The position numbers and the translations under genes were made by a program. DNA of 64,000 nt. Origin: Chelativorans multitrophicus. GTDB lineage: Bacteria > Pseudomonadota > Alphaproteobacteria > Rhizobiales > Rhizobiaceae. Numbering within the stretch: position 1 is the first letter of the stretch; every line of letters starts with the position of its first letter. The notes under the pieces were generated by a model. It did no database searches, was not told the origin of the DNA, and saw only the letters and a list, made by a program, of their open reading frames with translations. The stretch is from contig NZ_JAAAPL010000001.1 of the NCBI RefSeq assembly GCF_011317445.1, positions 1,426,001 to 1,490,000 on the forward strand. Reading direction: 5' to 3'. Below are positions 1 to 64,000 of the stretch, one piece after another.

Positions 1-756
1 TTGCAGTCTGGTTACAAGCTAGGCCACGGCGAGAGCCCCATCATCTATAACATCATGAATTTCGCCAAGCCGCCAAAAGGCAAGCCGGCGCTTCTTTCGG
101 TCGACGACGCGCGCACGCTCTTCCACGAGTTCGGCCATGCGCTGCACGGCCTCCTCTCCGACGTCACCTGGCCCTCGATCGCCGGCACCTCGGTTGCGCG
201 GGATTTCGTCGAGCTTCCATCGCAGCTCTTTGAACACTGGTTCAGCACGCCCCAAGTGCTCTCGAAGCACGCGCGCCATGTCGAGACCGGCGAATCCATA
301 CCGGCGGAGCTGCTGGAGAAAATGCGCGCGGCGCGCAATTTCAACGCCGGTTTCGCCACGGTTGAATTCACGGCCTCCGCACTGGTCGACATGGCCTATC
401 ACGCACGCCCCGATGCTCCCGAAGACCCTCTCGCCTTTGAAGCCGAGGTGCTTGAGAAGCTTGCGAAGCCCGCGGCAGTTCCCATGCGGCATGCCACGCC
501 GCATTTTCTCCATGTGTTCTCGGGCGAAGGCTATTCGGCGGGCTACTATTCCTATCTCTGGTCGGAGGTGCTGGACGCGGACGCCTTCCGCGCCTTCGAG
601 GAAGCCGGCGATCCTTTCGATCAGGGCACTGCCGAAAAGCTGCGCCGCTACATCTATTCCGCAGGCGGTTCAGCGGATCCCGAGGAGCTTTACAAGACCT
701 TCCGCGGGCGATTGCCGAGCCCCGATGCTATGATGGAGAAGAAGGGGCTCGCTTGA
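1..756 (+). CDS. dcp: M3 family oligopeptidase / peptidyl-dipeptidase, C-terminal part
   Basis: The gene enters from the left edge, so only the last 251 residues are visible; the family is usually about 680 residues. The zinc-metallopeptidase signature HEFGH is at visible residues 42-46, and the Glu in the following FVELPSQ segment (about residue 71) is the expected third zinc ligand. M3 enzymes cleave short peptides in the cytoplasm or periplasm. The C-terminal helical half, including the HVFSGEGYSAGYYSYLWSE stretch that lines the active site in this family, is intact. The stop codon overlaps the next gene by 4 bp. Dcp rather than oligopeptidase A (PrlC) is a choice I cannot settle from this half. 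Confidence 0.9.
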   Translation: MQSGYKLGHGESPIIYNIMNFAKPPKGKPALLSVDDARTLFHEFGHALHGLLSDVTWPSIAGTSVARDFVELPSQLFEHWFSTPQVLSKHARHVETGESIPAELLEKMRAARNFNAGFATVEFTASALVDMAYHARPDAPEDPLAFEAEVLEKLAKPAAVPMRHATPHFLHVFSGEGYSAGYYSYLWSEVLDADAFRAFEEAGDPFDQGTAEKLRRYIYSAGGSADPEELYKTFRGRLPSPDAMMEKKGLA

Positions 757-2039
757 CCACAATAGATCCCCTCTCGCATGGGCTGTGGGAGAAGACGGCA
801 CCACCCGCGCCGCTGACCGAACATCTTTCGGGCGAAAAACGCGCCGACGTGGCAGTGGTCGGAGCGGGCTTCACCGGACTTTCCGCCGCCCTGCATCTTG
901 CACGAGCAGGTGTTTCGGTAGTGGTGCTCGAAGGCGCCGAGATCGGCTTCGGCGGCTCCGGCCGCAATGTCGGCCTCGTCAATGCTGGCCTATGGATCAT
1001 GCCGGACGAGGTTCCTGCCATCCTGGGCAGAGACTATGGGGAGAGGCTGCTAAATGCCCTGAGCGACGGGCCGCGTGTGGTTTTTGATCTCATCCGCAAT
1101 CATGACATCGATTGTGAAGCTGAACAGGCCGGAACCCTGCACTGCGCGGCGGACCGCAGAGGCCTGCGGGAGCTGGAAGACCGAGCGCGCCAATGGCAAG
1201 CTCGGGGCGCCCCGGTGCGGCTCCTGGGGAGCGATGAGACCGCAGCCCGCGTAGGAACCAGCGCCTATATGGGATCGCTGCTTGACGAGCGCGCGGGAAC
1301 GATCCAGCCGCTCGCCTATGTCCGGGGTCTCGCCCGAGCGGCGATCCAGGCGGGCGCGAAGGTCTTTACCCAGTCTCCCGTGGCCGGCGCCGAGCGCGAG
1401 ACCAGCGGCTGGCGGCTACGCACGCACCACGGAAGCGTGCGGGCCGACTGGATCATTGTGGCAACCAATGCCTACACGACGGCCCCCTGGCCGGAGATAC
1501 GTGCCGAGCTCATTCACCTGCCCTATTTCAATTTTGCCACGCCGCCGCTTCCCGAAGGAGCCCTTCAGCGAATCCTGCCCGGACGGGAGGGAATCTGGGA
1601 TACGAAGGAGATCCTGAGTTCGCTGCGCCGGGACCTGCAGGGCCGGCTGATCTTCGGCAGCGTCGGTGCATTGCGCGGGACGGGAGCGGCCGTTCATGCC
1701 GCCTGGGCAAAGCGCTCGCTGCGCAAGCTCTTCCCGTTCCTGGACGAAATCACCTTCGAAAGCGCCTGGTACGGCAAAATCGGCATGACCGTCGATGCCA
1801 CGCCCCGATTCCATCGCCTGGACCGAAATGTAATAGGGTTCAGCGGCTATAATGGCCGGGGCATCGCGCCGGGCACCGTCTTTGGGCAATATCTCGCCCG
1901 CCTGATCACGGGCGGGATCGGCGAGAAGGACCTGCCGCTGCCATTGACCGACCCGCGGGAGCAGCGGTTTCGTCCATTGCGCGAGTCCTACTATGAGGCG
2001 GGCGCACAGATTGCCCATTTTGTCGGCGCGAGGCTCTAA
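753..2039 (+). CDS. FAD-dependent oxidoreductase (DAO family, PuuB/OrdL-like)
   Basis: 428 residues from a TTG start that overlaps the stop of the upstream peptidase (TTGA). The N-terminal Rossmann dinucleotide-binding motif VVGAGFTGLSAALHLARAG lies near residue 33 and is followed by the FGGSGRNVG segment typical of amine and glycine oxidases that resemble gamma-glutamylputrescine oxidase. The C-terminal segment GFSGYNGRGIAPGTVFG is the second FAD contact. The likely reaction is oxidation of a secondary or primary amine with release of peroxide; the substrate cannot be read. Coupling to the peptidase suggests co-expression in peptide or amine turnover, but this is inference. Confidence 0.85.
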   Translation: MTTIDPLSHGLWEKTAPPAPLTEHLSGEKRADVAVVGAGFTGLSAALHLARAGVSVVVLEGAEIGFGGSGRNVGLVNAGLWIMPDEVPAILGRDYGERLLNALSDGPRVVFDLIRNHDIDCEAEQAGTLHCAADRRGLRELEDRARQWQARGAPVRLLGSDETAARVGTSAYMGSLLDERAGTIQPLAYVRGLARAAIQAGAKVFTQSPVAGAERETSGWRLRTHHGSVRADWIIVATNAYTTAPWPEIRAELIHLPYFNFATPPLPEGALQRILPGREGIWDTKEILSSLRRDLQGRLIFGSVGALRGTGAAVHAAWAKRSLRKLFPFLDEITFESAWYGKIGMTVDATPRFHRLDRNVIGFSGYNGRGIAPGTVFGQYLARLITGGIGEKDLPLPLTDPREQRFRPLRESYYEAGAQIAHFVGARL

Positions 2040-2214
2040 ACACCCGCCTACCCGGCCCCGGCCCACAGCGTTGAAATTGGTAAACATAATGTGTATAGCG
2101 TTTTCCTTTGGTGACCTCGGAGGCGATAACGTCATTCCGCCTTGTTTATGAGGATTTTACGGGCCGGTGTCACGAAAAGCATAGTTTTTTGTATTTTCTT
2201 TTTATGGGTTTTGT

Positions 2215-3126
2215 ATGCGAAATATCAGCATAAGAAAAATGTGGGTTTTCACCTGCGCTGTGGACGAAGGCAGCTTTACCGACGGTGCTCGGCGCGCTCA
2301 TATCTCACAGCCGGCTGCAGTCAACATTATCGATGAAATCGAGGAAACCGTGGGAGAACCGCTCTTCGAGCGTTCAGGCAAGACACGGCGCGCCATCCTC
2401 AATGCCCGGGGCAAGGAGGTCTACGACACCTTCGTCCGCACGCTTGCCGTTTACGAGCGCGCATTGGAGAGCATCTGCTCGAGCAAGCTGCAACGCCGCG
2501 TGCAGAAGATCCTCATTCAAAGCCCGTATGTCGCTTCGGTATCGGCGCTATGGCTCCGAAACCTGATTCCGCATCGGGCCGACACCCAGCTTTGCATCCA
2601 TTGCGCTGGCTGGCGGGAAATCATCACGGCGATAGAGAACCGCGAAGATTGCATGGCGCTGATCGACGGCGATATCCGTCCCAAGAACAGCGAGTATTTT
2701 ACAATCGGAAACGTGGAAATGGTCTTTATCGTCCCCGAGACCAATCGTCATTTCAATACAGATCTGCGGGAAATCACGTGGGAGGATGTGCCGGCGGATA
2801 CCCTTATCTATTCCGACATATGTCCTTTGGCCCTGGAGCGCGCCTACGGCAACCTCAAAGCGGCCCAGAACAACGCAAATGCTTTCACCGAGGTGAATTG
2901 CAGCACACTCCTGAAGAACTTCTGCCGCAAAGCAGGAGTGCCGGCCATCGTTCCGAAGAATCTCATGGAGATTGATGACAACGATATCCGCTTTTGCTGC
3001 TGCTCGTTTGCATACTCCAAGATTTTCATACCGCTTGGTATCTCGATTTCGCATGGAAACCGCATGAGAGGGAAAATCCTCGGACGCGATATCGAAAACG
3101 TCTTCGACAACCGTTTTTACATATAA
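2215..3126 (+). CDS. LysR-type transcriptional regulator beside the T3SS locus
   Basis: 303 residues. The first 60 form a LysR winged-helix: VFTCAVDEGSFTDGARR, then ISQPAAVNIIDEIEETVG, then PLFERSGKTRRA. The remainder fits a degenerate effector-binding domain and is unusually Cys-rich near its end (FCCCSF, about residue 262). The 175 bp upstream are AT-rich and hold its promoter. It is the first gene of a + strand run continuing into the putative T3SS substrates, so it may control the secretion locus. No TtsI-like response regulator, the usual rhizobial T3SS activator, is visible in the window. That regulatory role is inference. Confidence 0.85.
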   Translation: MRNISIRKMWVFTCAVDEGSFTDGARRAHISQPAAVNIIDEIEETVGEPLFERSGKTRRAILNARGKEVYDTFVRTLAVYERALESICSSKLQRRVQKILIQSPYVASVSALWLRNLIPHRADTQLCIHCAGWREIITAIENREDCMALIDGDIRPKNSEYFTIGNVEMVFIVPETNRHFNTDLREITWEDVPADTLIYSDICPLALERAYGNLKAAQNNANAFTEVNCSTLLKNFCRKAGVPAIVPKNLMEIDDNDIRFCCCSFAYSKIFIPLGISISHGNRMRGKILGRDIENVFDNRFYI

Positions 3127-3139
3127 GAGGGGACCGGGA

Positions 3140-3433
3140 ATGCACGCCTTGAGCAGCGGGCCCAACCTCATCGACGACGAGTTCGGAAAGTTTCCGCGTT
3201 ATATGAGCCTTATACCCGACGTTTTTTCCTTTTCCTATGAAGAAGCGTTCAAGGCAACCAAGCGATTCAAGAACAATTCTGATCTTGCCCAAGCCTTCGA
3301 AACACTCAGAGAATTTGTACTCGCTTCGGAGCTACCGGATGAGCAAAAGGATGAGTTGGCGCAGTTGATCTCGGACGAGATGGAGGTCATCTCCTACGCG
3401 GTGGTTTCGCGCACCTGCGTCGTGTCCATCTGA
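3140..3433 (+). CDS. Small acidic protein, possible T3SS substrate chaperone
   Basis: 97 residues, not recognised. It starts 13 bp after the LysR gene behind a GAGGGG ribosome site, so the two are probably co-transcribed. It is acidic, with many Asp and Glu in its second half (ELPDEQKDELAQLISDEMEV), and has no signal peptide or membrane segment. Small acidic cytoplasmic proteins encoded just before secreted substrates are often T3SS class I chaperones. This one precedes two candidate substrates and is separated from them by a hairpin. I see no diagnostic chaperone motif, so the role is a guess from size, charge and place. Confidence 0.55.
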   Translation: MHALSSGPNLIDDEFGKFPRYMSLIPDVFSFSYEEAFKATKRFKNNSDLAQAFETLREFVLASELPDEQKDELAQLISDEMEVISYAVVSRTCVVSI

Positions 3434-3477
3434 TCGGATAGGTTAGCTGGAACACCTCGCCGGTCTGACATGAAGAG

Positions 3478-3500
3478 GGCGGCATCCCCTGGGTGCCGCC
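3478..3500 (+). terminator. Probable intrinsic terminator after the LysR / small acidic gene pair
   Basis: The inverted repeat GGCGGCA / TGCCGCC gives a 7 bp perfect stem with a 9-nt loop, followed by TTCGGCTTTCC. The T-tract is weak, so it may attenuate rather than fully terminate. It lies 45 bp after the stop of the small acidic gene and 100 bp before the next start. Confidence 0.45.
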
Positions 3501-3600
3501 TTCGGCTTTCCATTCACGGTATTCCATTTTTCCATGCCGCTATCTGCGCGCACGGCGTTACCGCTCGACGGTTGCACAATAAACCAACTTCGAGTCATCC

Positions 3601-5274
3601 ATGGAACCAGCAAGTACGGCTATCCCCCTGCAGATCCTTTCTCATTCGCCAAGCGCACGGCTTCAATCGGTCGTACCGGGACAGATGCTACGTCGATCCA
3701 GCAGCTTGCCTCCTCGGCCCGCCGCCAGGGCCCTCCGGGCTGGACGATCAGAAAGCCAGGAGAATCTCCCTCAGATCAGGGATGCGGTTGCACGCGGCAG
3801 TCATTCCCATGCCGCTGGCCTGTCTGAGCCCATGGTCAATATGTTCCTTCGGAAGATCGGCCTCCAAATGGAACTGTGCGGAGACCGCCTTGCCATTACG
3901 CGCTATCCCGATATCGAGGCCGCGGAGGCCCAACGTGCGCCGTCGATCCGAGATCTTACGCAAATTTCCCACGCATTGATGTTGGCGGAAAACACCCCCG
4001 CGCAAATGGAAATTGCCAAGACGCTTTTGCCGGTCGTCAACGCGCTGCTGGTCGAGCATGCGCAAACGAAGGAAACCGGCGACGGCCTGAAGGACTGGGT
4101 GAAGACGCTCGCCAGAAACTATTGCTCGGTGCTCGGCGGCCGCGACCTGGCGATCGACGATGCTATTGGTGCCATCAACACCTATTTCTTCGACGTGATC
4201 GGATCGAATACAGCGCTGAACAGATCCAATATCGCGGCAGCGGCGCTGACGGCCACATTGATGCTCATGCCGACTATCGGAAAGAACCTGCCGGTCATCG
4301 TGGGAGCTGTTCGCGAGGGGCGCTATCAAGATGCCGTTCTTCCAGCTCTTTCGATCTGCGCCATTGCGGCCATGGCGGTCAATCCGACCACCGCCGCCAT
4401 TGGTTTGGACCGTGCGTCTGCCATCGCGGCAGCAGCAGGTAACGCGCTGATGATGGCGAACCTGCCCGAGATCATACAAGACGGCCGCGAGTGGGCCCAT
4501 CTCAAGCAGACGCGCTTTACACCAGAAACCCACCCTTTTACCTGCCTTGCACGCGATGAAGGGCTGATCGACCTCGGATTGCACACGGCTCTTGATTTCG
4601 TGCACGAAATCGGGGCGCAGGCAGGCTTCTTTGCACTCAATATCAGGAATGCGGTCCAGGGAGGAGATTCGGCCCGCAGTCCGGCCACATTTCCGCTGCT
4701 CGCTTTGCTTCTTGGCTCCTTTGCTCTGGATACAGCCAGGGGTGATCGTCCCTTTGCTGAATTCACGGCGGATTACAAGGCGCTAGCCGGCGAGCTGGCA
4801 GGTGTGAGCCATCACGACAATACGCGTCGGCAAGCCGCGCGGTTACTGCTTCAGCAGAAGATCGCCGAAACCTATGATGCGGATTACCGAGCGCTCCTAC
4901 GCCCCCTCGCCAAGCGATCCGCCATGACACAAGCAACACGCCAGCTTGGCGGAAATACCTTGTCCGATGCCGATGAGAAAACCTTCCTGAAAGGTCTGAT
5001 CAGCCGTTTTTGCGCAAGTGAGGATGCCAGAAACACAATTCGCGTCGCCATCGACAGGATTTACAAGTTCGATCGCTTCGATCCGGCTGAATATGCCGGC
5101 GGCGACGCAGCTGTCGGCGAAATCCTGCGCTTCGTTCAGAGCGAGAGGAACAGGGATAAAGGACTTTTGCGCGGCTCAAGAGGGCTGGCCTATTCCGACC
5201 ACGTCTACTCCGGCGTGATTGCGCATGCTGTCAAAAGCGCAGCTCTCCAGGAGCTCCAGCGCAATAGAGCATGA
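3601..5274 (+). CDS. Candidate T3SS-secreted protein 1 (unrecognised, 557 aa)
   Basis: I do not recognise this protein. The first 75 residues are rich in Ser, Pro, Ala and Arg and low in acidic residues (for example RRSSSLPPRPAARALRAGRS at 31-50), a composition common in T3SS export signals. The rest is predicted helical, with hydrophobic Ala-rich stretches at about 211-226, 246-262 and 360-375 that could be membrane-inserting. There is no Sec signal peptide. It lies opposite the T3SS operon and 48 bp before a second protein of similar build, so the two are probably one transcription unit. Effector and translocon pore protein are both possible; neither is shown. The ribosome site is weak, so the start is uncertain. 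Confidence 0.6.
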   Translation: MEPASTAIPLQILSHSPSARLQSVVPGQMLRRSSSLPPRPAARALRAGRSESQENLPQIRDAVARGSHSHAAGLSEPMVNMFLRKIGLQMELCGDRLAITRYPDIEAAEAQRAPSIRDLTQISHALMLAENTPAQMEIAKTLLPVVNALLVEHAQTKETGDGLKDWVKTLARNYCSVLGGRDLAIDDAIGAINTYFFDVIGSNTALNRSNIAAAALTATLMLMPTIGKNLPVIVGAVREGRYQDAVLPALSICAIAAMAVNPTTAAIGLDRASAIAAAAGNALMMANLPEIIQDGREWAHLKQTRFTPETHPFTCLARDEGLIDLGLHTALDFVHEIGAQAGFFALNIRNAVQGGDSARSPATFPLLALLLGSFALDTARGDRPFAEFTADYKALAGELAGVSHHDNTRRQAARLLLQQKIAETYDADYRALLRPLAKRSAMTQATRQLGGNTLSDADEKTFLKGLISRFCASEDARNTIRVAIDRIYKFDRFDPAEYAGGDAAVGEILRFVQSERNRDKGLLRGSRGLAYSDHVYSGVIAHAVKSAALQELQRNRA

Positions 5275-5322
5275 GACGAGATCTGTTCGTCGCCTGACAC
5301 CACTTATTTCAAGGAATTGACT

Positions 5323-6858
5323 ATGTTCCCATCGGTTAATAGCGCATCGCTGAGTGTAACTTATCTTCCCGACGGCACCACGACTTTTCACATAGGCGAT
5401 ACTCCTCCCACTCCACACCGCGCACCGCCGCCCACCTTCAACAACAGGACCATGGATAGCGAGAATGGAGGCAGGCAAAACCCTGTGCAGCGCCCGCAGG
5501 GCAGCTCGATCGCACTTTCAACGGGGGAAACAGCTCTTCCCCGCCGTGCCACCGCAGTGTCCGTAGAGTATCGGCAGGATTCGGTCTTCATCCACATCGA
5601 AGGGGATACATCGACGGTCGCGCCCAGGGCGGCATCCTCGACGGAGATCGACATGCCGCGCGCGGATATCGCCCTCGATATTCCGGAGCGGGAGACGATC
5701 GCGTCTCATTTGAGATCACTCATACGAGCGGATTTGCCCGAGGACATCCATGAAGGGCTTTCCACCCATTTCGACAGTGTCGGCGATCGCCTGGCCGAAA
5801 AGGGCGAGAAGCTCGAAGACATCATCGCACTTTCAAAAAAAGCATTGCGGCGGGACCTTATCGCGGCGGCCGCCGGTGGTGCGATCAAAAATATCCCCAG
5901 CATGGCGGCAGGGCTGAGCGCGGACTTTGTACCCCGCTTCTTTGCCTCTGCGGGGAGGTTCAATAATCCGGTCGACGAAGCGGCGACAGTCGGGGCGCAG
6001 ACTGCCGCATTCGAGCACGCAGCTGATACGATAGGGTGTTATGCGCTGTCCTTGCGCCTGGTCCCCTCCGATGCCGGCGACCGCTATTACCTGGCACCGA
6101 AAGTGGAGAAGCTGACCGGCCCCGCAGCGCAGGCGCAGGAGAAGCTGCAGCCCACTATGTGCCGGCAGGCGCTAAACCAGTTTGTGACGTCCCAGATTTC
6201 ACTCGTGAGAGCCTTGGTTGTGCTTCCGGTAGCAACCGCGGTTGATGCCGCAGGTTCGCGTGCAGCTACGGCTATCGCGGAGAATACGCTCAACAATGTG
6301 CTTCGCTTGCCGGCTGGGGCAGTAAAGGACGCGTGCCGCTATGGCATCGAATACTGGGCTGGCCGCTATGGCCCGTTGTGGCTATTTGGCCGGCAGGATT
6401 GGGAGCAGGTATACGATGATTTGAAGGCATCTCCCACTCGTGAACCAGTCGCGAACGCACTTTGCAGCGTGTTGGTGCTTCCGTATGACGCCGTCCGTCA
6501 TTTGGGGAGCAATGTCAAAAACTTCCTTTCGCCATCGAAATTGTTAGCCGGTGCGACCTTGGTCGGGGGATTCAGCATGTATGCGGCGGCCAGAGCGGGC
6601 GTGAAGGAAGGGGTGGAACGGCTGGGAGCCAATCGTGTGGCGGGAGATGGCATTGCGAAAGCCGTATCTCTTCCACTGAGGGGTATCGTCGTTGGAGCAG
6701 CGGAAATCATTGAAGGCCCTGCGCAAAAAGGATTCGAGAAGCTATCGGACGCGATCGACAGGCGACTGGCGTCTCTCTTGCAAACTAACAAGCCAAGCGG
6801 GACAGAGGACCGCACCGCTGCAGAAGACCGCAGTGGCAATGCATCGCAAATTGCTTAG
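5323..6858 (+). CDS. Candidate T3SS-secreted protein 2 (unrecognised, 511 aa)
   Basis: The ATG at 5323 sits 6 nt after AAGGAA and is preferred over the TTG at 5317, which touches that site. The first 110 residues are Ser/Thr/Pro-rich and look disordered (PPTPHRAPPPTFNN at about 28-41), again like a T3SS export region. The later part has several Ala/Gly/Val-rich hydrophobic stretches (LIAAAAGGAIKN, LVVLPVATAVDAAG, LLAGATLVGGFSMYAA) and a polar tail. No catalytic motif or Sec signal is seen. It is paired with the preceding 557-residue gene, but I see no clear sequence similarity between them. It could be an effector or a translocator. Confidence 0.6.
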   Translation: MFPSVNSASLSVTYLPDGTTTFHIGDTPPTPHRAPPPTFNNRTMDSENGGRQNPVQRPQGSSIALSTGETALPRRATAVSVEYRQDSVFIHIEGDTSTVAPRAASSTEIDMPRADIALDIPERETIASHLRSLIRADLPEDIHEGLSTHFDSVGDRLAEKGEKLEDIIALSKKALRRDLIAAAAGGAIKNIPSMAAGLSADFVPRFFASAGRFNNPVDEAATVGAQTAAFEHAADTIGCYALSLRLVPSDAGDRYYLAPKVEKLTGPAAQAQEKLQPTMCRQALNQFVTSQISLVRALVVLPVATAVDAAGSRAATAIAENTLNNVLRLPAGAVKDACRYGIEYWAGRYGPLWLFGRQDWEQVYDDLKASPTREPVANALCSVLVLPYDAVRHLGSNVKNFLSPSKLLAGATLVGGFSMYAAARAGVKEGVERLGANRVAGDGIAKAVSLPLRGIVVGAAEIIEGPAQKGFEKLSDAIDRRLASLLQTNKPSGTEDRTAAEDRSGNASQIA

Positions 6859-7238
6859 GCGGGCAACAGTTTGCTAGCGAGCACCGCCAGTCCCTTGCTC
6901 TGGATATCGCGCGTCCACCGATCCATCGTTGGGCGCGTGATCGCATGTAGGCGGGAGAGGCGAATGCGTCGATGATTCATTCGATCGCCCCTTGCCGGTC
7001 AAGGCAGGGGACCATCTGCTGCAAGTGCCTCTTGCTGGCCTAAGCCAGCTTCGCAGGGTATGCGCAACTGACGCTGAAAAGCGGCGACGGCTTTAGCATA
7101 ATCCTTGCGTTGCAGAACGAGCGACGCGTTTTCCGGGCGCGGATAGATTGGCCACTAAGGGCTAGCCACATTCGATTATGGGCGGCAAGCGATTTTGAAG
7201 AAAGAAGACTGATTGGGAAACACTGACGGGAGGATAAG
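6859..7238. other. 380 bp without a confident gene between convergent units
   Basis: This separates the + strand substrate genes from the - strand end of the T3SS cluster. On the - strand 6855-6980 holds a 41-codon open stretch from an ATG, ending in RWTRDIQSKGLAVLASKLLPA-like sequence and a TAA. It reads like the C-terminus of a longer protein and could be a gene remnant. No T-tract terminator is evident for either side, and nothing else is recognised. Confidence 0.3.
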
Positions 7239-7523
7239 TCAGCCAATATTGCGTTGCATTGACGCGATCAAGTTGAACTTGTCTGCCAGCTTGCTCAGAA
7301 GGCGCTCCGATTGTGCGTTTGCGATTGCGCGATCAGCCGAGAACGTGATTGTTCTGATCTGTTCGTCTACCAGTTCTTTTGTCAGAGTGTGGCTGTTCGA
7401 AGCTGTTGCAATCATATTTGCGCGAAACTGCGCCATCGCTTGCTGGACAAGCACTCGAATTACTTCCTGTGTCGGAGTGCTTTGCAATGCCGCCCCATCG
7501 GCAATCGTCTGAATTCCTTCCAT
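7239..7523 (-). CDS. Small orphan protein at the distal end of the T3SS cluster (94 aa)
   Basis: Not recognised. The ATG at 7523 is preferred over a GTG at 7535 because of the GAGAGAAAAT spacing. The protein is helical and polar with no signal peptide and ends LADKFNLIASMQRNIG. Rhizobial T3SS loci often end with small secreted or chaperone genes, and the size would fit a needle subunit, a chaperone or a pilus component. I do not see the conserved polar C-terminal half of known needle proteins. It follows the 139-residue gene across a strong hairpin, so they probably share a transcript. Confidence 0.5.
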   Translation of the reverse strand: MEGIQTIADGAALQSTPTQEVIRVLVQQAMAQFRANMIATASNSHTLTKELVDEQIRTITFSADRAIANAQSERLLSKLADKFNLIASMQRNIG

Positions 7524-7551
7524 ATTTTCTCTCACTGTACTCGCAGTAAAT

Positions 7552-7580
7552 CCGTGCCACGGGACGAACCCGCGGCACGG
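7552..7580 (-). other. Strong stem-loop between two small T3SS-locus genes
   Basis: CCGTGCC (7552-7558) pairs with GGCACGG (7574-7580). Inside it CGGG (7560-7563) pairs with CCCG (7569-7572), giving an 11 bp stem with one mismatch and a 5-nt loop ACGAA. There is no following T-run on either strand, so it is not a standard terminator. It lies 15 nt after the stop of the upstream gene and 28 nt before the next start. It may protect the 3' end of the upstream message or set a differential expression ratio. Confidence 0.6.
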
Positions 7581-7595
7581 AAGAACGATCGGTTG

Positions 7596-8015
7596 TTACG
7601 CCGCCGCCGTTTGAGAAAGTTTCTGCGTCGAGCTCTTCAACCAGCTCTGCGCATCTTCCTGCGCCGTCGTAAAGATCTCCTTGGCGTTGTTGGTCAGCGC
7701 GCGGTTATGCTGCATCTGCTGGGCAGTCTGCTGCTGCGCGTGCTCCATGGCATTGTTAAACATGGCTTGGTCATGGCTAACCTGCATATGCCGAATGATC
7801 TGGTTTTCCTGGTCATCCTGCAACATCTTCATCGTCTGCTGAAGACGATTGCTGTCTGCGACACCAGAAGCCGCATTACAGCCTCCCGACCATGCACCAG
7901 ACGCCTTGTTTGCCGCACCCAAAGCGCCCCTGGACATGCCCCCGACTGCATCGGCAACCGCGCCAACGATATGCCTGACCACTCCACCACCACCAAACAA
8001 AGCAACAGGACCCAT
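7596..8015 (-). CDS. Gly-rich / Gln-rich orphan protein, possible secreted component (139 aa)
   Basis: Not recognised. The start is set at ATG 8015, 6 nt after GGAG; in-frame ATG 8027 and TTG 8033 lie upstream without a good ribosome site. The N-terminal half is Gly/Ala-rich and weakly hydrophobic (VALFGGGGVVRHIVGAVADAVGG). The C-terminal half is a polar, Gln/Asn/His-rich amphipathic helix (NAMEHAQQQTAQQMQHNR), probably a coiled coil. A hydrophobic stretch plus coiled coil without a Sec signal is the build of T3SS filament or translocator proteins. Its place next to sctV makes a secreted extracellular part plausible, but homology is not shown. Confidence 0.5.
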   Translation of the reverse strand: MGPVALFGGGGVVRHIVGAVADAVGGMSRGALGAANKASGAWSGGCNAASGVADSNRLQQTMKMLQDDQENQIIRHMQVSHDQAMFNNAMEHAQQQTAQQMQHNRALTNNAKEIFTTAQEDAQSWLKSSTQKLSQTAAA

Positions 8016-8338
8016 AATGTTCTCCATAATCAATTGGTTTTAATGCGAATATGCTTGGCCAAAACCGAAACATGGCCAATGCACGCGAATGAATATCCTT
8101 GGCCTAGGAACACAACCGCCGCCCCTATCAGCGTCTAAAGGCGTCATCTTCGGACATTCAATTCCGCCCTAGCGAGGGACATCCGGACCGCTCTCAGACC
8201 ATCGAGTAGTGATAAATCTAAACCTGAAAATGCCTCCTTATTAAACTTTCGATTTCATCAACTTTCAAGATATACTTCCGATTTAGTAAATATCCTCTTC
8301 AAATTTTCTGATATGCTGACTGGCACTGAGTGACAGGC
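8016..8338. promoter_or_regulatory. AT-rich intergenic region, likely promoter for the two small - strand genes
   Basis: About 320 bp, much richer in A/T than its neighbours, between the sctV stop and the 139-residue gene. On the - strand near 8234-8240 there is a perfect AAGGAGG ribosome site with no ATG, GTG or TTG at usable distance, so it does not start a visible gene. The composition and length suggest an independent promoter for the downstream pair. No clear -35/-10 pair can be assigned by eye. Confidence 0.4.
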
Positions 8339-10414
8339 CTACAGTTCCCCTGCGTCTTCGCCAGGTTCGGCCAACAGGAAGCCGACCGGATAAATCACCG
8401 TTTCAGGCGTGATCTCCTGATAAGCCAGTACCGGCAGGTGTATGCCGTGCTCATAAAGGATGTTATGCATCGCCAGGCGGACATCCTGCTGCATGATCAG
8501 GACCGGATCGTGACCGCGCCGGAATTCTTCCCCACAGATCTGTTTGGCCTGTTTGGCGATATAGGCTGAGATTGAAGGCTCCAGAATGAGAAAATTGCCC
8601 TCCTCGGTGTTTCGCATTCCCTCGCGCATGAGAGATTCAACAGTCGGCGAAACCACCACCACCGGCAGGAAGCCATCGGCGGCAAACCGCTTCGTAATGA
8701 AATCAGCGATTTCGATACGCACCTTCTGGGCCAGATAGCCGGGGTCCGGCCGCTTCTGCGACCATTTCAGAATACCCTCGAGAATGCGCACCCGGCTGGT
8801 GACGGGGATGCGCTCGCGCAACAGGTTCCGTATAACGCCGGCGATTTGATTGTTCGATGCCGCTTCCCGCAGATCGCCAACGAGCGCCGGATTGTTCGTT
8901 TGCACTTCATTCAGGATGGCTGTTATGTTCTGCAGGCTGGCCATAACGTCGAGCCGTTCAACTGCTACCCGCTTCAGGTGCATCAGCAGTTGCTCCATCG
9001 GGCGCCAATAGACGATGTTCTCTTCAGCTAGCCTTTGCTCCTGATCGGTGGGGACAAGCGCCCCCTCCCTGCGGCCAAAGCCGCTTAGCCACGGGATTCC
9101 GAGGGCATCGAGATAGGAAGTATGCGCCTTTACGAACAGGCTATCGGCCCTGAAGATTCCGCAATCGGCGAGCTCCTGGTTTACATATATCTGGTATGAG
9201 TGCGGCGATCCCTCGTCCACTTCAAACAGCCAATAGCCGGTCGGTATTCCATATTCCTGTGCGATGCTTATCCTGACGGCTTCGAAAGCGGAAAAGAACG
9301 CAGTGACATCCAGCTTATATATCTCCTTTGGAAGAATGAGCCTTACCGCTTCTTTCGCTCCGGTTCGCATGGCAATTTCGGCACACTGCCGTTGAAGCAG
9401 ATCCAGGCGAAGGGACCAATCCGTCTGCGCGCTCAGCACGTCCCGGTGTTGCCGGCGTATCGTCCAAATTACCCCCCCCGTCATTGCTGAACCAACAGAA
9501 ACGAAAATCCATGTTGGAAAGCCGGGGACCAAACCAAACAGGGCGATGATGATGCCGGCCATGACGATCGTGCGGCGGTTGGCGACGAACTGCTGAGCGA
9601 TCTCCGCGCCCAGATCCATGCCGTTGGGGTTGGTTACGCGCGTAACCATATTGCCCGCGGCAACGGAGATCAGAAGCGCGGGGATTTGCGCCACCAACCC
9701 GTCGCCGACCGTCAGGAGCGCGTAGAGGCTCAAAGCCTCGCCGAAACCCACCCCCCGCTGGGCCATGCCTATGGCCACGCCTCCCACAAGGTTTATGACA
9801 GTGATGACAAGGCCGGCTATCGCATCTCCCTTGACGAATTTCATTGCTCCGTCCATGGCGCCGAAAAGCTTGGCTTCGCGCTCCAGGTTCTGTCGCGCAT
9901 GCCTTGCATCGAGCTGGTCCATATTGCCGGCCCGGACATCCGCATCGATGCTCATCTGCTTGCCCGGCATGCCGTCCAGCGTGAAACGCGCGCCCACTTC
10001 GGCGACGCGATCGGCGCCTTTTGTGATGACCAGAAACTGCACCACCGTGATGATGAGGAACGTCACCAGCCCGACGGCCAGATTGCCCCCCATCGCCACC
10101 TGGCCGAAGGTCTCAACAATGCGGCTAGCATCCCCCTCAAGCAGAATAAGCCTTGTGGTGGAGATGGAAATCGAAAGCCGAAACAGCGTCGTCACCAGAA
10201 GCAGCGCCGGAAAGGTGGAGAACTGAACCGGATTGTGCATCTGCAGCGACATCAAGAGAATGATGATGGACGCACTGACATTCAGCGTGATCATCAGGTC
10301 CATCGCTGCGGGCGGCAACGGCAGAATGACCATCAATAGGACGAGCGCGAATACGAGGACGAGAAAGACGTCCTTCTGCCGCGCTATTGCGGCCAAGGGC
10401 TTTATGAGATTCAT
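8339..10414 (-). CDS. sctV: T3SS export gate protein SctV (FlhA/HrcV/RhcV family)
   Basis: 691 residues, normal for the family. The N-terminal half carries about eight membrane helices. It includes the conserved cytoplasmic FHIPEP-region segment running from RVAEVGARFTLDGMPGKQM through IDADVRAG to LEREAKLFGAMDGAMKFVKGDAIAGL. The C-terminal half is the cytoplasmic domain that forms the nonameric export ring. The start follows AGGAAACGA. It is the last core apparatus gene of the cluster, 21 bp after sctC1. The sequence appears intact. Confidence 0.96.
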   Translation of the reverse strand: MNLIKPLAAIARQKDVFLVLVFALVLLMVILPLPPAAMDLMITLNVSASIIILLMSLQMHNPVQFSTFPALLLVTTLFRLSISISTTRLILLEGDASRIVETFGQVAMGGNLAVGLVTFLIITVVQFLVITKGADRVAEVGARFTLDGMPGKQMSIDADVRAGNMDQLDARHARQNLEREAKLFGAMDGAMKFVKGDAIAGLVITVINLVGGVAIGMAQRGVGFGEALSLYALLTVGDGLVAQIPALLISVAAGNMVTRVTNPNGMDLGAEIAQQFVANRRTIVMAGIIIALFGLVPGFPTWIFVSVGSAMTGGVIWTIRRQHRDVLSAQTDWSLRLDLLQRQCAEIAMRTGAKEAVRLILPKEIYKLDVTAFFSAFEAVRISIAQEYGIPTGYWLFEVDEGSPHSYQIYVNQELADCGIFRADSLFVKAHTSYLDALGIPWLSGFGRREGALVPTDQEQRLAEENIVYWRPMEQLLMHLKRVAVERLDVMASLQNITAILNEVQTNNPALVGDLREAASNNQIAGVIRNLLRERIPVTSRVRILEGILKWSQKRPDPGYLAQKVRIEIADFITKRFAADGFLPVVVVSPTVESLMREGMRNTEEGNFLILEPSISAYIAKQAKQICGEEFRRGHDPVLIMQQDVRLAMHNILYEHGIHLPVLAYQEITPETVIYPVGFLLAEPGEDAGEL

Positions 10415-10434
10415 TCGTTTCCTAATGGGGTCTG

Positions 10435-11076
10435 TCAGGGTATTTTCGACAACCCCGGGCTGAACTGGCCTTCGGCGGGCATATCGGCCTTGGAATGCAG
10501 AACCGGCGTCTCAACCGAGCCCCGCAAAACGGCAATGTGAGTCCGGTCCGCGCTCTCCAGAGCCTCTACCGTCTTCTTCACATCCGAGACATAGGCTGGA
10601 GGCCCGGAAACGATGAGGATCTTGCCCTTTAAATCGAATCCGTGCTTGAACTTCGGCTGATAAAGACCAATTCGTGAAAGCGCTGAGATGATACGAGCGC
10701 CATTGTTTTTCTGCAACGAAAAGACCTCTGTCTGAACGCTGCTCGATGGTGCGACGTGCAGTATGGTGCCATCGAAATACCATACGAAACGATATTCGGC
10801 CGCCAGATGATCGAGATAGGCCTGAGGGGACAGACCCGGCGGCGTATTCGCGCCCGTCCGCCCCTTGATCCCCGGCGCTATATCGGCCGCTATGCCAAGA
10901 TTGAGCGCGAAAAACCGGATCGCCTCGCCAACCTCCTGGTCCATGCAGACATAGTCATAAACCGTATCGGCATTGGGCAAACCAGGCGGGCCTCCGAGCG
11001 CTGCCTGCGCAGGCAGCAAGGACGCTTGGGCCAGGCCTAAAAGCAAAAAAGCAAGCAATGACAAAAGGTACTTCAT
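10435..11076 (-). CDS. sctC1: T3SS secretin N-terminal subunit SctC1 (RhcC1/NolW type)
   Basis: 213 residues from the ATG at 11076, which gives a clean Sec signal peptide (MKYLLSLLAFLLLGLAQASL); a GTG at 11103 is in frame but lacks a ribosome site. The mature part matches the periplasmic N0/N1 modules of T3SS secretins: YVCMDQEVGEAIRFFALNLGIAADIAPGI, then the PQAYLDHLAAEYRFVWYFDGTILHVAP block. It stops before the membrane-embedded secretin core. In rhizobial T3SS this domain is known to be a separate gene from the core, as here. It would form the periplasmic end of the outer-membrane ring. Confidence 0.85.
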   Translation of the reverse strand: MKYLLSLLAFLLLGLAQASLLPAQAALGGPPGLPNADTVYDYVCMDQEVGEAIRFFALNLGIAADIAPGIKGRTGANTPPGLSPQAYLDHLAAEYRFVWYFDGTILHVAPSSSVQTEVFSLQKNNGARIISALSRIGLYQPKFKHGFDLKGKILIVSGPPAYVSDVKKTVEALESADRTHIAVLRGSVETPVLHSKADMPAEGQFSPGLSKIP

Positions 11077-11108
11077 TTTTCTAAGCCGCCCGAATTGCGG
11101 CACAACTT

Positions 11109-12461
11109 TTAGTAAAGGAAGCCCGCGGGGCCATAGATGCGAGCCGAGGAAAAGGGTTTACTCTTGTTGGACAGTATAAATTCGATATTGCTTCGCTGGA
11201 GACCGGTTATATCGGCAGCACTGGGCTTGTCCGATGCACCGAAATAGGGCGTGACCACCACTGCAATGTCCCGGTTGTGAGCGCTGACGCTTCCATGCCC
11301 CGCTAAGGAACGCAGAACCTCGCCCACGACGCCCCAGTTGCGGCGCGGCTGGTCGTGTGCGCCGGTGGTGTCCATCCGCGACAGTCCAGCCAGGATAAAA
11401 CTTTCTCCGCTGTGCAGGTCCACATTCGTATTCAGCTTCCGCGCAGCAACGTAGGGGACGGGGCCGCTGGAGAACTGAACGGTTTGCCGTGGCTCGGAAA
11501 TTTCCGCCTCGATGGCCAGACTGACCTTACCGCCGGGCAGCAGTTGAGGTGTGAAACCAATATTGAAACCCACAAACTTGTAGTCGACGCCAAATGAGGC
11601 TGCACCGTTGTTAACGGAATGCGTGGGAATCGCGATCTCTTCACCGGCCATGAACGACGCTTTTTTTCTGCCGATAGTCGTCAATGTCGTGTCCGAAAGA
11701 ATGGTCGCCACGCCGTTGTCCAGCAGCAACTTCATGAATTTATTTACATCATGTCCGCGTCCACGGATGTCGCCGGTCCTGTAGTGATTGCTGGGAGACA
11801 ATGCCGACCAGTTCACGCCATAGGTCTCCAGCCGATCACGGGAGACCTCCATGAATTTTATGTCGAGCCTTATGATTGGGCTTTCGGCCACCGCAATCTC
11901 GTTGATCAGCACGCTCTCGGGAATGCTCTTCTCCAGGCTCTCTATCGCTGCATCGTATGTCTGTTGGTCTGGGACGGTGCCCGTGGCGTAAACGCTGCCT
12001 CTGGCGGAACGGATCGTAATCCGCGCCGCGGGAAAGCGTTGCGAGAGCATGCGCTGCATCTCATCGAGATTGTAGATCACAACCATGTCGTACTGAAACA
12101 ATGTTCTTCCGCCAAGATCGACGCCCGTTACCGTGGTCTCGCCTGCGCTCTTGCCGTAGATGAAATGGGCTTCGCCGGGGGATTCTTTGATATCAGCGAT
12201 CGTCGGATCCGCGACGAACAGACTTTCCGCGTTTTCAGTCCCGCTCAATTGCAGGCCTTTTCCGATCTCGATGATAAGCCGTTGGCCATATGCCGGGCTT
12301 GCTTGCGCCCAGGTGCAAAGCAACAACGCCAGCAATGAAAGCAGTCTTGTAAAAAAGACGAGCGCCCCCGACCGGAAAGTGTACAAAAATGCGCGCGCGC
12401 TACAGTGCCGTGCGTCTATCAGAACGCACGGAGGATGCTGCAGATCATTGAGTCTAGACAT
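11109..12461 (-). CDS. sctC2: T3SS secretin core SctC2 (RhcC2; CpaC/RcpA-like)
   Basis: 450 residues from ATG 12461 (GGAAG 5 nt upstream); TTG 12542 and ATG 12464 are alternatives. A hydrophobic signal (LLSLLALLLCTWAQASPAYG) precedes a pilus-secretin N domain (QRLIIEIGKGLQLSGTENAE, FIYGKSAGETTVTGVDL), a BON-like segment (TGTVPDQQTYDAAIESLEK) and the secretin core with ATILSDTTLTTIGRKKASF and GEEIAIPT. The N domain plus BON layout is that of Tad/CpaC secretins rather than classical YscC. It should form the outer-membrane channel together with SctC1. The 30-odd residues before the signal are odd and the true start may be later. Confidence 0.88.
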   Translation of the reverse strand: MSRLNDLQHPPCVLIDARHCSARAFLYTFRSGALVFFTRLLSLLALLLCTWAQASPAYGQRLIIEIGKGLQLSGTENAESLFVADPTIADIKESPGEAHFIYGKSAGETTVTGVDLGGRTLFQYDMVVIYNLDEMQRMLSQRFPAARITIRSARGSVYATGTVPDQQTYDAAIESLEKSIPESVLINEIAVAESPIIRLDIKFMEVSRDRLETYGVNWSALSPSNHYRTGDIRGRGHDVNKFMKLLLDNGVATILSDTTLTTIGRKKASFMAGEEIAIPTHSVNNGAASFGVDYKFVGFNIGFTPQLLPGGKVSLAIEAEISEPRQTVQFSSGPVPYVAARKLNTNVDLHSGESFILAGLSRMDTTGAHDQPRRNWGVVGEVLRSLAGHGSVSAHNRDIAVVVTPYFGASDKPSAADITGLQRSNIEFILSNKSKPFSSARIYGPAGFLY

Positions 12462-12560
12462 CATGGCTTCCGATAACCGAAGCCGGTGCTCGGATTTATG
12501 CGCTAAGGTCGAGCAGTTCATCTGCGACATCAAATCGGTCAACTTCTCATTTCCAGCCTA

Positions 12561-13106
12561 CTAGGCGCCCGTACCTAGCCTAAAATGGTTCGGGCGCTTC
12601 CAGTTCTGTTGCGACAATATCTGCATCAGCCGCATAAAAGGCCGCAGGGCCACATGAGTGGCGATTTCGGAGACCTCCATTTTACTGGAGAACAGTACGA
12701 GCCGGTCATGCAGTTGCCTGGCCGCGGGCGCCTGCGACACCGGCTCTCCATCGGCTACTGGATATGCTCCCTCGCGGCCATGCAACCGCTCCAGAAACTG
12801 CGCTGAGTTTCTGTCATGATCGACCGGCGCGACTTTTTGCGAAGCCTTACGCGGCGTTTCCAAGGCTGCGGCCAAGTGCGATTGTTCCCTCACCTCTCCG
12901 GTTCGCCGCGGACCGGCCGTAACGGCCATCGCCTCGGCTGAATCGCCGTCATAAGCCTCCCCCAGCATGGCCGCATAGCTGCTGGAGGGCTCGTCGATGG
13001 ACCAGGAAACCTTCTCCTGCGGCTTTACCGCCGCAGGGCGCACTTCGGAAACACGTGTAAACCGCCCACCGGCTTCCGTGTCGAGCTTATTGACTTGTGT
13101 ACTCAT
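12561..13106 (-). CDS. Unassigned T3SS-cluster protein, possible SctP-like regulator (181 aa)
   Basis: Starts at ATG 13106, overlapping the stop of the preceding gene as TGATG. The protein is hydrophilic, mostly low complexity and probably disordered through residue 110. A more ordered C-terminal part follows (ARQLHDRLVLFSSKMEVSEIATHVALRPFMRLMQILSQQNWKRPNHF). Disordered, Pro/Ser/Glu-rich proteins with a short C-terminal domain, encoded among the core genes, are often needle-length regulators (SctP), otherwise missing here. No diagnostic motif is seen. Confidence 0.6.
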   Translation of the reverse strand: MSTQVNKLDTEAGGRFTRVSEVRPAAVKPQEKVSWSIDEPSSSYAAMLGEAYDGDSAEAMAVTAGPRRTGEVREQSHLAAALETPRKASQKVAPVDHDRNSAQFLERLHGREGAYPVADGEPVSQAPAARQLHDRLVLFSSKMEVSEIATHVALRPFMRLMQILSQQNWKRPNHFRLGTGA

Positions 13107-13417
13107 CAACTATCCATCTTTCCCAGATAGGCCCTGATTGCACTTTGCCCTTCCGCTCCGGAATGGCCGCTCAGCATGGCAAGACGCGCTCTCACATAGG
13201 CAAAATTGCGGGTATCGCGGCGTGCTTCACCGGCCACGGCAGCTGCGTCCTCCAACTCGCCGGCAAGAAACAATGCATAGGCCAGAACCTCACGGAAACG
13301 CTGATCTTCCGGAAAAAGCGCCAGCCCGGCACGGCCATAGATGACCGCCTTGGCAATGAACTGGGCCTTTAAGCTAAAAGCAGCCAGCATCAAAAGAATG
13401 TCTGCTGTTACGTTCAT
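13106..13417 (-). CDS. Short TPR-like T3SS protein, possible SctY-type chaperone (103 aa)
   Basis: ATG 13417 is chosen; TTG 13423 is a longer alternative. The whole protein is two to three helical repeats of TPR type (AKAVIYGRAGLALFPEDQRF, EVLAYALFLAGELEDAAAVA, YVRARLAMLSGHSG). It resembles in size and repeat pattern the SctY/SctG families, which bind SctX or the needle subunit in the cytoplasm. It lies between a TPR lipoprotein and the unassigned 181-residue gene, with a 1-3 bp overlap, so it belongs to the T3SS transcript. The family assignment is tentative. Confidence 0.6.
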   Translation of the reverse strand: MNVTADILLMLAAFSLKAQFIAKAVIYGRAGLALFPEDQRFREVLAYALFLAGELEDAAAVAGEARRDTRNFAYVRARLAMLSGHSGAEGQSAIRAYLGKMDS

Positions 13418-13517
13418 AAACAATCTGCTCGATAAATATTGGCAGCGAACTCACAGGAACGGGAAATCGGTCGTTATCTGAAAATCAAAAAAACAGATGA
13501 GAACGCATTCGAATGGC

Positions 13518-14273
13518 TCAGTGCACCGGCGGCAGCTTGGATATCTGCGCGAAATTTGCCTTTGCCTGGCTTTCCGTCAGGTCGAGAAGTGCTGTGTCCA
13601 TCGCTCTATGGCGATCGCCCGCCAGATACTGAACCAAAGCCAAGTTCTGGCGGATGGTGGTGTTGTCCTGGTTCGAGCGGAATAATTCCGCCATTGGCGA
13701 ATAAGCTTCCCAAGCCCGCCCAGAAAGAGCCAGCGACAGCGCACAGTTGTTGAGGGCCTTCTCGTCAGAAGGAGCGTAAGCCAGGGCAGCCCTATAAAAC
13801 TGTTGCGCCAGATCATGGTGGCCCTCCAGATCGTGAGCTATGCCCATTGCGTTCAGCGCCTCCAAACTGTTGGGCGACACGCGAAGGATTTCCTGCAGAA
13901 AGACCTTTGCTCCTTGCGGATTGTTCCGCGCCAATTCAACTCGGGCGAGCCCCAGCAGACTCTCCATTCGCGCCCCAAGATCGGCCGCTTTGCGGTAATG
14001 GATTGCCGCCTTTAAATATGCCTTCTGACGGAAATAGGCATCCGCCAGGCCCAAAGCGGCGACGCTCGAATGAGGGTTGTCCGCGGCGATTGCATCCAAT
14101 AGGGCATAGGCCTTCTCAAAGTCGCCGTAGCCCAGCATAGTCTCGCCGACCGAGATTTGCGAAAGAACACTTGTCCCGTTCGTGTTGGGGCCTGAGCAGC
14201 CTGTCAAAAATAGGAAACCAGCAAACATCATGCATCTGAAGAGCAGGCGCTCAATAGATCTCGCCGCTATCAT
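13518..14273 (-). CDS. TPR lipoprotein, TadD / Y4yS-like
   Basis: 251 residues from ATG 14273, which has AGGGGA upstream; the frame stays open to 14426 but has no better start. A lipoprotein signal ends in the lipobox LTGC (Cys about residue 26). The mature protein is built of TPR units, for example AALGLADAYFRQKAYLKAAIHYRKA and NSLEALNAMGIAHDLEGHHDLAQQFYRAAL. TadD lipoproteins act as pilotins for RcpA/CpaC secretins in Tad pili, and rhizobial T3SS loci carry a similar gene (y4yS). Two genes away lies the CpaC-like sctC2, so a pilotin role is a reasonable inference. Confidence 0.82.
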   Translation of the reverse strand: MIAARSIERLLFRCMMFAGFLFLTGCSGPNTNGTSVLSQISVGETMLGYGDFEKAYALLDAIAADNPHSSVAALGLADAYFRQKAYLKAAIHYRKAADLGARMESLLGLARVELARNNPQGAKVFLQEILRVSPNSLEALNAMGIAHDLEGHHDLAQQFYRAALAYAPSDEKALNNCALSLALSGRAWEAYSPMAELFRSNQDNTTIRQNLALVQYLAGDRHRAMDTALLDLTESQAKANFAQISKLPPVH

Positions 14274-14578
14274 TCCAATCCCCTGTTGTACGGCGCGAGA
14301 AGCGATGCACCCAAACGAAACATGGCTCCAGTGCCAGGACGGACGCAACATGCTCCCACGCGCAGGCCGGCCCAAATCCAACTGCCTGAACAGCCGGTTA
14401 GACTCGCTTACGATCAGCCACAACACTACGCTAGCAACGACATCGACGAGCTGCTAACTGAATGTTTGGAGAGCGAATATCTCAGTTCCGTCACAAGTGC
14501 GCGCGCATGTGAACCGCGTTCTGGTTTACTCGAAGGATATCCACACAAAATCTGACTGCTGATCGCACGCACCGGCTG

Positions 14579-15598
14579 TTAACCGCCCGCAGTCCTGCCC
14601 AATATCTTCTCCATGCTGCGTATGGACCTGGCCGGCAGATACTGCCCAGGTGCCGACATCCGGTAGAATTCCAACGCCGCCCCCGGAACATTAAACGTCG
14701 GAATGTTCATGGCGAGAAACTTCCTGCACAATCCCGGCACGCTCGCCCCCATTGCCTTGAAAACGAGATAGGGAGGGTATCCGGCCCCCGGATAAAATAT
14801 AACCGCCGCAAGCACCTGGTCACTGTGCACCACGTGAGTGGATTCGGAAAGCAGGGGGGCCGCAGCATCATTCAAGGCGATCGATTTACGTCCGGCCTTT
14901 ATTTCCCGATCACCCTCCTGGTCCTTGTACTCCCTCTTCACTTCCTCCTTCGTCATCTTGTTCTGAGAGATAAACATTCGGTCTTGTATTTTATAATCAA
15001 TCAGCGCCAGCACGATCAGAACCCCTAATACTGCAGCGACGAGCATTCCGATTCGTGACGTGAACAGATCATAGAGGCACGCTTCTCCGCAGTGACTAGC
15101 CTGCAGAGAGTTATCCATGTTGGCTACGTATAGATATATAAAGATCGCAGATACGGCCGTGAACAGCACAATCATCCGCATGAAGCTGTATAGGGTCGCC
15201 TTCGAAAAAATGCTCTTGATCTGGCCGACGGGATTGAAGCGTTCGAATTTTGGAGCCAATGCCTTCGGTGCAAACATAAATTTATTGAGCACGCAACTTA
15301 GCAGCAATGTGAACAAGGCGCTTGCACCGCAAATTGCCAGCATCCAGTGAACCACCGGCATAGCCGCGACGAGGCTCGTTGCCGTTGCTGCTTCTAAATC
15401 GTGGCTGATGCTGGAGAAGACTGCTGCGGAGAGGTTTAGCAATGCTTCCGAGAGTGGGCGGAAGAGCCAGATCAAGAGCACGACAACGAATGTCAGCAGG
15501 GCAGCTTCGATAATATTTTTTCGTTGGGGGACCTGCCCTTCCCTGCGCCGCTCCTCGAGCCTGCGCGGCGTCGGGGCTTCCGTCTTTTCGCCGCTCAT
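14579..15598 (-). CDS. sctU: T3SS switch protein SctU (YscU/FlhB family) lacking the NPTH motif
   Basis: 339 residues. The N-terminus EKTEAPTPRRLEERRREGQV, four membrane helices to about residue 205, and the linker KMTKEEVKREYKDQEGDREIK are all typical. In the cytoplasmic domain the self-cleavage motif Asn-Pro-Thr-His, expected just before the AVIFYPG strand, is replaced by Ser259-Asp-Gln-Val262 (14813-14824). I checked the codons and there is no frameshift. Downstream residues still follow the family pattern (PGLCRKFLAMNIPTFNVPGAA, PGQYLPA). Family knowledge says cleavage between Asn and Pro sets substrate switching, so this copy should not cleave in the usual way. The start overlaps the sctT stop as ATGA. 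Confidence 0.94.
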   Translation of the reverse strand: MSGEKTEAPTPRRLEERRREGQVPQRKNIIEAALLTFVVVLLIWLFRPLSEALLNLSAAVFSSISHDLEAATATSLVAAMPVVHWMLAICGASALFTLLLSCVLNKFMFAPKALAPKFERFNPVGQIKSIFSKATLYSFMRMIVLFTAVSAIFIYLYVANMDNSLQASHCGEACLYDLFTSRIGMLVAAVLGVLIVLALIDYKIQDRMFISQNKMTKEEVKREYKDQEGDREIKAGRKSIALNDAAAPLLSESTHVVHSDQVLAAVIFYPGAGYPPYLVFKAMGASVPGLCRKFLAMNIPTFNVPGAALEFYRMSAPGQYLPARSIRSMEKILGRTAGG

Positions 15599-16410
15599 AA
15601 TCCGAGAACCTGCTGCATCAGTACCAAAGAACCGGCCACTGTCTCCCAGAGCTTGGGATAAAGGAGGGCAATGTAGAAAATCAGCATGACCAGAAGGACC
15701 GCTGATTTAACGGGCATGCCCAGTGTCAGAGCGTTGAGGCTGGGTGCCGAGCGGGCCAGAAAAGCGATGCAGATGTCGCTCAGCAACATAAAGCCGGAGA
15801 TCGGCAGCACCAGCACCAATGCGGTGAAGTAAACCATGCCGGCAAAGCGGACGAAGAGGAGAAGCGTCTCCCGCGTGAAGGCGGGAAGCAGATCCATCGG
15901 CGGCCATATCGCGATGCTCTGATAAAATATCGTCATGACCATCAGGAAGCCACCCGCGGCGAAAAAGAAGCCTGCGAAAAGCTGTGAGAGGAAGATCGCC
16001 GTCGGTGTCGTTTGAGCGGAGAAGACCACATCGTAATCCTCCGCCTGCGTGCTTCCGCGCTGCGTGTCGAGGATTACGCCCGCCAGTTCCAAGCCGCGGA
16101 TCGGCAACCAGACGAGCGTGCCTAGAAAGAGCCCCAACGCCAGTTCCTTCACGATCAGAACCGGATAAGAGGGGAGCGCCCCGCCTTGCCTGGCGATTTC
16201 CGTGCCAACCTCGGCAGCCAGGCTGGATACGATCGGAAAGCTCATCGCCGCCATCGTGCCGAAGCGGACGATGCGCGGCATGCTCTTACGGGAAAAGAAA
16301 GGCGAGATGGCAAAAAAACCGCTGAGCCTCGTCATCGACAGCAAGAATGCAAGGAGGAGATCCAGCAATTCGCGGTTATCAGGAGCAATGAATGAGAGCG
16401 CCTCCTTCAC
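15595..16410 (-). CDS. sctT: T3SS export apparatus SctT (FliR/SpaR family)
   Basis: 271 residues with six to eight predicted membrane helices. Family segments include LLLAFLLSMTRLSGFFAISPFF, VKELALGLFLGTLVWLPIRGLELAGVILDTQRGSTQAE and the C-terminal LNALTLGMPVKSAVLLVMLIFY. SctT forms the base of the SctRST export gate in the inner membrane. It starts 2 bp after the sctS stop and its stop overlaps the sctU start, so it is translated in a coupled fashion with both. Confidence 0.96.
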   Translation of the reverse strand: MKEALSFIAPDNRELLDLLLAFLLSMTRLSGFFAISPFFSRKSMPRIVRFGTMAAMSFPIVSSLAAEVGTEIARQGGALPSYPVLIVKELALGLFLGTLVWLPIRGLELAGVILDTQRGSTQAEDYDVVFSAQTTPTAIFLSQLFAGFFFAAGGFLMVMTIFYQSIAIWPPMDLLPAFTRETLLLFVRFAGMVYFTALVLVLPISGFMLLSDICIAFLARSAPSLNALTLGMPVKSAVLLVMLIFYIALLYPKLWETVAGSLVLMQQVLGL

Positions 16411-16412
16411 TG

Positions 16413-16676
16413 TCAGATCCTCAAGATCTCGTTCATCACCTGCTCGAAAAGACTCAGCAAATGGGATGACATTCCTCCGATGGAAAAGGACAGGATCAGC
16501 ACCACGGCAGTCAGTTTCGCCGCGAAGGCAACCGTTTGCTCCTGGAGCTGGATCAGCGTCTGGACAATCGCCACCATCAGTCCAACCACCGTGGCGGCGA
16601 TGATCAGCGGCATGGACAGATAAAAGACCAGGACAATGGCGTTGCGCGCCATCATCATCACGTCATCTGGCGACAA
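16413..16676 (-). CDS. sctS: T3SS export apparatus SctS (FliQ family)
   Basis: 87 residues, the standard length, with two long hydrophobic helices around the conserved VGLMVAIVQTLIQLQEQT segment. It starts MSPDDVMMMARNAIVLVFYLS, as in the family. Four copies normally join SctR and SctT in the export gate. The gene sits between sctR and sctT in the standard order. Confidence 0.96.
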   Translation of the reverse strand: MSPDDVMMMARNAIVLVFYLSMPLIIAATVVGLMVAIVQTLIQLQEQTVAFAAKLTAVVLILSFSIGGMSSHLLSLFEQVMNEILRI

Positions 16677-16715
16677 TGTGCATCCTCCTGTGGTTCTCCC
16701 AGATGAGAGGACGCA

Positions 16716-17378
16716 TCATCGCGCGTAGCTCAATACGAGATTGTGGAGCAGAAGAGCCCAGCCGTCGGCGGCGACAAACAACAGTATCTTGATGGGCAGA
16801 GACACCAGCATGGGCGGCACCATCATCGCCCCCATGGCCAGCAAGATATTGGAAACCACCATATCGACCACAACAAAGGGCAGGAAAATGAGAAAGGCGA
16901 TCTGAAAAGCCCTTGTAAGTTCCGATGTCACATGTGCGGGTAAAAGGATGAAAACGTTGTCGGTTGTAATTTGCCCATGCAGTGTTTCAGGCCACATCTT
17001 CCTGGCCGCATCCATGAAAAACTGGAGTTCACGCGGAGAGGAAAACTGCTTTAGGTAACCGGTAAACGCCTCAGAAACGACAGAATACAGCTGGGAGACA
17101 TTTTCCCAGCCAGTAAAGCCCAATTGCTGCTGCTGCACCTGGGTGATGATGGCATTCCCGACCGGGACCATCACGAACACCGTCAGCGTCAAGGCGATGG
17201 AGTTGATCACCAGCCCCGAAGGGGCCTGTTGCACGCCGATTGCATTGCGCAACAGCATCAACACGATGGATATCTTTGTGAACGCCGTGCCCATTACCAC
17301 GATAAACGGAATGAAGCTCAGCGCCATTACAGCGATGATGGTCGGCAGAATAGCCGGGAAGTTCTCAACCGCCGTCAT
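16716..17378 (-). CDS. sctR: T3SS export apparatus SctR (FliP family)
   Basis: 220 residues from ATG 17378; a longer frame to 17471 would add an untypical 31-residue leader. Family features are FTKISIVLMLLRNAIGVQQAPSG, the SLALT-like hydrophobic helix after it, and the C-terminal PFVVVDMVVSNILLAMGAMMVPP. The start lies inside the end of sctQ, a 14-bp overlap. Five SctR copies form the core of the inner-membrane pore. Confidence 0.95.
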   Translation of the reverse strand: MTAVENFPAILPTIIAVMALSFIPFIVVMGTAFTKISIVLMLLRNAIGVQQAPSGLVINSIALTLTVFVMVPVGNAIITQVQQQQLGFTGWENVSQLYSVVSEAFTGYLKQFSSPRELQFFMDAARKMWPETLHGQITTDNVFILLPAHVTSELTRAFQIAFLIFLPFVVVDMVVSNILLAMGAMMVPPMLVSLPIKILLFVAADGWALLLHNLVLSYAR

Positions 17379-18429
17379 TGTGCTTCGTGCCTGCCCAATG
17401 ACTAAGCTGCACGCCCATATGATCGCCGATCTGCACGAGATAGCCCCGGCCGGCTGGTGCGCCATTGGCAAGAATGGTCACTGGTCGAGTAAGGTCGACG
17501 TTCAAGCGAAGCGTCGCTCCCGGACCTAATGCCCGCAATTCCTCAAGCGTAATCCGTTGGGTCGAAAACAGGAAATCCAAGCGCACGGGCAGATCCTCAA
17601 TCGGATCTGCCAATGGTGGTTCGTCGTAAATCGCGCCGGCGCCAAATTCGGACCAGTCACTATCAATTTCGTTCATTATAATGCTTTCCGCACTTTCAAA
17701 AATCTCTGCTGCGCCTGTTGAAATATCCAGTTTTGCAGTGAACCGGGCGATATCAGGCACCTCTATCGCCACAGGCAGCCGTCCCCCTTCGATTGCACCT
17801 GCAAGCAGCGCATCGCCCGCTTTGAGCGTGCTATAGACGGCCGATGTTACTGTACGGCCGGGAAGGTGGAGCCGGCAGCAAAAACCCGGATCGAAATCGC
17901 CGATCGGGCCATGGGAGCAGAGCCGCAAGATCTCCGTCACCCTGCCATCTTCGAATCCGGAGAATGCGAGCGACATGTGGAATTGATGGGACCCTACCGC
18001 CACGACGGCGTGAAGCGTTTCGAGCAACGGCCCAGCCACGCGGGGGCTTGCCGCGCCTAGCCGCGTATCGACCTTAACCACCCTTTCAAAAGCCATGGCC
18101 GGCAAAAAGGCTTCCAGCACGATCACCGCGCGCCATTCCGTGGGCAAGCTATCGTCTGCTTCATCGCGCCAGCCCGGAAGAAGAAAATCGCTCAGGAAAT
18201 CGACCAGCGCAGGCTCGGGACGAAGCCGTATGGTGCCGAAATCCGCCGTGACTTCCAGTTCGACGCGCGTTCCCTCATCCATGGGCGGGTGCGTGAAATA
18301 GACGTTCAGCGCAGGCGCTCTCCCGTGGGCCTCCCCGCGTGGCGGCACGATCCATCTCGACCCCACCAAGCGGTTAAGAAGCGCCGCAATTTCCGGCGAG
18401 ATGGCGGGCAGAGCGGGAAATTCGAGCAT
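17365..18429 (-). CDS. sctQ: T3SS sorting-platform protein SctQ (YscQ/HrcQ, SpoA domains)
   Basis: 354 residues, normal for the family. The C-terminal 75 residues are a SpoA domain (DLPVRLDFLFSTQRITLEELRALGPGATLRL, ending PAGRGYLVQIGDHMGVQLSHW). The N-terminal part is the poorly conserved platform domain. SctQ forms cytoplasmic pods with SctK and SctL. I did not find a strong internal ribosome site for a separate C-terminal product, but did not search all positions. The gene lies 2 bp downstream of sctO. Confidence 0.93.
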   Translation of the reverse strand: MLEFPALPAISPEIAALLNRLVGSRWIVPPRGEAHGRAPALNVYFTHPPMDEGTRVELEVTADFGTIRLRPEPALVDFLSDFLLPGWRDEADDSLPTEWRAVIVLEAFLPAMAFERVVKVDTRLGAASPRVAGPLLETLHAVVAVGSHQFHMSLAFSGFEDGRVTEILRLCSHGPIGDFDPGFCCRLHLPGRTVTSAVYSTLKAGDALLAGAIEGGRLPVAIEVPDIARFTAKLDISTGAAEIFESAESIIMNEIDSDWSEFGAGAIYDEPPLADPIEDLPVRLDFLFSTQRITLEELRALGPGATLRLNVDLTRPVTILANGAPAGRGYLVQIGDHMGVQLSHWAGTKHNDGG

Positions 18430-18431
18430 CT

Positions 18432-18911
18432 TCAGGCCCTAGCTCTCGCTGACAGTTGATCGCAGAATTCTTCGAGGGCCGCTTCCTCGTGCAAGTTCGC
18501 TTCGTTTATCTTCCTCAGGCGCAGATGATCGTGCAGATGTCTGCCTTTGTTGAGCTTGAGGGCGCTTGCGAGGCGATTGCGGCCTGCGATGCGGGCACGT
18601 TCTTTTGCCTTGGCAAGCTGGTCCTGGCATTCGGCACGCCGATCGGCGAGCTCCCGGGCCTTCTCCTTCGTCCTTTTCAGTGTCTCCTCGACGGCCAAAA
18701 GGTCGTTTACGGAAACCTTTCTGTTGAGAAGCGTGGTCAGAAGATCGATCTCGAGTGTCCGTGTCTCCTCGAGATAGTTTTCTATCGCCTTCTCGGCCGC
18801 GTCCAAAGACGACAGCGCCTCCGAAGCGGCGGCCTGTTCCGCGTTTTCTGCTTTGAGCATGCGGTCAAGCCGGAGCTGGCGGAGCGCGACGATCCGCGAA
18901 AAATCAAGCAT
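18432..18911 (-). CDS. sctO: T3SS central stalk SctO (YscO/FliJ-like coiled coil)
   Basis: 159 residues from ATG 18911 (a TTG at 18917 is the other choice), overlapping the end of sctN by 8 bp. The whole protein is charged and helical with heptad character, for example [20 protein letters not shown] and [20 protein letters not shown], which fits an antiparallel coiled coil. SctO inserts into the SctN hexamer and contacts SctV. Identification rests on length, coiled-coil nature and position between sctN and sctQ rather than on conserved residues. Confidence 0.88.
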
Positions 18912-20193
18912 GGCCAACTGCCCGCTTCAGAGCAATAACGGTTTCCTCGAAGCTTGAAAACTCGTTTACGCCCTGGCGCAGAAACGCATCCAGCGCCGTC
19001 CTGCGGGCCAGGGCCTCATCGGCCAGTGCATCGGCACCCTTCGAATACTCGCCGATCTTTAGCAGCAGCTCTATTTCCTGGAGTTTCGACATGAGCCCGC
19101 GCGCCTTGTGAACGGCTTCCAGATGGTCCGGAGAAACGATGCGGCTCAGGATACGGCTGGTGCTGGTAATGACATCGACCGGAGGATAGTGACCCGCTTC
19201 TGCCAATTTCCGCGAAAGGACGATATGGCCGTCGAGAAGCGAGCGCACCTCATCGGCAACGGGCTCGTTCATATCGTCGCCTTCCACCAAAACCGTGTAG
19301 AAAGCGGTGATCGAGCCATCGCCGCTGAGGCCCGCGCGCTCAACAAGACCCGGAAGCAGCTCGAAGACGGACGGAGGAAAGCCGCGCCGGGTCGGAGGCT
19401 CCCCTGCCGCCAGGCCTATCTGCCGTTGCGCGCGGGCAAAACGGGTTAAGCTGTCCATGATCAGCAGCACCCGCTCGCCTCTGTCGCGGTGGAATTCAGC
19501 GAGTGCCGTGGCCGTGTAGGCCGCCTTCACCTGCTCGATCGCAGGGCGATCCGATGTGGCCACCACGACAATGGATTTGGCAAGACCTGTCGGCCCCAGC
19601 TGATGTTCGAGGAATTCGCGCACTTCGCGACCACGCTCGCCAATCAGCGCAATTACGCAGCGGTCGTATTCGGCGAAACGCACCATTAGGGAAACCAGCG
19701 TCGATTTTCCCCCGCCGGCGGCGGCAAAAATGCCCATGCGCTGCCCCTCGCCACATGTCAGGGCACCATCCAAAACCCTCACTCCAAGAATGAAGGGGCG
19801 GTCGATAGTCGGTCGCAGCATCGGATTGGGAGCCGTCCGATGGCCGGGATAGAACGCGCATGATGTCACGCTCGGGCCGGCATCTATCGGCTTGCCCATC
19901 GCATCGATCACCCGTCCCGTCAGTTCCTCGCCAACCGGCACTTCAAATGTACTCATCAGCGGCTCAATCGTGGAGTTGTGCGATATGCCGGCCGTGCCTC
20001 CGTATGGAGTCAGGATGGCTTCCCCCTGATCGAAGCCGACCACCTCAGCCAGGATTGGATCGCCATTGCTGCGCGAAACCGCGCAGATTTCCCCCACGCA
20101 GAAATTGCCCGCCGCCCGCACCACAGGCCCCACGGCCTTACTGACCCGCCCGCGGCGCCTGAACGGCCGCTTCAATTCGGGTTCCCGCGTCAT
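18904..20193 (-). CDS. sctN: T3SS ATPase SctN (FliI/YscN/HrcN family)
   Basis: 429 residues. The P-loop [12 protein letters not shown] lies at about 154-165, slightly different from the commoner AGSGVGKST. Walker B is [16 protein letters not shown], and the segments [33 protein letters not shown] and [19 protein letters not shown] are typical. It forms the hexamer that detaches chaperones and unfolds substrates. The start overlaps the sctL stop as TGATG and the stop overlaps sctO, so translation is coupled along the operon. Confidence 0.97.
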
Positions 20194-20819
20194 CAGTTTT
20201 CACCGCCGGTTCTAACGACGGCCCCCGCGATATGAAGCGCCGCGATCATCTCCTCCACCACGACGGTGAGGCTTAAATCGATAACGTCAGGACCGGCATA
20301 AACGAGGCAATCATGCTCGCACATGCGGGGGTTGGGCTCGGGCCTGATCGGCACGACATGCTCGCCGCGTCTTCTTACGGCAGCAATGGCTGTCGTGATC
20401 GCATCCAGATGATCCGGATGCACCATGATGACGATTTCCGGACGACCTTGAAGTTCACCCAAGACTTCATGCAGCACGTGCGACAGCCACTCCTCCTTCG
20501 GCATGCGTCCAACTATCTGCTGCAGGCAATGACGGAGACGAGATTCCTGATCGGCTTGAAGCCGACCACGCTCTTCGTCCAGTCGCCGGATCGCTTCGGA
20601 AAAGCTGAAAAGCGCCTCGGCATAGCCGGCTTCACGCGCTTTCCTGCGAATGTGCCCACTGCCCTGGCGGGCGCGGCGCAAATATTGGGCGGCCTTGCGT
20701 CTGGCCGCAATTTCGATCTCCTCGGTCTTCCTCAGACGGGCGAGATCTTCCGCCTTGAGAACGCCGTCAGGCGGAAGGGCGCCTGCATCGAAAAATGCCA
20801 ATTTTTCAACCTTTGGCAT
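20193..20819 (-). CDS. sctL: T3SS stator SctL (NolV/HrpE family)
   Basis: 208 residues from ATG 20819; the frame extends to 20867 but the internal ATG matches the coupled layout, overlapping the sctK stop by 14 bp. The N-terminal half is a charged helix ([20 protein letters not shown]). The C-terminal half is a compact domain with [11 protein letters not shown] and [16 protein letters not shown], like FliH/V-ATPase E subunits. SctL links SctN to the SctQ pods. Confidence 0.9.
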
Positions 20820-21423
20820 CGCAGTACTCCAAGGCCAGGGCGAGGTAGCGCAGGAAGAATGCCTCATCCGGATCGTCCGGAGCGAACGCGACCGGCTCGC
20901 AAAGGTCGCTTTGCCTCAGTCGCAATTCCAAACGCCGCCGATGGGCGTGCGGCAAAACACCAAATAAAAGCCCCCTCACCTTCTGCTCATAGAGCGCCAG
21001 CAATTCGCATGAGGCCGTATCGAGAACCTGAAGACTGGCGAAGATGGGAAAGCGCGTCTTATCCAAACTCAAAAGCAATGCCTGGTCACCGCACCAGGAA
21101 GCGATCTCCCTAAGCACCGCGCCGCTGGTGGTGGTTAGAATGGATTTGTGATTCATTGTTATCGTCATGACCCGGCACAATTCCGATAATTGCTCCGGGC
21201 TTTTCACCGTCAGCTCGGCAAAGAGTAGCACTCTTGCTTGCGGCAGCTCTTCAGGAAGTGGGGGCAAGGCGGAGAGGATCCGGCGGCTAACAGCGGTCCT
21301 CAGAAAACGGCAGGATGCCAGGCTGGCAGCTATACCGGCATTTTGCAGGCCAAGCGCCGCGGGCAGCTTATCCGGCAGTATGTACTCCAATGGCGCCGCA
21401 TCGAAGGGGCAAGCAGGCTTCAT
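20806..21423 (-). CDS. sctK: T3SS accessory platform protein SctK (NolU family)
   Basis: 205 residues, between sctJ and sctL exactly as nolU is in rhizobia. It overlaps sctJ by 4 bp and sctL by 14 bp. Sequence conservation in this family is low. The helical protein with MTITMNHKSILTTTSGAVLREIASWCG and a Leu/Arg-rich middle (ALYEQKVRGLLFG) is consistent. SctK caps the cytoplasmic pods under the inner ring. Assignment depends largely on position. Confidence 0.82.
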   Translation of the reverse strand: MKPACPFDAAPLEYILPDKLPAALGLQNAGIAASLASCRFLRTAVSRRILSALPPLPEELPQARVLLFAELTVKSPEQLSELCRVMTITMNHKSILTTTSGAVLREIASWCGDQALLLSLDKTRFPIFASLQVLDTASCELLALYEQKVRGLLFGVLPHAHRRRLELRLRQSDLCEPVAFAPDDPDEAFFLRYLALALEYCDAKG

Positions 21424-22220
21424 CCGACGCGCTCCTTCCGGCGCGAGCGCAAGTAGGTTCCAACGCTTAGTGCTGCCGCCGCGCCAAGAACCAGGCTGAA
21501 AACCGCTATTCCGCCGGCCAAAAGGACGGCACGCTCCTCACCGCCCTTGCGGATGGCCACCCCGCCCAGGGATACAAATTCGATGGTGGGCGGGGGAGGT
21601 GGATCTACAGGCAACACGACCACGCCAACCTTTTCGTACTGAACGTTTTCGATGCTGTGGGCGACAAGCTGCCTTATCCGCGGAACGAGCTCAGCGGTCA
21701 CGGCACTCCTGTTTACGATTGCAAGGACGGAGGCGCTGGGCGGCGGCACTTCATCGAAAGGTGTGGTTTTGCGCGGGTTGGCTATTTGCACTTCCGCCAA
21801 AACCACGCCGGGGATGGAAGACACCATCTTCGACAATTCCTGCGATAGCGCGAAGTTCAGGCGTGCCCACTCCTTTACCGGGCTTGTCACAAGCCCGTCG
21901 CCGGTAAACACTTTGCCGATCGTCTCGAATTGAGGTCGCGGCAGGCCGAAACTTTTAAGAAGGTCCACGGCCTGGCCAAACTGCGCCTCGTCCACAAGCA
22001 GCGTGATGTAATTATCCTTGTCCGCCTGCTTTGTGGCATCGATATCGTACTCCAGAAGCTTTCCGAGCATGTCGTTGGCTTCCTGCTCGCTCAACCCGGA
22101 ATAGAGGGGCACCTTGCAGGCGGATAAAAAGGCGCAGAGCGCAAAAGCGAGGAGCACCGCGCCAAGCCGGCTCAGGCGGGGACGAGAGCAATCCAGCGGA
22201 GGAAAGGCTAGGGAGTGCAT
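21420..22220 (-). CDS. sctJ: T3SS inner-ring lipoprotein SctJ (NolT/YscJ/PrgK family)
   Basis: 266 residues from ATG 22220, with TGATG overlap to sctI; a GTG at 22223 is possible. The lipoprotein signal ends in the lipobox LSAC (Cys about 35). The YscJ ring-building domain is clear: LYSGLSEQEANDMLGKLLEYDID, KSFGLPRPQFETIGKVFTGDG, then SQELSKMVSSIPGVVLAEVQI. A C-terminal membrane helix follows (AVLLAGGIAVFSLVLGAAAA). SctJ forms the inner-membrane ring with SctD. Confidence 0.96.
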   Translation of the reverse strand: MHSLAFPPLDCSRPRLSRLGAVLLAFALCAFLSACKVPLYSGLSEQEANDMLGKLLEYDIDATKQADKDNYITLLVDEAQFGQAVDLLKSFGLPRPQFETIGKVFTGDGLVTSPVKEWARLNFALSQELSKMVSSIPGVVLAEVQIANPRKTTPFDEVPPPSASVLAIVNRSAVTAELVPRIRQLVAHSIENVQYEKVGVVVLPVDPPPPPTIEFVSLGGVAIRKGGEERAVLLAGGIAVFSLVLGAAAALSVGTYLRSRRKERVG

Positions 22221-22621
22221 CACTGACTCGACAGCAGCTGCTGCACGCCGCTTATCACTTTGCCGATCGCCTTTATGGACAATTCGAGCCGGATTTTGTC
22301 GGCGTTGTACGCCACCTTGTTGCTGATGTATTCGCGATTGTCATTGTGGATCTGGATGATCTTATTCTTGGCGGCTTCCAGTACTCTTCTCATTTCAGGC
22401 GTCTGATATTGCGGCTGCTCTGCCCAGCGGCGGAACTGTTCCTGAAGAGGCTTGGGCAGGCTCATCAGCGGGCCGGAAAGCTCCAACGCATTTTCGATAT
22501 CGCCGACAATCGTGCTTTCCTGCTGATGCAGGCACTCGACCAAACGGTCTTGCAAGCCGCTGATGCCGGTCGGACAAGGTTCGGCTGGCGGCGGTGCGCT
22601 CAATGTAAAGGACGTACTCAC
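22220..22621 (-). CDS. sctI: T3SS inner rod SctI (NolB-like)
   Basis: 133 residues. The N-terminal half is Pro-rich and variable. The C-terminal helix (RLELSIKAIGKVISGVQQLLSSQ) has the pattern of inner-rod proteins, which end in a conserved amphipathic GVQQLL-type helix. The position directly before sctJ matches nolB in rhizobia and yscI in Yersinia. It overlaps the HrpB1-like gene by 4 bp at its start. SctI is secreted and connects the needle to the export gate. Confidence 0.85.
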   Translation of the reverse strand: MSTSFTLSAPPPAEPCPTGISGLQDRLVECLHQQESTIVGDIENALELSGPLMSLPKPLQEQFRRWAEQPQYQTPEMRRVLEAAKNKIIQIHNDNREYISNKVAYNADKIRLELSIKAIGKVISGVQQLLSSQ

Positions 22622-23073
22622 TGGAGGTCTCCCTTGCCGCTCGACAGCTGCCGAGGTTCACCGAACCCCAATGCGGCGGCACATTCGTCAACGACGATCT
22701 GCACGGTTTCCAGGGCCGCTTCTGTTCGAAGCAGGCCCTCCTGAAGATACGAAGTGCCCAGCACATAAGCGCGCTCGAGCTGACCATCCTGCTGCAGGAG
22801 ATAAAGATGGAAGGCGAGCGCCTCATCACGGTTTACTGCGGCTTGAAGAGCACCCGCTTCCTCAAGGAGTTTGATGCCGGCCGCTACGTTCCCGGTGGTA
22901 AAGAGATACATGGCTTCGATCAGGAAGCCTGCGGCGTTTTCGGGGCGAACGTCCTGGACCAGCCTCCAGAGAGATCTCGCGTGCCTGCCGAGGCCGAGGC
23001 GCGTCGCCAATGAGGCGAGGTTGCCAAGAATAAAGATGTCATCGCTCGAAAACTCCGCTTCCGGTGTTCTCAT
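22618..23073 (-). CDS. HrpB1/HrpK-like TPR protein of the T3SS (SctG-type co-chaperone?)
   Basis: 151 residues with TPR character throughout: LGLGRHARSLWRLVQDVRPE, EAMYLFTTGNVAAGIKLLEE, LAFHLYLLQQDGQLERAYVL. This is the pattern of HrpB1/HrpK and YscG-like proteins. YscG-type proteins hold the needle subunit before export; here no needle gene is adjacent. Start and stop both overlap neighbours by 4 bp (sctD and sctI), so it is firmly in the operon. Exact family is tentative. Confidence 0.75.
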   Translation of the reverse strand: MRTPEAEFSSDDIFILGNLASLATRLGLGRHARSLWRLVQDVRPENAAGFLIEAMYLFTTGNVAAGIKLLEEAGALQAAVNRDEALAFHLYLLQQDGQLERAYVLGTSYLQEGLLRTEAALETVQIVVDECAAALGFGEPRQLSSGKGDLQ

Positions 23074-24152
23074 TTCACAACAACCTTTTGCCGCTGCCCG
23101 TCGATCTCTACGAGAAGGTGTTGCCCGGTGACCTCGACCAGCCTGCTGTTCTGCCCCAACTGCTCACCGGGGCGAACAACGGTCCCGTCGTCGGTCACCA
23201 CATAGGGGTAGGCACCGGGCCACAGCGCCACGACGCGCTTAGCCATGGTATCGAGATCGGCTGGCGAGGCGGGCTGAAAACGCACTTCGGCGATGCCCGG
23301 CACGTCCGCCTTCAGGATTCCGGCAAGCCTCTTGCGCAGCTCCCGGTCGCAGATTGCCGATAGCGTGATAACGCCATCCTTGTTGCCGAGTACACGTGCC
23401 TCGACGCCCAGACTTGCAATTATCAGCTTGGCGGCCTCAGCGATTTCGCTGTCGACGAAGATGTCGACCGCGAGCGGCGTTCGGGTGTCCGTCAGCTTGG
23501 CTTGCACACGCTCGCGAACCGCCGCATCGCTCGCCCGGAGCGTGGCGCTACAGTTTCCGCCGCTGCAGCCCAGCCGCTCTATCCTGGCCCCCGGAAATTG
23601 CAGTATCCTGGCGAGCGCCGCATCATCCGGACATGCCTGCCCCGCGACCGGCGCAGGATCCGTTCGGCCCGCTTGTTCTTGATCAGCGCGGGCCATGGTG
23701 GAGCCTTCAAGCTCACGCGTAAACAGCGAATTCCCGATTCCTGCTAAAACAGCAAGGGCCGCTGCGGCCAGGGCGATTTTGCGTGAAACGCGCCTTTTGA
23801 CCGGCTTGCCTGCAGACTCCCCCCGGTCAGGTTCCTCCGCCTTCACGCCATCGAGTTCAAGGAAGATATCCGCGATGACCAGTCGATCGCCCGGACGCCA
23901 GGGCGTCCATTCCTCCTGACTTAGCGGTAAATTGCGTTGTGCTGCGTGGTTGAAAAACGTGGCCGCCGATCCGGGTTTCAATAGAACCGAAGCGCTGCCC
24001 TCCCCCACCTTGAGCATCAGATGCTCCGGGGCGATCTCTGAGTGAATCAACGCTATTTCACAGTTGAAATCAGAGCCGAGGCGGTATTCGCCTGGATCGA
24101 GGGAGAAAAATCGATCCTCACAGCCGGCTCTCGATAATTTCGCAACGATCAT
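23070..24152 (-). CDS. sctD: T3SS inner-ring protein SctD (YscD/HrpQ family)
   Basis: 360 residues from ATG 24152, which has GAGAGG at good spacing; the frame extends to 24230. Order: cytoplasmic FHA-like domain (about 1-100, SLDPGEYRLGSDFNCEIALIHSEI), one membrane helix (about 125-145), then periplasmic ring modules (VKAKLTD-like and VFVDSEIAEAAKLIIASLG segments) and a C-terminal beta domain. SctD forms the outer of the two inner-membrane rings and binds SctK/SctQ on the cytoplasmic side. First recognisable structural gene of the operon. Confidence 0.9.
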   Translation of the reverse strand: MIVAKLSRAGCEDRFFSLDPGEYRLGSDFNCEIALIHSEIAPEHLMLKVGEGSASVLLKPGSAATFFNHAAQRNLPLSQEEWTPWRPGDRLVIADIFLELDGVKAEEPDRGESAGKPVKRRVSRKIALAAAALAVLAGIGNSLFTRELEGSTMARADQEQAGRTDPAPVAGQACPDDAALARILQFPGARIERLGCSGGNCSATLRASDAAVRERVQAKLTDTRTPLAVDIFVDSEIAEAAKLIIASLGVEARVLGNKDGVITLSAICDRELRKRLAGILKADVPGIAEVRFQPASPADLDTMAKRVVALWPGAYPYVVTDDGTVVRPGEQLGQNSRLVEVTGQHLLVEIDGQRQKVVVK

Positions 24153-24242
24153 TTCGCCTCTCTGGCAAGCCCTCCCCTCTGGCCGGAAATATTTCATCGG
24201 ATAGACTGCCGCTAGCCTACCGAGCTCCAAAGATGTTTATGC

Positions 24243-24530
24243 TCAGCGTTCTTCCCTGCCGGTCGTTTGCAGCACCCGCCGGAAATCCACATGCTTGAAC
24301 CGATCGAGCAGTTCCAAGGCGTCGCCGATCACTTCCACAGCGCGCAGGAGATGGGCGGGATTCTCGTTCCGCAGAACTGTTTTTGAGCTGTCGTGCAAAA
24401 ACATCTGTCGGCGTGCTTGAAGATAGCGGACAAGCGCTTGCCTATTGCCTCCGCCGCGATCGAGAATGAACGCGTCGAAGCCCGCACCCTCCTGCGAAGA
24501 AGAGAAAAGGCCATTGTCCAAGAGGTTCAT
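24243..24530 (-). CDS. First gene of the T3SS operon, unassigned small protein (95 aa)
   Basis: Not recognised. Charged and helical, with no signal peptide: GNRQALVRYLQARRQMFLHD in the middle and HLLRAVEVIGDALELLDRFKHVDF near the end. It lies 90 bp upstream of sctD. In Ysc-type loci a small chaperone (sctE) and the needle (sctF) lie beside sctD, and this size would fit either. It lacks the needle pattern I would expect. The 190 bp upstream should contain the main T3SS operon promoter. Confidence 0.6.
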   Translation of the reverse strand: MNLLDNGLFSSSQEGAGFDAFILDRGGGNRQALVRYLQARRQMFLHDSSKTVLRNENPAHLLRAVEVIGDALELLDRFKHVDFRRVLQTTGREER

Positions 24531-24719
24531 CTGTCGCTCCTTTGCCGGTGCGGCAGATCACCCGTTTTTGATGCTATGAAGTAATCGCTTTTTCGAATGA
24601 TGCGCCGTTTTCCGACGAAACACGGCAGATGTTGCCCGGCATTGCAAGCACCGCTGTAGAAAGCTTCAGTGCTATAGGCGGCAGACCCAGTGTCGAGAGA
24701 CCGGGAGGTACCCGTCTAC

Positions 24720-26570
24720 TCAGTCGGCCATTTCGAACGCACCTCGGTCGATGGCTGAGCCCATCACCCGAGTGCCCATGACATTATCCCATAGGCCCGT
24801 AGCGGCAGGTCCCAAATCCGAACCGCTGTCGATTGCCGGCGAATTCGAACCGGGGCGCAAATCCTGCATCGCAAGGTCCCGGAAGTCGGGGTCTTCGACG
24901 GCGCTGCCGACGTCGCCGCTGGCGGATCTAAATGCTTCAAAATCGCCGCCGGGCCTGCCGTCGTTATAAAAGTTGCGGTCGATCCAGAACCAGCGCGTAT
25001 GCTCGCCACCCGCGGAGGTGAAATAGAGATTGTGCCCTATCGCGATTGAGCTTGAATCGGCTGGAGAGAATTTTGTGATCACGTAACCCTTCTCGCCCGC
25101 GTAGAGGATATTGTTCAGGAAGCGAATACCATGCGCGTTATGGCCGATCTGGAACTCGCCTGAATGAATGCCCGGAACATCGCGGCCGTTGTTTTCCAAT
25201 AGGGTGTTGTTGATGATCGTTACGTCCTCCGCTCCGCCGGACTGGCTTTCGTCATAGCCGCCCACCAGAATGCCGGCATCGCGGTTGAAACGCACCAGAT
25301 TGTTTCGAGCAACGACATTACTGGTGTTCTTGCCGGGACGTTCGCTCAACAACCAGATGCCGCCGTCATTTGCTTCGACTGTGTTTCGCTCGATGGTGAT
25401 GTCGCGCCCGCCATCCACATAAATACCGACGGCTGCCGCCTGGAAGGTCAGGGCCTGATTACCGGCGCTGGAAAGGTTACGCACGGTGTTTCCGGCGATC
25501 CATCCCTGGCGAGCCCGATCCCGCTCGGTGCCGTCGATGTAATATCCGATCGCATCTATTCCGATGAAATCATTGTCGCGGACAAGATTGTTGGTGATCT
25601 GCCAGCCTTCCACATTGCCGCCGACCGTGAGCGCTTCACTCCTGCCGGTTTTGAGGTGAAAAAGCTCGTTCCCGTCTATGATCACATTGCGGATCGGCGA
25701 GGTCTCCTCGCCGTAAACCGCTATGCCCAGCGCGTTGGCATTGCCGCGCGAGGGAGGATTGTTGGCCTCGATCTCGTGAATGACATTGTCGCGTATCTCG
25801 ATGCGCTCACCTGAACCTCGCACGAGCACACCAACCACGATGAACTCGCTTTCCGATTTGTAGTTGCGAAGCTCGAAATCCTTGACACGGACATAGCTGG
25901 CACCGGAAAGTGTTATCAAGCCGCGCGTTCCATAGGGCTGCTGGACTAGGCCGGCGCCATCGATCACCGCGGTCTCGCCCGGCGCTTCCATCAAAGTGAT
26001 GAAGCCGCCTTCCGCGGAACCGGAGCGCGTGATCTGTACGGTTTCGTTATAGACGCCGCCATGGACGAGGATCGTGTCGCCCGGCTGCGCCTGATCGACT
26101 GCATGCTGAATGGTGCCCCAGGGGGATGCGGCCGTGCCCGCATTCAGGTCGGAGCCGCCGGGGGCAACGTGCAGGGTTCTTCCCGGCCGGGTGTAGACCG
26201 CGTTGCAGACTGCGCGCGTCACCAGCAGCGCTGCATCCCCTTTCAACGCTGCCGTGACGCGAACATCGACGGCCTTGTCCATGTTAGCCGGCGCGGTGTA
26301 GAGGCCCTGACCGGTTATTGTTCCAATTTCGGGCGCTCCTCCCGCAACGCCATCGACCATCCACACCACCTCATCACTTGCCGCATCCGAGGCGGTCAGT
26401 TGAAACTGGTGCGTCTCGTTTGGCTCAAGGTGAAGACAGTCCGCCTCGCTGGCGATTGCCCACCCCGAGAGCAGCACTGAAACGACCGCCGGCGCCAGGG
26501 AGAACCACATCCGCGCCCGATGCCTTTCGGGCGATCTGTTCACGGACGGTGCACCGACGCGGTTGCGCAT
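24720..26570 (-). CDS. Secreted right-handed parallel beta-helix protein (DUF1565-like)
   Basis: 616 residues from ATG 26570, which gives the hydrophobic signal (FSLAPAVVSVLLSGWAIASE) a basic start; ATG 26510 is an alternative. After an Ig-like N-terminal region, HVAPGGSDLNAGTAASPWGT and IQHAVDQAQPGDTILVHGGVY are the standard opening of DUF1565/NosD-type beta-helices. Many Asn/Gly/Ile repeats follow (ITNNLVRDND, ITIERNTVEANDGGIWL, IINNTLLENNG). Such folds are polysaccharide lyases, epimerases or adhesins; no catalytic residues can be assigned. It follows metZ directly (TAAATG) on the same strand and lies between metZ and the T3SS operon. Confidence 0.85.
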   Translation of the reverse strand: MRNRVGAPSVNRSPERHRARMWFSLAPAVVSVLLSGWAIASEADCLHLEPNETHQFQLTASDAASDEVVWMVDGVAGGAPEIGTITGQGLYTAPANMDKAVDVRVTAALKGDAALLVTRAVCNAVYTRPGRTLHVAPGGSDLNAGTAASPWGTIQHAVDQAQPGDTILVHGGVYNETVQITRSGSAEGGFITLMEAPGETAVIDGAGLVQQPYGTRGLITLSGASYVRVKDFELRNYKSESEFIVVGVLVRGSGERIEIRDNVIHEIEANNPPSRGNANALGIAVYGEETSPIRNVIIDGNELFHLKTGRSEALTVGGNVEGWQITNNLVRDNDFIGIDAIGYYIDGTERDRARQGWIAGNTVRNLSSAGNQALTFQAAAVGIYVDGGRDITIERNTVEANDGGIWLLSERPGKNTSNVVARNNLVRFNRDAGILVGGYDESQSGGAEDVTIINNTLLENNGRDVPGIHSGEFQIGHNAHGIRFLNNILYAGEKGYVITKFSPADSSSIAIGHNLYFTSAGGEHTRWFWIDRNFYNDGRPGGDFEAFRSASGDVGSAVEDPDFRDLAMQDLRPGSNSPAIDSGSDLGPAATGLWDNVMGTRVMGSAIDRGAFEMAD

Positions 26571-27761
26571 TTACACGGTCGCCAGCGCCTGCTCGATATC
26601 CTTCAAGAGGTCTTCCGTATCTTCCAGGCCGAGCGACAGGCGCAGTGTTCCCTGCTGGATCCCGGCTTCGAGCCGCGCTTCCTCCGAGAGGTTCTTGTGC
26701 GTTGTGGTGGCCGGGTGCGTGATCAGGCTCTTGGCGTCGCCGAGATTGTTGGAAATGCGGATGATCTCAAGGGCGTTTGAAAATGCGAAAGCACCCTGCT
26801 TGCCGCCCTTGATGTCAAGGCAGACGAGCGTGGAGCCGCCCTTCATCTGACGCTTTACGAGATCGGCCTGCGGATGATCGGGCCGGCCGGGATAGATCAC
26901 GCGCTCGACCTTCGGATGATCGGCCAGGTAATCCGCAACGTGCGCCGCGCTTTCCATCTGCTGGCGCACGCGCATGGGTAGCGTCTCCAGACCCTTGAGC
27001 AGCGTCCATGCGTTGAAGGGCGAAAGGCTGGGGCCGGTATGCCGGAAGTAGTCGTGCAGGTTCTCGTCGATCCATTCCTTGTCGGAAAGCACGACGCCGC
27101 CGAGACAGCGCCCCTGGCCATCGATATGCTTCGTTGCGGAATAGACCACCACATGCGCGCCCAGTTCCAACGGCTTCTGCAGGAGCGGCGTGGCAAAGAC
27201 GTTATCCACCACCAGCCGCGCGCCGATGCTGTCGGCAAGCTTGGCGATACTGGCAATATCGCAAATTTCGAGCGTCGGGTTGGTCGGGCTTTCCAGGAAG
27301 AACAGCTTTGTGTTCTTGCGCACCGCCTCCTCCCACGCCTCCATCCTCGTACCGTCGACGAGCGTCGTCTCGATGCCGTAGCGCGGCATCAGCGTTTCCA
27401 CGATCCAGCGGCAGGAGCCGAAAAGCGCGCGCGCTGCCACCACATGGTCGCCGGCCTTGACCGAACACAGGAGGGCCGCTGCCACGGCGGCCATCCCGGA
27501 GGCGGTAGCGCGTGCATCCTCGGCCTCTTCGAGCGCGCCCATGCGGCTCTCGAACATGTCCACCGTGGGATTGGCATAGCGCGAGTAGATGAAACCCGGA
27601 TCCTCACCCTTGAAGCGCGCTTCGGCCGCCTCGGCGGTCTCATAGACAAAACCCTGGGTAAGATAGAGGGCTTCGGAGGTTTCGCCAAAGGAGGAGCGCA
27701 GTGTGCCGCCATGAACAAGGCGGGTTTGAGGCTTCCAGTCGTCGTTGAATCTTTTTGTCAT
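26571..27761 (-). CDS. metZ: O-succinylhomoserine sulfhydrylase MetZ
   Basis: 396 residues from ATG 27761. PLP-dependent Cys/Met metabolism family: YSRYANPTVDMFESRMGALE near the start, GDHVVAARALFGSC, VVYSATKHIDGQGRCLGG with the Schiff-base Lys, and LRLSLGLEDTEDLLKDIEQA at the C-terminus. It makes homocysteine from O-succinylhomoserine and sulfide. Control is visible in the leader: a SAM-II riboswitch followed by an intrinsic terminator just before the start, so it should be off when S-adenosylmethionine is high. It is divergent from dcd. MetZ versus MetY rests on overall resemblance. Confidence 0.93.
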   Translation of the reverse strand: MTKRFNDDWKPQTRLVHGGTLRSSFGETSEALYLTQGFVYETAEAAEARFKGEDPGFIYSRYANPTVDMFESRMGALEEAEDARATASGMAAVAAALLCSVKAGDHVVAARALFGSCRWIVETLMPRYGIETTLVDGTRMEAWEEAVRKNTKLFFLESPTNPTLEICDIASIAKLADSIGARLVVDNVFATPLLQKPLELGAHVVVYSATKHIDGQGRCLGGVVLSDKEWIDENLHDYFRHTGPSLSPFNAWTLLKGLETLPMRVRQQMESAAHVADYLADHPKVERVIYPGRPDHPQADLVKRQMKGGSTLVCLDIKGGKQGAFAFSNALEIIRISNNLGDAKSLITHPATTTHKNLSEEARLEAGIQQGTLRLSLGLEDTEDLLKDIEQALATV

Positions 27762-27771
27762 CGCTCCGCTC

Positions 27772-27800
27772 AACAAAAAACCGGCCGCAGGAAAGCCGGT
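27772..27800 (-). terminator. Intrinsic terminator in the metZ leader
   Basis: On the - strand AACCGGC pairs with GCCGGTT (7 bp) around a 9-nt loop and runs into TTTTTTG. It ends about 10 nt before the metZ ATG and about 20 nt after the SAM-II element. It is well placed to be the expression platform of the riboswitch. A gene start this close to a terminator means read-through must be regulated or partial. Confidence 0.75.
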
Positions 27801-27817
27801 TCGAGCTTCGAGCACGG

Positions 27818-27874
27818 CCTTTTTAGCGACTTCTTTAACGTGGCTGCAAGCCGACCGGCCAAATCACCACGGGG
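27818..27874 (-). promoter_or_regulatory. SAM-II riboswitch upstream of metZ
   Basis: On the - strand the element reads CGTGGTGATTTGGCCGG, then TCGGCTTGCAGCCACGTTAA, then AAGAAGTCGCTAAAAAGG. This matches the conserved SAM-II (metA motif) core. Helix P1 is CGTGG (27867-27871) with CCACG (27839-27843). The A-rich GCTAAAAAGG 3' end forms the pseudoknot that binds S-adenosylmethionine. SAM-II is characteristic of alphaproteobacterial methionine genes. Recognition is from memory of the consensus, without a covariance search. Confidence 0.9.
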
Positions 27875-27958
27875 ATAAAGTCCCTTTAGACCCGGCTTTC
27901 GCTTGCGTCAATCGCGGCGCACAGTAAAGCTCCCATAAGCTTTCTCAAGGGGAAAAGA

Positions 27959-29044
27959 TTGGCAAGCACAGGTATCCTGCCGGACAAGGAAATCGCGGCG
28001 CTCTTTGAAGCCGGCGCTCTGGCCGCGCCGCGCCCGCTCGACTCGGACCAGATCCAGCCCGCAAGCCTTGACCTGCGCCTGGGCGATGTCGCTTACCGCG
28101 TGCGCGCAAGCTTTCTTCCCGGGCCCGGCTCCCGGGTGGAGGAGAAGCTGGAGCGGCTAAAGCTGCACGAGATTCCCTTGGGCGAAGGCGCGGTTCTCGA
28201 AACCGGCTGCGTCTACATCGTTCCGCTCATGGAAGGGCTCGTCCTTCCCGCCGATGTTTCCGCCTCGGCAAACCCCAAGAGCTCCACGGGCCGGCTCGAC
28301 ATCTTCACCCGCGTGATGACGGACCACGGCCAGGAATTCGACAAGATCGCTGCCGGCTATTCCGGTCCGCTCTATCTGGAAGTGAGCCCACGCACCTTCC
28401 CGATCGTCGTCCGCCCCGGCTCGCGCCTGTCGCAGATCCGCTTCCGCCGCGGCAACGCCCTTCTCACCGAAAGCGATCTTGCCGATCTGCACGAGAGGGA
28501 AACGCTCGTGGCAGCGGAGAGCCCCAACATCTCCGGCGGAGGCATCGCGCTGTCCATCGATCTGGAAGGCGGGCCGGACGGTCTCGTCGGCTACCGCGCC
28601 AAGCATCACACGAGTCTGATCGACGTGGACCGCAAGGCGGCACACGAAATCCACGACTTCTGGGAACCACTCTACAATTACGGCTCCAAGGATCTCATCC
28701 TCGATCCGGACGAGTTCTATATCCTCGTCTCCCGCGAGGCCGTCCACGTACCCCCCGGCTATGCCGCGGAGATGACTCCGTTCGACCCGCTGGTTGGCGA
28801 ATTCCGCGTCCACTATGCCGGCTTCTTCGATCCTGGCTTCGGCCATTCGGCTTCGGGCGGCACGGGCAGCCGCGCTGTCCTTGAAGTGCGCAGCCACGAA
28901 GTGCCCTTCATCCTGGAGCATGGGCAGATCGTCGGCCGACTGGTCTACGAACGGATGGGCGATTTGCCGCGCGCGCTTTATGGCGCGGATCTCAAATCCA
29001 ATTACCAGGGTCAGGCCTTGAAACTCTCTAAGCACTTCCGCTGA
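27959..29044 (+). CDS. dcd: dCTP deaminase (long 361-aa form)
   Basis: 361 residues from TTG 27959, with AAGGGGAAAAGA upstream. The N-terminal PDKEIAALFEAGAL and DSDQIQPASLDLRLGDVAYRV, then PKSSTGRLDIFTRVMTDHGQEFD and GPLYLEVSPRTFPIVVRPGSRLSQIRF, are the dCTP deaminase/dUTPase fold. The second half repeats the fold (FDPLVGEFRVHYAGFFDPGFGH, LEVRSHEVPFILEHGQIVGRL). This tandem architecture is usual in Rhizobiales, whereas enterobacterial Dcd is about 190 residues. It deaminates dCTP to dUTP for thymidylate synthesis. Confidence 0.93.
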   Translation: MASTGILPDKEIAALFEAGALAAPRPLDSDQIQPASLDLRLGDVAYRVRASFLPGPGSRVEEKLERLKLHEIPLGEGAVLETGCVYIVPLMEGLVLPADVSASANPKSSTGRLDIFTRVMTDHGQEFDKIAAGYSGPLYLEVSPRTFPIVVRPGSRLSQIRFRRGNALLTESDLADLHERETLVAAESPNISGGGIALSIDLEGGPDGLVGYRAKHHTSLIDVDRKAAHEIHDFWEPLYNYGSKDLILDPDEFYILVSREAVHVPPGYAAEMTPFDPLVGEFRVHYAGFFDPGFGHSASGGTGSRAVLEVRSHEVPFILEHGQIVGRLVYERMGDLPRALYGADLKSNYQGQALKLSKHFR

Positions 29045-29156
29045 CAAATGCCTCAGCTTCGGCGAGGAGCGCGAAGGCAAGACCCGCGCCGCATCCACAC
29101 AATCCGTTGCGCCACCGCTTGACAGGTCGAGGATGAAAGGCAATCTACAGGGGCGC

Positions 29157-29231
29157 GCGGGTGTAGTTCAGTGGTAGAACGCAAGCTTCCCAAGCTTGAT
29201 GTCGTGGGTTCGATCCCCATCGCCCGCTCCA
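29157..29231 (+). tRNA. tRNA-Gly(CCC)
   Basis: Complete cloverleaf. Acceptor GCGGGTG pairs with CGCCCGC; the D arm is GTTC...GAAC. The anticodon stem CAAGC/GCTTG has loop TTCCCAA with anticodon CCC. The T arm is GTGGG TTCGATC CCCAT with one G-T-type pair, and the 3' TCCA is encoded. It reads GGG codons. The downstream region has no extra tRNA. Confidence 0.96.
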
Positions 29232-29305
29232 GCCTGGTTCCAAAGTGATCGCCGCTTCTCCATACTTCTTCAGGCGCGACAAGCGCACTCCGCCCGCTGA
29301 GGAAA

Positions 29306-29349
29306 GACGGAGCAGTCACATGTGGGACGTGCGGCCCGACTGCTCCGTC
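29306..29349 (-). terminator. Terminator of the Omp25-like gene
   Basis: A perfect 12-bp inverted repeat: GACGGAGCAGTC at 29306-29317 and GACTGCTCCGTC at 29338-29349, with a 20-nt loop. On the - strand it is followed by TTTCCTC. It begins 10 bp after the stop of the outer membrane protein gene, the expected place for an intrinsic terminator. Confidence 0.8.
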
Positions 29350-29358
29350 CAATGGAGA

Positions 29359-30072
29359 TCAGAAGCGCACGTTTAGAAATGCTTTGACGGAATGGAGGGC
29401 CACATCCTCATTTATGGAAATGTTGGCGTCCTTATAAATATCCTTCTTGCCGAAATCGACATAGGAATATTCCGAACCGAGGGAGATGCGATCCGTGACA
29501 GCGTATTCAACCCCCGCCCCGATCGTCCATCCGGTCCTGGTCTGGCTCTGCTTCAATGTGTCGGTTCCAATAAAATCGCTCGTCTGTTTGGTTTTACCAT
29601 AGGCAAATCCACCATGACCGTATACGAGCGTGCGATCCCAGGCATAACCAGCACGAGCGCGCACCGTACCAAGATAGGACAGCTTTGACGAATCTTTCGC
29701 GATTCGCGTTCCAAGAACATAATATGAGTTTTTCACCTCGTAATTAGTGGCGGCAATGTCCGCGACTGCGCCGAGAACCCAGTTGTTCACCTGCCAGTCA
29801 TAGCCTACCTGAATACCACCAATAGCCCCACCTGCCCGGGAACGTTCCGTCAGAAGACCAGTGAAAGGCACGTTGCCGAGCACGTTTAGATTGTGCTTGA
29901 TATCGCCGGCTGCGATTCCGCCATACACGCCGACATAGGGACCCGTCCAGTTAAACGGCGCTGGCGGAGGAGGAGGTGCTGGAGGAGCTGGTGGTGCGTC
30001 ATAGAGAATGTCAGCCGCAAAGGCGGAACTGGAGATTACACAGGCCGCCGCGGTTGCTACTAACAGTTTCAT
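29359..30072 (-). CDS. Omp25/Omp31-like outer membrane beta-barrel protein
   Basis: 237 residues from ATG 30072, 8 nt after AGGGA; a TTG at 30075 is in frame. The signal peptide (KLLVATAAACVISSSAFA) is followed by a Pro-rich linker (APPAPPAPPPPPAPFNWTG) and an eight-stranded barrel with alternating residues: GPYVGVYGGIAAGD, GGIQVGYDWQVNNWVLGA, VRARAGYAWDRTLVYGHGG. It ends in KAFLNVRF with the C-terminal Phe required for barrel assembly. This family is common in Rhizobiales and Brucella. Confidence 0.92.
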   Translation of the reverse strand: MKLLVATAAACVISSSAFAADILYDAPPAPPAPPPPPAPFNWTGPYVGVYGGIAAGDIKHNLNVLGNVPFTGLLTERSRAGGAIGGIQVGYDWQVNNWVLGAVADIAATNYEVKNSYYVLGTRIAKDSSKLSYLGTVRARAGYAWDRTLVYGHGGFAYGKTKQTSDFIGTDTLKQSQTRTGWTIGAGVEYAVTDRISLGSEYSYVDFGKKDIYKDANISINEDVALHSVKAFLNVRF

Positions 30073-30172
30073 CAAGTTTTCCCTTTCTTAGTAATGACCT
30101 GTTCGGATGATCAGTCGCGGCAGGACATGCGAGTACGCTTCTCCGCATGACGAGTAATGACTCTTTGACCGT

Positions 30173-30526
30173 TTACTTACCGCCCTGACTCAGATCGGAG
30201 CGCTTGAAAGCCATTGACCGTTTCGAAGCTCCAGGTGCCACCTTTGTGATGTACGGGCTGATACGCCAATAACCAACGCTACGCCCCCGTGCCTTATTGG
30301 TACACGTAAATCGTATACAACACCTTTCCTCAAAGAGGATTTTCGCAGGCGCAAGCCTGCCCTTCGCCTCGATCAAGATAACATCCGCTGGCGTAACCGC
30401 TAATGTACGCGCTATGGATATCGGATATGTGAGCAGATTACGCTTTTGTATGTACACAAGCCGCATGAGATGATTCGGCTGCATGAAACCAAAGCATTGA
30501 AGGTTTGCCCGCGTATGGGGAATCAA
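30173..30526 (-). CDS. Doubtful small open frame upstream of the Omp gene
   Basis: 117 codons if read from 30526, or about 98 from an internal ATG. It has no signal peptide or known motif and is basic near its end (KRSMAFKRSDLSQGGK). The surrounding 30073-30658 (586 bp) otherwise contains only the promoter region of the - strand Omp gene and the leader of the + strand DUF6460 gene. Base composition is lower in G+C than its neighbours. It may be a foreign remnant or not a gene. Confidence 0.25.
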   Translation of the reverse strand: MIPHTRANLQCFGFMQPNHLMRLVYIQKRNLLTYPISIARTLAVTPADVILIEAKGRLAPAKILFEERCCIRFTCTNKARGRSVGYWRISPYITKVAPGASKRSMAFKRSDLSQGGK

Positions 30527-30658
30527 CCAGCCTTTCCGTCGTTCACATCAAAGGCGATCGCCATCACCCAAATGACGGTTGGCATGGCATCACGAGGTTG
30601 CGCTGGCCGTGCCGAACTCATATGTCCGTGGAAGTATAACTTTTACGGAGTTCGGATC

Positions 30659-30922
30659 GTGTCGGCAGTGGCAAGGTTTCTGGGTGACAGCCCGTTACGC
30701 GTCCTCATCAAGCTCCTGGTGGTGTCCCTTATCGTGGGCTTCCTCATGAGCGTCTTCGACTGGACGCCCTGGGACGTTCTTCATGCATTGCGCGATACGG
30801 TCCTGCGGCTCTGGAACATGGGCTTTGCCGCTATTGCCGATTTCTTCGGCTATATCGTACTCGGTGCGGTGATCGTGGTGCCGGTGTTTCTGATTTTGCG
30901 GCTCTTGAGCCTCAGGCGCTGA
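30659..30922 (+). CDS. DUF6460 small membrane protein
   Basis: 87 residues from GTG 30659, 8 nt after ACGGAG. An N-terminal RFLGDSPLRVLIKLLVVSLIVGFLM segment is followed by FDWTPWDVLHALRDTVLRLW and a second long hydrophobic helix ending in LRLLSLRR. This is a two-helix inner-membrane protein of unknown role found across Rhizobiales. The frame is open further upstream to 30446, but that part is low-quality sequence and is not included. Confidence 0.8.
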   Translation: MSAVARFLGDSPLRVLIKLLVVSLIVGFLMSVFDWTPWDVLHALRDTVLRLWNMGFAAIADFFGYIVLGAVIVVPVFLILRLLSLRR

Positions 30923-31010
30923 TCACACGGCCGGCGATGCCGCCGGGCGAGTTGATTGACATTGTTCAACCAATATCCTGCCGCAAGCGCCAGAGGTTCG
31001 CCTGACGGGC

Positions 31011-32102
31011 TCACGCGAGCGGCCGGTCCGCCCAAGGCTTGATGTTGCTGTCCCTGATCTCAGCGATGGAATTCAACCCGTTGGCCTCGGCATAAGCTGC
31101 TAGCCTGCTTACAATCCGAGCAGGAAGTCCCGGTCCGGCAAAAACCATACCGGTGTAGAGCTGAACCAGGTCAGCGCCCGCCCGCATTTTTTCAAGCGCC
31201 GTTTCGGCGGAATGGACGCCGCCCACCCCGATGATGGGGAGGGCGGGTCCGACCAACCTGCGCATTTTGGCGAGCACGATAGTTGAACGTTCGAAAAGCG
31301 GTTCCCCGGAAAGGCCGCCGGTCTCGCTTGCCGCGGGCGCACTGACCCCTTCGCGCGAAAGGGTGGTGTTGGAAACGATGAGGCCGTCCAAACCCTTTTC
31401 AAGCACCTCCTGGGCAATATCCGCCAAGGCTTCTTCGGAAAGATCCGGTGCGATTTTCAGGAAAACCGGTACTTTTCGCTTGATCAGCGCAGCCTGCTCG
31501 TTGCGCACCCGCATGACACGCTGAAGCAATTCGGAGAGATTTTCCCGATCCTGCAGCCCCCGGAGGCCGGTGGTGTTGGGTGAAGAAATATTGATCGTCA
31601 GATATGAGGCAACGGCTGCGAAGGTCCGCACCCCCTCCTCATAGTCTGCCATCCGATCGGAACTGTCGCGGTTGGCGCCAATATTGACACCGACGATCCC
31701 GCTTTTTCCCTTGCGTAATGAAAGCCGGGCCAGCGCTTGCGCATGACCTTCATTGTTGAAGCCGAGCCGATTGATGACGGCACGATCACGCGTCAGCCGG
31801 AAAATGCGTGGCCGCGGATTTCCCTCCTGGGGCTTCGGTGTAACCGTGCCGCATTCGGCGAAGCCAAAGCCGAGATTGAGCAGCGCATCCGGTATTTCCG
31901 CGTTCTTGTCATAGCCTGCCGCCATGCCGATGGGATTTGGAAAGTTCAGGCCCGCGACGGAAACCGCCAGCTTTGAATTCTGGACCCCGCCACTACAAAA
32001 CGGGATGCCAGTTTTAAGCGCGGCAATGGAAAGCTCATGCGCACGCTCCGGATCGAATGCGAAGAGAACGGGCCGCGTCAGCCGGTCGATAATATGCATC
32101 AT
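31011..32102 (-). CDS. pyrD: Dihydroorotate dehydrogenase (quinone), class 2
   Basis: 363 residues. FMN-binding TIM barrel: NPIGMAAGYDKNAEIPDALLNLGFGFAECGTVTPKPQEGNPRPRIFRL opens the active site (given in pieces, not continuous conservation). ITINISSPNTTGLRGLQ and VFLKIAPDLSEE follow. The C-terminal IIGVGGVHSAETALEKMRAGADLVQLYTGMVFAGPGLPARIV motif is the phosphate-binding region. The N-terminal helical extension marks the membrane-associated class 2. Its ATGA overlap with the DUF952 gene upstream shows coupled translation. Confidence 0.96.
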   Translation of the reverse strand: MMHIIDRLTRPVLFAFDPERAHELSIAALKTGIPFCSGGVQNSKLAVSVAGLNFPNPIGMAAGYDKNAEIPDALLNLGFGFAECGTVTPKPQEGNPRPRIFRLTRDRAVINRLGFNNEGHAQALARLSLRKGKSGIVGVNIGANRDSSDRMADYEEGVRTFAAVASYLTINISSPNTTGLRGLQDRENLSELLQRVMRVRNEQAALIKRKVPVFLKIAPDLSEEALADIAQEVLEKGLDGLIVSNTTLSREGVSAPAASETGGLSGEPLFERSTIVLAKMRRLVGPALPIIGVGGVHSAETALEKMRAGADLVQLYTGMVFAGPGLPARIVSRLAAYAEANGLNSIAEIRDSNIKPWADRPLA

Positions 32103-32446
32103 GCGTCCAGCACCGGAAAAACATGCCGGCCGCCGGTGCCGAGCGGCAGGGGCTTGACCCAGCGCACGGCAGCTAGCGGAAGCCGGCCATAGAGATGCGG
32201 GAAAAGATCTCCTCCTCGCGAGACCTCATATTTGAGTTCTTGGCCGAGTTTCTCCTCTTCAATGGCGATGAGGAGAAGGTCTCGCTCTCCGCTGAAATGC
32301 TTGGCGGCCGTTTCCTCGATCTGGGCTCCTGTGGAGAAATGGATGAAGCCGTCCTGCAGATCGACTGGAGCGCCGATAAAAAAACCGCGCTCCTCGGCTT
32401 CGCGCCAGAGACTGGCTGGGCATATTTTGTAAATTAATCGGGACAT
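32099..32446 (-). CDS. DUF952 domain protein
   Basis: 115 residues, the whole being one DUF952 domain: IYKICPASLWREAEERGFF, LQDGFIHFSTGAQIEETAAKHF, YEVSRGGDLFPHLYGRLPL. The fold is related to ADP-ribosyltransferase-like glutathione domains in some descriptions, but the biochemical role is unknown. It commonly precedes pyrD in alphaproteobacteria, as here with a 4-bp overlap. Confidence 0.9.
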   Translation of the reverse strand: MSRLIYKICPASLWREAEERGFFIGAPVDLQDGFIHFSTGAQIEETAAKHFSGERDLLLIAIEEEKLGQELKYEVSRGGDLFPHLYGRLPLAAVRWVKPLPLGTGGRHVFPVLDA

Positions 32447-32568
32447 AGCCGGGCTATAATGCCTGCAGGGCTGGGGTGGAAGTGCTCCTTTCTTTCCGGC
32501 ACCGCTTTTTGCACCTCAATCGCGGCGTATTCATCTGCTATTAGAATGCCGACCGAGGAGTAACGATC

Positions 32569-33012
32569 ATGCGTACAGCATCAGCAGCCATAGCAGGCCT
32601 TTGCCTTTTGCCGCTTTTTGAGAGCGCCGCATTGGCCCAGAGCGAGGAGCGGTATCGCCTGGAGCGCACCGAGAACGGTTATGTCCGGATGGACACGCAG
32701 ACCGGCGCCATGACGCTCTGCCAGGAGCGCGGCGGCGAACTCCTTTGCCGGCCGGCTGCCAACGAGGCCACGGCGGAAGCGCCGGATGGGCAGACATTGC
32801 AGCAGAGAATTGAAGCTTTGGAAGCGCGCGTTAAGGCGCTTGAGGAAGAAACGACGGGCGGACTCCCCGGCGAACAGGAGTTCGAACAGTCTCTCAATAT
32901 GATGGAGCGGTTCTTCCGCCGTTTTGTGGACATCGTGAGGGGATTGGAACAGGAAAAGACCCCAGCAGATCAGGCGCCCGATCAGGATGGAACGCCCTCT
33001 GAACGCACCTGA
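32569..33012 (+). CDS. Exported hypothetical protein
   Basis: 147 residues with a Sec signal peptide (cleavage likely after ALA at about 23). The mature part starts with a small region containing two Cys (TLCQERGGELLCRP) and continues as a charged coiled coil (LQQRIEALEARVKALEEE). A short helix (FFRRFVDIVRGLEQE) comes before a Pro/Asp tail. Similar small periplasmic coiled-coil proteins are frequent in Rhizobiales; function unknown. It is upstream of the LuxR-type regulator with a 110 bp gap. Confidence 0.75.
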   Translation: MRTASAAIAGLCLLPLFESAALAQSEERYRLERTENGYVRMDTQTGAMTLCQERGGELLCRPAANEATAEAPDGQTLQQRIEALEARVKALEEETTGGLPGEQEFEQSLNMMERFFRRFVDIVRGLEQEKTPADQAPDQDGTPSERT

Positions 33013-33122
33013 GGATCGCCAAGACGGCTCCAGCCTTGCAAAGCGCGCCGATCCCCGCATAATCTTCCCCCTGTCGGCTCGAAGCGAACACAAGAAGAGA
33101 GTAGCCGGTCGGGGAGGTCTGT

Positions 33123-33779
33123 TTGCCGGACTATCGTTTCGTCGTTGCGGACGATCATCCGCTTTTTCGGGGAGCTTTGCAGCAGGCCCTGAGCGGCTTC
33201 GGCGCCGATTGTGAAATCCTGGAAGCGGAAGATTTCGAGAGCGCAAAAGCAGCTATTGACGGCGATCTCGACATCGATCTCGTGCTGCTCGATCTTGCGA
33301 TGCCCGGTGCGAGCGGGCTTTCCGGCCTGGTGGCGCTACGCGGCCTGGCTCCGGCCGTGCCCATCGTTATTGTCTCCGCGCATGACGACCCACAGACAAT
33401 CCGCCGCGCGGTAGAACTCGGCGCCTCCGGCTTCATTTCGAAGTCGGCTCGCATGGAAGAGTTGCGCCGCGCGGTGCAGACAGTGCTCGACGGCGGCATT
33501 TACACTCCCGGCGGGATCGATCTCGGCGAGGAGGGCGATGCTGAGATTTCCGAACTGATTGCCCGGTTGCGCACGCTCACGCCCCAGCAAACGCGTGTTT
33601 TGGCCATGCTGGCCGAAGGGCTTCTAAACAAGCAGATCGCCTACGCCTTGAACGTTTCGGAGGCGACGATCAAGGCGCATGTCTCCGCAATACTGCAGAA
33701 GCTCCGGGTCGATAGCCGCACTCAGGCTGTGATCTGCCTCTCACGTATCGGCGCGGGAACTCTTTCCGAAAACATTTAG
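33123..33779 (+). CDS. LuxR/NarL-type response regulator
   Basis: 218 residues from TTG 33123, preceded by GGGGAGG. The receiver domain has the acidic pair in VVADDHPLF, the phospho-acceptor Asp in DLVLLDLAMPG and the Lys in FISKSARM. A LuxR helix-turn-helix ends the protein (LTPQQTRVLAMLAEGLLNKQ, NVSEATIKAHVSAILQKLRV). It faces the hybrid kinase gene tail to tail 21 bp away and is its likely partner, as in CbrA/NahK-type kinase loci. Target genes are not visible. Confidence 0.93.
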   Translation: MPDYRFVVADDHPLFRGALQQALSGFGADCEILEAEDFESAKAAIDGDLDIDLVLLDLAMPGASGLSGLVALRGLAPAVPIVIVSAHDDPQTIRRAVELGASGFISKSARMEELRRAVQTVLDGGIYTPGGIDLGEEGDAEISELIARLRTLTPQQTRVLAMLAEGLLNKQIAYALNVSEATIKAHVSAILQKLRVDSRTQAVICLSRIGAGTLSENI

Positions 33780-33800
33780 GCATCGATCGATCGCATACGA

Positions 33801-36800
33801 TCATTCAGCTGCAAGCACCTGGCGATAGCGCATCAGGAGCACACGGAGCGAGGCCGGTTTGATGGGCTTGTTGAGCACCGGAATGCCCATTGCTTTGGCG
33901 GCGGCGCGCACATTGTCGGTGCGGTCGGCCGTGATCAATATGGCGGGGATTTCCATTCCCCATGCGTGCCTGAGCTGCCCGATTGCCGCGAGGCCGTTTT
34001 CGACATCCAGATGGTAATCCGCCAGAATCAGATCCGGCCGATTGCCCGGCATGCGGAGCGCCCCTATGCTGGCAACGCCCGTGGACGTGTGTACCTGACA
34101 GCCCCAGCCTTGCAGTAGGACACGCATGCCATCGAGAATTTTTTCGTCATTGTCGATGCAGAGCACGTCGAGTCCCGCGAGCATAATATTCGGACTGGCA
34201 GCCAATGGCAGCGGATCGGGCAGGAGGTCGGGTTGTGCGCTGCTTGCAGGCAGAATCACGGAGAAGGAAGTACCTTTTCCGGGCTTTGATGAAAGCCGGA
34301 TCTCCAGCTTGAGAACACGTGCGATACGATCCACGATGGAAAGGCCAAGCCCGAGCCCCTGAGCCCCGCGCATGCCCTCATCCAGCCGTGTGAATTCCCT
34401 GAAGACGATATTCAGTTTGTCGTCCGCGATGCCGATCCCGGTGTCGATCACCTTTAATTCGACCAGTTCGCCGCGCCGGCGCACGCCGACGAGCACGCGG
34501 CCGCGGCGCGTATATTTGATGGCGTTTGAGACGAGATTCTGAACCAGACGGCGAAGAAGGCTGCGGTCAGTGCATACGGCAATCGAGCTGGGCACTATGG
34601 TGAGCCGGAGCCCTTTTTCGTCAGCAAGAGGGCGGACGTCTGTACCGATCTGGCTCAACAGGGAATCGAGCCGAAACACGCTTTCCGAAGGTTTCAGCGC
34701 ACCGGTATCGAGCCGGGAGATGTCCAGAACGGCGCCGAGGATCGTTTCCACCGAATCGAGCGAGGACTCGATGCTTTCCACGAAAGCGTGAAGATCCTGA
34801 CGGTCCGTTTTCTCCTTGAGCGGAGTGCAATAAAGCCGCGCCGCATTAAGGGGCTGGAGGATGTCGTGTCCCGCAGCCGCGAGAAAGCGCGTTTTGCCGA
34901 GATTGGCCTCTTCGGCGAGCCTTTGTGCCTGGGCAAGCTCCTCGTTCACGCGCATCAGCTCTGCCGTGCGATGTGCCACGCGTTGTTCGAGCGTTTCATT
35001 TGCGCGCTTCAATGCAATGTCCGCTTCAACGCGGGCAGTAATGTCGGTGTAGGTGGCCACCATGCCGCCGCCAGGCATGGCATTCGAGCGAATCTCAAGG
35101 ATGCGCGCGCTCTTTTGCAATGTCAGTTCCCATGGCGTGCCGAAGGCTGCAAGCCTCTCAAGCACCGTCTTTTCCGCATCCCGGGGAAGCTCCCCGCGGG
35201 CGATGAGATGGTTCACAATTTGACCGAGGGAGACACCGACCTGCCCCATTACGTCAGGCAGGTCCAGAAGCGCGCGGAACTGCCTGTTCCAGCAGGTGAG
35301 GCGAAAATCCTCATCGAAAACGGTGATTCCTTCTTCCATCTGATCGAGCGCCGTCTGCAGCAGATCGCGGTTATGCTGAAGCGCGAGCGAGGCGTCGTCG
35401 AGCAGCTTCATCGCATCGCGAGGAGAGCTTTCGATCCGTTGGAAGAGAAGCGACAGTATAAGGCGAGCTGAGGATGAGCCGACGGCGCTCGTAAGAAGCT
35501 GCTCGGAAAACCGGATGACGGGCACGCTCGCCTGATCGTTTCCGTTGAGCGGTTTGCCCTGCTCGGCTTCGAACGAGAGGAAGGAACGCTCGGTTCGCTC
35601 CACGCCCAGATAACGAGAGATCGTGTCCTTCAGATCGTTGACCGTAACAGCCGGTCTGAAACGGCGCAGGCTCGGCATCGGGGCGGCCTCGCGCGGCACG
35701 AAGATGGCCGCCTGAATGCGCTCCAGCGGTTTCGCGGCGCGTGAGAGGGAGCCCAGCACGAAGAAGAGTGTGTTGACAGTGAGGCTCCACAGCACACCGT
35801 GGTTGAGCGGCTCCGCCACCGTGCCGAAGAGGGCCTGTGGCCGCAGCGCCTCAATGCCGAAGAGGCCGTTCGTGATAATCTCGGTGCCAGCCGGCGCCAC
35901 CGAAGGGAAGAAAAGCGTATAGGCCCAGATGATGAAGCCAGCGCTCATGCCGAGCAGAGCGCCGCGGCTGTTCGCACCCCGCCAAATCAGCCCGCCCAGA
36001 AATGCGGGCGCGAACTGGGCGATGGCGGCAAAGGAAATAAGACCAATTGCGGCAAGCCGCGCGTTATTGGTGCTCTCGCGATAATAAAGGAATGCCGCGA
36101 AGAGGATGACAAAGATTGCAGCACGGCGGATATTAAGGATAACGGCCGACCAGTCTTCCTTCTCGCCGCCTTCCGGGTGCAATAGCCGGCGCACGAAAAG
36201 TGGGATGATGAGGTCGTTGGAGATCATGATGGACAGTGCCACGCTGTCAACGATGACCATGGCTGTCGCCGCCGAAAGCCCGCCGATAAAGGCCAGCAGC
36301 GCCAATGCGTCGTGCCCGGCAAGGAGCGGTACGGCCAAAACGTAGAGATCGGAATTCGTACGGTCGCCTACGGCGTGAATTCCGGCGAACGCGATCGGTA
36401 TGACAAAGAGATTGATAAGCACGAGATAGAGCGGGAAGAGCCAGGCCGCCCGCTTGAGCTCGTCCGGCCCCTTGTTCTCGACAATGGTTACATAGAACTG
36501 TCGCGGCAACATGATAATGGCGCAGGCACTGAGCGTCGTCATCACCACCCATGTTGCGAGCGAGGTGGGATGCGTGAAAGCGTTGACCACCTTAGGTTCC
36601 GCCGCCACCTTCCTGGCGAGTTCGCCTGCTCCTCCGAACAGGAAGAAAGTAACGGCAATGCCGACGGCGAGAAAGGCGGCGAGCTTGACCACCGATTCAA
36701 TTGCCACGGCGAGGACGAGGCCATTCTGATGTTCCGTCGCGTCCGCGTGCCGAGTACCGAAGAGTACGGCAAAGAGCGCCAGCAGCATCGCGATCAGCAG

Positions 36801-37292
36801 CGAGATATCGCCGATGAAGAACTCGATCGATGGCAGCGCCCCGTCATAGTGCTCCACCATCAGGCTTACCGAGGCTGAGATCGCCTTCAGTTGCAAGGCA
36901 ATGTAGGGAATGGTGCCGCAAGTGGCGATGATCGCCGCCACGGAGGCAATGGCGAAGCTCTTGCCGTAACGGGCCGCCAGAAAATCAGCGACCGATGTGA
37001 TCTTTTCCCTTTTCGCAAGCCGGATGATGCGCCCGAGCAGCCGGTTTGCAAAGATAAAGACGAGGACAGGCCCGATATAGATCGCCAGAAATTCGAAGGC
37101 CCGCTCCGTCGCGAGCCCCACCGAGCCGAAAAATGTCCAGGACGTGCAGTAGATCGCCAGGCTCAGGGCATAGATGAGCGGGCGGGTGCCGGACATCTTG
37201 CCTGCGGCTGCGCGCCGATCTCCCAGGCTCGCGATCACGAAAAGAAACGTGACGTAGCCGATGGCGATGATCGCGATGACCCAGCCCTGCAC
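33801..37292 (-). CDS. Hybrid histidine kinase with Na+/solute symporter domain
   Basis: 1163 residues from GTG 37292. The first roughly 500 residues are a sodium/solute symporter (SSS) domain with about 13 helices ([41 protein letters not shown]). A PAS domain ([20 protein letters not shown]) and a coiled coil lead to the kinase core: H-box [19 protein letters not shown]-box [14 protein letters not shown], then [21 protein letters not shown]-terminal receiver has its Asp in LILADYHLD. Such proteins may sense a transported or bound solute at the membrane. Response regulator partner is convergent at 33123. Confidence 0.95.
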
Positions 37293-37479
37293 GGCCGCCG
37301 CCCTCTTTCCTCCACTCGTTTTTCAAGCGAAGCATAGCGGAGCAGCGCGCGCAATGCTTCTTTCGACCATCCGTACAGAGCGCAGGCACAACAAAGATTC
37401 CCTGTTCGCTCACATTTGCTATTCTGATAAGCGCTGGGTGTGGGTCACCCGGATTCTCAACCGTGCCAGGGGGACTGAA

Positions 37480-37908
37480 ATGGCAAACGGAATGCTGAAT
37501 GAATTCAGGGAGTTCATAGCCCGAGGCAATGTCATAGACCTGGCCGTGGGCGTGATTATCGGCGGCGCATTTGGCGGCATCGTCAGCTCTCTGACCGACG
37601 ACATCATCATGCCCATCGTGGGCGCGGTCTTCGGCGGGTTCGACTTCTCCAATTATTTTGTCCCGCTCGCTTCCGGTGTGACAGCGGATACGCTTGCCCA
37701 GGCGCGTGAGCAGGGGGCAGTGCTGGCCTACGGCAATTTCATCACCGTTCTTCTGAACTTCCTCATCCTCGCCTGGATCATTTTCCTGATGGTCAGGGCC
37801 GTGAACAGGCTGCGCAGGCGGCAAGCAGAGCAGCCGGCTGAGCCCGCGGCACCGCCTCAGGATGTCCAACTCCTGACGGAAATTCGGGATCTGCTGGCAA
37901 GAAGATAA
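37480..37908 (+). CDS. mscL: Large-conductance mechanosensitive channel
   Basis: 142 residues from ATG 37480, with AGGGGGACTGAA before it. Family hallmarks: [32 protein letters not shown] at the pore-lining first helix, then [19 protein letters not shown] and a C-terminal helical bundle (LLTEIRDLL). It releases solutes upon osmotic downshock. Single-gene unit, divergent from the histidine kinase. Confidence 0.96.
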
Positions 37909-37989
37909 GCGAAAGGCGGCCACAGCCGCCATGGAGAGAAAAGAAGGCAGGCAGTGAGGCGGCACCTGATCCGCCTCACCAATCCCGTT

Positions 37990-39267
37990 CTATCCGCCTG
38001 ATTTCGAGACCACCAGCGGGATGATGCGATCTGTCCGCGCGGCCGACGTAGGATTCGCTTCGTTGAAGCTGATGCCGAGAGCCTGCCAGGTCTCAAGCAG
38101 TGCGTCCCTCAGCTTCTCGACAAGGTCGTCCGAGTGGAAGGGCGTGGGTGTTATGCGCAGGCGCTCTGTTCCGCGCGGAACAGTGGGATAGTTGATCGGC
38201 TGAATGTAGATGCTGTGTTTTTCCAAAAGCCGGTCGCTCGCTTTCTTGCAAAGCTCGGGGTCGCCGACCAGGACCGGCACGATATGCGTTTCGGACGGCA
38301 TGACATGAAGGCCGGCCGCACGCAAAACCTCCGTTGTCCGTCGCGCCTGCCTTTGCTGCGCCTCGCGCTCCGCGTTCGATTTCTTCAGATGCCGGATCGA
38401 TGCGGTGGCAGCCGCTGCGATGGCAGGCGGCAGCGCAGTCGTAAAGATGAATCCGGGCGCGTAGGAGCGTACTGCGTCGACGAGCGATGCCGACCCTGCG
38501 ATATAGCCGCCGATGACGCCAAACGCCTTTGCCAGCGTGCCCTCGATCACATCAATGCGGTGTGCGAGGCCTTCCCGCTCGGTGATCCCGCCGCCATGTG
38601 CACCATACATGCCGACAGCATGCACCTCATCGATATAGGTCATCGCATTATAGCGGTCGGCAAGGTCGGCAATCTCCGCGATCGGCGCGATGTCGCCATC
38701 CATCGAATATACCGACTCGAACACGATGAGCTTTGCCCGGCGGGGCTCTGCGGCCCTCAGCAGGCTTTCCAAATGCTCCAGGTCGTTGTGGCGGAAAATC
38801 TTCTTCTCTGCCCCGGAACGGCGCACGCCTTCGATCATGGAGGCATGGTTGAGTTCGTCTGAAAGGACCAGGCAATTGGGCAGGAGGCGCGCGATGGTCG
38901 AGATCGAAGCCTCGTTGGAAACGAAACCGGAGGTGAAAACGAGGGCGGCTTCTTTCCCATGCAAGTCGGCCAGTTCCGCCTCGAGTTCCACCAGCGGGTG
39001 GTTTGTGCCGGAAATATTGCGAGTGCCGCCAGCGCCCACGCCGATCCGGCCGACAGCCTCCTGCATGGCGGCGATCACATCCGGATGCTGGCCCATGCCC
39101 AGATAGTCATTCGAGCACCAGACAGTGATCTCACGTGCCTTTCCATCGGCGCGCCAGATGGCGCGCGGAAAGGCTCCTGCGATCCGCTCGAGATCCGCAA
39201 AAACCCTGTAGCGCCGCTCCGCGTGAAGTTGGTCGATAGCCTCGGAGAAGAACCGCTGATAGTCCAT
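37990..39267 (-). CDS. hemA: 5-aminolevulinate synthase
   Basis: 425 residues. Alpha-oxoamine synthase fold: [51 protein letters not shown], and the PLP Lys in [19 protein letters not shown], ending in [21 protein letters not shown]. It condenses glycine and succinyl-CoA to start heme synthesis. The Shemin pathway enzyme is a marker of alphaproteobacteria. No overlap with neighbours. Confidence 0.97.
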
Positions 39268-39407
39268 GCTGCCGTCCTAGGTTGCCAGCGGATCATAGAC
39301 GCCCGCCACGCGGGCGTCCATTACCGGAATCGTGGGCAAAATGCCACGTCCGCAGCCGTGATTCCGCGTTGAGCCAAATCACGCCAACTGGAGGGAATGC
39401 ACCTGGA

Positions 39408-39917
39408 CTACTCCTGAAACTGCCGAGCTTCGTAAGTAGTTGTGAGCTTGCCATCCGCCCACGAATAGCGGCCGAGGCACGAACTCGCAGCTTCCGTGGT
39501 TTTGCAGTTGGCGTTGCTGACCCAAACGTTCAGCATGGTTCCCTCTTCGCTCTGGGAAATGGCCGGCGCACCACCCATGATCGTGACGGGTTCGGCGTAA
39601 TTCTGACCGGAAAGCGCAAGCGAAATATAACATCCGCCATTGCCGCAGAAGGTGGTGGCGCCAGCACTGCACTGCATGTTCTGCGGGTTGAGAATGAAAT
39701 CCTGAACCCCGTCCCCGTCTATATCGCCTGTCATGATCATCGGCTGGTCGAAGCCTGATTCGAGCTTGCCATCGATGTCGCTGCACATTTTCTCATAGCC
39801 GGTGAGGATCGACTGGACCGGATCCGGCAGGCTTTCGCTGGACCATTGAAGCGGCTCCGACGAAGCAGCGAAAGGGTAAAGAAACAGGGCGAAGGAAAGA
39901 AAAAGAACACGACGCAT
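39408..39917 (-). CDS. Exported hypothetical protein
   Basis: 169 residues from ATG 39917; ATG 39929 and frames further upstream are possible but the ribosome sites are weak. The signal peptide (RRVLFLSFALFLYPFAAS) is followed by a domain with an EF-hand-like Ca2+ loop (DIDGDGVQDFIL) as in FG-GAP/VCBS proteins. Several Cys suggest disulfides. Function unknown. It lies between hemA and the tRNA-Phe island and has no operon partner. Confidence 0.75.
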   Translation of the reverse strand: MRRVLFLSFALFLYPFAASSEPLQWSSESLPDPVQSILTGYEKMCSDIDGKLESGFDQPMIMTGDIDGDGVQDFILNPQNMQCSAGATTFCGNGGCYISLALSGQNYAEPVTIMGGAPAISQSEEGTMLNVWVSNANCKTTEAASSCLGRYSWADGKLTTTYEARQFQE

Positions 39918-40226
39918 TTTCGTCACCATCAAGATCGGAATTGGAAAAGGCAGTCTATCGGAGAACAGGAAAGGAGAAGTTACGCCGGGGCTCGAAACTT
40001 TCATGCTGTTTGCTCCTTGCCGCGGGGGTTCTGATGCTCAGCGCGCGACAGACCTATGTCATGGCACGATCAACCAGGGGAAGCCTGCCATTGCACTACC
40101 TCCGGCGCATCTAAGTCAAGTGTTTCAGGCTTTGGCATTCGCGCGAAAAAAAGCTCTTCGTTTGAGAAGGGATGCGCTGGACAGCGTCGATTCACATGCT
40201 ATAACCCACGCGCTTTCGACGAAGCG

Positions 40227-40853
<627 letters not shown>

Positions 40854-41040
40854 ATAATCCCTCCCTTCCGTCAATTCTCAATCTTCCTGTCGGCTCTCGC
40901 GTCCGTGCTTGGCGCATTCCGATGGCGTCCAGACCGAGGCTCCGCAAAGCCCCCGGAGGTCTCGTCAATCCTCTCCTGGTCTTCCGGCGTTCGCCCCTGC
41001 GCACCAATAAAAGGACGTGCCAACGACCTGCCGTAGGCCA

Positions 41041-41283
41041 TCAGCGGTCACAGGCGCCGGTTTCGAAGTCGTGCAGGCCGCCGCCAGCAACGCAGAGACG
41101 ATAGCGAGCGCGCCATTCCTCAGATGCTTCAGCCGCATCGGCGTTCTCCTTTCTGATCTGGTGGGAAATTGCTCCCTGCTCGGCAGCGCGGCCGGCGCGG
41201 AATTCGGCCGAGTGCGACCAAGCGAGCCCTGACATGACGGCGAGGACGATCCCGATTTGAATCCATATTCCGATCCCGAACAT
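41041..41283 (-). CDS. Small phage-type membrane protein
   Basis: 80 residues from ATG 41283, preceded by GGTGAGGACG. One N-terminal membrane helix (GIGIWIQIGIVLAVMSGLAW) followed by a charged region (GAISHQIRKENADAAEASEEWRARY) and a short Cys-containing tail. This resembles spanin/Rz-like or other lysis-cassette proteins in build and lies right after the endolysin pseudogene. Family not proven. Confidence 0.5.
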   Translation of the reverse strand: MFGIGIWIQIGIVLAVMSGLAWSHSAEFRAGRAAEQGAISHQIRKENADAAEASEEWRARYRLCVAGGGLHDFETGACDR

Positions 41284-41330
41284 CACGTCCTCACCGGGGC
41301 AATGTCGCCCTCGTTGGTTTGGCGGTTTGC

Positions 41331-41988
41331 TCACCAGCCGTAAGCAGCCCATCCAAGGCCGCCAAGCACGAGGAGCACGGCAATAACGGTCAGCGCGCCA
41401 GAAAGCCATTCAAAGCCAGGAATAGGGGCCAATCGATCGGCAGCGTTTTCGATTTGCTGCCGAGCCGTTTCGATTGCGGCGCCCCCAAGGATCGCTGTAC
41501 CCCCCTGCTTGGCCTGATCTGTCTGGAGCGGGCCGACAGCGCCCGGTCTTTCATCAGGGGCCACCTTGAACGATGCGAGAGCGCGCATCGTTTCGGGGCC
41601 TGCAACGCCGTCCGCAATGAGGCCTGCGAAGCGCTGGAAGGCCAGTACTGCGCTCTTGGTGCTTGGCCCATAGTCGCCATCCACTTTCAGCGCGTGACCG
41701 GCACGGACGAGAAGTGCCTGCAGCTCGCGAACTCGGGCACCCGTCGAGCCCATGCGCAGCATGCCTGATGCCCGCGAGACCGGAGCCGCCCCGGTAAGGC
41801 GCTTGTAAGCCGCTCATCGAAATAACGCCCCTCCCAGAGGATCAACGACTCTTTCGAACCGTGCGACCATCGCGAACACCTGCCCATTGCTCTCAACCTC
41901 GGCAATGGTCGGCAGCATGGCAGCTTCCACTTTCATGCGCGGAGCAAGGCTGCTCGACCGCGCGAACGGTCGCGTCGTCAAACATCAT
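41331..41988 (-). pseudogene. Phage endolysin (N-acetylmuramidase + peptidoglycan-binding domain), frameshifted
   Basis: ATG 41988 follows AAGGAACCTG and starts MMFDDATVRAV. The frame then breaks: the next conserved parts are in different frames, first VEAAMLPTIAEVESNGQVFA, then KESLILWEGRYFDERL (typical of N-acetylmuramidase endolysins), then a third shift with a stop TGA near 41817. The last portion is open from ATG 41762: a peptidoglycan-binding domain (GSTGARVRELQALLVRAGHA, DGDYGPSTKSAVLAFQRFAG) and a C-terminal membrane helix. At least two to three frameshifts make a full enzyme impossible unless recoded. The C-terminal 143 codons could still be translated. Confidence 0.75.
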
Positions 41989-42147
41989 CAGGTTCCTTCG
42001 TAGCTAGATGGGCAGTGTGAACTCGCACTCGGAATCGGCTGCAATCGGCCTTTCATTTTCCCGGCGTGAACGGTAGTTAGAAGCCGCCATAACGGACCTC
42101 CCTGCGTGGTCGGGCCGGCCGGAACGAAGGGAAACGGGAGCGGAGCG

Positions 42148-43284
42148 TTGTCCCAGGAAAGGTACATTGGAGCGGATCTGGTCCGCATATTTGCCGCTCT
42201 ATTGGTAGTTGCCTTCCACCTCGGGTTTTGGTCTTGGGCAAACGAGCGGTCCACGCCGGGCAGCATCCTTCAACGACGCGCAGAGTTCCCGGAAGTTGCG
42301 CAGCTCACCCATTTCGGTTGGGTCGGCGTTGAAGTGTTCTTCATGCTCTCCGGCTTCGTGATAGCCTTTACCGCGCGATCCAGCACCGCCCTGTCTTTCC
42401 TGTATCGGCGTTTTCTGCGCCTATTTCCCGGAGCGGTGATCTGCGCGACAATCACCTTAGCCGTTGCATTGGCGATTGGTTGGCGAGAGCCAGCCGACCT
42501 GCTTGACCGATATCTACGCTCCGCGTCGCTTTGGCCCTATGGACCCTGGATCGATGGCGTCTATTGGACGTTGGGCGTGGAGATCGCCTTCTACACCCTT
42601 GTCTTCATGCTCTTGGCCATCGGCCAGCTGCGCCGATTGGAGCTCATCATGATCGGCGTGGGAACAATCACATCGCTGATTTGGATAGTGTTTGCGCTCT
42701 ACCATGGCCGACCCTCGAACCCATTCAGAGGACTGATTTCTTCCCGCGATGCTCAGCTTCTGCTGCTGCATCACGGTATGTTCTTTTCGGTTGGGGTCGT
42801 TATCTGGAATGCGATTGCCGGCAGATTCACATGGTGGAGAATCGTAGCGGTCACAATCTGCTCGATCGGCGGCTGCGTGGTGATCTACCCAACAGCGACG
42901 CGCGATCTCGGACTAGAGCTTTGGGAGCAGGCATCAATTGCCGTTTGGCTCATTTCCGTGCTGCTCCTCATCGCCGCAGTCCGATTTGATGCTGCCTTGT
43001 CCCGCTATCTCGGCCCTATATCGAGGCAGATTAAAACCGGCAGCCTTGCGACTTATCCGCTCTATCTCCTCCATACTGTCGTGGGCGCGGCAATGATCCG
43101 CGTCTTGCTTGACGCTGGTCTTCCACGATACTTTGCTTTGGCTTTTGTCCTCATTGCCGTCCTACTACTCAGCGTGGCTGTAACCAAATGGCTAGAGCGC
43201 AAGCTGCGGACGTTCCTGTCCCGCTTGCTGCAACATCGTGCTCCAGCAGGGGAGCCAAAGAGAGACATGGGCGCTCCTGGGTAA
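42148..43284 (+). CDS. Acyltransferase-3 family membrane O-acyltransferase
   Basis: 378 residues from TTG 42148, with GGGAG 7 nt upstream; a GTG at 42106 is in frame. About ten membrane helices. Family features: YIGADLVRIFAALLVVAFHLGF with the conserved His, VGVEVFFMLSGFVIAFTARS, RFLRLFPGAVICATITLA, and YWTLGVEIAFYTLVFML. Such enzymes (OafA/NodX type) move acetyl groups across the membrane onto O-antigen, capsule or other glycans. It lacks the C-terminal SGNH domain often fused to this family, but an SGNH gene is nearby (44121). Confidence 0.92.
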   Translation: MSQERYIGADLVRIFAALLVVAFHLGFWSWANERSTPGSILQRRAEFPEVAQLTHFGWVGVEVFFMLSGFVIAFTARSSTALSFLYRRFLRLFPGAVICATITLAVALAIGWREPADLLDRYLRSASLWPYGPWIDGVYWTLGVEIAFYTLVFMLLAIGQLRRLELIMIGVGTITSLIWIVFALYHGRPSNPFRGLISSRDAQLLLLHHGMFFSVGVVIWNAIAGRFTWWRIVAVTICSIGGCVVIYPTATRDLGLELWEQASIAVWLISVLLLIAAVRFDAALSRYLGPISRQIKTGSLATYPLYLLHTVVGAAMIRVLLDAGLPRYFALAFVLIAVLLLSVAVTKWLERKLRTFLSRLLQHRAPAGEPKRDMGAPG

Positions 43285-43424
43285 CGCAACTGAACAGTTG
43301 AGGGTATTTACTTATGGTTGCCTGCTAGGTAGAGGACCGCTCGTGGGGGTAGGCGGCCTCCTGGCAATATGAATTGCAGCGAGAAATTCTCTGGCGTAAG
43401 CAATCTCACAGGGAGAGGGAGATT

Positions 43425-44012
43425 ATGAACAATGCAAGCAACCAATATTGGGAAGAGCGTAAGGATATACTCTATTACCAAGTCGCCCGCGTCCTCGTAG
43501 AGCGGATCGGCAAAAAGGCGCGCTCGATTATCGACGTAGGTTCAGCCGGATGCCCCTATGTAGATTGGTTTGATTTCATTCCACATCGGGCTTCAGTCGA
43601 TTTGAAACGCCCCTACGAAGCGCCCGGCGTCCATTCATTCACCGGAGACTTTTTAGCGTGGGAACCCGACCGCCATTATGACATTGTCACTTGCATGCAG
43701 GTTCTAGAGCATGTTCCGCCAGCTCGGGAATTTGCCCAGAAACTGCTTTCGATCGGGAATGTTGTCGTCGTCAGCGTTCCATACAAGTGGCCCAAGGGAA
43801 AAACAAAATCGCATGTCCACGATCCGGTTGACGAAGCAAAAATGCTGGATTGGTTCGGGCGAGAGCCCAATTTCAGCTATATCTGCACCGAGGTCTTGGC
43901 CCCCGTTGACCGTCTCATCCAAGTCTATGAGCGTTTCCCCGACAAGTGGGCCGCGCTCAATCGCAGAGACAGCATTATCAATAACCTCAACGCAACCCGT
44001 CTTGCCTCTTGA
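43425..44012 (+). CDS. Class I SAM-dependent methyltransferase
   Basis: 195 residues from ATG 43425 behind AGGGAGAGGGAG. Motif I is IDVGSAGCPYVDWF (a Rossmann glycine region with Ser/Ala), motif II ASVDLKRPYE, motif IV HYDIVTCMQVLEHVPP, ending in a segment with VPYKWPKGKTKSHVHDP. This resembles methyltransferases of O-antigen and capsule loci. The substrate is not readable. It follows the acyltransferase by 140 bp on the same strand. Confidence 0.88.
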   Translation: MNNASNQYWEERKDILYYQVARVLVERIGKKARSIIDVGSAGCPYVDWFDFIPHRASVDLKRPYEAPGVHSFTGDFLAWEPDRHYDIVTCMQVLEHVPPAREFAQKLLSIGNVVVVSVPYKWPKGKTKSHVHDPVDEAKMLDWFGREPNFSYICTEVLAPVDRLIQVYERFPDKWAALNRRDSIINNLNATRLAS

Positions 44013-44120
44013 ACAACCCTAAAAGGTCGGCCGTCGCACGATCGTACTTGAATTCTCCGGTTCGCCTGCCCTCGTAACAGACAAGATGGCGCACGCTCAG
44101 CTCATGAGTGCGAGAGACCG

Positions 44121-44918
44121 TTAGTTCAGCGGAATATGATCTTTCATACGGCCCACCATTTCTGTCGCTCCGAATATGCTAAGATGGTGGTTGTCTCTAT
44201 GGATGGGTTTGCCACCCGCATAGAAAATGCATTCTCCGCCAGGACATTGAAACAGATCAGGCATAACGGCTTCCGGGAACTCCTTATGAAACCTCTTGTT
44301 GTATCTGAGTTCCTGCAGAACCTGCCTTTTGTCTGGCTCGCAATCTTGGCATCCATTCAAGGCTACTCCAGGACGTATAAAGTCGCCGAGAACGACGGCG
44401 TTGTGTCCATGTTGGCCTAGCAAGATTGCCAGATCCTTCGCGATTGAGGCCATTCGCTCAGGCTTATCGCGCTTTGCGCTTGTAATAATTATATTTGTAG
44501 GCTGTCTCTCAAAGAAAAACTGAAGAGCGTTCTTGTTACGTCGAACGCACTCGATCGTCCGATCATCCTTATAATCTCGCAGGTAACCTTGGAATCCAGA
44601 TTGGGGGACGCACCCTGTCATGTAAAGAACAAACACATTGTAATTAGGGAAGACTTCCGAAAAGCCTGCAACCAAATGCTTTGCATGGCTATCTCCCCAT
44701 ATGAATATATCCTTATCCATACCCCTGAAATTTTGGCATGTAACAAGACCTCGATCAAACTTATCGTTGTAAGATCGACAATATGTCTTGCTCTCAAGCT
44801 CCCTCAACTCTGCATTGGTTTGCAGCTTGTATTCGCTTATACCGAAATCCGAATATGCGGCACCTAAAACGGCGATAGACAGGACTATGAATGAGAAAAT
44901 CAGGCGCTTCGCTATCAT
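44121..44918 (-). CDS. Stand-alone SGNH-hydrolase-fold protein (OafA-type SGNH domain)
   Basis: 265 residues. A single N-terminal hydrophobic helix (LIFSFIVLSIAVLGAAY) anchors or exports it. Block I is IFIWGDSHAKHLVAGF with the catalytic Ser; the C-terminal DNHHLSIFGATEM supplies the Asp-x-x-His pair. The overall pattern is that of the SGNH domain normally fused to acyltransferase-3 proteins. Here it is a separate protein on the opposite strand from the acyltransferase at 42148. It probably finishes or edits O-acylation of the surface glycan in the periplasm. Cys-rich middle may be disulfide bonded. Confidence 0.85.
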   Translation of the reverse strand: MIAKRLIFSFIVLSIAVLGAAYSDFGISEYKLQTNAELRELESKTYCRSYNDKFDRGLVTCQNFRGMDKDIFIWGDSHAKHLVAGFSEVFPNYNVFVLYMTGCVPQSGFQGYLRDYKDDRTIECVRRNKNALQFFFERQPTNIIITSAKRDKPERMASIAKDLAILLGQHGHNAVVLGDFIRPGVALNGCQDCEPDKRQVLQELRYNKRFHKEFPEAVMPDLFQCPGGECIFYAGGKPIHRDNHHLSIFGATEMVGRMKDHIPLN

Positions 44919-45030
44919 AGTATCGATCTAGCAACGCGCTCCTGAGAAGTCCACCAGTCGGTTGCGCTCTCAGCTCACCCGCATTGAAGTTTGATTTGGA
45001 TGATGCCAAACAGTTGCGTTCGCTAGAGGG

Positions 45031-46860
45031 ATGAGATCTCAAATGACCGCGCCCATTTACAAGGTCCACCCCACGCTCGACATAATGTTGTGGGGTGGAT
45101 ACTCGAAATATGCCGCTGCCGAGCTTGAAAAACTGAAGCAAACAGGCACGAAAGAGGAGCGATACCAGGCAGCATGGGGCTTGGCACGCAAAGCTGCGGC
45201 AGATGGAGACCTGGATGCTGCATTGGAAAATCTTTCAATTGCGAAACAGCTTTCTCCCGCAAATGCTGAGCAACTCCAGTTTGTCATCTATGAAATGGAC
45301 ATCCTCCGCCGAGCTGGGAGTTTCGAGGAGGCTAGATCTCTCGCCCTGGACCACGTAGGCAACGAGGACGACCCGCGACTTTGCGTCGGACTATCATCAC
45401 TTTATGATGAGCCAGAAAGGCGCCTGCATTGGCTGAACAAGCCATTGCTGGCCTCCGGGTTTGCTCCCCTAAAATTGCGAAATGCCAGCGAACCGCTAGC
45501 CATCGACAACGTAACTGCTGATGTTTCTCCGATTGAAGACGGCCTGAAAGTCTCAGTTATCATGCCGTCGTTTAACGCCCAAGAGACGATTGAGATGGCT
45601 GCACGAGGCATCCTTGAGCAGTCTTGGCGCAATCTCGAACTCATCATTGTGGACGATGCCAGTACGGACGACACATGGGCGATAGTTCAGGCGATTGCTG
45701 CCAATGATGAGCGCGTAATACCCATCAGGCAGCCGGTGAACGGCGGTGTCTACAAAGCCAGAAATACAGGGCTCTCCGCATCGAGTGGTGAATACGTCAC
45801 CGTAAATGATGCAGACGATTGGTCCCACCCACAGCGAATAGCGGCGCAGGTGGGAGATATCCTTAAGGGACACACCTTCAATTCGACATACGGGGTGCGA
45901 GCCACCGCTGATCTTGTCGGAGCCGCAAAACCCCGGAGCGGCTATTGCATCACCGAAAATACATCTTCCCTGCTGCTTCCATCAAAAATCGTTAAGGAAC
46001 TCGGCGGCTGGGATGAAGTCCGCTTTTCGTCGGATTCAGAGCTGTATTTCCGCGTGATGATGATGACCGGACACAACGAGCGCATCCTTTGGAAGTTCGT
46101 ACCTCTTGCGTTCATCCTGTCGCGGCCGATGTCCTTGACCAACGCTGGATCAGCCGGCCTAGCGTCTCTCCACTATGGCGCGCGCCGGGAATACAAGGAA
46201 GCATCGGCCTTTTGGCGCAAACAAACCGATGATCTCGCAATCCGACATGACCGCAGATCTTTTCCAGTGCCGAGGATCGTCGTGGAGAAAGGGGATGATC
46301 CAGTCAAGATCGACGTCCTTCTTGTGGCGGACATGTCTCTCTCGCGAACCCTTGAAGACTTGAATGACGCATCCCGCGAGGGTCGGATTGGGCTTCTACA
46401 CCTTCCCCGTGCCAAGAATTTCGGGAAAGACTTCCATCGCGACATTCGTAGCGCCATCCATGCCGGCAATATCGAAGTGATCGTTCCTGGACAGACGGCT
46501 GAATGCAAGATCGTTGTCATACCTGATGCGAAATGCCTTCAACAGCTTCCAGATATGCTACCTGTCATATCCGCCGAAGAGTGCATCGCGCCGATGGACA
46601 TTGATCCGAGCATTTTCGGGGCAAGGCGCCTGACCTTTCCTTCCCCAAAAGACAAATTGGAGTTTCTGCACATTGAAGATTTTGTGGAATTCAGACACCA
46701 GATGGCATTGAAAATGCTTGCTCCTCTGGAGGCAGAAATCAGAAAACTCGAAGCGCGCAGAAAAATCAAACTGAAGGAGCTAAAACGTGCAACCCAACGC
46801 CAAAGCAATCGCCGCTGGGCGCGAAGCGCTCCGCAAAGCGCGTTTGTCGAATCTAGATGA
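45031..46860 (+). CDS. Glycosyltransferase family 2 with helical flanks
   Basis: 609 residues; ATG 45031 abuts GAGGG while ATG 45043 is 13 nt from it, so the start is uncertain. The first 150 residues are helical, TPR-like (RYQAAWGLARKAAADGDLDAALENL). The GT-A domain has VSVIMPSFNAQETIEMAARGILEQSW, then VDDASTDDTWAIVQ and the DxD in NDADDWSHP. The last 200 residues are unassigned, ending in a Lys/Arg-rich tail. It likely adds a sugar to a surface polysaccharide. Its 3' end overlaps a small gene in another frame. Confidence 0.88.
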   Translation: MRSQMTAPIYKVHPTLDIMLWGGYSKYAAAELEKLKQTGTKEERYQAAWGLARKAAADGDLDAALENLSIAKQLSPANAEQLQFVIYEMDILRRAGSFEEARSLALDHVGNEDDPRLCVGLSSLYDEPERRLHWLNKPLLASGFAPLKLRNASEPLAIDNVTADVSPIEDGLKVSVIMPSFNAQETIEMAARGILEQSWRNLELIIVDDASTDDTWAIVQAIAANDERVIPIRQPVNGGVYKARNTGLSASSGEYVTVNDADDWSHPQRIAAQVGDILKGHTFNSTYGVRATADLVGAAKPRSGYCITENTSSLLLPSKIVKELGGWDEVRFSSDSELYFRVMMMTGHNERILWKFVPLAFILSRPMSLTNAGSAGLASLHYGARREYKEASAFWRKQTDDLAIRHDRRSFPVPRIVVEKGDDPVKIDVLLVADMSLSRTLEDLNDASREGRIGLLHLPRAKNFGKDFHRDIRSAIHAGNIEVIVPGQTAECKIVVIPDAKCLQQLPDMLPVISAEECIAPMDIDPSIFGARRLTFPSPKDKLEFLHIEDFVEFRHQMALKMLAPLEAEIRKLEARRKIKLKELKRATQRQSNRRWARSAPQSAFVESR

Positions 46861-46969
46861 AGAACTCACCGTTATAGTGTTCTACCAAGCGATGCGCGCA
46901 GGGAAATCGGACCAAGAAGACCGCCACGAGTTCATCCCAGAAAATTATAACTTCGAGGCGGTTTTCTGA
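46787..46969 (+). CDS. Small protein (60 aa) overlapping the glycosyltransferase end
   Basis: GTG 46787 sits 7 nt after AAGGAG, a strong ribosome site, and overlaps the glycosyltransferase by 74 bp in a different frame. The protein is charged (GREALRKARLSNLDEELTVI and YQAMRAGKSDQEDRHEFIP) with no hydrophobic segment. Not recognised. The strong ribosome site and a length unlikely by chance in this composition support it as a real gene in the same transcript. Confidence 0.55.
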   Translation: MQPNAKAIAAGREALRKARLSNLDEELTVIVFYQAMRAGKSDQEDRHEFIPENYNFEAVF

Positions 46970-47623
46970 GGCAGCCGTTTCTGAGGAAAGACATTCTTAT
47001 AAGAGCAGCCCAAAACGCATCAAGGAAAGATAGACGTTCGCCAAAGCAATATTTGTTGACGATGCTGTATTTACTTCTGGAAGGGAGAGTTTCGTTTTTG
47101 AAGGCTGTAAATATAACTTCTCATTCCCGTCCGACCGCTCGACATGCTTGAGGCAGTTGTCGCCCATGCCCCGGACATCATACCTCGACCCGTCATTGAT
47201 TGATGACGTTTCGATTGCCAACGCATGCCCTGAGTTGCCTAGAGAATTAAGCAACGCAGCGCTTCGAGCGGGCAAATTAATGTGTGTTGTATCGTGTCGT
47301 TTCCATCAGCAGGAGCGCTCAGCGGGAATCAAGAACTAGGCTCTGTACGTGGGGGTAATCGGCCGACAGCATGGCGATGTAGCCGGCACTTACAGCTATC
47401 CCATTTGTGAGCTCAATGGAGTTGGTGACGGTCACGCCGGTCATATCGGCCAGGTGAGTGATCACGCCATCCCACATCTTCATCGTGCCGCCACCATCGT
47501 TGGCGTTATAACCTTCGTACTCCTGCACGATGCGAACGTTTGAACATCGCGTCTTTTTTGATGGAATGAAAGTAATGTCGGATAGGCGTAAAGGTTAGTA
47601 GAACCAAGTAATTGACCTAAGAT
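46970..47623. other. 654 bp near the right island end with degraded open frames
   Basis: No confident gene. On the - strand two open stretches, about 46997-47275 and 47319-47528, read like pieces of real proteins (ALAIETSSINDGSRYDVRG and IELTNGIAVSAGYIAML) separated by a stop. They may be fragments of one decayed gene or two. No integrase sequence is recognisable. Confidence 0.35.
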
Positions 47624-47667
47624 TGAAAATCCGCGTGTCGGTGGTTCGATTCCGCCCCTGGCACCAT
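47624..47667. repeat. attR: partial copy of the tRNA-Phe 3' end
   Basis: 44 bp copy of 40306-40350 with one G deleted in the acceptor stem region (GG instead of GGG before CACCAT). It lacks the 5' half of the tRNA and cannot function. It marks the right border of the integrated element. Confidence 0.9.
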
Positions 47668-47975
47668 TTTTCTTCAACGGAATCCAAGAATAAGGTGCAG
47701 CGGCTCGACCGCACCCAGACACATTGTCGGCAGGTGCCCTCAACGAGCTGATCTTACTCGGCTGGCTGCGACCGAGGCATACGGCAATGGAAGAACGACG
47801 CCTCAATGGAGCCTACTTCTAGGCTGGGTACCGACAACGAGCTAGATTGACCTAATGCGCGAATCCTCTGTGTCGACATTCTGGGGGTGCCGGCGAAAGT
47901 TGCGCGACCCGGTTTGCCGTCGAGCGCACACTTGTCGACAGCAAGGGCCGCGGACTGAGATCTGGGAGGACCGTA
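47668..47975. other. 308 bp outside the island, no gene seen
   Basis: Between the right att copy and the LysR start. It contains the LysR ribosome site GGGAGGACC and presumably its promoter. I see no repeat, hairpin or open frame with coding character. Confidence 0.5.
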
Positions 47976-48887
47976 TTGAACTTCAAGCAGCTGGAAGCAT
48001 TCTATTGGCTGGCTAAGCTGGGCAGTTACCAAAAGGTGGCCAAGCAGATAAACCTCACTCAGCCAGCTGTATCGATTCGGGTCGGCAGCCTTGAGTCCGA
48101 ACTCAGCGCGCCTCTGCTGCAGCGCGACCAGCCAGGCATCGTGCTTACGGAAAGAGGCCATGAGGTCGCCGAATTTGCGAGCGAGTTCATGCAGCTCTAC
48201 GAGCGAATGCAGAAGTCTCTTGTGAGGCGCGAGCGCGGCGCCTTCGTCATCGGCATTATCGAGCCGATCCTCTATAGCTGGGGGCAAGAATTCGCCCGGC
48301 AGGTGAGAAAGGCTTATCCCAACGTGGAGTTTCGGGTGACCGGGAATGCGGCGATGCGCAATCTGGTCGCCGAGCAGGCTGTTGACCTTGTATTCGCCAC
48401 CGCAACGGTCAGCAGCGATCCTGTACCGCAGAGTTTTGCCATGCGCGCGGTCATGGGATGGGTAGCCAGTACGAAGCTCGAAATCGATGACAGCGAGCCG
48501 CTCGACGCCCAGGCGCTAGCTCGCCTGCCGCTGATTTTTTATCCGCGTGATGCCTCGCAGGCCGCGCCTCGACTCGAGGCGGTGGCCGAAGTCAGAGCGC
48601 TGGATCATCTTGAGGATACGGCTTCGGCCCTGTCGACCGCCGCGCAGATGGTCTATCGTGGTTTTGGGGTAGCGCCCCTCGTTCTCACGCCATTCACCAG
48701 GGCCATTGCCGAGGGCGACGTGCGGCCGCTGAATACGTCCGTTCCGCTGCCGCTGATGGAAATACGCTGCTACTACATGAACGCGCCGCGTCGCAGGATG
48801 GCACGCGACATCTATGCCATTGCCGAGGAAGTGGCGCAGGACTGGTGCGAGAAGCACCCGACCTACGCCACATTCCTGCCAGCCTAG
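47976..48887 (+). CDS. LysR-type regulator of the adjacent catabolic cluster
   Basis: 303 residues from TTG 47976, with GGGAGG upstream. The winged-helix MNFKQLEAFYWLAKLGSYQK, INLTQPAVSIRVGSLESELS, then RDQPGIVLTERGHEVAEFA is typical. A periplasmic-binding-like effector domain follows (VIGIIEPILYSWGQEFARQ to the end). It ends 13 bp from the convergent nitrilase gene and is the probable regulator of the transporter and hydrolase genes, whose promoter would lie about 7 kb away at 55960-56175. That link is inference. Confidence 0.9.
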   Translation: MNFKQLEAFYWLAKLGSYQKVAKQINLTQPAVSIRVGSLESELSAPLLQRDQPGIVLTERGHEVAEFASEFMQLYERMQKSLVRRERGAFVIGIIEPILYSWGQEFARQVRKAYPNVEFRVTGNAAMRNLVAEQAVDLVFATATVSSDPVPQSFAMRAVMGWVASTKLEIDDSEPLDAQALARLPLIFYPRDASQAAPRLEAVAEVRALDHLEDTASALSTAAQMVYRGFGVAPLVLTPFTRAIAEGDVRPLNTSVPLPLMEIRCYYMNAPRRRMARDIYAIAEEVAQDWCEKHPTYATFLPA

Positions 48888-48899
48888 GGAGGCTTTGGC

Positions 48900-49718
48900 T
48901 CAGGCGATCGCGCGCCGGTGACGAGCCACCGGCAGATTCTGACGCACGCGATTTTGATAGGACGGGTCGATGGCCGCCGAGGCCCAGCCTTCCACGTCGC
49001 TACAGCGGGCCAGCACCTTGCCCCAGGGGTCGACAATCTGTGAATTGCCGAAACTGGCGCGGTCGCCGCCCGAGGCGGGGAAGCTGCCGACCTGCCCGGC
49101 CGCAGCGACGTAACATTGGGTTTCGATGGCGCGGGCGCGAACCAAGGTATCCCAGTGGGCCGCGCCGGTTTCGAAGGTAAAGGCGGCGGGGATAGTGATG
49201 ACCTGGGCGCCGCGCGCTGCGAGTTCGAGGTAAAGGGACCCGAAGCGGACATCGTAGCATACCGACAGGCCTACATTGGTGCCGTTATGGTCGTAAGTCA
49301 CAGCAACGTTGCCGGCATCATTCGTGTCGGATTCGCGATAGGAAAGCCCGCTGGGAAGGTCGACATCATAGCGGTGTATCTTGTCATAGGTAGCAAGCTG
49401 CTTCCCATCCGGGCCGATCACCACCGATGTGTTATAATAGCGGCCGTTCCGCGTGGTCAGGATGCTGCCGATGTGGATGGTGGTGCCCAGTTCGCGGGCC
49501 AGGCTGGCCATGCGTCGCAAGCCCTCGCCGTCTTCCAGGGTTTCGGCCGCGGCATGCATCGTGGCCTTATTGGCGGTCAGGCAGAAGCTGTGCTCTGGAG
49601 TGAGGATATAGTCGGAGTGATCCGCCTCGTGGGCGGCACGGACCAGGGATTCCAGCTTTGCAAGGTTGGCGGCCTTGTCGTCGCGCGTATTGATCTGGAC
49701 GACGGTAATTTTCTTCAT
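48900..49718 (-). CDS. Carbon-nitrogen hydrolase (nitrilase superfamily)
   Basis: 272 residues from ATG 49718 (GGAAGAGAGAA upstream). Catalytic triad visible: Glu in ILTPEHSF, Lys in YDKIHRYDVD, Cys in VGLSVCYDVRFGSLY. Additional family segments are GDRASFGNSQIVDPWGKVLA. These enzymes hydrolyse amides, carbamoyl groups or nitriles. It follows the creatininase-family gene by 25 bp. A two-step breakdown of an amide or lactam ring is the simple reading, with the exact substrate unknown. Confidence 0.92.
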   Translation of the reverse strand: MKKITVVQINTRDDKAANLAKLESLVRAAHEADHSDYILTPEHSFCLTANKATMHAAAETLEDGEGLRRMASLARELGTTIHIGSILTTRNGRYYNTSVVIGPDGKQLATYDKIHRYDVDLPSGLSYRESDTNDAGNVAVTYDHNGTNVGLSVCYDVRFGSLYLELAARGAQVITIPAAFTFETGAAHWDTLVRARAIETQCYVAAAGQVGSFPASGGDRASFGNSQIVDPWGKVLARCSDVEGWASAAIDPSYQNRVRQNLPVARHRRAIA

Positions 49719-49743
49719 TTCTCTCTTCCTGTCTGGCGCCGGG

Positions 49744-50547
49744 TCACGCGGCGAAGTTCTTACTGACGTGGTCTCGGATGTAGCCGGCCCCGAGCGCCGT
49801 GAGCCGCTCGACCAGCATTTTGCCGCGTTCGGGCGAGCTGTATTTGGGGTTGCCACCCCAGATGCCATCCGGCCCGCATTCGGCAGCTTCTATAGGCGCT
49901 TGAACGGGGGATCCTTCGTATTCCAGATAGCCGTACTGCTGGATTTTGAGGCCCTTTAGCATGGGGTTGGTGGGAGGCCCTTTGGCAAGGTCCATCCGGA
50001 GAATTTCGGGATAGAGATGGAGCCCCACGGAGGTCAGCGGGTCGGCACCGTGGCCGCTGACCCGCGCCGCTTCGGCATCGCCGAGTTCCTTGCGCAGAAT
50101 GCCGTAAGCCATCTGCCATAGATAGAGCGAGGTGATAAACATGCCCTTGTCGCGCCGCCACTTGAGCGCCAGCTCGGTGATGACGGGCACGTTGCCCCCG
50201 TGGCCATTGATCAGCACGATGCGCTTAAGACCTCGACGGTAAAGCGAGCCCACCATGTCGTCCAAGAGGGCGCGCAGTGTGCTGGAGCGCAGGGCAATGC
50301 CGCCATGGGTCAAACCGAAATAGTCTTCGGCGCCGAACGGAATAACCGGAGCAGTAAAGGTCGGCGTGCCGGCAGCGGTCGCGGCCTGGGCAATTCGGTC
50401 CGCGATCAGCTTGGCGGCCAGATAGTCACCCATCGGGGCATGCACACCCTGATCCTCGAGCGATCCCATGGGAATGAGGATAACGGCGTCATCAGTTAGG
50501 AGCTCGCGCCCTTCCTGGCTGGTGAGTTGGGCAAGTTCGGTTTTCAT
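49744..50547 (-). CDS. Creatininase family amidohydrolase
   Basis: 267 residues from ATG 50547, overlapping the ABC ATPase stop by 4 bp. Metal-binding elements: IPMGSLEDQGVHAPMGDYL with Glu and Asp and a His, GLTHGGIALRSSTLRALLDDM, INGHGGNVPVI with His, and VSGHGADPLTSVG. The last differs slightly from the usual HAGEAETS, so a substrate other than creatinine is likely. The family hydrolyses small cyclic amides or formamidopyrimidine-like compounds. Confidence 0.92.
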   Translation of the reverse strand: MKTELAQLTSQEGRELLTDDAVILIPMGSLEDQGVHAPMGDYLAAKLIADRIAQAATAAGTPTFTAPVIPFGAEDYFGLTHGGIALRSSTLRALLDDMVGSLYRRGLKRIVLINGHGGNVPVITELALKWRRDKGMFITSLYLWQMAYGILRKELGDAEAARVSGHGADPLTSVGLHLYPEILRMDLAKGPPTNPMLKGLKIQQYGYLEYEGSPVQAPIEAAECGPDGIWGGNPKYSSPERGKMLVERLTALGAGYIRDHVSKNFAA

Positions 50548-51527
50548 GCGGCGGTTTCCATATCTATGTCGTCCCTGATGCAGGCTTTGCTTCGTCCGGG
50601 GGCGACTTCCCGCAGCTCCGGCACGCCTTCGGCACAAGCCGGGAGGGCGAAAGGACAGCGCGTGCGGAAGACGCAACCAGACGGCGGCTTGAGGGGAGAA
50701 GGGATGTCTCCCGTCAGGCGTATCCGTGAGGATTTCTGGTCAAGGCGCGGCTCGGCAGAGACCAGTGCCTTGGAATAGGGATGAAGCGGTGCGTGATGGA
50801 CCAGGTCGGCAGGTCCCACTTCCATGATTTTACCCAGGTAGAGCACGATGATGCGGTCCGATATGAACCGCACGACCGACAGGTCATGGCTGATGAACAG
50901 CACCGACACGCCGGTCTGGTCGCGCAGGCGGGCGATAAGATTGATGACCTGGGCCTGGATTGAGACGTCGAGCGCGGAAACGGGCTCGTCCGCCACGATC
51001 AGGCGCGGCTCTACCGACATGGCGCGGGCAATACCAATGCGTTGACGCTGGCCGCCCGAAAATTCATGCGGATAGCGATCGAGGAATTCCCGGCGCAGTC
51101 CGACCATGTCGAGCAGTTCCACCAGCCGGGGTTCGCGCGCTGTGCCGGTATGCAAGCGATGTATGTCGAGCGCGTCGGAGAGGATGCCGCGCACGGTCTG
51201 GCGTGGATCGAGGCTTGAATAGGGGTCCTGAAAAACAATTTGCATCTCGCGACGCAACGGCCGCATGTCGTGTTCGCTGAGATCGCTGATGTCGACCCCA
51301 TCGAAGCGGATTCGGCCCTCCTGCGCCTTCAGCAGCTTGAGCACGGCCTTACCGATCGTGCTCTTGCCAGACCCGCTTTCCCCGACCAGCCCAATGATTT
51401 CGCCCTGGCCGATGGTGAAGCTGACATCACGCAAGATCATCGCCGGCTGGCTGCGGAGCAGGCCGTTGCCGCCACCGAAGCCAAGGCTGAGTTTTTCGAC
51501 TTCAAGGAGATTGTATTGCTCGATCAT
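50544..51527 (-). CDS. Peptide-type ABC transporter ATP-binding protein (DppF/OppF-like)
   Basis: 327 residues. Walker A GLVGESGSGKSTIGK, Q-loop FQDPYSSLDPRQ, signature LSGGQRQRIGIARA-like EFSGGQRQRIGIARA, Walker B LIVADEPVSALDVS, and the C-terminal oligopeptide-transporter domain with four Cys (CVFRTRCPFALPAC). The start overlaps the upstream fusion gene as ATGA. Together with that gene it supplies the second ATPase of the importer. Confidence 0.95.
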   Translation of the reverse strand: MIEQYNLLEVEKLSLGFGGGNGLLRSQPAMILRDVSFTIGQGEIIGLVGESGSGKSTIGKAVLKLLKAQEGRIRFDGVDISDLSEHDMRPLRREMQIVFQDPYSSLDPRQTVRGILSDALDIHRLHTGTAREPRLVELLDMVGLRREFLDRYPHEFSGGQRQRIGIARAMSVEPRLIVADEPVSALDVSIQAQVINLIARLRDQTGVSVLFISHDLSVVRFISDRIIVLYLGKIMEVGPADLVHHAPLHPYSKALVSAEPRLDQKSSRIRLTGDIPSPLKPPSGCVFRTRCPFALPACAEGVPELREVAPGRSKACIRDDIDMETAA

Positions 51528-53464
51528 ACGGCGCTTCCCCTAGTGAGGTGGCAGGCCGCTAGATGGTCGGGGCCATCGACGGAGGTCAGGTCCGGCCGCA
51601 CTTCCGCGCAAACCGAAACGGCGTGGGGGCAGCGGTCGCGGAAGGCGCAGCCGGCCGGACGTTCGTGAGGCAGGGGCGGCGTTCCGCCGATGGAGGGCAG
51701 CGTATCGCTGCGGCTGGCATGCAGCTCCTCATGCGCGGCTGGCATGCTCTGCAGCAGGGCCCTGGTATAAGGATGGCGTGCATTGCCCAGCACTGTGGCG
51801 GCAGGCCCCTGCTCGACAACACGGCCGGCATACATAACGGCGATTTCATCGGCGAGCTGAGCGACGACGCCCAGATCGTGACTGATGAACAGAATGCCCG
51901 GCGCCCCCGCCGAATTTTTGAGCGCGATGAGCAGGTCGATTATTTCCGCCTGAACCGTTACATCGAGAGCCGTAGTAGGCTCGTCTGCCAGCAGCAGGCC
52001 CGGCTGCATCGAGAGCGCCATGGCGATCATGACACGCTGCCTGAGGCCGCCCGAGAGCATGTGAGGAAAGCTGTCGAAGCGGCGAACCGGATCGTTGACC
52101 CCAACCCGCTTGAGGAACTCGATACCCTCCTCGCGCGCCTGGGCGGAAGAGACCGAACGATGTATCTTTGCAGCTTCGATAAGCTGATCCCCGACCCGAT
52201 AGACGGGGTTGAGCGCCGTCATTGGCTCCTGAAAGATCATCGCGGCGTCGCGGCCGCGGATGGCTTCCAGATCCTCGCCGGAAAGCGTGGTCACCTGGAT
52301 GGTTTCACCGTTATGCGATCGCAGCATGATGTCGCCCGCGGTCACATTAACCCCACGTGGCAGCAGGCCCATGACCGACGACGCGGTCAGTGACTTGCCG
52401 GAGCCACTCTCGCCCACCAAAGCAGTGCAGCGACCACGCCGGACCCGCAGATTGACGTCCTCAATCAATTTGATCGGGGTGCCATTCGTGTTGGTGGCAA
52501 CATCGAGATGGTCAATCCGCAGGACGGTATCGGCTTCGAGCGTAGCGGATTGGGGCGCGGCCTGCACCTTGGGGCGTCGCGGCGACAGGATCGGGATCCC
52601 GCCACTCAAACCCTTGGGATCGAGCACGTCCCGTAGTCGGTCCGTCAGCAGGTTCACGCTATAGATCGTAAGCGAGATGGCGACGCAGGGAATGATAATG
52701 CCCAGAGGGTCGCGCTCCATATAGGCGCGTGCGCCGCGGATCATCTGGCCCCATGAAGGATCGGGAGGAACAACCCCCAGGCCAAGATAGGACAGGCCGC
52801 TTTCGGTGACGATCGCAGCGGCGGCTGTGAGAGAGAGCTGCACGATGATCGGCCCTGAAATGTTGGGCAGCATCGTGCGGAACATCACGCGGCGCGGCCG
52901 CGCCCCTAATGCTTTGGCGGCAACGACATAGTCTAGCTGGCTGACGCGGGATGCCTCGAGATAGACGATCCGCGCAAAGGCGGGGAAATAGATGATCGAG
53001 AGCACCCAGATCAGGGTCGTGGTTCCTGGCCCCATGAGTGTGACGACCAGCAACGCCAGAAGGATTGGCGGGAAGCACAGGACAACATCGGCAGTCTTTG
53101 TTGACAGGAATCCGGCAAGCCCACGGAAATACGCACCAAACAGACCAATGAGGCTGCCAATGGTGCAGGATATAAGCGCGGAAATGACGGCGACCCGCAG
53201 CGACGCCTGGGCGCCGATGAGCACGCGCGCCAGGCGGTCGCGGCCAAATTCGTCAAGGCCCAAGGGATGCGCAAGGGACGGACCTGCGAACCGCTCCAAG
53301 ACCGACATGGCATTGGGATCGATGCCAAGCAGAGGCGGCACTGCAAAGGGAGCGACCAGGACGATGGCAACGATAGCGAGCGGCAGACGTAGCCGCGGAT
53401 GGATGCGCGGCAACGGGAAGCGGAAAGCCGAGCTGGGGTTAGCGGATGCTGAGGTTATGGTCAT
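51524..53464 (-). CDS. ABC transporter permease-ATPase fusion (DppC-DppD)
   Basis: 646 residues from ATG 53464, overlapping the DppB-like stop by 4 bp. Residues about 1-300 are a DppC-type permease (LDEFGRDRLARVLIGAQASLR, EAA loop AKALGARPRRVMFRTMLPN). A short linker follows. Residues about 320-646 are a DppD-type ATPase: GESGSGKSLTASSV, MIFQEPMTALNP, LSGGLRQRVMIAMAL, LLLADEPTTALDV, and a Cys-rich oligopeptide domain (CAFRDRCPHAVSVC). Separate genes are the norm; the fusion is complete and in frame. Confidence 0.95.
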   Translation of the reverse strand: MTITSASANPSSAFRFPLPRIHPRLRLPLAIVAIVLVAPFAVPPLLGIDPNAMSVLERFAGPSLAHPLGLDEFGRDRLARVLIGAQASLRVAVISALISCTIGSLIGLFGAYFRGLAGFLSTKTADVVLCFPPILLALLVVTLMGPGTTTLIWVLSIIYFPAFARIVYLEASRVSQLDYVVAAKALGARPRRVMFRTMLPNISGPIIVQLSLTAAAAIVTESGLSYLGLGVVPPDPSWGQMIRGARAYMERDPLGIIIPCVAISLTIYSVNLLTDRLRDVLDPKGLSGGIPILSPRRPKVQAAPQSATLEADTVLRIDHLDVATNTNGTPIKLIEDVNLRVRRGRCTALVGESGSGKSLTASSVMGLLPRGVNVTAGDIMLRSHNGETIQVTTLSGEDLEAIRGRDAAMIFQEPMTALNPVYRVGDQLIEAAKIHRSVSSAQAREEGIEFLKRVGVNDPVRRFDSFPHMLSGGLRQRVMIAMALSMQPGLLLADEPTTALDVTVQAEIIDLLIALKNSAGAPGILFISHDLGVVAQLADEIAVMYAGRVVEQGPAATVLGNARHPYTRALLQSMPAAHEELHASRSDTLPSIGGTPPLPHERPAGCAFRDRCPHAVSVCAEVRPDLTSVDGPDHLAACHLTRGSAV

Positions 53465-54411
53465 AGCTGCACCCGGGGATCGAGCTTCATCTGCAGGAGT
53501 TCGATGAGCAGGTTGATGAAGATGAAGATAGCGGCCACGACGAGAATGATGGCACGGACGGTGGGATAGTCGCGCTGTTCGACCGCGGTGACGAGATAGC
53601 CACTCAATCCGGGCCAGTTGAAAACGAACTCGACCAGCACTGTGGAACCAAGCAGGATCCCGAGTTGCAGGCCGATGACGGTGACGACCGGTCCGAGCGC
53701 ATTGCGCAGGACATGACGGCGAACAACGGCGCGGCGGGGCAGGCCCTTGGCCAGGGCGGTTCTCACCCATTCATTGGAAAGGCTGTCGAGGACCGATGAG
53801 CGCGTCATACGAAAGATGATTGGGAAAATGCTCATTGCCACGGTGATGGCGGGCAGGACCAAATTGGACAGATGCTGGATCGGCGCCGAGCCAAAGTCGG
53901 CGTAGCCGCCGGCTGGAGTCAGCTTTAGCGTTTGGGCAAACAACAGGATCAGCAGCGTGCCGATGACGAAAACCGGTACGGCCGCGAACAGCGCCGACAC
54001 GCCCGAGCCGGCTGTGTCGAGGCGTCCGCCTGCCCGCAATGCCGCATGCGTGCCGAACGGCACTGCGACGGCGACGGCAATGCTCATGGCCACGGCGATC
54101 AGTTCCAGAGTTCTGGGCAGCCTGGTCGCAATGGTTTGGCCGATCGACGAATTGTCGATGAGCGAGTTTCCAAAATCGAGGCGAACAGCGCCCCAGAGGA
54201 ATTCGACATATTGCTGCAACAGGGGGCGATCGAGGCCCATTTCGACGCGCAGGGCCGCGATGTTCTCAGGCGTTGGAGTACTTCCCGCGGAGCTCAACAA
54301 GAGTTCGGCGGGGTCGCCGGGGATGACGACTTGGATGGCGAAGACCAATGTCGCGACCACAAAGAGCATGCTCAGGGCCGACGCCAGCCGGGAGATCGCA
54401 GAGTGCAACAT
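53461..54411 (-). CDS. Peptide-type ABC transporter permease (DppB-like)
   Basis: 316 residues with six membrane helices. Family segments: RLASALSMLFVVATLVFAIQVVIPGDPAE, LGLDRPLLQQYVEFLWG-like MGLDRPLLQQYVEF, and the EAA region RTALAKGLPRRAVVRRHVLRNAL. It pairs with the DppC-type half of the next gene to make the channel. It starts 3 bp after the solute-binding gene's stop. Confidence 0.95.
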   Translation of the reverse strand: MLHSAISRLASALSMLFVVATLVFAIQVVIPGDPAELLLSSAGSTPTPENIAALRVEMGLDRPLLQQYVEFLWGAVRLDFGNSLIDNSSIGQTIATRLPRTLELIAVAMSIAVAVAVPFGTHAALRAGGRLDTAGSGVSALFAAVPVFVIGTLLILLFAQTLKLTPAGGYADFGSAPIQHLSNLVLPAITVAMSIFPIIFRMTRSSVLDSLSNEWVRTALAKGLPRRAVVRRHVLRNALGPVVTVIGLQLGILLGSTVLVEFVFNWPGLSGYLVTAVEQRDYPTVRAIILVVAAIFIFINLLIELLQMKLDPRVQL

Positions 54412-54414
54412 TTG

Positions 54415-55959
54415 TCAGACGAACCTGGCCTGATCGAGCAGGATCGCGGTGCTCGTCACCCCGAGGAAACCTGGCAGGCATTGGAATCCTTCCACATTGC
54501 GGGCAAGGCCGAAGGATTGAACACGCCAGACCAGGGGCGCTTGCGGCACCTCCTCGAAATAGGCCTGGGCCAGCTGTTTGTAGATCTCCTCGCGCTTGGC
54601 CGGATCCAGTTCGCCTCGTCCCTTTTCGAGCAGGGTATCGATACGCTCGCTGGCGAAGCCGAAAGAGTTCTGGAACGTCTTCACCGAGGAGTGGAGCAGC
54701 GGGTAGAGCGAGTCCGGGTCGTTGTACTCGCCCACCGTGCCATGGATGGCAATGTCATACTGGCCTTCATTGCCGGCGGTGATGCGACTGGCCCATTCGG
54801 GGAGCTTGAGTTCGGCATTGATGCCGATAGCCTGGAGATAGGCAGCAACGACCACGGCCGTGTCCTGGAGCATGCCATAGGTTGAGGTTGCCAGAAGCGT
54901 ACAGTTGAAGCCATCGGCATAGCCAGCCTCGGCCAGCAGCGCTTTGGCCCTTTCCGGATCGTAAGTATAGCTGTTTTCCGGCGTGGAGGCCTGGTAGGCC
55001 GAACCAGGAGGATTGGGGAAGCCATAAAGCGGTTCGCCTTGGCCGGCGAAGGCTGCTGCCACGATGTCCTCGCGGTTGATGGCATAGCCGATCGCCTGGC
55101 GCACCAGCGGATTGTCGAAGGGCGGCTTGCTCGTGTTGAAAAGCACCACATGGAAGGGGCCGAGCGAACCCGACAGTTTCATGCGGTCGTTATTGTCGAA
55201 GCGGGAATAGGCAGACCAGGGCACATACTCGATGATGTCGACATCGCCCGATTCCAGCGCAGCCATGCGAAGGTTTTCATCGGCATAGGCCGTGAGCCGG
55301 ATTTTGTCGACCTGGGGCGAACCGTTCTTATAGTAGTCGGGATTGCGCTCGACCTCGATGAAGACACCACGCTCCTGCTGGGCCAGACGGAAGGGGCCGC
55401 AGGCAATGGGTGCATCCTCTGTGCTGCCCTCGGCAAGAATGGCAGCGTTCGGGCTGGCGAGGGCAAATGGCAATGCCGCATTGGGCTTGGTCAAGATCAA
55501 CCGCACGGTGTGGTCGTCAAGCGCCTCCATGGACTCCACCTGGTTGAGCGTTGTCCTGAGGTGAGCGGTCGATTCGGGAGCGCTGATCTGATTGACGGTC
55601 CAGATGACGTCCTGAGCCCGCACGGGTTTGCCATTGCTGAAAACGGCATTGGCGCGGAGCTTGAAATCATAGGTGGTCGGATCCACCGCAGCCCAGCTTT
55701 CAGCGATCTCGCCGATCAGCTGTCCTTCGGTATCGTAACCCAGCAGGCCGCGCATGATCAGCGTCTTAACCGTGGATGCCGCTGCCCCGGCGTTGAGCCA
55801 AGGGCTAAGGCTTGGCGGAAAGGCGGAGAGAGCGTAGCGCAAAACACCGGCATCGGCCTGGGCGGAAGCCGAACCGGGCAACTGGACGGCTGCGATTCCG
55901 GCGCCTGCGGCGGCGAGGAAAGCACGGCGGGACATCGTGAGAGCGTGAAGCCTCGACAT
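54415..55959 (-). CDS. ABC transporter solute-binding protein, family 5
   Basis: 514 residues; GGAGGAGATAACTT precedes the start. The leader has a twin-arginine-like motif SRRAFLAAAGAG followed by an AxA site, so export may use Tat. Family 5 segments: LRYALSAFPPSLSPWLNAGAA, ITYDFKLRANAVFSNGKPV and QAIGYAINREDIVAAAF. It delivers a peptide or peptide-like solute to the permeases encoded downstream. First gene of the transporter-hydrolase operon, so the promoter lies in 55960-56175. Confidence 0.93.
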   Translation of the reverse strand: MSRLHALTMSRRAFLAAAGAGIAAVQLPGSASAQADAGVLRYALSAFPPSLSPWLNAGAAASTVKTLIMRGLLGYDTEGQLIGEIAESWAAVDPTTYDFKLRANAVFSNGKPVRAQDVIWTVNQISAPESTAHLRTTLNQVESMEALDDHTVRLILTKPNAALPFALASPNAAILAEGSTEDAPIACGPFRLAQQERGVFIEVERNPDYYKNGSPQVDKIRLTAYADENLRMAALESGDVDIIEYVPWSAYSRFDNNDRMKLSGSLGPFHVVLFNTSKPPFDNPLVRQAIGYAINREDIVAAAFAGQGEPLYGFPNPPGSAYQASTPENSYTYDPERAKALLAEAGYADGFNCTLLATSTYGMLQDTAVVVAAYLQAIGINAELKLPEWASRITAGNEGQYDIAIHGTVGEYNDPDSLYPLLHSSVKTFQNSFGFASERIDTLLEKGRGELDPAKREEIYKQLAQAYFEEVPQAPLVWRVQSFGLARNVEGFQCLPGFLGVTSTAILLDQARFV

Positions 55960-56175
55960 AAGTTATCTCCTCCAATTTGCTGGCTTTTTTGCCTTGCATG
56001 TTCGTCGGAGATTTTCGGACGCGATCAGCCCACCGGCAAATTTAAAATTCTTTAGGCGGCATAAAGGAAGTTTGGCGGGCGGCCTTCAGCGGCGCCATCG
56101 CTGCGGATTTTGGTGGATTTCCAGGTCCGCGAAAAGCTCAGAATTTCAGGGGATAGTCATTACAATGCCGCAGCT

Positions 56176-56781
56176 TCAGCGGAAGACTCCTGCCGCCAGA
56201 ACAATCCGCGAGATAGCGGTGTAGAGCGTGAGCGCGGCAAACAGATAGGCGAGCGTCGCAAACCAGTCAGGGAAAAGGCAGAAGAGCAGGAATATGATCA
56301 AGGTTTCGCCTGCTTCCGCCAGCCCCGTCGTGAAGAAGAAGCTCTTTTCTCCACGAATCGTCGTCGCCAGACGGCGCTTTTCCGCGATCACGGCATAGGC
56401 CAGAAAACTCGCGCCATTCACGTAGAACGAAAAAAGCAGCACGGCGCCGGCAAGGCCATTGTCGACCGGATTGTGAAGCACGAAAGCGAGCGGGATTACT
56501 CCGTAGAAGGCGAAGTCGAGCACGATATCAAGATAGCCGCCAAAATCGGAACTGTTGGTGAGGCGCGCCACGGCCCCGTCCAGGCCGTCCGCAAGGCGGC
56601 TCAAGAGGATCAAGATAATTGCCGCTAGGAACCAGCCTGCAATGATGGCGGCACCTGCCATAAGTCCGAGGAGGAAACCAGCGATAGTGACCGTATCAGA
56701 CGAGATGCCAGCCTTGACCAACCGCTCCGCAAGCATCGATATCGGAAGCTCCAGTTTTCTTCGTCCCCAGCCGTCAATCAA
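56176..56781 (-). CDS. CDP-alcohol phosphatidyltransferase family protein
   Basis: 201 residues from TTG 56781, 7 nt after GGGAG. The signature DGLDGAVARLTNSSDFGGYLDIVLDF has the D-G-x2-A-R-x8-G-x3-D-x3-D arrangement that binds CDP-alcohol and metal. Several helices follow (AIILILLSRLADG, GAVLLFSFYVNGASFLAYAV). It makes a phospholipid or inositol-phosphate compound at the membrane; the alcohol acceptor cannot be told. Single gene. Confidence 0.9.
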   Translation of the reverse strand: MIDGWGRRKLELPISMLAERLVKAGISSDTVTIAGFLLGLMAGAAIIAGWFLAAIILILLSRLADGLDGAVARLTNSSDFGGYLDIVLDFAFYGVIPLAFVLHNPVDNGLAGAVLLFSFYVNGASFLAYAVIAEKRRLATTIRGEKSFFFTTGLAEAGETLIIFLLFCLFPDWFATLAYLFAALTLYTAISRIVLAAGVFR

Positions 56782-56898
56782 GGCCGCGCTCCCAGATCCC
56801 GTATCTGCATTGATCTATAGCCCCGCGCGTTACATATCACTCGTAACAATGTCGTCATGCTCCCTTCGTGCCGGCATAACGGCCTTAAAGAGCGGACC

Positions 56899-57291
56899 AT
56901 GTATCGAGCGATCACCCAAGGCATAGAGGTTTGTGTCGAACCCTTCTTCCTGCCGGAGCACTCCGATCCGGAGGAAAGCAAATATGTCTGGGCTTATCAG
57001 GTAACGATCGCCAATTATTCTCCGCAGGCGGTGAAGCTGCTCTCGCGTTACTGGCATATCACGGACGGGATGGGCCGGGTGCAGGAAGTGCGCGGAGAAG
57101 GCGTTGTGGGCGAACAACCCGAAATCGAACCGGGCGACACCTATCGCTATACATCGGGCTGCCCCCTTACCACCTCCTCCGGGATCATGGTTGGCCGATA
57201 CACCATGCAGACTGAACGAGGCGACATGCTGGAGGTGGACATCCCTGCCTTCTCGCTCGATTTTCCCGGCAACAGCGTATTGCTGAATTAG
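56899..57291 (+). CDS. apaG: ApaG protein (Co2+/Mg2+ efflux-associated)
   Basis: 130 residues from ATG 56899, the standard ApaG length. One fibronectin-III-like DUF525 domain: [60 protein letters not shown]. Role in divalent metal tolerance or Ap4A control is known only loosely. It converges on the MocR gene. Confidence 0.95.
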
Positions 57292-57343
57292 GCCCTTTCA
57301 CGGAACACCCTAAGAGGCACGGGCCTTGCCGCTGGCGGCGCCT

Positions 57344-58834
57344 CTATGCCGCGATGGCGCGGCGGGAGACGACAGCGGCAAGCTCGCGGATGCCCGGCTC
57401 GATATGCTGAACCGCGATGGATGAAATACCAAGCCGCATATGGCGCGAAGGGCGCTCAGGCCCATCGAAGAAGCGGGCTCCCGGTTCGATAATCACGCCG
57501 CGCGCCCTGGCAGCGCGTGAAAGCGCGCCCGTGTCGATCCCCTCAGGCCCCTGGAGCCAAATGGACGTGCCACCGGGCACATCCGCCGCTTCCCATTCGG
57601 GCATTAAACGGCCGATCACTTCGACCAGCTTGCTGCGACGCTCCTCGAAGGCGGCGGAGAGCCGCCTTATTAGCGAATCGTGATGACCGAGCGAGAGGAA
57701 AAGCGCCACCGCCCGCTGATTGTTGGCCGGCGGATGACGCAGCATGAAGCGGCGAAGCGCCCTCAATTCAGCCACCAGTTCGGCCGGCCCGACGAGATAG
57801 CCAAGCCGCAGACCCGGCGCCAGCGTCTTCGACATGGAGCCGAGATAAATGACACGGCCGGTATGGTCGAGCCCTTTCAGCGCCGCTTGGGGCGTCTCGT
57901 CCGCGAGCTGGCTGTCGTAATCGTCCTCAATGATGATCCAGTCGTTCTTCTCAGCGCCGGACAGGAGCGCCTGCCGACGCTCGCGGCTGAGCGGGACCAT
58001 GGTCGGGCAATGGTGGCTGGGGGTAACGAAAACGAAACTAGAGTCCGCCGGGATCGCATCCACCTCCATGCCGTCTTTGTCCACGGGAACCGACAGCGTC
58101 TCGGCACCAGACAACCGGAAGATGGAGCGGGCGTCCGGATAGCCGGGATTTTCCATCGCCACACGAGCGCCGCGGCCCATGAGCAGCGTGGCAAGCATGT
58201 AGAGCGCGTGCTGCGCGCCAAGCGTCACGATGATCTCATCCGGATTCGCGAAGATACCGCGGCGCGGCAGAAGCCGCGCCTGGATTTGCTCGATCAGCAG
58301 CGGGTCATCCCTATCGACCATGTCGGCCGCCCAGTTGCGGATCTCGAGCACCGCGAGCGCCATGCGGTTGCACTCGCGCCACTCGGCGGTGGGGAACAGT
58401 GTGGGATCGAACTGCCCGTAGACGAAGGGATAGGAGGACTGCATCCAGTTCTCGTTCTTCGGCGGACCAGGGAGCTCGCTCGCCATTACCTGGCGGCGCG
58501 CCTTCCAGTCGATCTTTGCCGTAGTGCGGGTCTTGCGCGGCGGACGTGGCGGAGCGGCGAGCACTTCCGGATTGACGAAATGGCCGCGCCGCTCCCGGGC
58601 GATGAGAAAACCCTGATCAACGAGCTGCTGGAAGGCGAGCACCACCGTTCCGCGCGCCACACCCAGCTTGTCGGCCAGAATGCGGCAGGACGGCAACGGC
58701 ATGGTGGGCGAAATTTGCCGGTCGAGAATCGCCGAGACGATCGCCTGGCGAATCTGCGCCTGCAATGTCTGCGTGGAATCACTGGAAATCTTTATTAGGC
58801 CCGCCCAAAGAGCGGCATCGTTTCTGGTCGGCAT
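57344..58834 (-). CDS. MocR-type regulator (GntR HTH + aminotransferase domain)
   Basis: 496 residues from ATG 58834, 6 nt after GGAGG; ATG 58837 is an equal alternative, and the frame extends to 58978. The N-terminal winged helix [28 protein letters not shown] is GntR type. The large fold-I aminotransferase domain has [20 protein letters not shown]-like [23 protein letters not shown], and the PLP Lys in [18 protein letters not shown]. Such proteins are usually autoregulated and control PLP, GABA or taurine metabolism. Divergent from pgi with 142 bp between starts. Confidence 0.92.
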
Positions 58835-58976
58835 CATGTCCTCCGGCGATGGGGAGCCTACGATGATGGCGGCTGCACCGCAACCCTGGTCCAAGCGATT
58901 AAGCCAGAGGGCTGCTTCACTTTTGCCGTTCGGCCCCCTAAGTTTCGGCTCCACCCAGAAGAGGAGATCGACGTTC

Positions 58977-60614
58977 ATGAGCGCCTACGCCCGAGCCCTG
59001 GACGCGCTGCGGCAACATCGTCGCGAGACCGAGGACTTCGATCTGCGGCAGGCATTTGGTGCCGACCCCGACCGCTTCTCCCGCTGCTCGGCTGCGCTCG
59101 ACGACATGCTTCTCGATTATTCCAAATGCGCGGTGAGCGACGAAACGCTGGCATTGCTCGACAAGATCGCGGAGGCGGCGGGCGTGATCGAGCGGCGCGA
59201 GGAGATGTTTTCGGCCAAGCGAATCAACGTCACCGAGAACCGGGCCGTGCTGCACACGGCGCTTCGCAATGATTCAACCCGGCCAGTAATGCTCGACGGC
59301 AAGGACGTGATGCCGGATGTGGAGGCCGTGCTTGCTGCGATGAGCACTTTTTCCGAGGGCATCCGCAGCGGGACGATCAAGGCTGCAACCGGCAAGTCCT
59401 TCACCGACGTGGTGAATATCGGCATCGGCGGGTCCGATCTTGGGCCGGCCATGGCAACGCTGGCGCTCGCCCCTTATCATGACGGGCCGCGGCTCCATTA
59501 CGTCTCCAATGTGGACGGGGCGCATATCCACGACACCCTGAAAGCGCTCGACCCGGATACGACGCTATTCATCATCGCGTCGAAGACCTTCACGACCATC
59601 GAGACAATGACGAATGCCGGCACCGCGCGCTCGTGGATCGCGGAGAAGCTGGGGCAGGATGCGGTAGGCTCGCATTTTGCGGCCGTTTCGACCGCACTCG
59701 ACAAGGTGGCGGCCTTCGGCATCGACGAGAGCCGCGTCTTTGGCTTCTGGGATTGGGTGGGCGGCCGTTATTCGCTCTGGTCGGCGATCGGCCTGCCCAT
59801 CATGATCGCCATAGGGCCGGAAAACTTCCGGCGGTTCCTGGACGGCGCGGAGCTGATGGACCGGCATTTCCGCGAGGCGCCGTCGCGCGAGAACTTGCCG
59901 ATGATGCTGGGCCTGATCGGCTTTTGGCATCGGGTGATCTGCGGCTATCCGGCACGCGCGGTCATCCCATACGATCAGCGGCTCGCGCGGCTGCCGGCCT
60001 ATCTGCAGCAACTCGATATGGAATCGAACGGCAAACGCGTCACCTTCGAGGGTGAGTCGGTGACTGTTCCGACTGGGCCGCTTGTCTGGGGCGAGCCCGG
60101 CACCAACGGCCAGCACGCCTTTTTCCAGCTCCTGCATCAAGGCACGGACATCATTCCCGTGGAGTTCATGATTGCCGCAAGGGGGCATGAGCCGGAACTG
60201 AAGCATCACCACGACCTGCTTATCGCCAACTGCCTGGCGCAATCGGAAGCATTGATGAAGGGCCGGACGCTGCAGGAGGCCAAGGCGCAGCTCCTGGCGA
60301 AAGGCATGAGCGAGGCGGAGGCAGACAAGCTAGCCCCGCACCGCGTCTTCCCCGGCAACCGGCCCTCTGTCACCATCATCTATGAGAAGCTCGACCCCTT
60401 TACACTCGGCCGCCTGATCGCGCTCTACGAGCACAGGGTGTTCGTCGAAGCGGCGCTCTTCCGCATCAATGCCTTCGATCAATGGGGCGTGGAGCTGGGC
60501 AAGGAGCTTGCGACCGAGCTTCTGCCCGTCGTGGAAGGAAAGAAGGATGCGTCCGGGCGTGATTCCTCGACGGCGGGGCTCGTCGCCCAGATCGCGGCAT
60601 TACGTGATTCATAG
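58977..60614 (+). CDS. pgi: Glucose-6-phosphate isomerase
   Basis: 545 residues from ATG 58977 with AGGAG 10 nt upstream; the frame extends upstream to 58668 antisense to mocR. Signatures: [61 protein letters not shown] and the C-terminal [13 protein letters not shown]. Interconverts glucose 6-phosphate and fructose 6-phosphate. Length is normal. Confidence 0.97.
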
Positions 60615-60721
60615 TCTGGAGGTCAGCCGGCCCCTTGGCAGAAAAAAGCCGTTCAACATGTTAGCTTAAAGTGAAACTAAGCTAAGGGTTGGATCGCGAG
60701 TGAAGGGGGCTTACTGCTCTT

Positions 60722-62944
60722 CTACCTCAACTCCCGCCGTAGAATCTTGCCTACATTGGTCTTGGGTAGCTCGGTGCGGAATTCCACATATTTCGGCCGC
60801 TTGTAGCCGGTGAGGTTCTCGTGGCAATAGTTGAGGATATCCTCCTCGGTGAGGGCGGGGTCTTTCTTCACCACGAACACCTTCGGAACCTCGCCGGAAT
60901 GCTCATCCTTCACGCCGACAGCCGCAACTTCCAACACGCCCGTATGGTGGGCCAGAACGCTCTCGATCTCGTTCGGATAGACGTTGAAGCCTGAAACCAG
61001 GATCATGTCCTTCTTTCGGTCAACAATCGTGACATGGCCGCTCTCGTCCATGATGCCCATGTCGCCGGTCTTGAGAAAGCCGTCCGACATCATAACTTTG
61101 GCGGTCTCCCCCGGCTGATTCCAATAGCCCGGCATCACCTGAGGCCCGCGGATGCAGATCTCGCCCACCTCGCCGAATTTTTGGTCGCGCCCCCTTTCAT
61201 CCCGAATTCTGACCTCTGTGGACGGGAGAGGCAGGCCGATCGTGCCGGTGAATTCATTCCGGTCGAGGCGGTTGATCGTCGCCACCGGTGACGTTTCCGA
61301 CAGGCCGTAGCCTTCGGAAATCGTGTGACCGGTCAGTTTTTTCCAACGTTCGGCCACGGAGCGCTGCACGGCCATACCGCCGCCCAACGTGAAATCAAGA
61401 TACTTGAAATTCAGCTTCTGGAAATCCGGATTGTTGAGCAGAGCGTTGAACAAGGTGTTGAGGCCCACGAAGACATTGAACTCGTGCCTGCCGAGTTCTT
61501 TCACCAGCGCTGGAATGTCGCGCGGGTTGGCGATCAGGATGTTTTGCGCGCCGAGCTTGATACCCGTCATCGCGTTCACCGTCATCGCATAGATGTGGTA
61601 AAGCGGCAGCACGCAGATGAACACGGGCCGTTCCGGCTGCTTTCGGCCGTCGAGATAGGCAGTCCGTAGCCAGATCTCGCTCTGCAACACATTGGCGAGC
61701 ACGTTGCGGTGGAGAAGCTTTGCACCCTTGGCCACCCCGGTCGTGCCGCCCGTATATTGCAGGAAGGCAATATCATCCAGCGAGACCTCGGGCGGAGAGA
61801 AGCGGGCGGCGGCGCCCTCCCGCATTGCCTGCCGGAAAGATGCATGGCCCGGGATATCCCAGCTTGGCACCAGCTTCTTCACCCGGCGAACGACCAGGTT
61901 CACGACATGCCCCTTGAGGCCGAGCATGTCGCCCATGGCGGTCACGATCACATGCTTCACGTCGGTCTTGCCGATGGCAGCCTGCAACGTGCCGGCGAAA
62001 TTTTCCAGGATCACGATTGCTTCCGCGCCTGAATCCTTAAGCTGATGCTCAAGGTCCCGGGCGGTGTAGAGCGGGTTCACGTTGACGACCACATAGCCGG
62101 CACGCAGAACGCCCATCATGACCACCGGATATTGCAGCAGGTTGGGCATCATGACGGCGACGCGAGCGCCCTTCTTCAATCCTTTCGATTGCAGATAGGC
62201 AGCGAAGTCGCGCGAAGCCTTCTCCAAATCGGCGAAGCTGATCGTCTTGCCCATCGAGGTGAAGGCGGCCCGGTTGCCGAAGCTGCGGCAAGCCTCAAGC
62301 AGCATGTCTGCAAGCGAACTGTGTCGGAACGGGCCGATCTCGGCGGGAATGCCCTCAGGATAGCTTTTCAGCCACGGTTTGGCGGCTTCACCGCCTGCCG
62401 AAGCAGGCCTTGCTTTCGTTGCCCGTGTCTTCGCAGCGGACCCTTTAGCGGGAGCGGTCTTTGCTTCAGCCTTACGCGTGGTTTTGGGCTTGGGAGCGCT
62501 CTTTTCCGTTGCTGCCCTTACCGGCTGTGCAGATGAAGCCGCTTTACCTGTTGGCTTCTTGGGCGTCGATTTCTTTGGGACTACTGGCGCCGCCTCTGCG
62601 GCTTCCCTTTTAGCACCGTCTTTGGCGGTTGAGCCTCTAGAGCCGGTAGCCTTGCTCCGTTTCACCTTCGCGGGAGTTTCGTCAGTGGACGCGGCCTTGA
62701 CGGGGGGAGATTTCTTCCGGGCCGGCTTTTCGGCCTTGTCCGTTTTCGCGGGTGTCGACTTAGCCTTCCCTGCGGCTGCTGGCTCCTTGGAGCGCACTTT
62801 CTCAGAAGACCCCTTTCCGGACTTCGAACCTTTAGATGCTCCCGCCTTTCGCGCCGTTTTGGCGGCAGCTTTTACGGGTGACTCCACAGCGGCGCTTGTA
62901 GCTTCAGTACCACGGCCCTTTTGGCTATTGCCGATCTTTGCCAA
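60722..62944 (-). CDS. fadD: Long-chain fatty-acid-CoA ligase with H1-like basic N-terminal tail
   Basis: 740 residues from TTG 62944, preceded by GAGGGAGGG; an ATG at 62980 is in frame with no ribosome site. About the first 180 residues are an extension rich in Lys, Ala, Pro and Ser (for example AAAKTARKAGASKGSKSGKG and TPKKPTGKAASSAQPVRAAT). It resembles histone H1 or bacterial H1-like tails. The remainder is a full FadD: WLKSYPEGIPAEIGPF, then LQYTGGTTGVAKGAKLLHRN (AMP-binding P-loop), ISEGYGLSETSPVATIN and FLKTGDMGIMDESGHVTIVD. It activates fatty acids to acyl-CoA. The tail may bind nucleic acid, membrane or polyphosphate. Confidence 0.93.
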   Translation of the reverse strand: MAKIGNSQKGRGTEATSAAVESPVKAAAKTARKAGASKGSKSGKGSSEKVRSKEPAAAGKAKSTPAKTDKAEKPARKKSPPVKAASTDETPAKVKRSKATGSRGSTAKDGAKREAAEAAPVVPKKSTPKKPTGKAASSAQPVRAATEKSAPKPKTTRKAEAKTAPAKGSAAKTRATKARPASAGGEAAKPWLKSYPEGIPAEIGPFRHSSLADMLLEACRSFGNRAAFTSMGKTISFADLEKASRDFAAYLQSKGLKKGARVAVMMPNLLQYPVVMMGVLRAGYVVVNVNPLYTARDLEHQLKDSGAEAIVILENFAGTLQAAIGKTDVKHVIVTAMGDMLGLKGHVVNLVVRRVKKLVPSWDIPGHASFRQAMREGAAARFSPPEVSLDDIAFLQYTGGTTGVAKGAKLLHRNVLANVLQSEIWLRTAYLDGRKQPERPVFICVLPLYHIYAMTVNAMTGIKLGAQNILIANPRDIPALVKELGRHEFNVFVGLNTLFNALLNNPDFQKLNFKYLDFTLGGGMAVQRSVAERWKKLTGHTISEGYGLSETSPVATINRLDRNEFTGTIGLPLPSTEVRIRDERGRDQKFGEVGEICIRGPQVMPGYWNQPGETAKVMMSDGFLKTGDMGIMDESGHVTIVDRKKDMILVSGFNVYPNEIESVLAHHTGVLEVAAVGVKDEHSGEVPKVFVVKKDPALTEEDILNYCHENLTGYKRPKYVEFRTELPKTNVGKILRRELR

Positions 62945-63049
62945 TCTACCCTCCCTCAAATGCCTCCCCAGAACCCGCAACCGAACCGAAGCAGTTGGCT
63001 CCCATACCCGTTCACATTATGGTGCCGCGTTCCCTTCGAGCAAGGCCCC

Positions 63050-63601
63050 TTACTGGCCGTAACCCTTATGCGCTTCAAGAAAGGCCAGTTCTTCCCCAGT
63101 GCTTTCGCGGCCGAGCGTGCGGTTGCGATGGGGGAACCGTCCAAAGCGCTCGATGATGTCCCGGTGCTCGATCGCGTAGCGCAGCGCTTCCTCGTTGCCG
63201 AGTGCCTTGAAAAGCATGACGCAATGCTCTTGGTCGGCGGAAATCTCGGAATGCATAAACGGCATGTAGAGAAATTGCCTCTCCGCAGGCGTAAGACCGT
63301 CGTCAAATCCCTTGTCCAGTGCTTCGCGGGCAATCCGTAGCGCCAGATCATCCGTGGCGAACGCGGCAGCGCTGCCGCGAAACATGTTGCGGGGAAACTG
63401 GTCGAAAAGGATGATGGAGGCAAGCGCCGCTCGCTGGCTCTTGCCCGCTGCTTCAGGCGGATTTGCAGCGAGCCGCTTATGCAGCGCTCCGAAACGCTTG
63501 CGCACCGTCTCGTCAAGTTCAGGTGTAGGTTTGAACCAGCCTTCCGGCCCGACCTCTTCGAACCAGAAGGTAAGAATCTCCTCAACCCAGCGATCGGCCA
63601 T
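63050..63601 (-). CDS. DUF924 family protein
   Basis: 183 residues from ATG 63601; a GTG at 63610 is in frame. The whole protein is the TPR-like DUF924 domain: ILTFWFEEVGPEGWFKP, ASIILFDQFPRNMFRGSAAAF, FLYMPFMHSEISADQEHCVMLF. Widespread in alphaproteobacteria with no known reaction. The gene ends 106 bp before the fadD start on the same strand, so the two may share transcription. Confidence 0.9.
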   Translation of the reverse strand: MADRWVEEILTFWFEEVGPEGWFKPTPELDETVRKRFGALHKRLAANPPEAAGKSQRAALASIILFDQFPRNMFRGSAAAFATDDLALRIAREALDKGFDDGLTPAERQFLYMPFMHSEISADQEHCVMLFKALGNEEALRYAIEHRDIIERFGRFPHRNRTLGRESTGEELAFLEAHKGYGQ

Positions 63602-63817
63602 GGACTGCACCTAGTGTTTTCTTCCTCTCGAATGAGTGTGGCGGCGAGGAGCGGCGGATGTCCACCTTAATTTCGCTGGCGACGAAAATTTACGCCGCAG
63701 AATGATTTTGTAGGCTGCTATTCTAGAGGGAGTTTTCCTACCGGAAAAATCTTGCTTATATTGCTTCAGGGGGCCGCGTGGGAAATGGCTCCAAATAAAG
63801 TTCGGGAGGTAATCCGC

Positions 63818-64000
63818 ATGAAACCGAAAATGACGTTCGCTGCTGTACTTCTTGCCGCCACGACATTGAGCGGCATGGCCGGCGCGAAGACCTTTGTCTA
63901 CTGTTCGGAGGGCTCGCCCGAAGGATTCGATCCAGGTCTCTACACGGCTGGTACCACTTTCGATGCCGCGGCTCACACCGTCTATAACCGGCTGCTTGAA
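63818..64000 (+). CDS. ABC transporter solute-binding protein, family 5, N-terminal part
   Basis: The gene runs past the right edge, so only 61 residues are visible. ATG 63818 follows GGGAGG. A Sec signal peptide (MTFAAVLLAATTLSGMAGA) is followed by KTFVYCSEGSPEGFDPGLYT and TFDAAAHTVYNRLL, the opening of DppA/OppA-type binding proteins. The CSEGSPEGFDP form with Cys is the DppA type for dipeptides and heme precursors. The 216 bp upstream hold its promoter. Confidence 0.85.
   Translation, partial: MKPKMTFAAVLLAATTLSGMAGAKTFVYCSEGSPEGFDPGLYTAGTTFDAAAHTVYNRLLE

Follow-up and report, generated by a model that had tools for sequence, protein, structure and literature searches.

The nearest described comparison for the locus analysed here is offered by the Rhc type III secretion systems (T3SSs) of rhizobia. 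PMC3973906 records known nop appendage genes as absent from meliloti, S. saheli and S. terangae, and in Table 1 of PMC3574062, as its flattened text gives it, the SctW entry for Rhc-I, NGR234 Rhc-II and R. etli is a dash. Late-substrate secretion in Xanthomonas is aided by HrcU cleavage at the NPTH motif (PMC3040844). A list of nine core proteins of non-flagellar T3SSs (C, J, N, Q, R, S, T, U and V) was taken from PMC3973906, and all nine are found in the window, i.e. the whole 64,000-nucleotide stretch that was analysed.

Positions 7239–24530 of the window hold a complete, intact type III export core (Table 1). SctV, C2, U, T, S, R, Q, N, L (HrpE) and J score over their curated Pfam cut-offs, the matches of C1 (Secretin_N), O and D stay below theirs, and SctK has no Pfam match; the putative assignments of K, I and D also draw on position and on conservation in relatives. 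The core ORFs are open, with a Walker A motif in SctN and a lipobox in SctJ, and follow one another in operon-like order with ends mostly overlapping or close. The ORFs of the first-pass annotation are present where it placed them, small differences at their ends (8015 versus 8033) being alternative starts, and most of the export core and ring set that it listed is borne out by Pfam, but K, without a match, and I, without a family match, are placed by position and conservation. Among the profiles compared, the best hhalign partner of the SctI candidate (22220) was SctI itself, over 25 C-terminal columns that end together (probability 25% or 6%, depending on direction), while its plain HMM scores against the SctI profile fell below those of shuffles. 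The SctI and SctF profiles were built in this analysis with their weakest rows omitted (needle matches L175–L177 and rod matches L215–L216).

Table 1. Genes of the export cluster and of the neighbouring LysR block (window coordinates)
Feature	Position	Strand	Evidence
LysR regulator beside cluster	2215..3126	+	HTH_1 1.3e-12; LysR homologues in family loci
Small protein (o3140)	3140..3433	+	5 homologues in family loci, 4 beside LysR gene; one in G015
557 aa secreted-substrate candidate (o3601)	3601..5274	+	homologues in G006, G015
513 aa secreted-substrate candidate (o5317)	5317..6858	+	distant homologue in Pseudomonas antarctica T3SS locus near hrpK
Gene A, 94-98 aa two-helix protein, needle/pilin candidate	7239..7535	-	conservation in lineage loci; AlphaFold
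Gene B, paralogue of A with Gly-rich N-terminus	7596..8033	-	A-B HMM cross-scores; hhalign
sctV	8339..10414	-	PF00771 4.6e-181; trees
sctC1, N part of split secretin	10435..11103	-	Secretin_N 1.2e-5, below cut-off; blastp NGR234 NolW 2.7e-20
sctC2, secretin with pilus-type N domain	11109..12542	-	PF00263 1e-19; PF13629 1.4e-8; blastp NGR234a secretin 1.6e-34
182 aa, N part poorly conserved, C-terminus conserved; possible SctX counterpart by position	12561..13109	-	sctY neighbour; six aligned loci
sctY, TPR assembly chaperone	13106..13423	-	NCBIfam NF052415 E 2.8e-9, 37.5 bits against cut-off of 70
TPR lipoprotein, Y4yS-like	13518..14426	-	TPR models; blastp NGR234 Y4yS 2.1e-13; lipobox LTGC
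sctU without NPTH site	14579..15598	-	PF01312 1.1e-52; HSDQ in motif columns of that alignment
sctT	15595..16410	-	PF01311 1.8e-43
sctS	16413..16676	-	PF01313 6e-18
sctR	16716..17471	-	PF00813 3.2e-58
sctQ	17365..18429	-	PF01052 9.7e-16
sctO	18432..18917	-	PF07321 1.8e-4, below cut-off
sctN	18904..20193	-	PF00006 3.8e-82; PF18269 4.4e-22
sctL	20193..20867	-	PF06188 2.3e-6
sctK by position	20806..21423	-	kept between J and L in relatives
sctJ	21420..22223	-	PF01514 1.8e-21
sctI, inner rod, by position and C-terminus	22220..22621	-	before sctJ; hhalign to SctI
TPR protein, SctG-like (needle chaperone) by position	22618..23073	-	weak TIGR02498/DUF1039 match in one homologue
sctD (FHA)	23070..24230	-	PF16697 2.6e-5, Y4YQ_C 5.5e-4, both below cut-offs
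95 aa helical protein, SctE-like co-chaperone candidate	24243..24530	-	

Related clusters occur in Martelella, Leisingera, Parvularcula and others, and their SctV proteins form an eight-row family (SH-aLRT 100; 1.84 changes per column on its stem) that is 51–78% identical across genera, so the protein has been kept. The copy on the Leisingera sp. S132 plasmid NZ_CP083557 (SctV 62%) has counterparts of A, B, SctY, 12561, 24243 and 22618, the small ones annotated as hypothetical, and differs in being plasmid-borne, split into two blocks and next to an M85 protease gene. We take the latter to belong to the NleC family, which degrades NFkB-p65; the non-plant target raised in the first-pass annotation is thus suggested only indirectly, by this neighbour. 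One ORF in the Leisingera record, L036:10892-11521 (-), appears by eye to be antisense and was set aside.

The first reading of the locus had found no needle, translocon or gatekeeper gene. For the needle, SseC and HrpJ families this stands genome-wide: the search, made with PF09392 (needle), PF04888 (SseC) and PF07201 (HrpJ/SctW), turned up nothing in the window's genome even at E 10, and nothing above cut-off in M. alba, G006, G329 or the Leisingera plasmid record, so that PF07201, and with it SctW, is found in 0/5 of these genomes or records. Sub-threshold matches in the relatives reached E 0.29 at best, a level also given by control genomes. Of the two origins offered for the outside parts, unrelated proteins or genes encoded elsewhere, the second is rejected for these three families by the genome search, a result in favour of proteins too divergent or too unrelated for profiles to join them to known families. 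The five small genes left unassigned in that reading are not chance ORFs, since ORFs homologous to every one of them lie at five or more places in the loci of relatives, but one of them, 13106–13423, is recognizable as SctY.

Taken as a whole, the locus is probably best explained as a complete and likely working T3SS of a deep Rhc-like lineage, whose outside parts are fast-evolving, lineage-specific proteins encoded within the cluster. The export gate, ATPase, rings and split secretin of this machine are ordinary. Gene A is recognized as a single copy in 7/8 lineage loci (G043 is the exception), with a further piece at a contig end in G015; B is present in 6/8, with zero to four copies beside A and none in M. 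alba. By sequence the two are paralogues: an A-only HMM scores 2/9 B proteins above every shuffle, a B-only HMM does the same for 3/7 A proteins, that of the window included, and hhalign joins the families at 57–61%. The AlphaFold model of A is a hairpin (helix 17–57, turn, helix 62–93; pLDDT mostly 77–87 in the helices, with 66 at the end), a predicted small, all-helical two-helix architecture like that of an SctF needle subunit. Because of this model we put A forward as a needle candidate, tentatively and on predicted architecture and position only; protein A would then polymerize into a needle or pilus, with B as a possible accessory subunit or tip.

No sequence link was found between A or B and SctF, SctI or the NopA-encoding cluster of NGR234. 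PF09392 matches 0/7 A proteins, A has no match to the SctF or SctI profiles and scores below shuffles, and A or B as SctF failed by profile, by hhalign and in the HMM-versus-shuffle tests. The hhalign set-up is not blind, because it joins known SctI to SctF at 78%; the A alignment has only seven rows. The profile comparison and structure prediction proposed in the first-pass annotation for the small proteins thus gave no SctF match for A or B and scores below shuffles for 24243 homologues, and yielded a hairpin for A but a low-confidence model of several helices for 24243. Foldseek with the A model returned nothing at E <= 0.001: generic hairpins, the T3SS stalk protein CdsO and WXG100-like chains ranked together, and no needle subunit was among the 50 matches listed, which does not exclude such a match. 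PDB profile searches with A, 12561, I, 24243 and SctY returned only low scores to proteins taken as unrelated, among them the flagellar chaperone FliS at 0.68 for 24243, and PHROGs gave nothing useful for the 10 proteins submitted.

SctY and a SctE/SctG-like pair (24243 and 22618) may hold early substrates prior to export. The TPR gene 22618–23073, absent from the first-pass annotation, encodes a protein that has no NCBIfam match itself; of four homologues scanned, only the M. alba one has matches, both weak, to DUF1039 (0.0018) and to TIGR02498 EscG/YscG (0.014). The Hyphomicrobiales MAG G043 gave no counterpart of A, SctY or 12561. As SctX, 12561 failed against the SctX profile (PF09474 family) and in the HMM test, and the assignment is kept as a positional guess.

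Also missed at first were the block LysR-o3140-o3601-o5317 (2215–6858) and the lost NPTH of SctU. In 394 sampled genomes, o3601 matches only G015 besides its own genome, with a homologue in G006 too and none in plasmids; its match to a Diphtheria_T-domain chain is weak (E 0.21), and o5317 has no PDB match at E <= 1. Both, lying on the plus strand and linked to LysR, could be late substrates.

The NPTH self-cleavage site is lacking from SctU in 6/6 lineage members that have sctU, so the early-to-late switch would have to run without autoproteolysis there. SctU is likewise without NP in NGR234 I and II, B. barranii, R. johnstonii, P. zundukense and P. sanguinis, while R. gallicum pRGM101a and Mesorhizobium albiziae keep NPTH, so not all rhizobial systems have lost it. 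Across 30 other T3SS genomes, our selection from 76 loci (L041–L116), a Pfam needle match and the NP site are both present in 21 and both absent from 9, which form one related group (Fisher p 7e-8; the genomes being related, this is no test of independent events). The missing needle is therefore partly a trait common to related systems rather than peculiar to this genome, and the idea that unseen outside and gatekeeper parts set this system apart is not supported: the Rhc papers cited above record nop appendage genes or SctW as lacking in several rhizobia, and 9/30 panel genomes have no match to the Pfam needle model. A single clade of no-NP SctV rows was not rejected, either with measured labels only (p-AU 0.393; six assumed-label rows and R. 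etli dropped, seven in all) or with labels assumed for 6/41 non-flagellar rows (p-AU 0.716; L038, L039, L064, L080, L083 and L088, with R. etli, where SctU stops short of the site, included); the free trees do not unite all no-NP rows, and each has two changes. We found no publication joining 'NPTH' with 'RhcU' in a search that left subscription journals mostly outside, no title or abstract start on such a loss among the matches listed, and no occurrence of the word NPTH in the two Rhc papers searched.

The needle might instead be another protein of the cluster, either 24243, which opens the cluster ahead of sctD, or the homologue of SctI acting as rod and needle, with A and B as early or middle substrates (tip, pilus accessory or mini-translocator). 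Conservation of 24243 in six aligned loci, G043 included, its place next to sctD, which R. gallicum escF also adjoins, on the other side, the Gly-rich or hydrophobic N-termini of some B proteins and the variable copy number of B would suit this. The 24243 model, however, has several helices rather than two long ones at a pLDDT of 64, and its homologues score below shuffles on the SctF HMM; we regard this as unlikely. More unlikely still is a machine for export alone that releases A and B, with neither a needle for effector injection nor a translocon: the lineage loci have no translocon-like gene in common, and in the listed M. alba and G329 stretches the sole non-export ORF near the cluster with several strong hydrophobic segments is a LytTR regulator, but the protease gene of an NFkB-p65-degrading family beside the Leisingera copy and the o5317 homologue near hrpK in another T3SS speak against it.

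That the cluster is decaying and non-functional seems very improbable, given the open core ORFs of the window and the SctV identities across genera, although sctR of G006 is broken into two overlapping frames, G015 retains LysR-o3140-o3601 with a fragment of A but gave a single, flagellar-rank SctV match and nothing for SctC2 at 1e-30, and the M. mediterranea assembly yielded no lineage SctN. We return to a probably working T3SS with lineage-specific outside parts. Its boldest form, a novel conduit built from a tandem-duplicating two-helix family unrelated to SctF, in a rhizobial-like clade with a single loss of SctU self-cleavage and another route of switching, we hold to be doubtful. If our reading of the locus is right, it would provide a second test case for replacement of the injectisome filament, and open to test the way in which early export gives way to late export in NGR234-like systems despite a SctU without NPTH.

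With Ysc-type systems (Vibrio, Pseudomonas lundensis) the locus has in common the SctY chaperone and possibly a SctE/SctG pair around sctD; the three in the panel (G430–G432) have SctF, SctX and SctI matches and an NPTH SctU, whereas in the window SctF and SctX were not found and SctI weakly. From the Rhc systems it differs in the LysR gene beside the cluster and in its lineage-specific A and B; HMMs of A, B and I stayed at E 0.89 or worse in the clusters of NGR234 and R. etli, where Rhc-I NopA/NopB-type appendage genes would be sought. SctV is only about 34% identical to that of NGR234 I and II, and the lineage is a deep branch separate from Rhc-I/II/III, its union with Rhc-like rows having the p-AU values of 0.393 and 0.716 given above. 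It nevertheless has in common with Rhc the split secretin C1/C2 with a Tad-type C2, the gene order J-K-L-N-O-Q-R-S-T-U of S. fredii NGR234 and R. etli, the lack of a detected SctW and, with NGR234 I and II, a SctU without NPTH, and it shares with Rhc-I the Y4yS-like TPR lipoprotein.

The window locus is a real, complete T3SS, and its lineage is Rhc-like and little described. The first-pass annotation had called the export core complete, which is borne out by the T3SS genes tabulated below. From gene 24243 through sctU, and again from sctY through sctV, neighboring gene ends overlap or lie at most 40 bases apart, with 305 bases between sctV and gene B. The genome holds one further SctS/FliQ-family gene; an FlhA-like gene lies 0.2 kb from it, and these were read as the flagellar set.

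Features of the window locus and of related or compared loci
Sequence	Positions	Strand	Feature
Window	24530 to 7239	minus	24243, sctD, TPR gene 22618, sctI, J, K, L, N, O, Q, R, S, T, U, TPR lipoprotein, sctY, 12561, sctC2, C1, V, B (7596), A (7239)
Window	14579-15598	minus	sctU
Window	13106-13423	minus	sctY
Window		plus	LysR, o3140, o3601, o5317
Window	24720-26570		right-handed beta-helix protein gene, immediately upstream of T3SS operon
L024 (G006)	2372-3120		sctR broken across two overlapping frames
L033 (Leisingera)	14098-14856		Peptidase_M85 gene adjoining T3SS
L036 (Leisingera)	9191-10822		543-aa protein near o3140/LysR
L152; L150 (Phyllobacterium and Paracoccus T3SS)	17822-17989; 17782-17943		53-55 aa proteins ahead of FHA/sctD
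L219 (G015)	7895-12085		LysR, o3140, o3601, partial gene A at contig end

Eight SctVs form a single clade in a tree of 69 (SH-aLRT 100, stem 1.84 changes per column), the others being 78% (genome G006), 62% (Leisingera plasmid), 58% (Martelella alba), 57% (M. mediterranea, genome G329 and a Parvularcula MAG) and 51% (the Hyphomicrobiales MAG G043) identical to that of the window. The SctVs ranking next are ~38% identical at full length, and the N-terminal halves of some others 42-51%. When 394 genomes sampled from the family were searched for SctC2, with few candidates scored per genome, three lineage matches emerged beyond the own genome, at 37-42% (G120, G199 and G329); these scored 248-298 bits, and the remaining 35 among 39 genomes with matches at most 145 bits. 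G120 and G199, which share one genus code, are probably the two Martelella. Within the window's genus, the T3SSs of four further genomes (G013, G008, G007 and G001; loci L006-L009) are of other types, which the SctV tree shows to be Mesorhizobium-like or Aureimonas/Roseibium-like. The portions of the literature covered on Martelella T3SS and on Leisingera T3SS yielded no description of this lineage. For Rhc systems, excerpts of one study describe split secretins and an SctY-like ORF adjoining rhcV, and its subgroup table gives no SctW (PMC3574062); extracts of others report that SctP was not identified in rhizobia and that some Rhc-II/III systems are without nop appendage genes (PMC3973906), and link Y4yS to RhcC2 levels (PMC4311626).

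The claim that SctF, an SseC-type translocator and SctW are not visible held up, as PF09392, PF04888 and PF07201 gave zero matches across the window's genome. In the G006, G329 and M. alba genomes and the Leisingera plasmid record, no match exceeded the cut-off; matches below it also occurred in 7/14, 7/14 and 5/14 control genomes, respectively. Five small genes had been left unassigned: this no longer applies to the sctY gene (SctY match, E 2.8e-9, under the curated cut-off) and stands for 12561, which did not match a SctX profile built from 19 sequences. Both 12561 and 24243 are kept in six loci. The short proteins of L152 and L150 are possible unrecognized needles of their own systems.

No needle is identified by profile, and a candidate family is at hand in genes A and B, which are, judged from sequence, paralogues. 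Two of nine B proteins scored 20.1 and 16.9 bits against an A-only HMM, for which the best of 1800 shuffles reached 13.5. A B-only HMM scored three of seven A proteins at 21.1, 19.4 and, for window A, 14.5 (maximum of 1400 shuffles, 8.4); remaining cross-scores were at most 8.5 bits or not listed. One copy of A was recognized in seven of the eight lineage loci (window, G006, Leisingera, G329, M. alba, M. mediterranea and Parvularcula) and B once in each of these except M. alba (0) and Parvularcula (4), counts in which the rows that built the HMMs match by construction. A search of G043 for A, SctY and 12561 found none of them; it has one ORF that weakly resembles B (blastp 0.003-0.004) and another that, at 95 aa, is of the expected size. 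In the G015 assembly, SctV gave a single match, which is of flagellar rank, and SctC2 gave none at 1e-30.

Among the secreted-substrate candidates, o5317 is distantly homologous (26% over 319 aa) to a protein encoded near hrpK in a Pseudomonas antarctica T3SS locus, and o3601 is also present in G015. The Leisingera Peptidase_M85 gene (E 4.2e-45) belongs to an NFkB-p65-degrading protease family. The 543-aa protein of L036 had no Pfam match; judged by eye from a motif, it resembles ADP-ribosyltransferases.

The NPTH self-cleavage site is replaced in all six lineage SctUs available; the M. mediterranea and Parvularcula contigs covered contain no sctU. In a 30-genome panel (best SctU per genome), NP was present in 21 and absent from nine, and a Pfam needle match (E <= 0.01; 20 above cut-off) was found in exactly those 21 and in none of the same nine. 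NP is further absent from the SctUs of NGR234 I and II, Bradyrhizobium barranii, R. johnstonii, P. zundukense and Paracoccus sanguinis, and kept in R. gallicum pRGM101a and Mycetohabitans; that of R. etli p42d stops short of the site. Counted by separate loci, 17/33 have NPTH, Mesorhizobium albiziae included, and the other 16 comprise three that retain NP (L054, L067 and L082), one fragment (L106) and 12 without NP. The free trees require two changes of NP state, and in those of SctV the NP rows form one side of a branch (97-98). Forcing the no-NP SctVs together was not rejected either with measured labels only (21 rows; p-AU 0.393, held tree 1.05 log units lower) or with some labels assumed (p-AU 0.716, held tree 4.31 higher), so NP may have been lost in a single event at the base of the Rhc-like systems and this lineage. 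In lacking the SctU self-cleavage site, the window system agrees with NGR234-like systems, a point that merits direct test.
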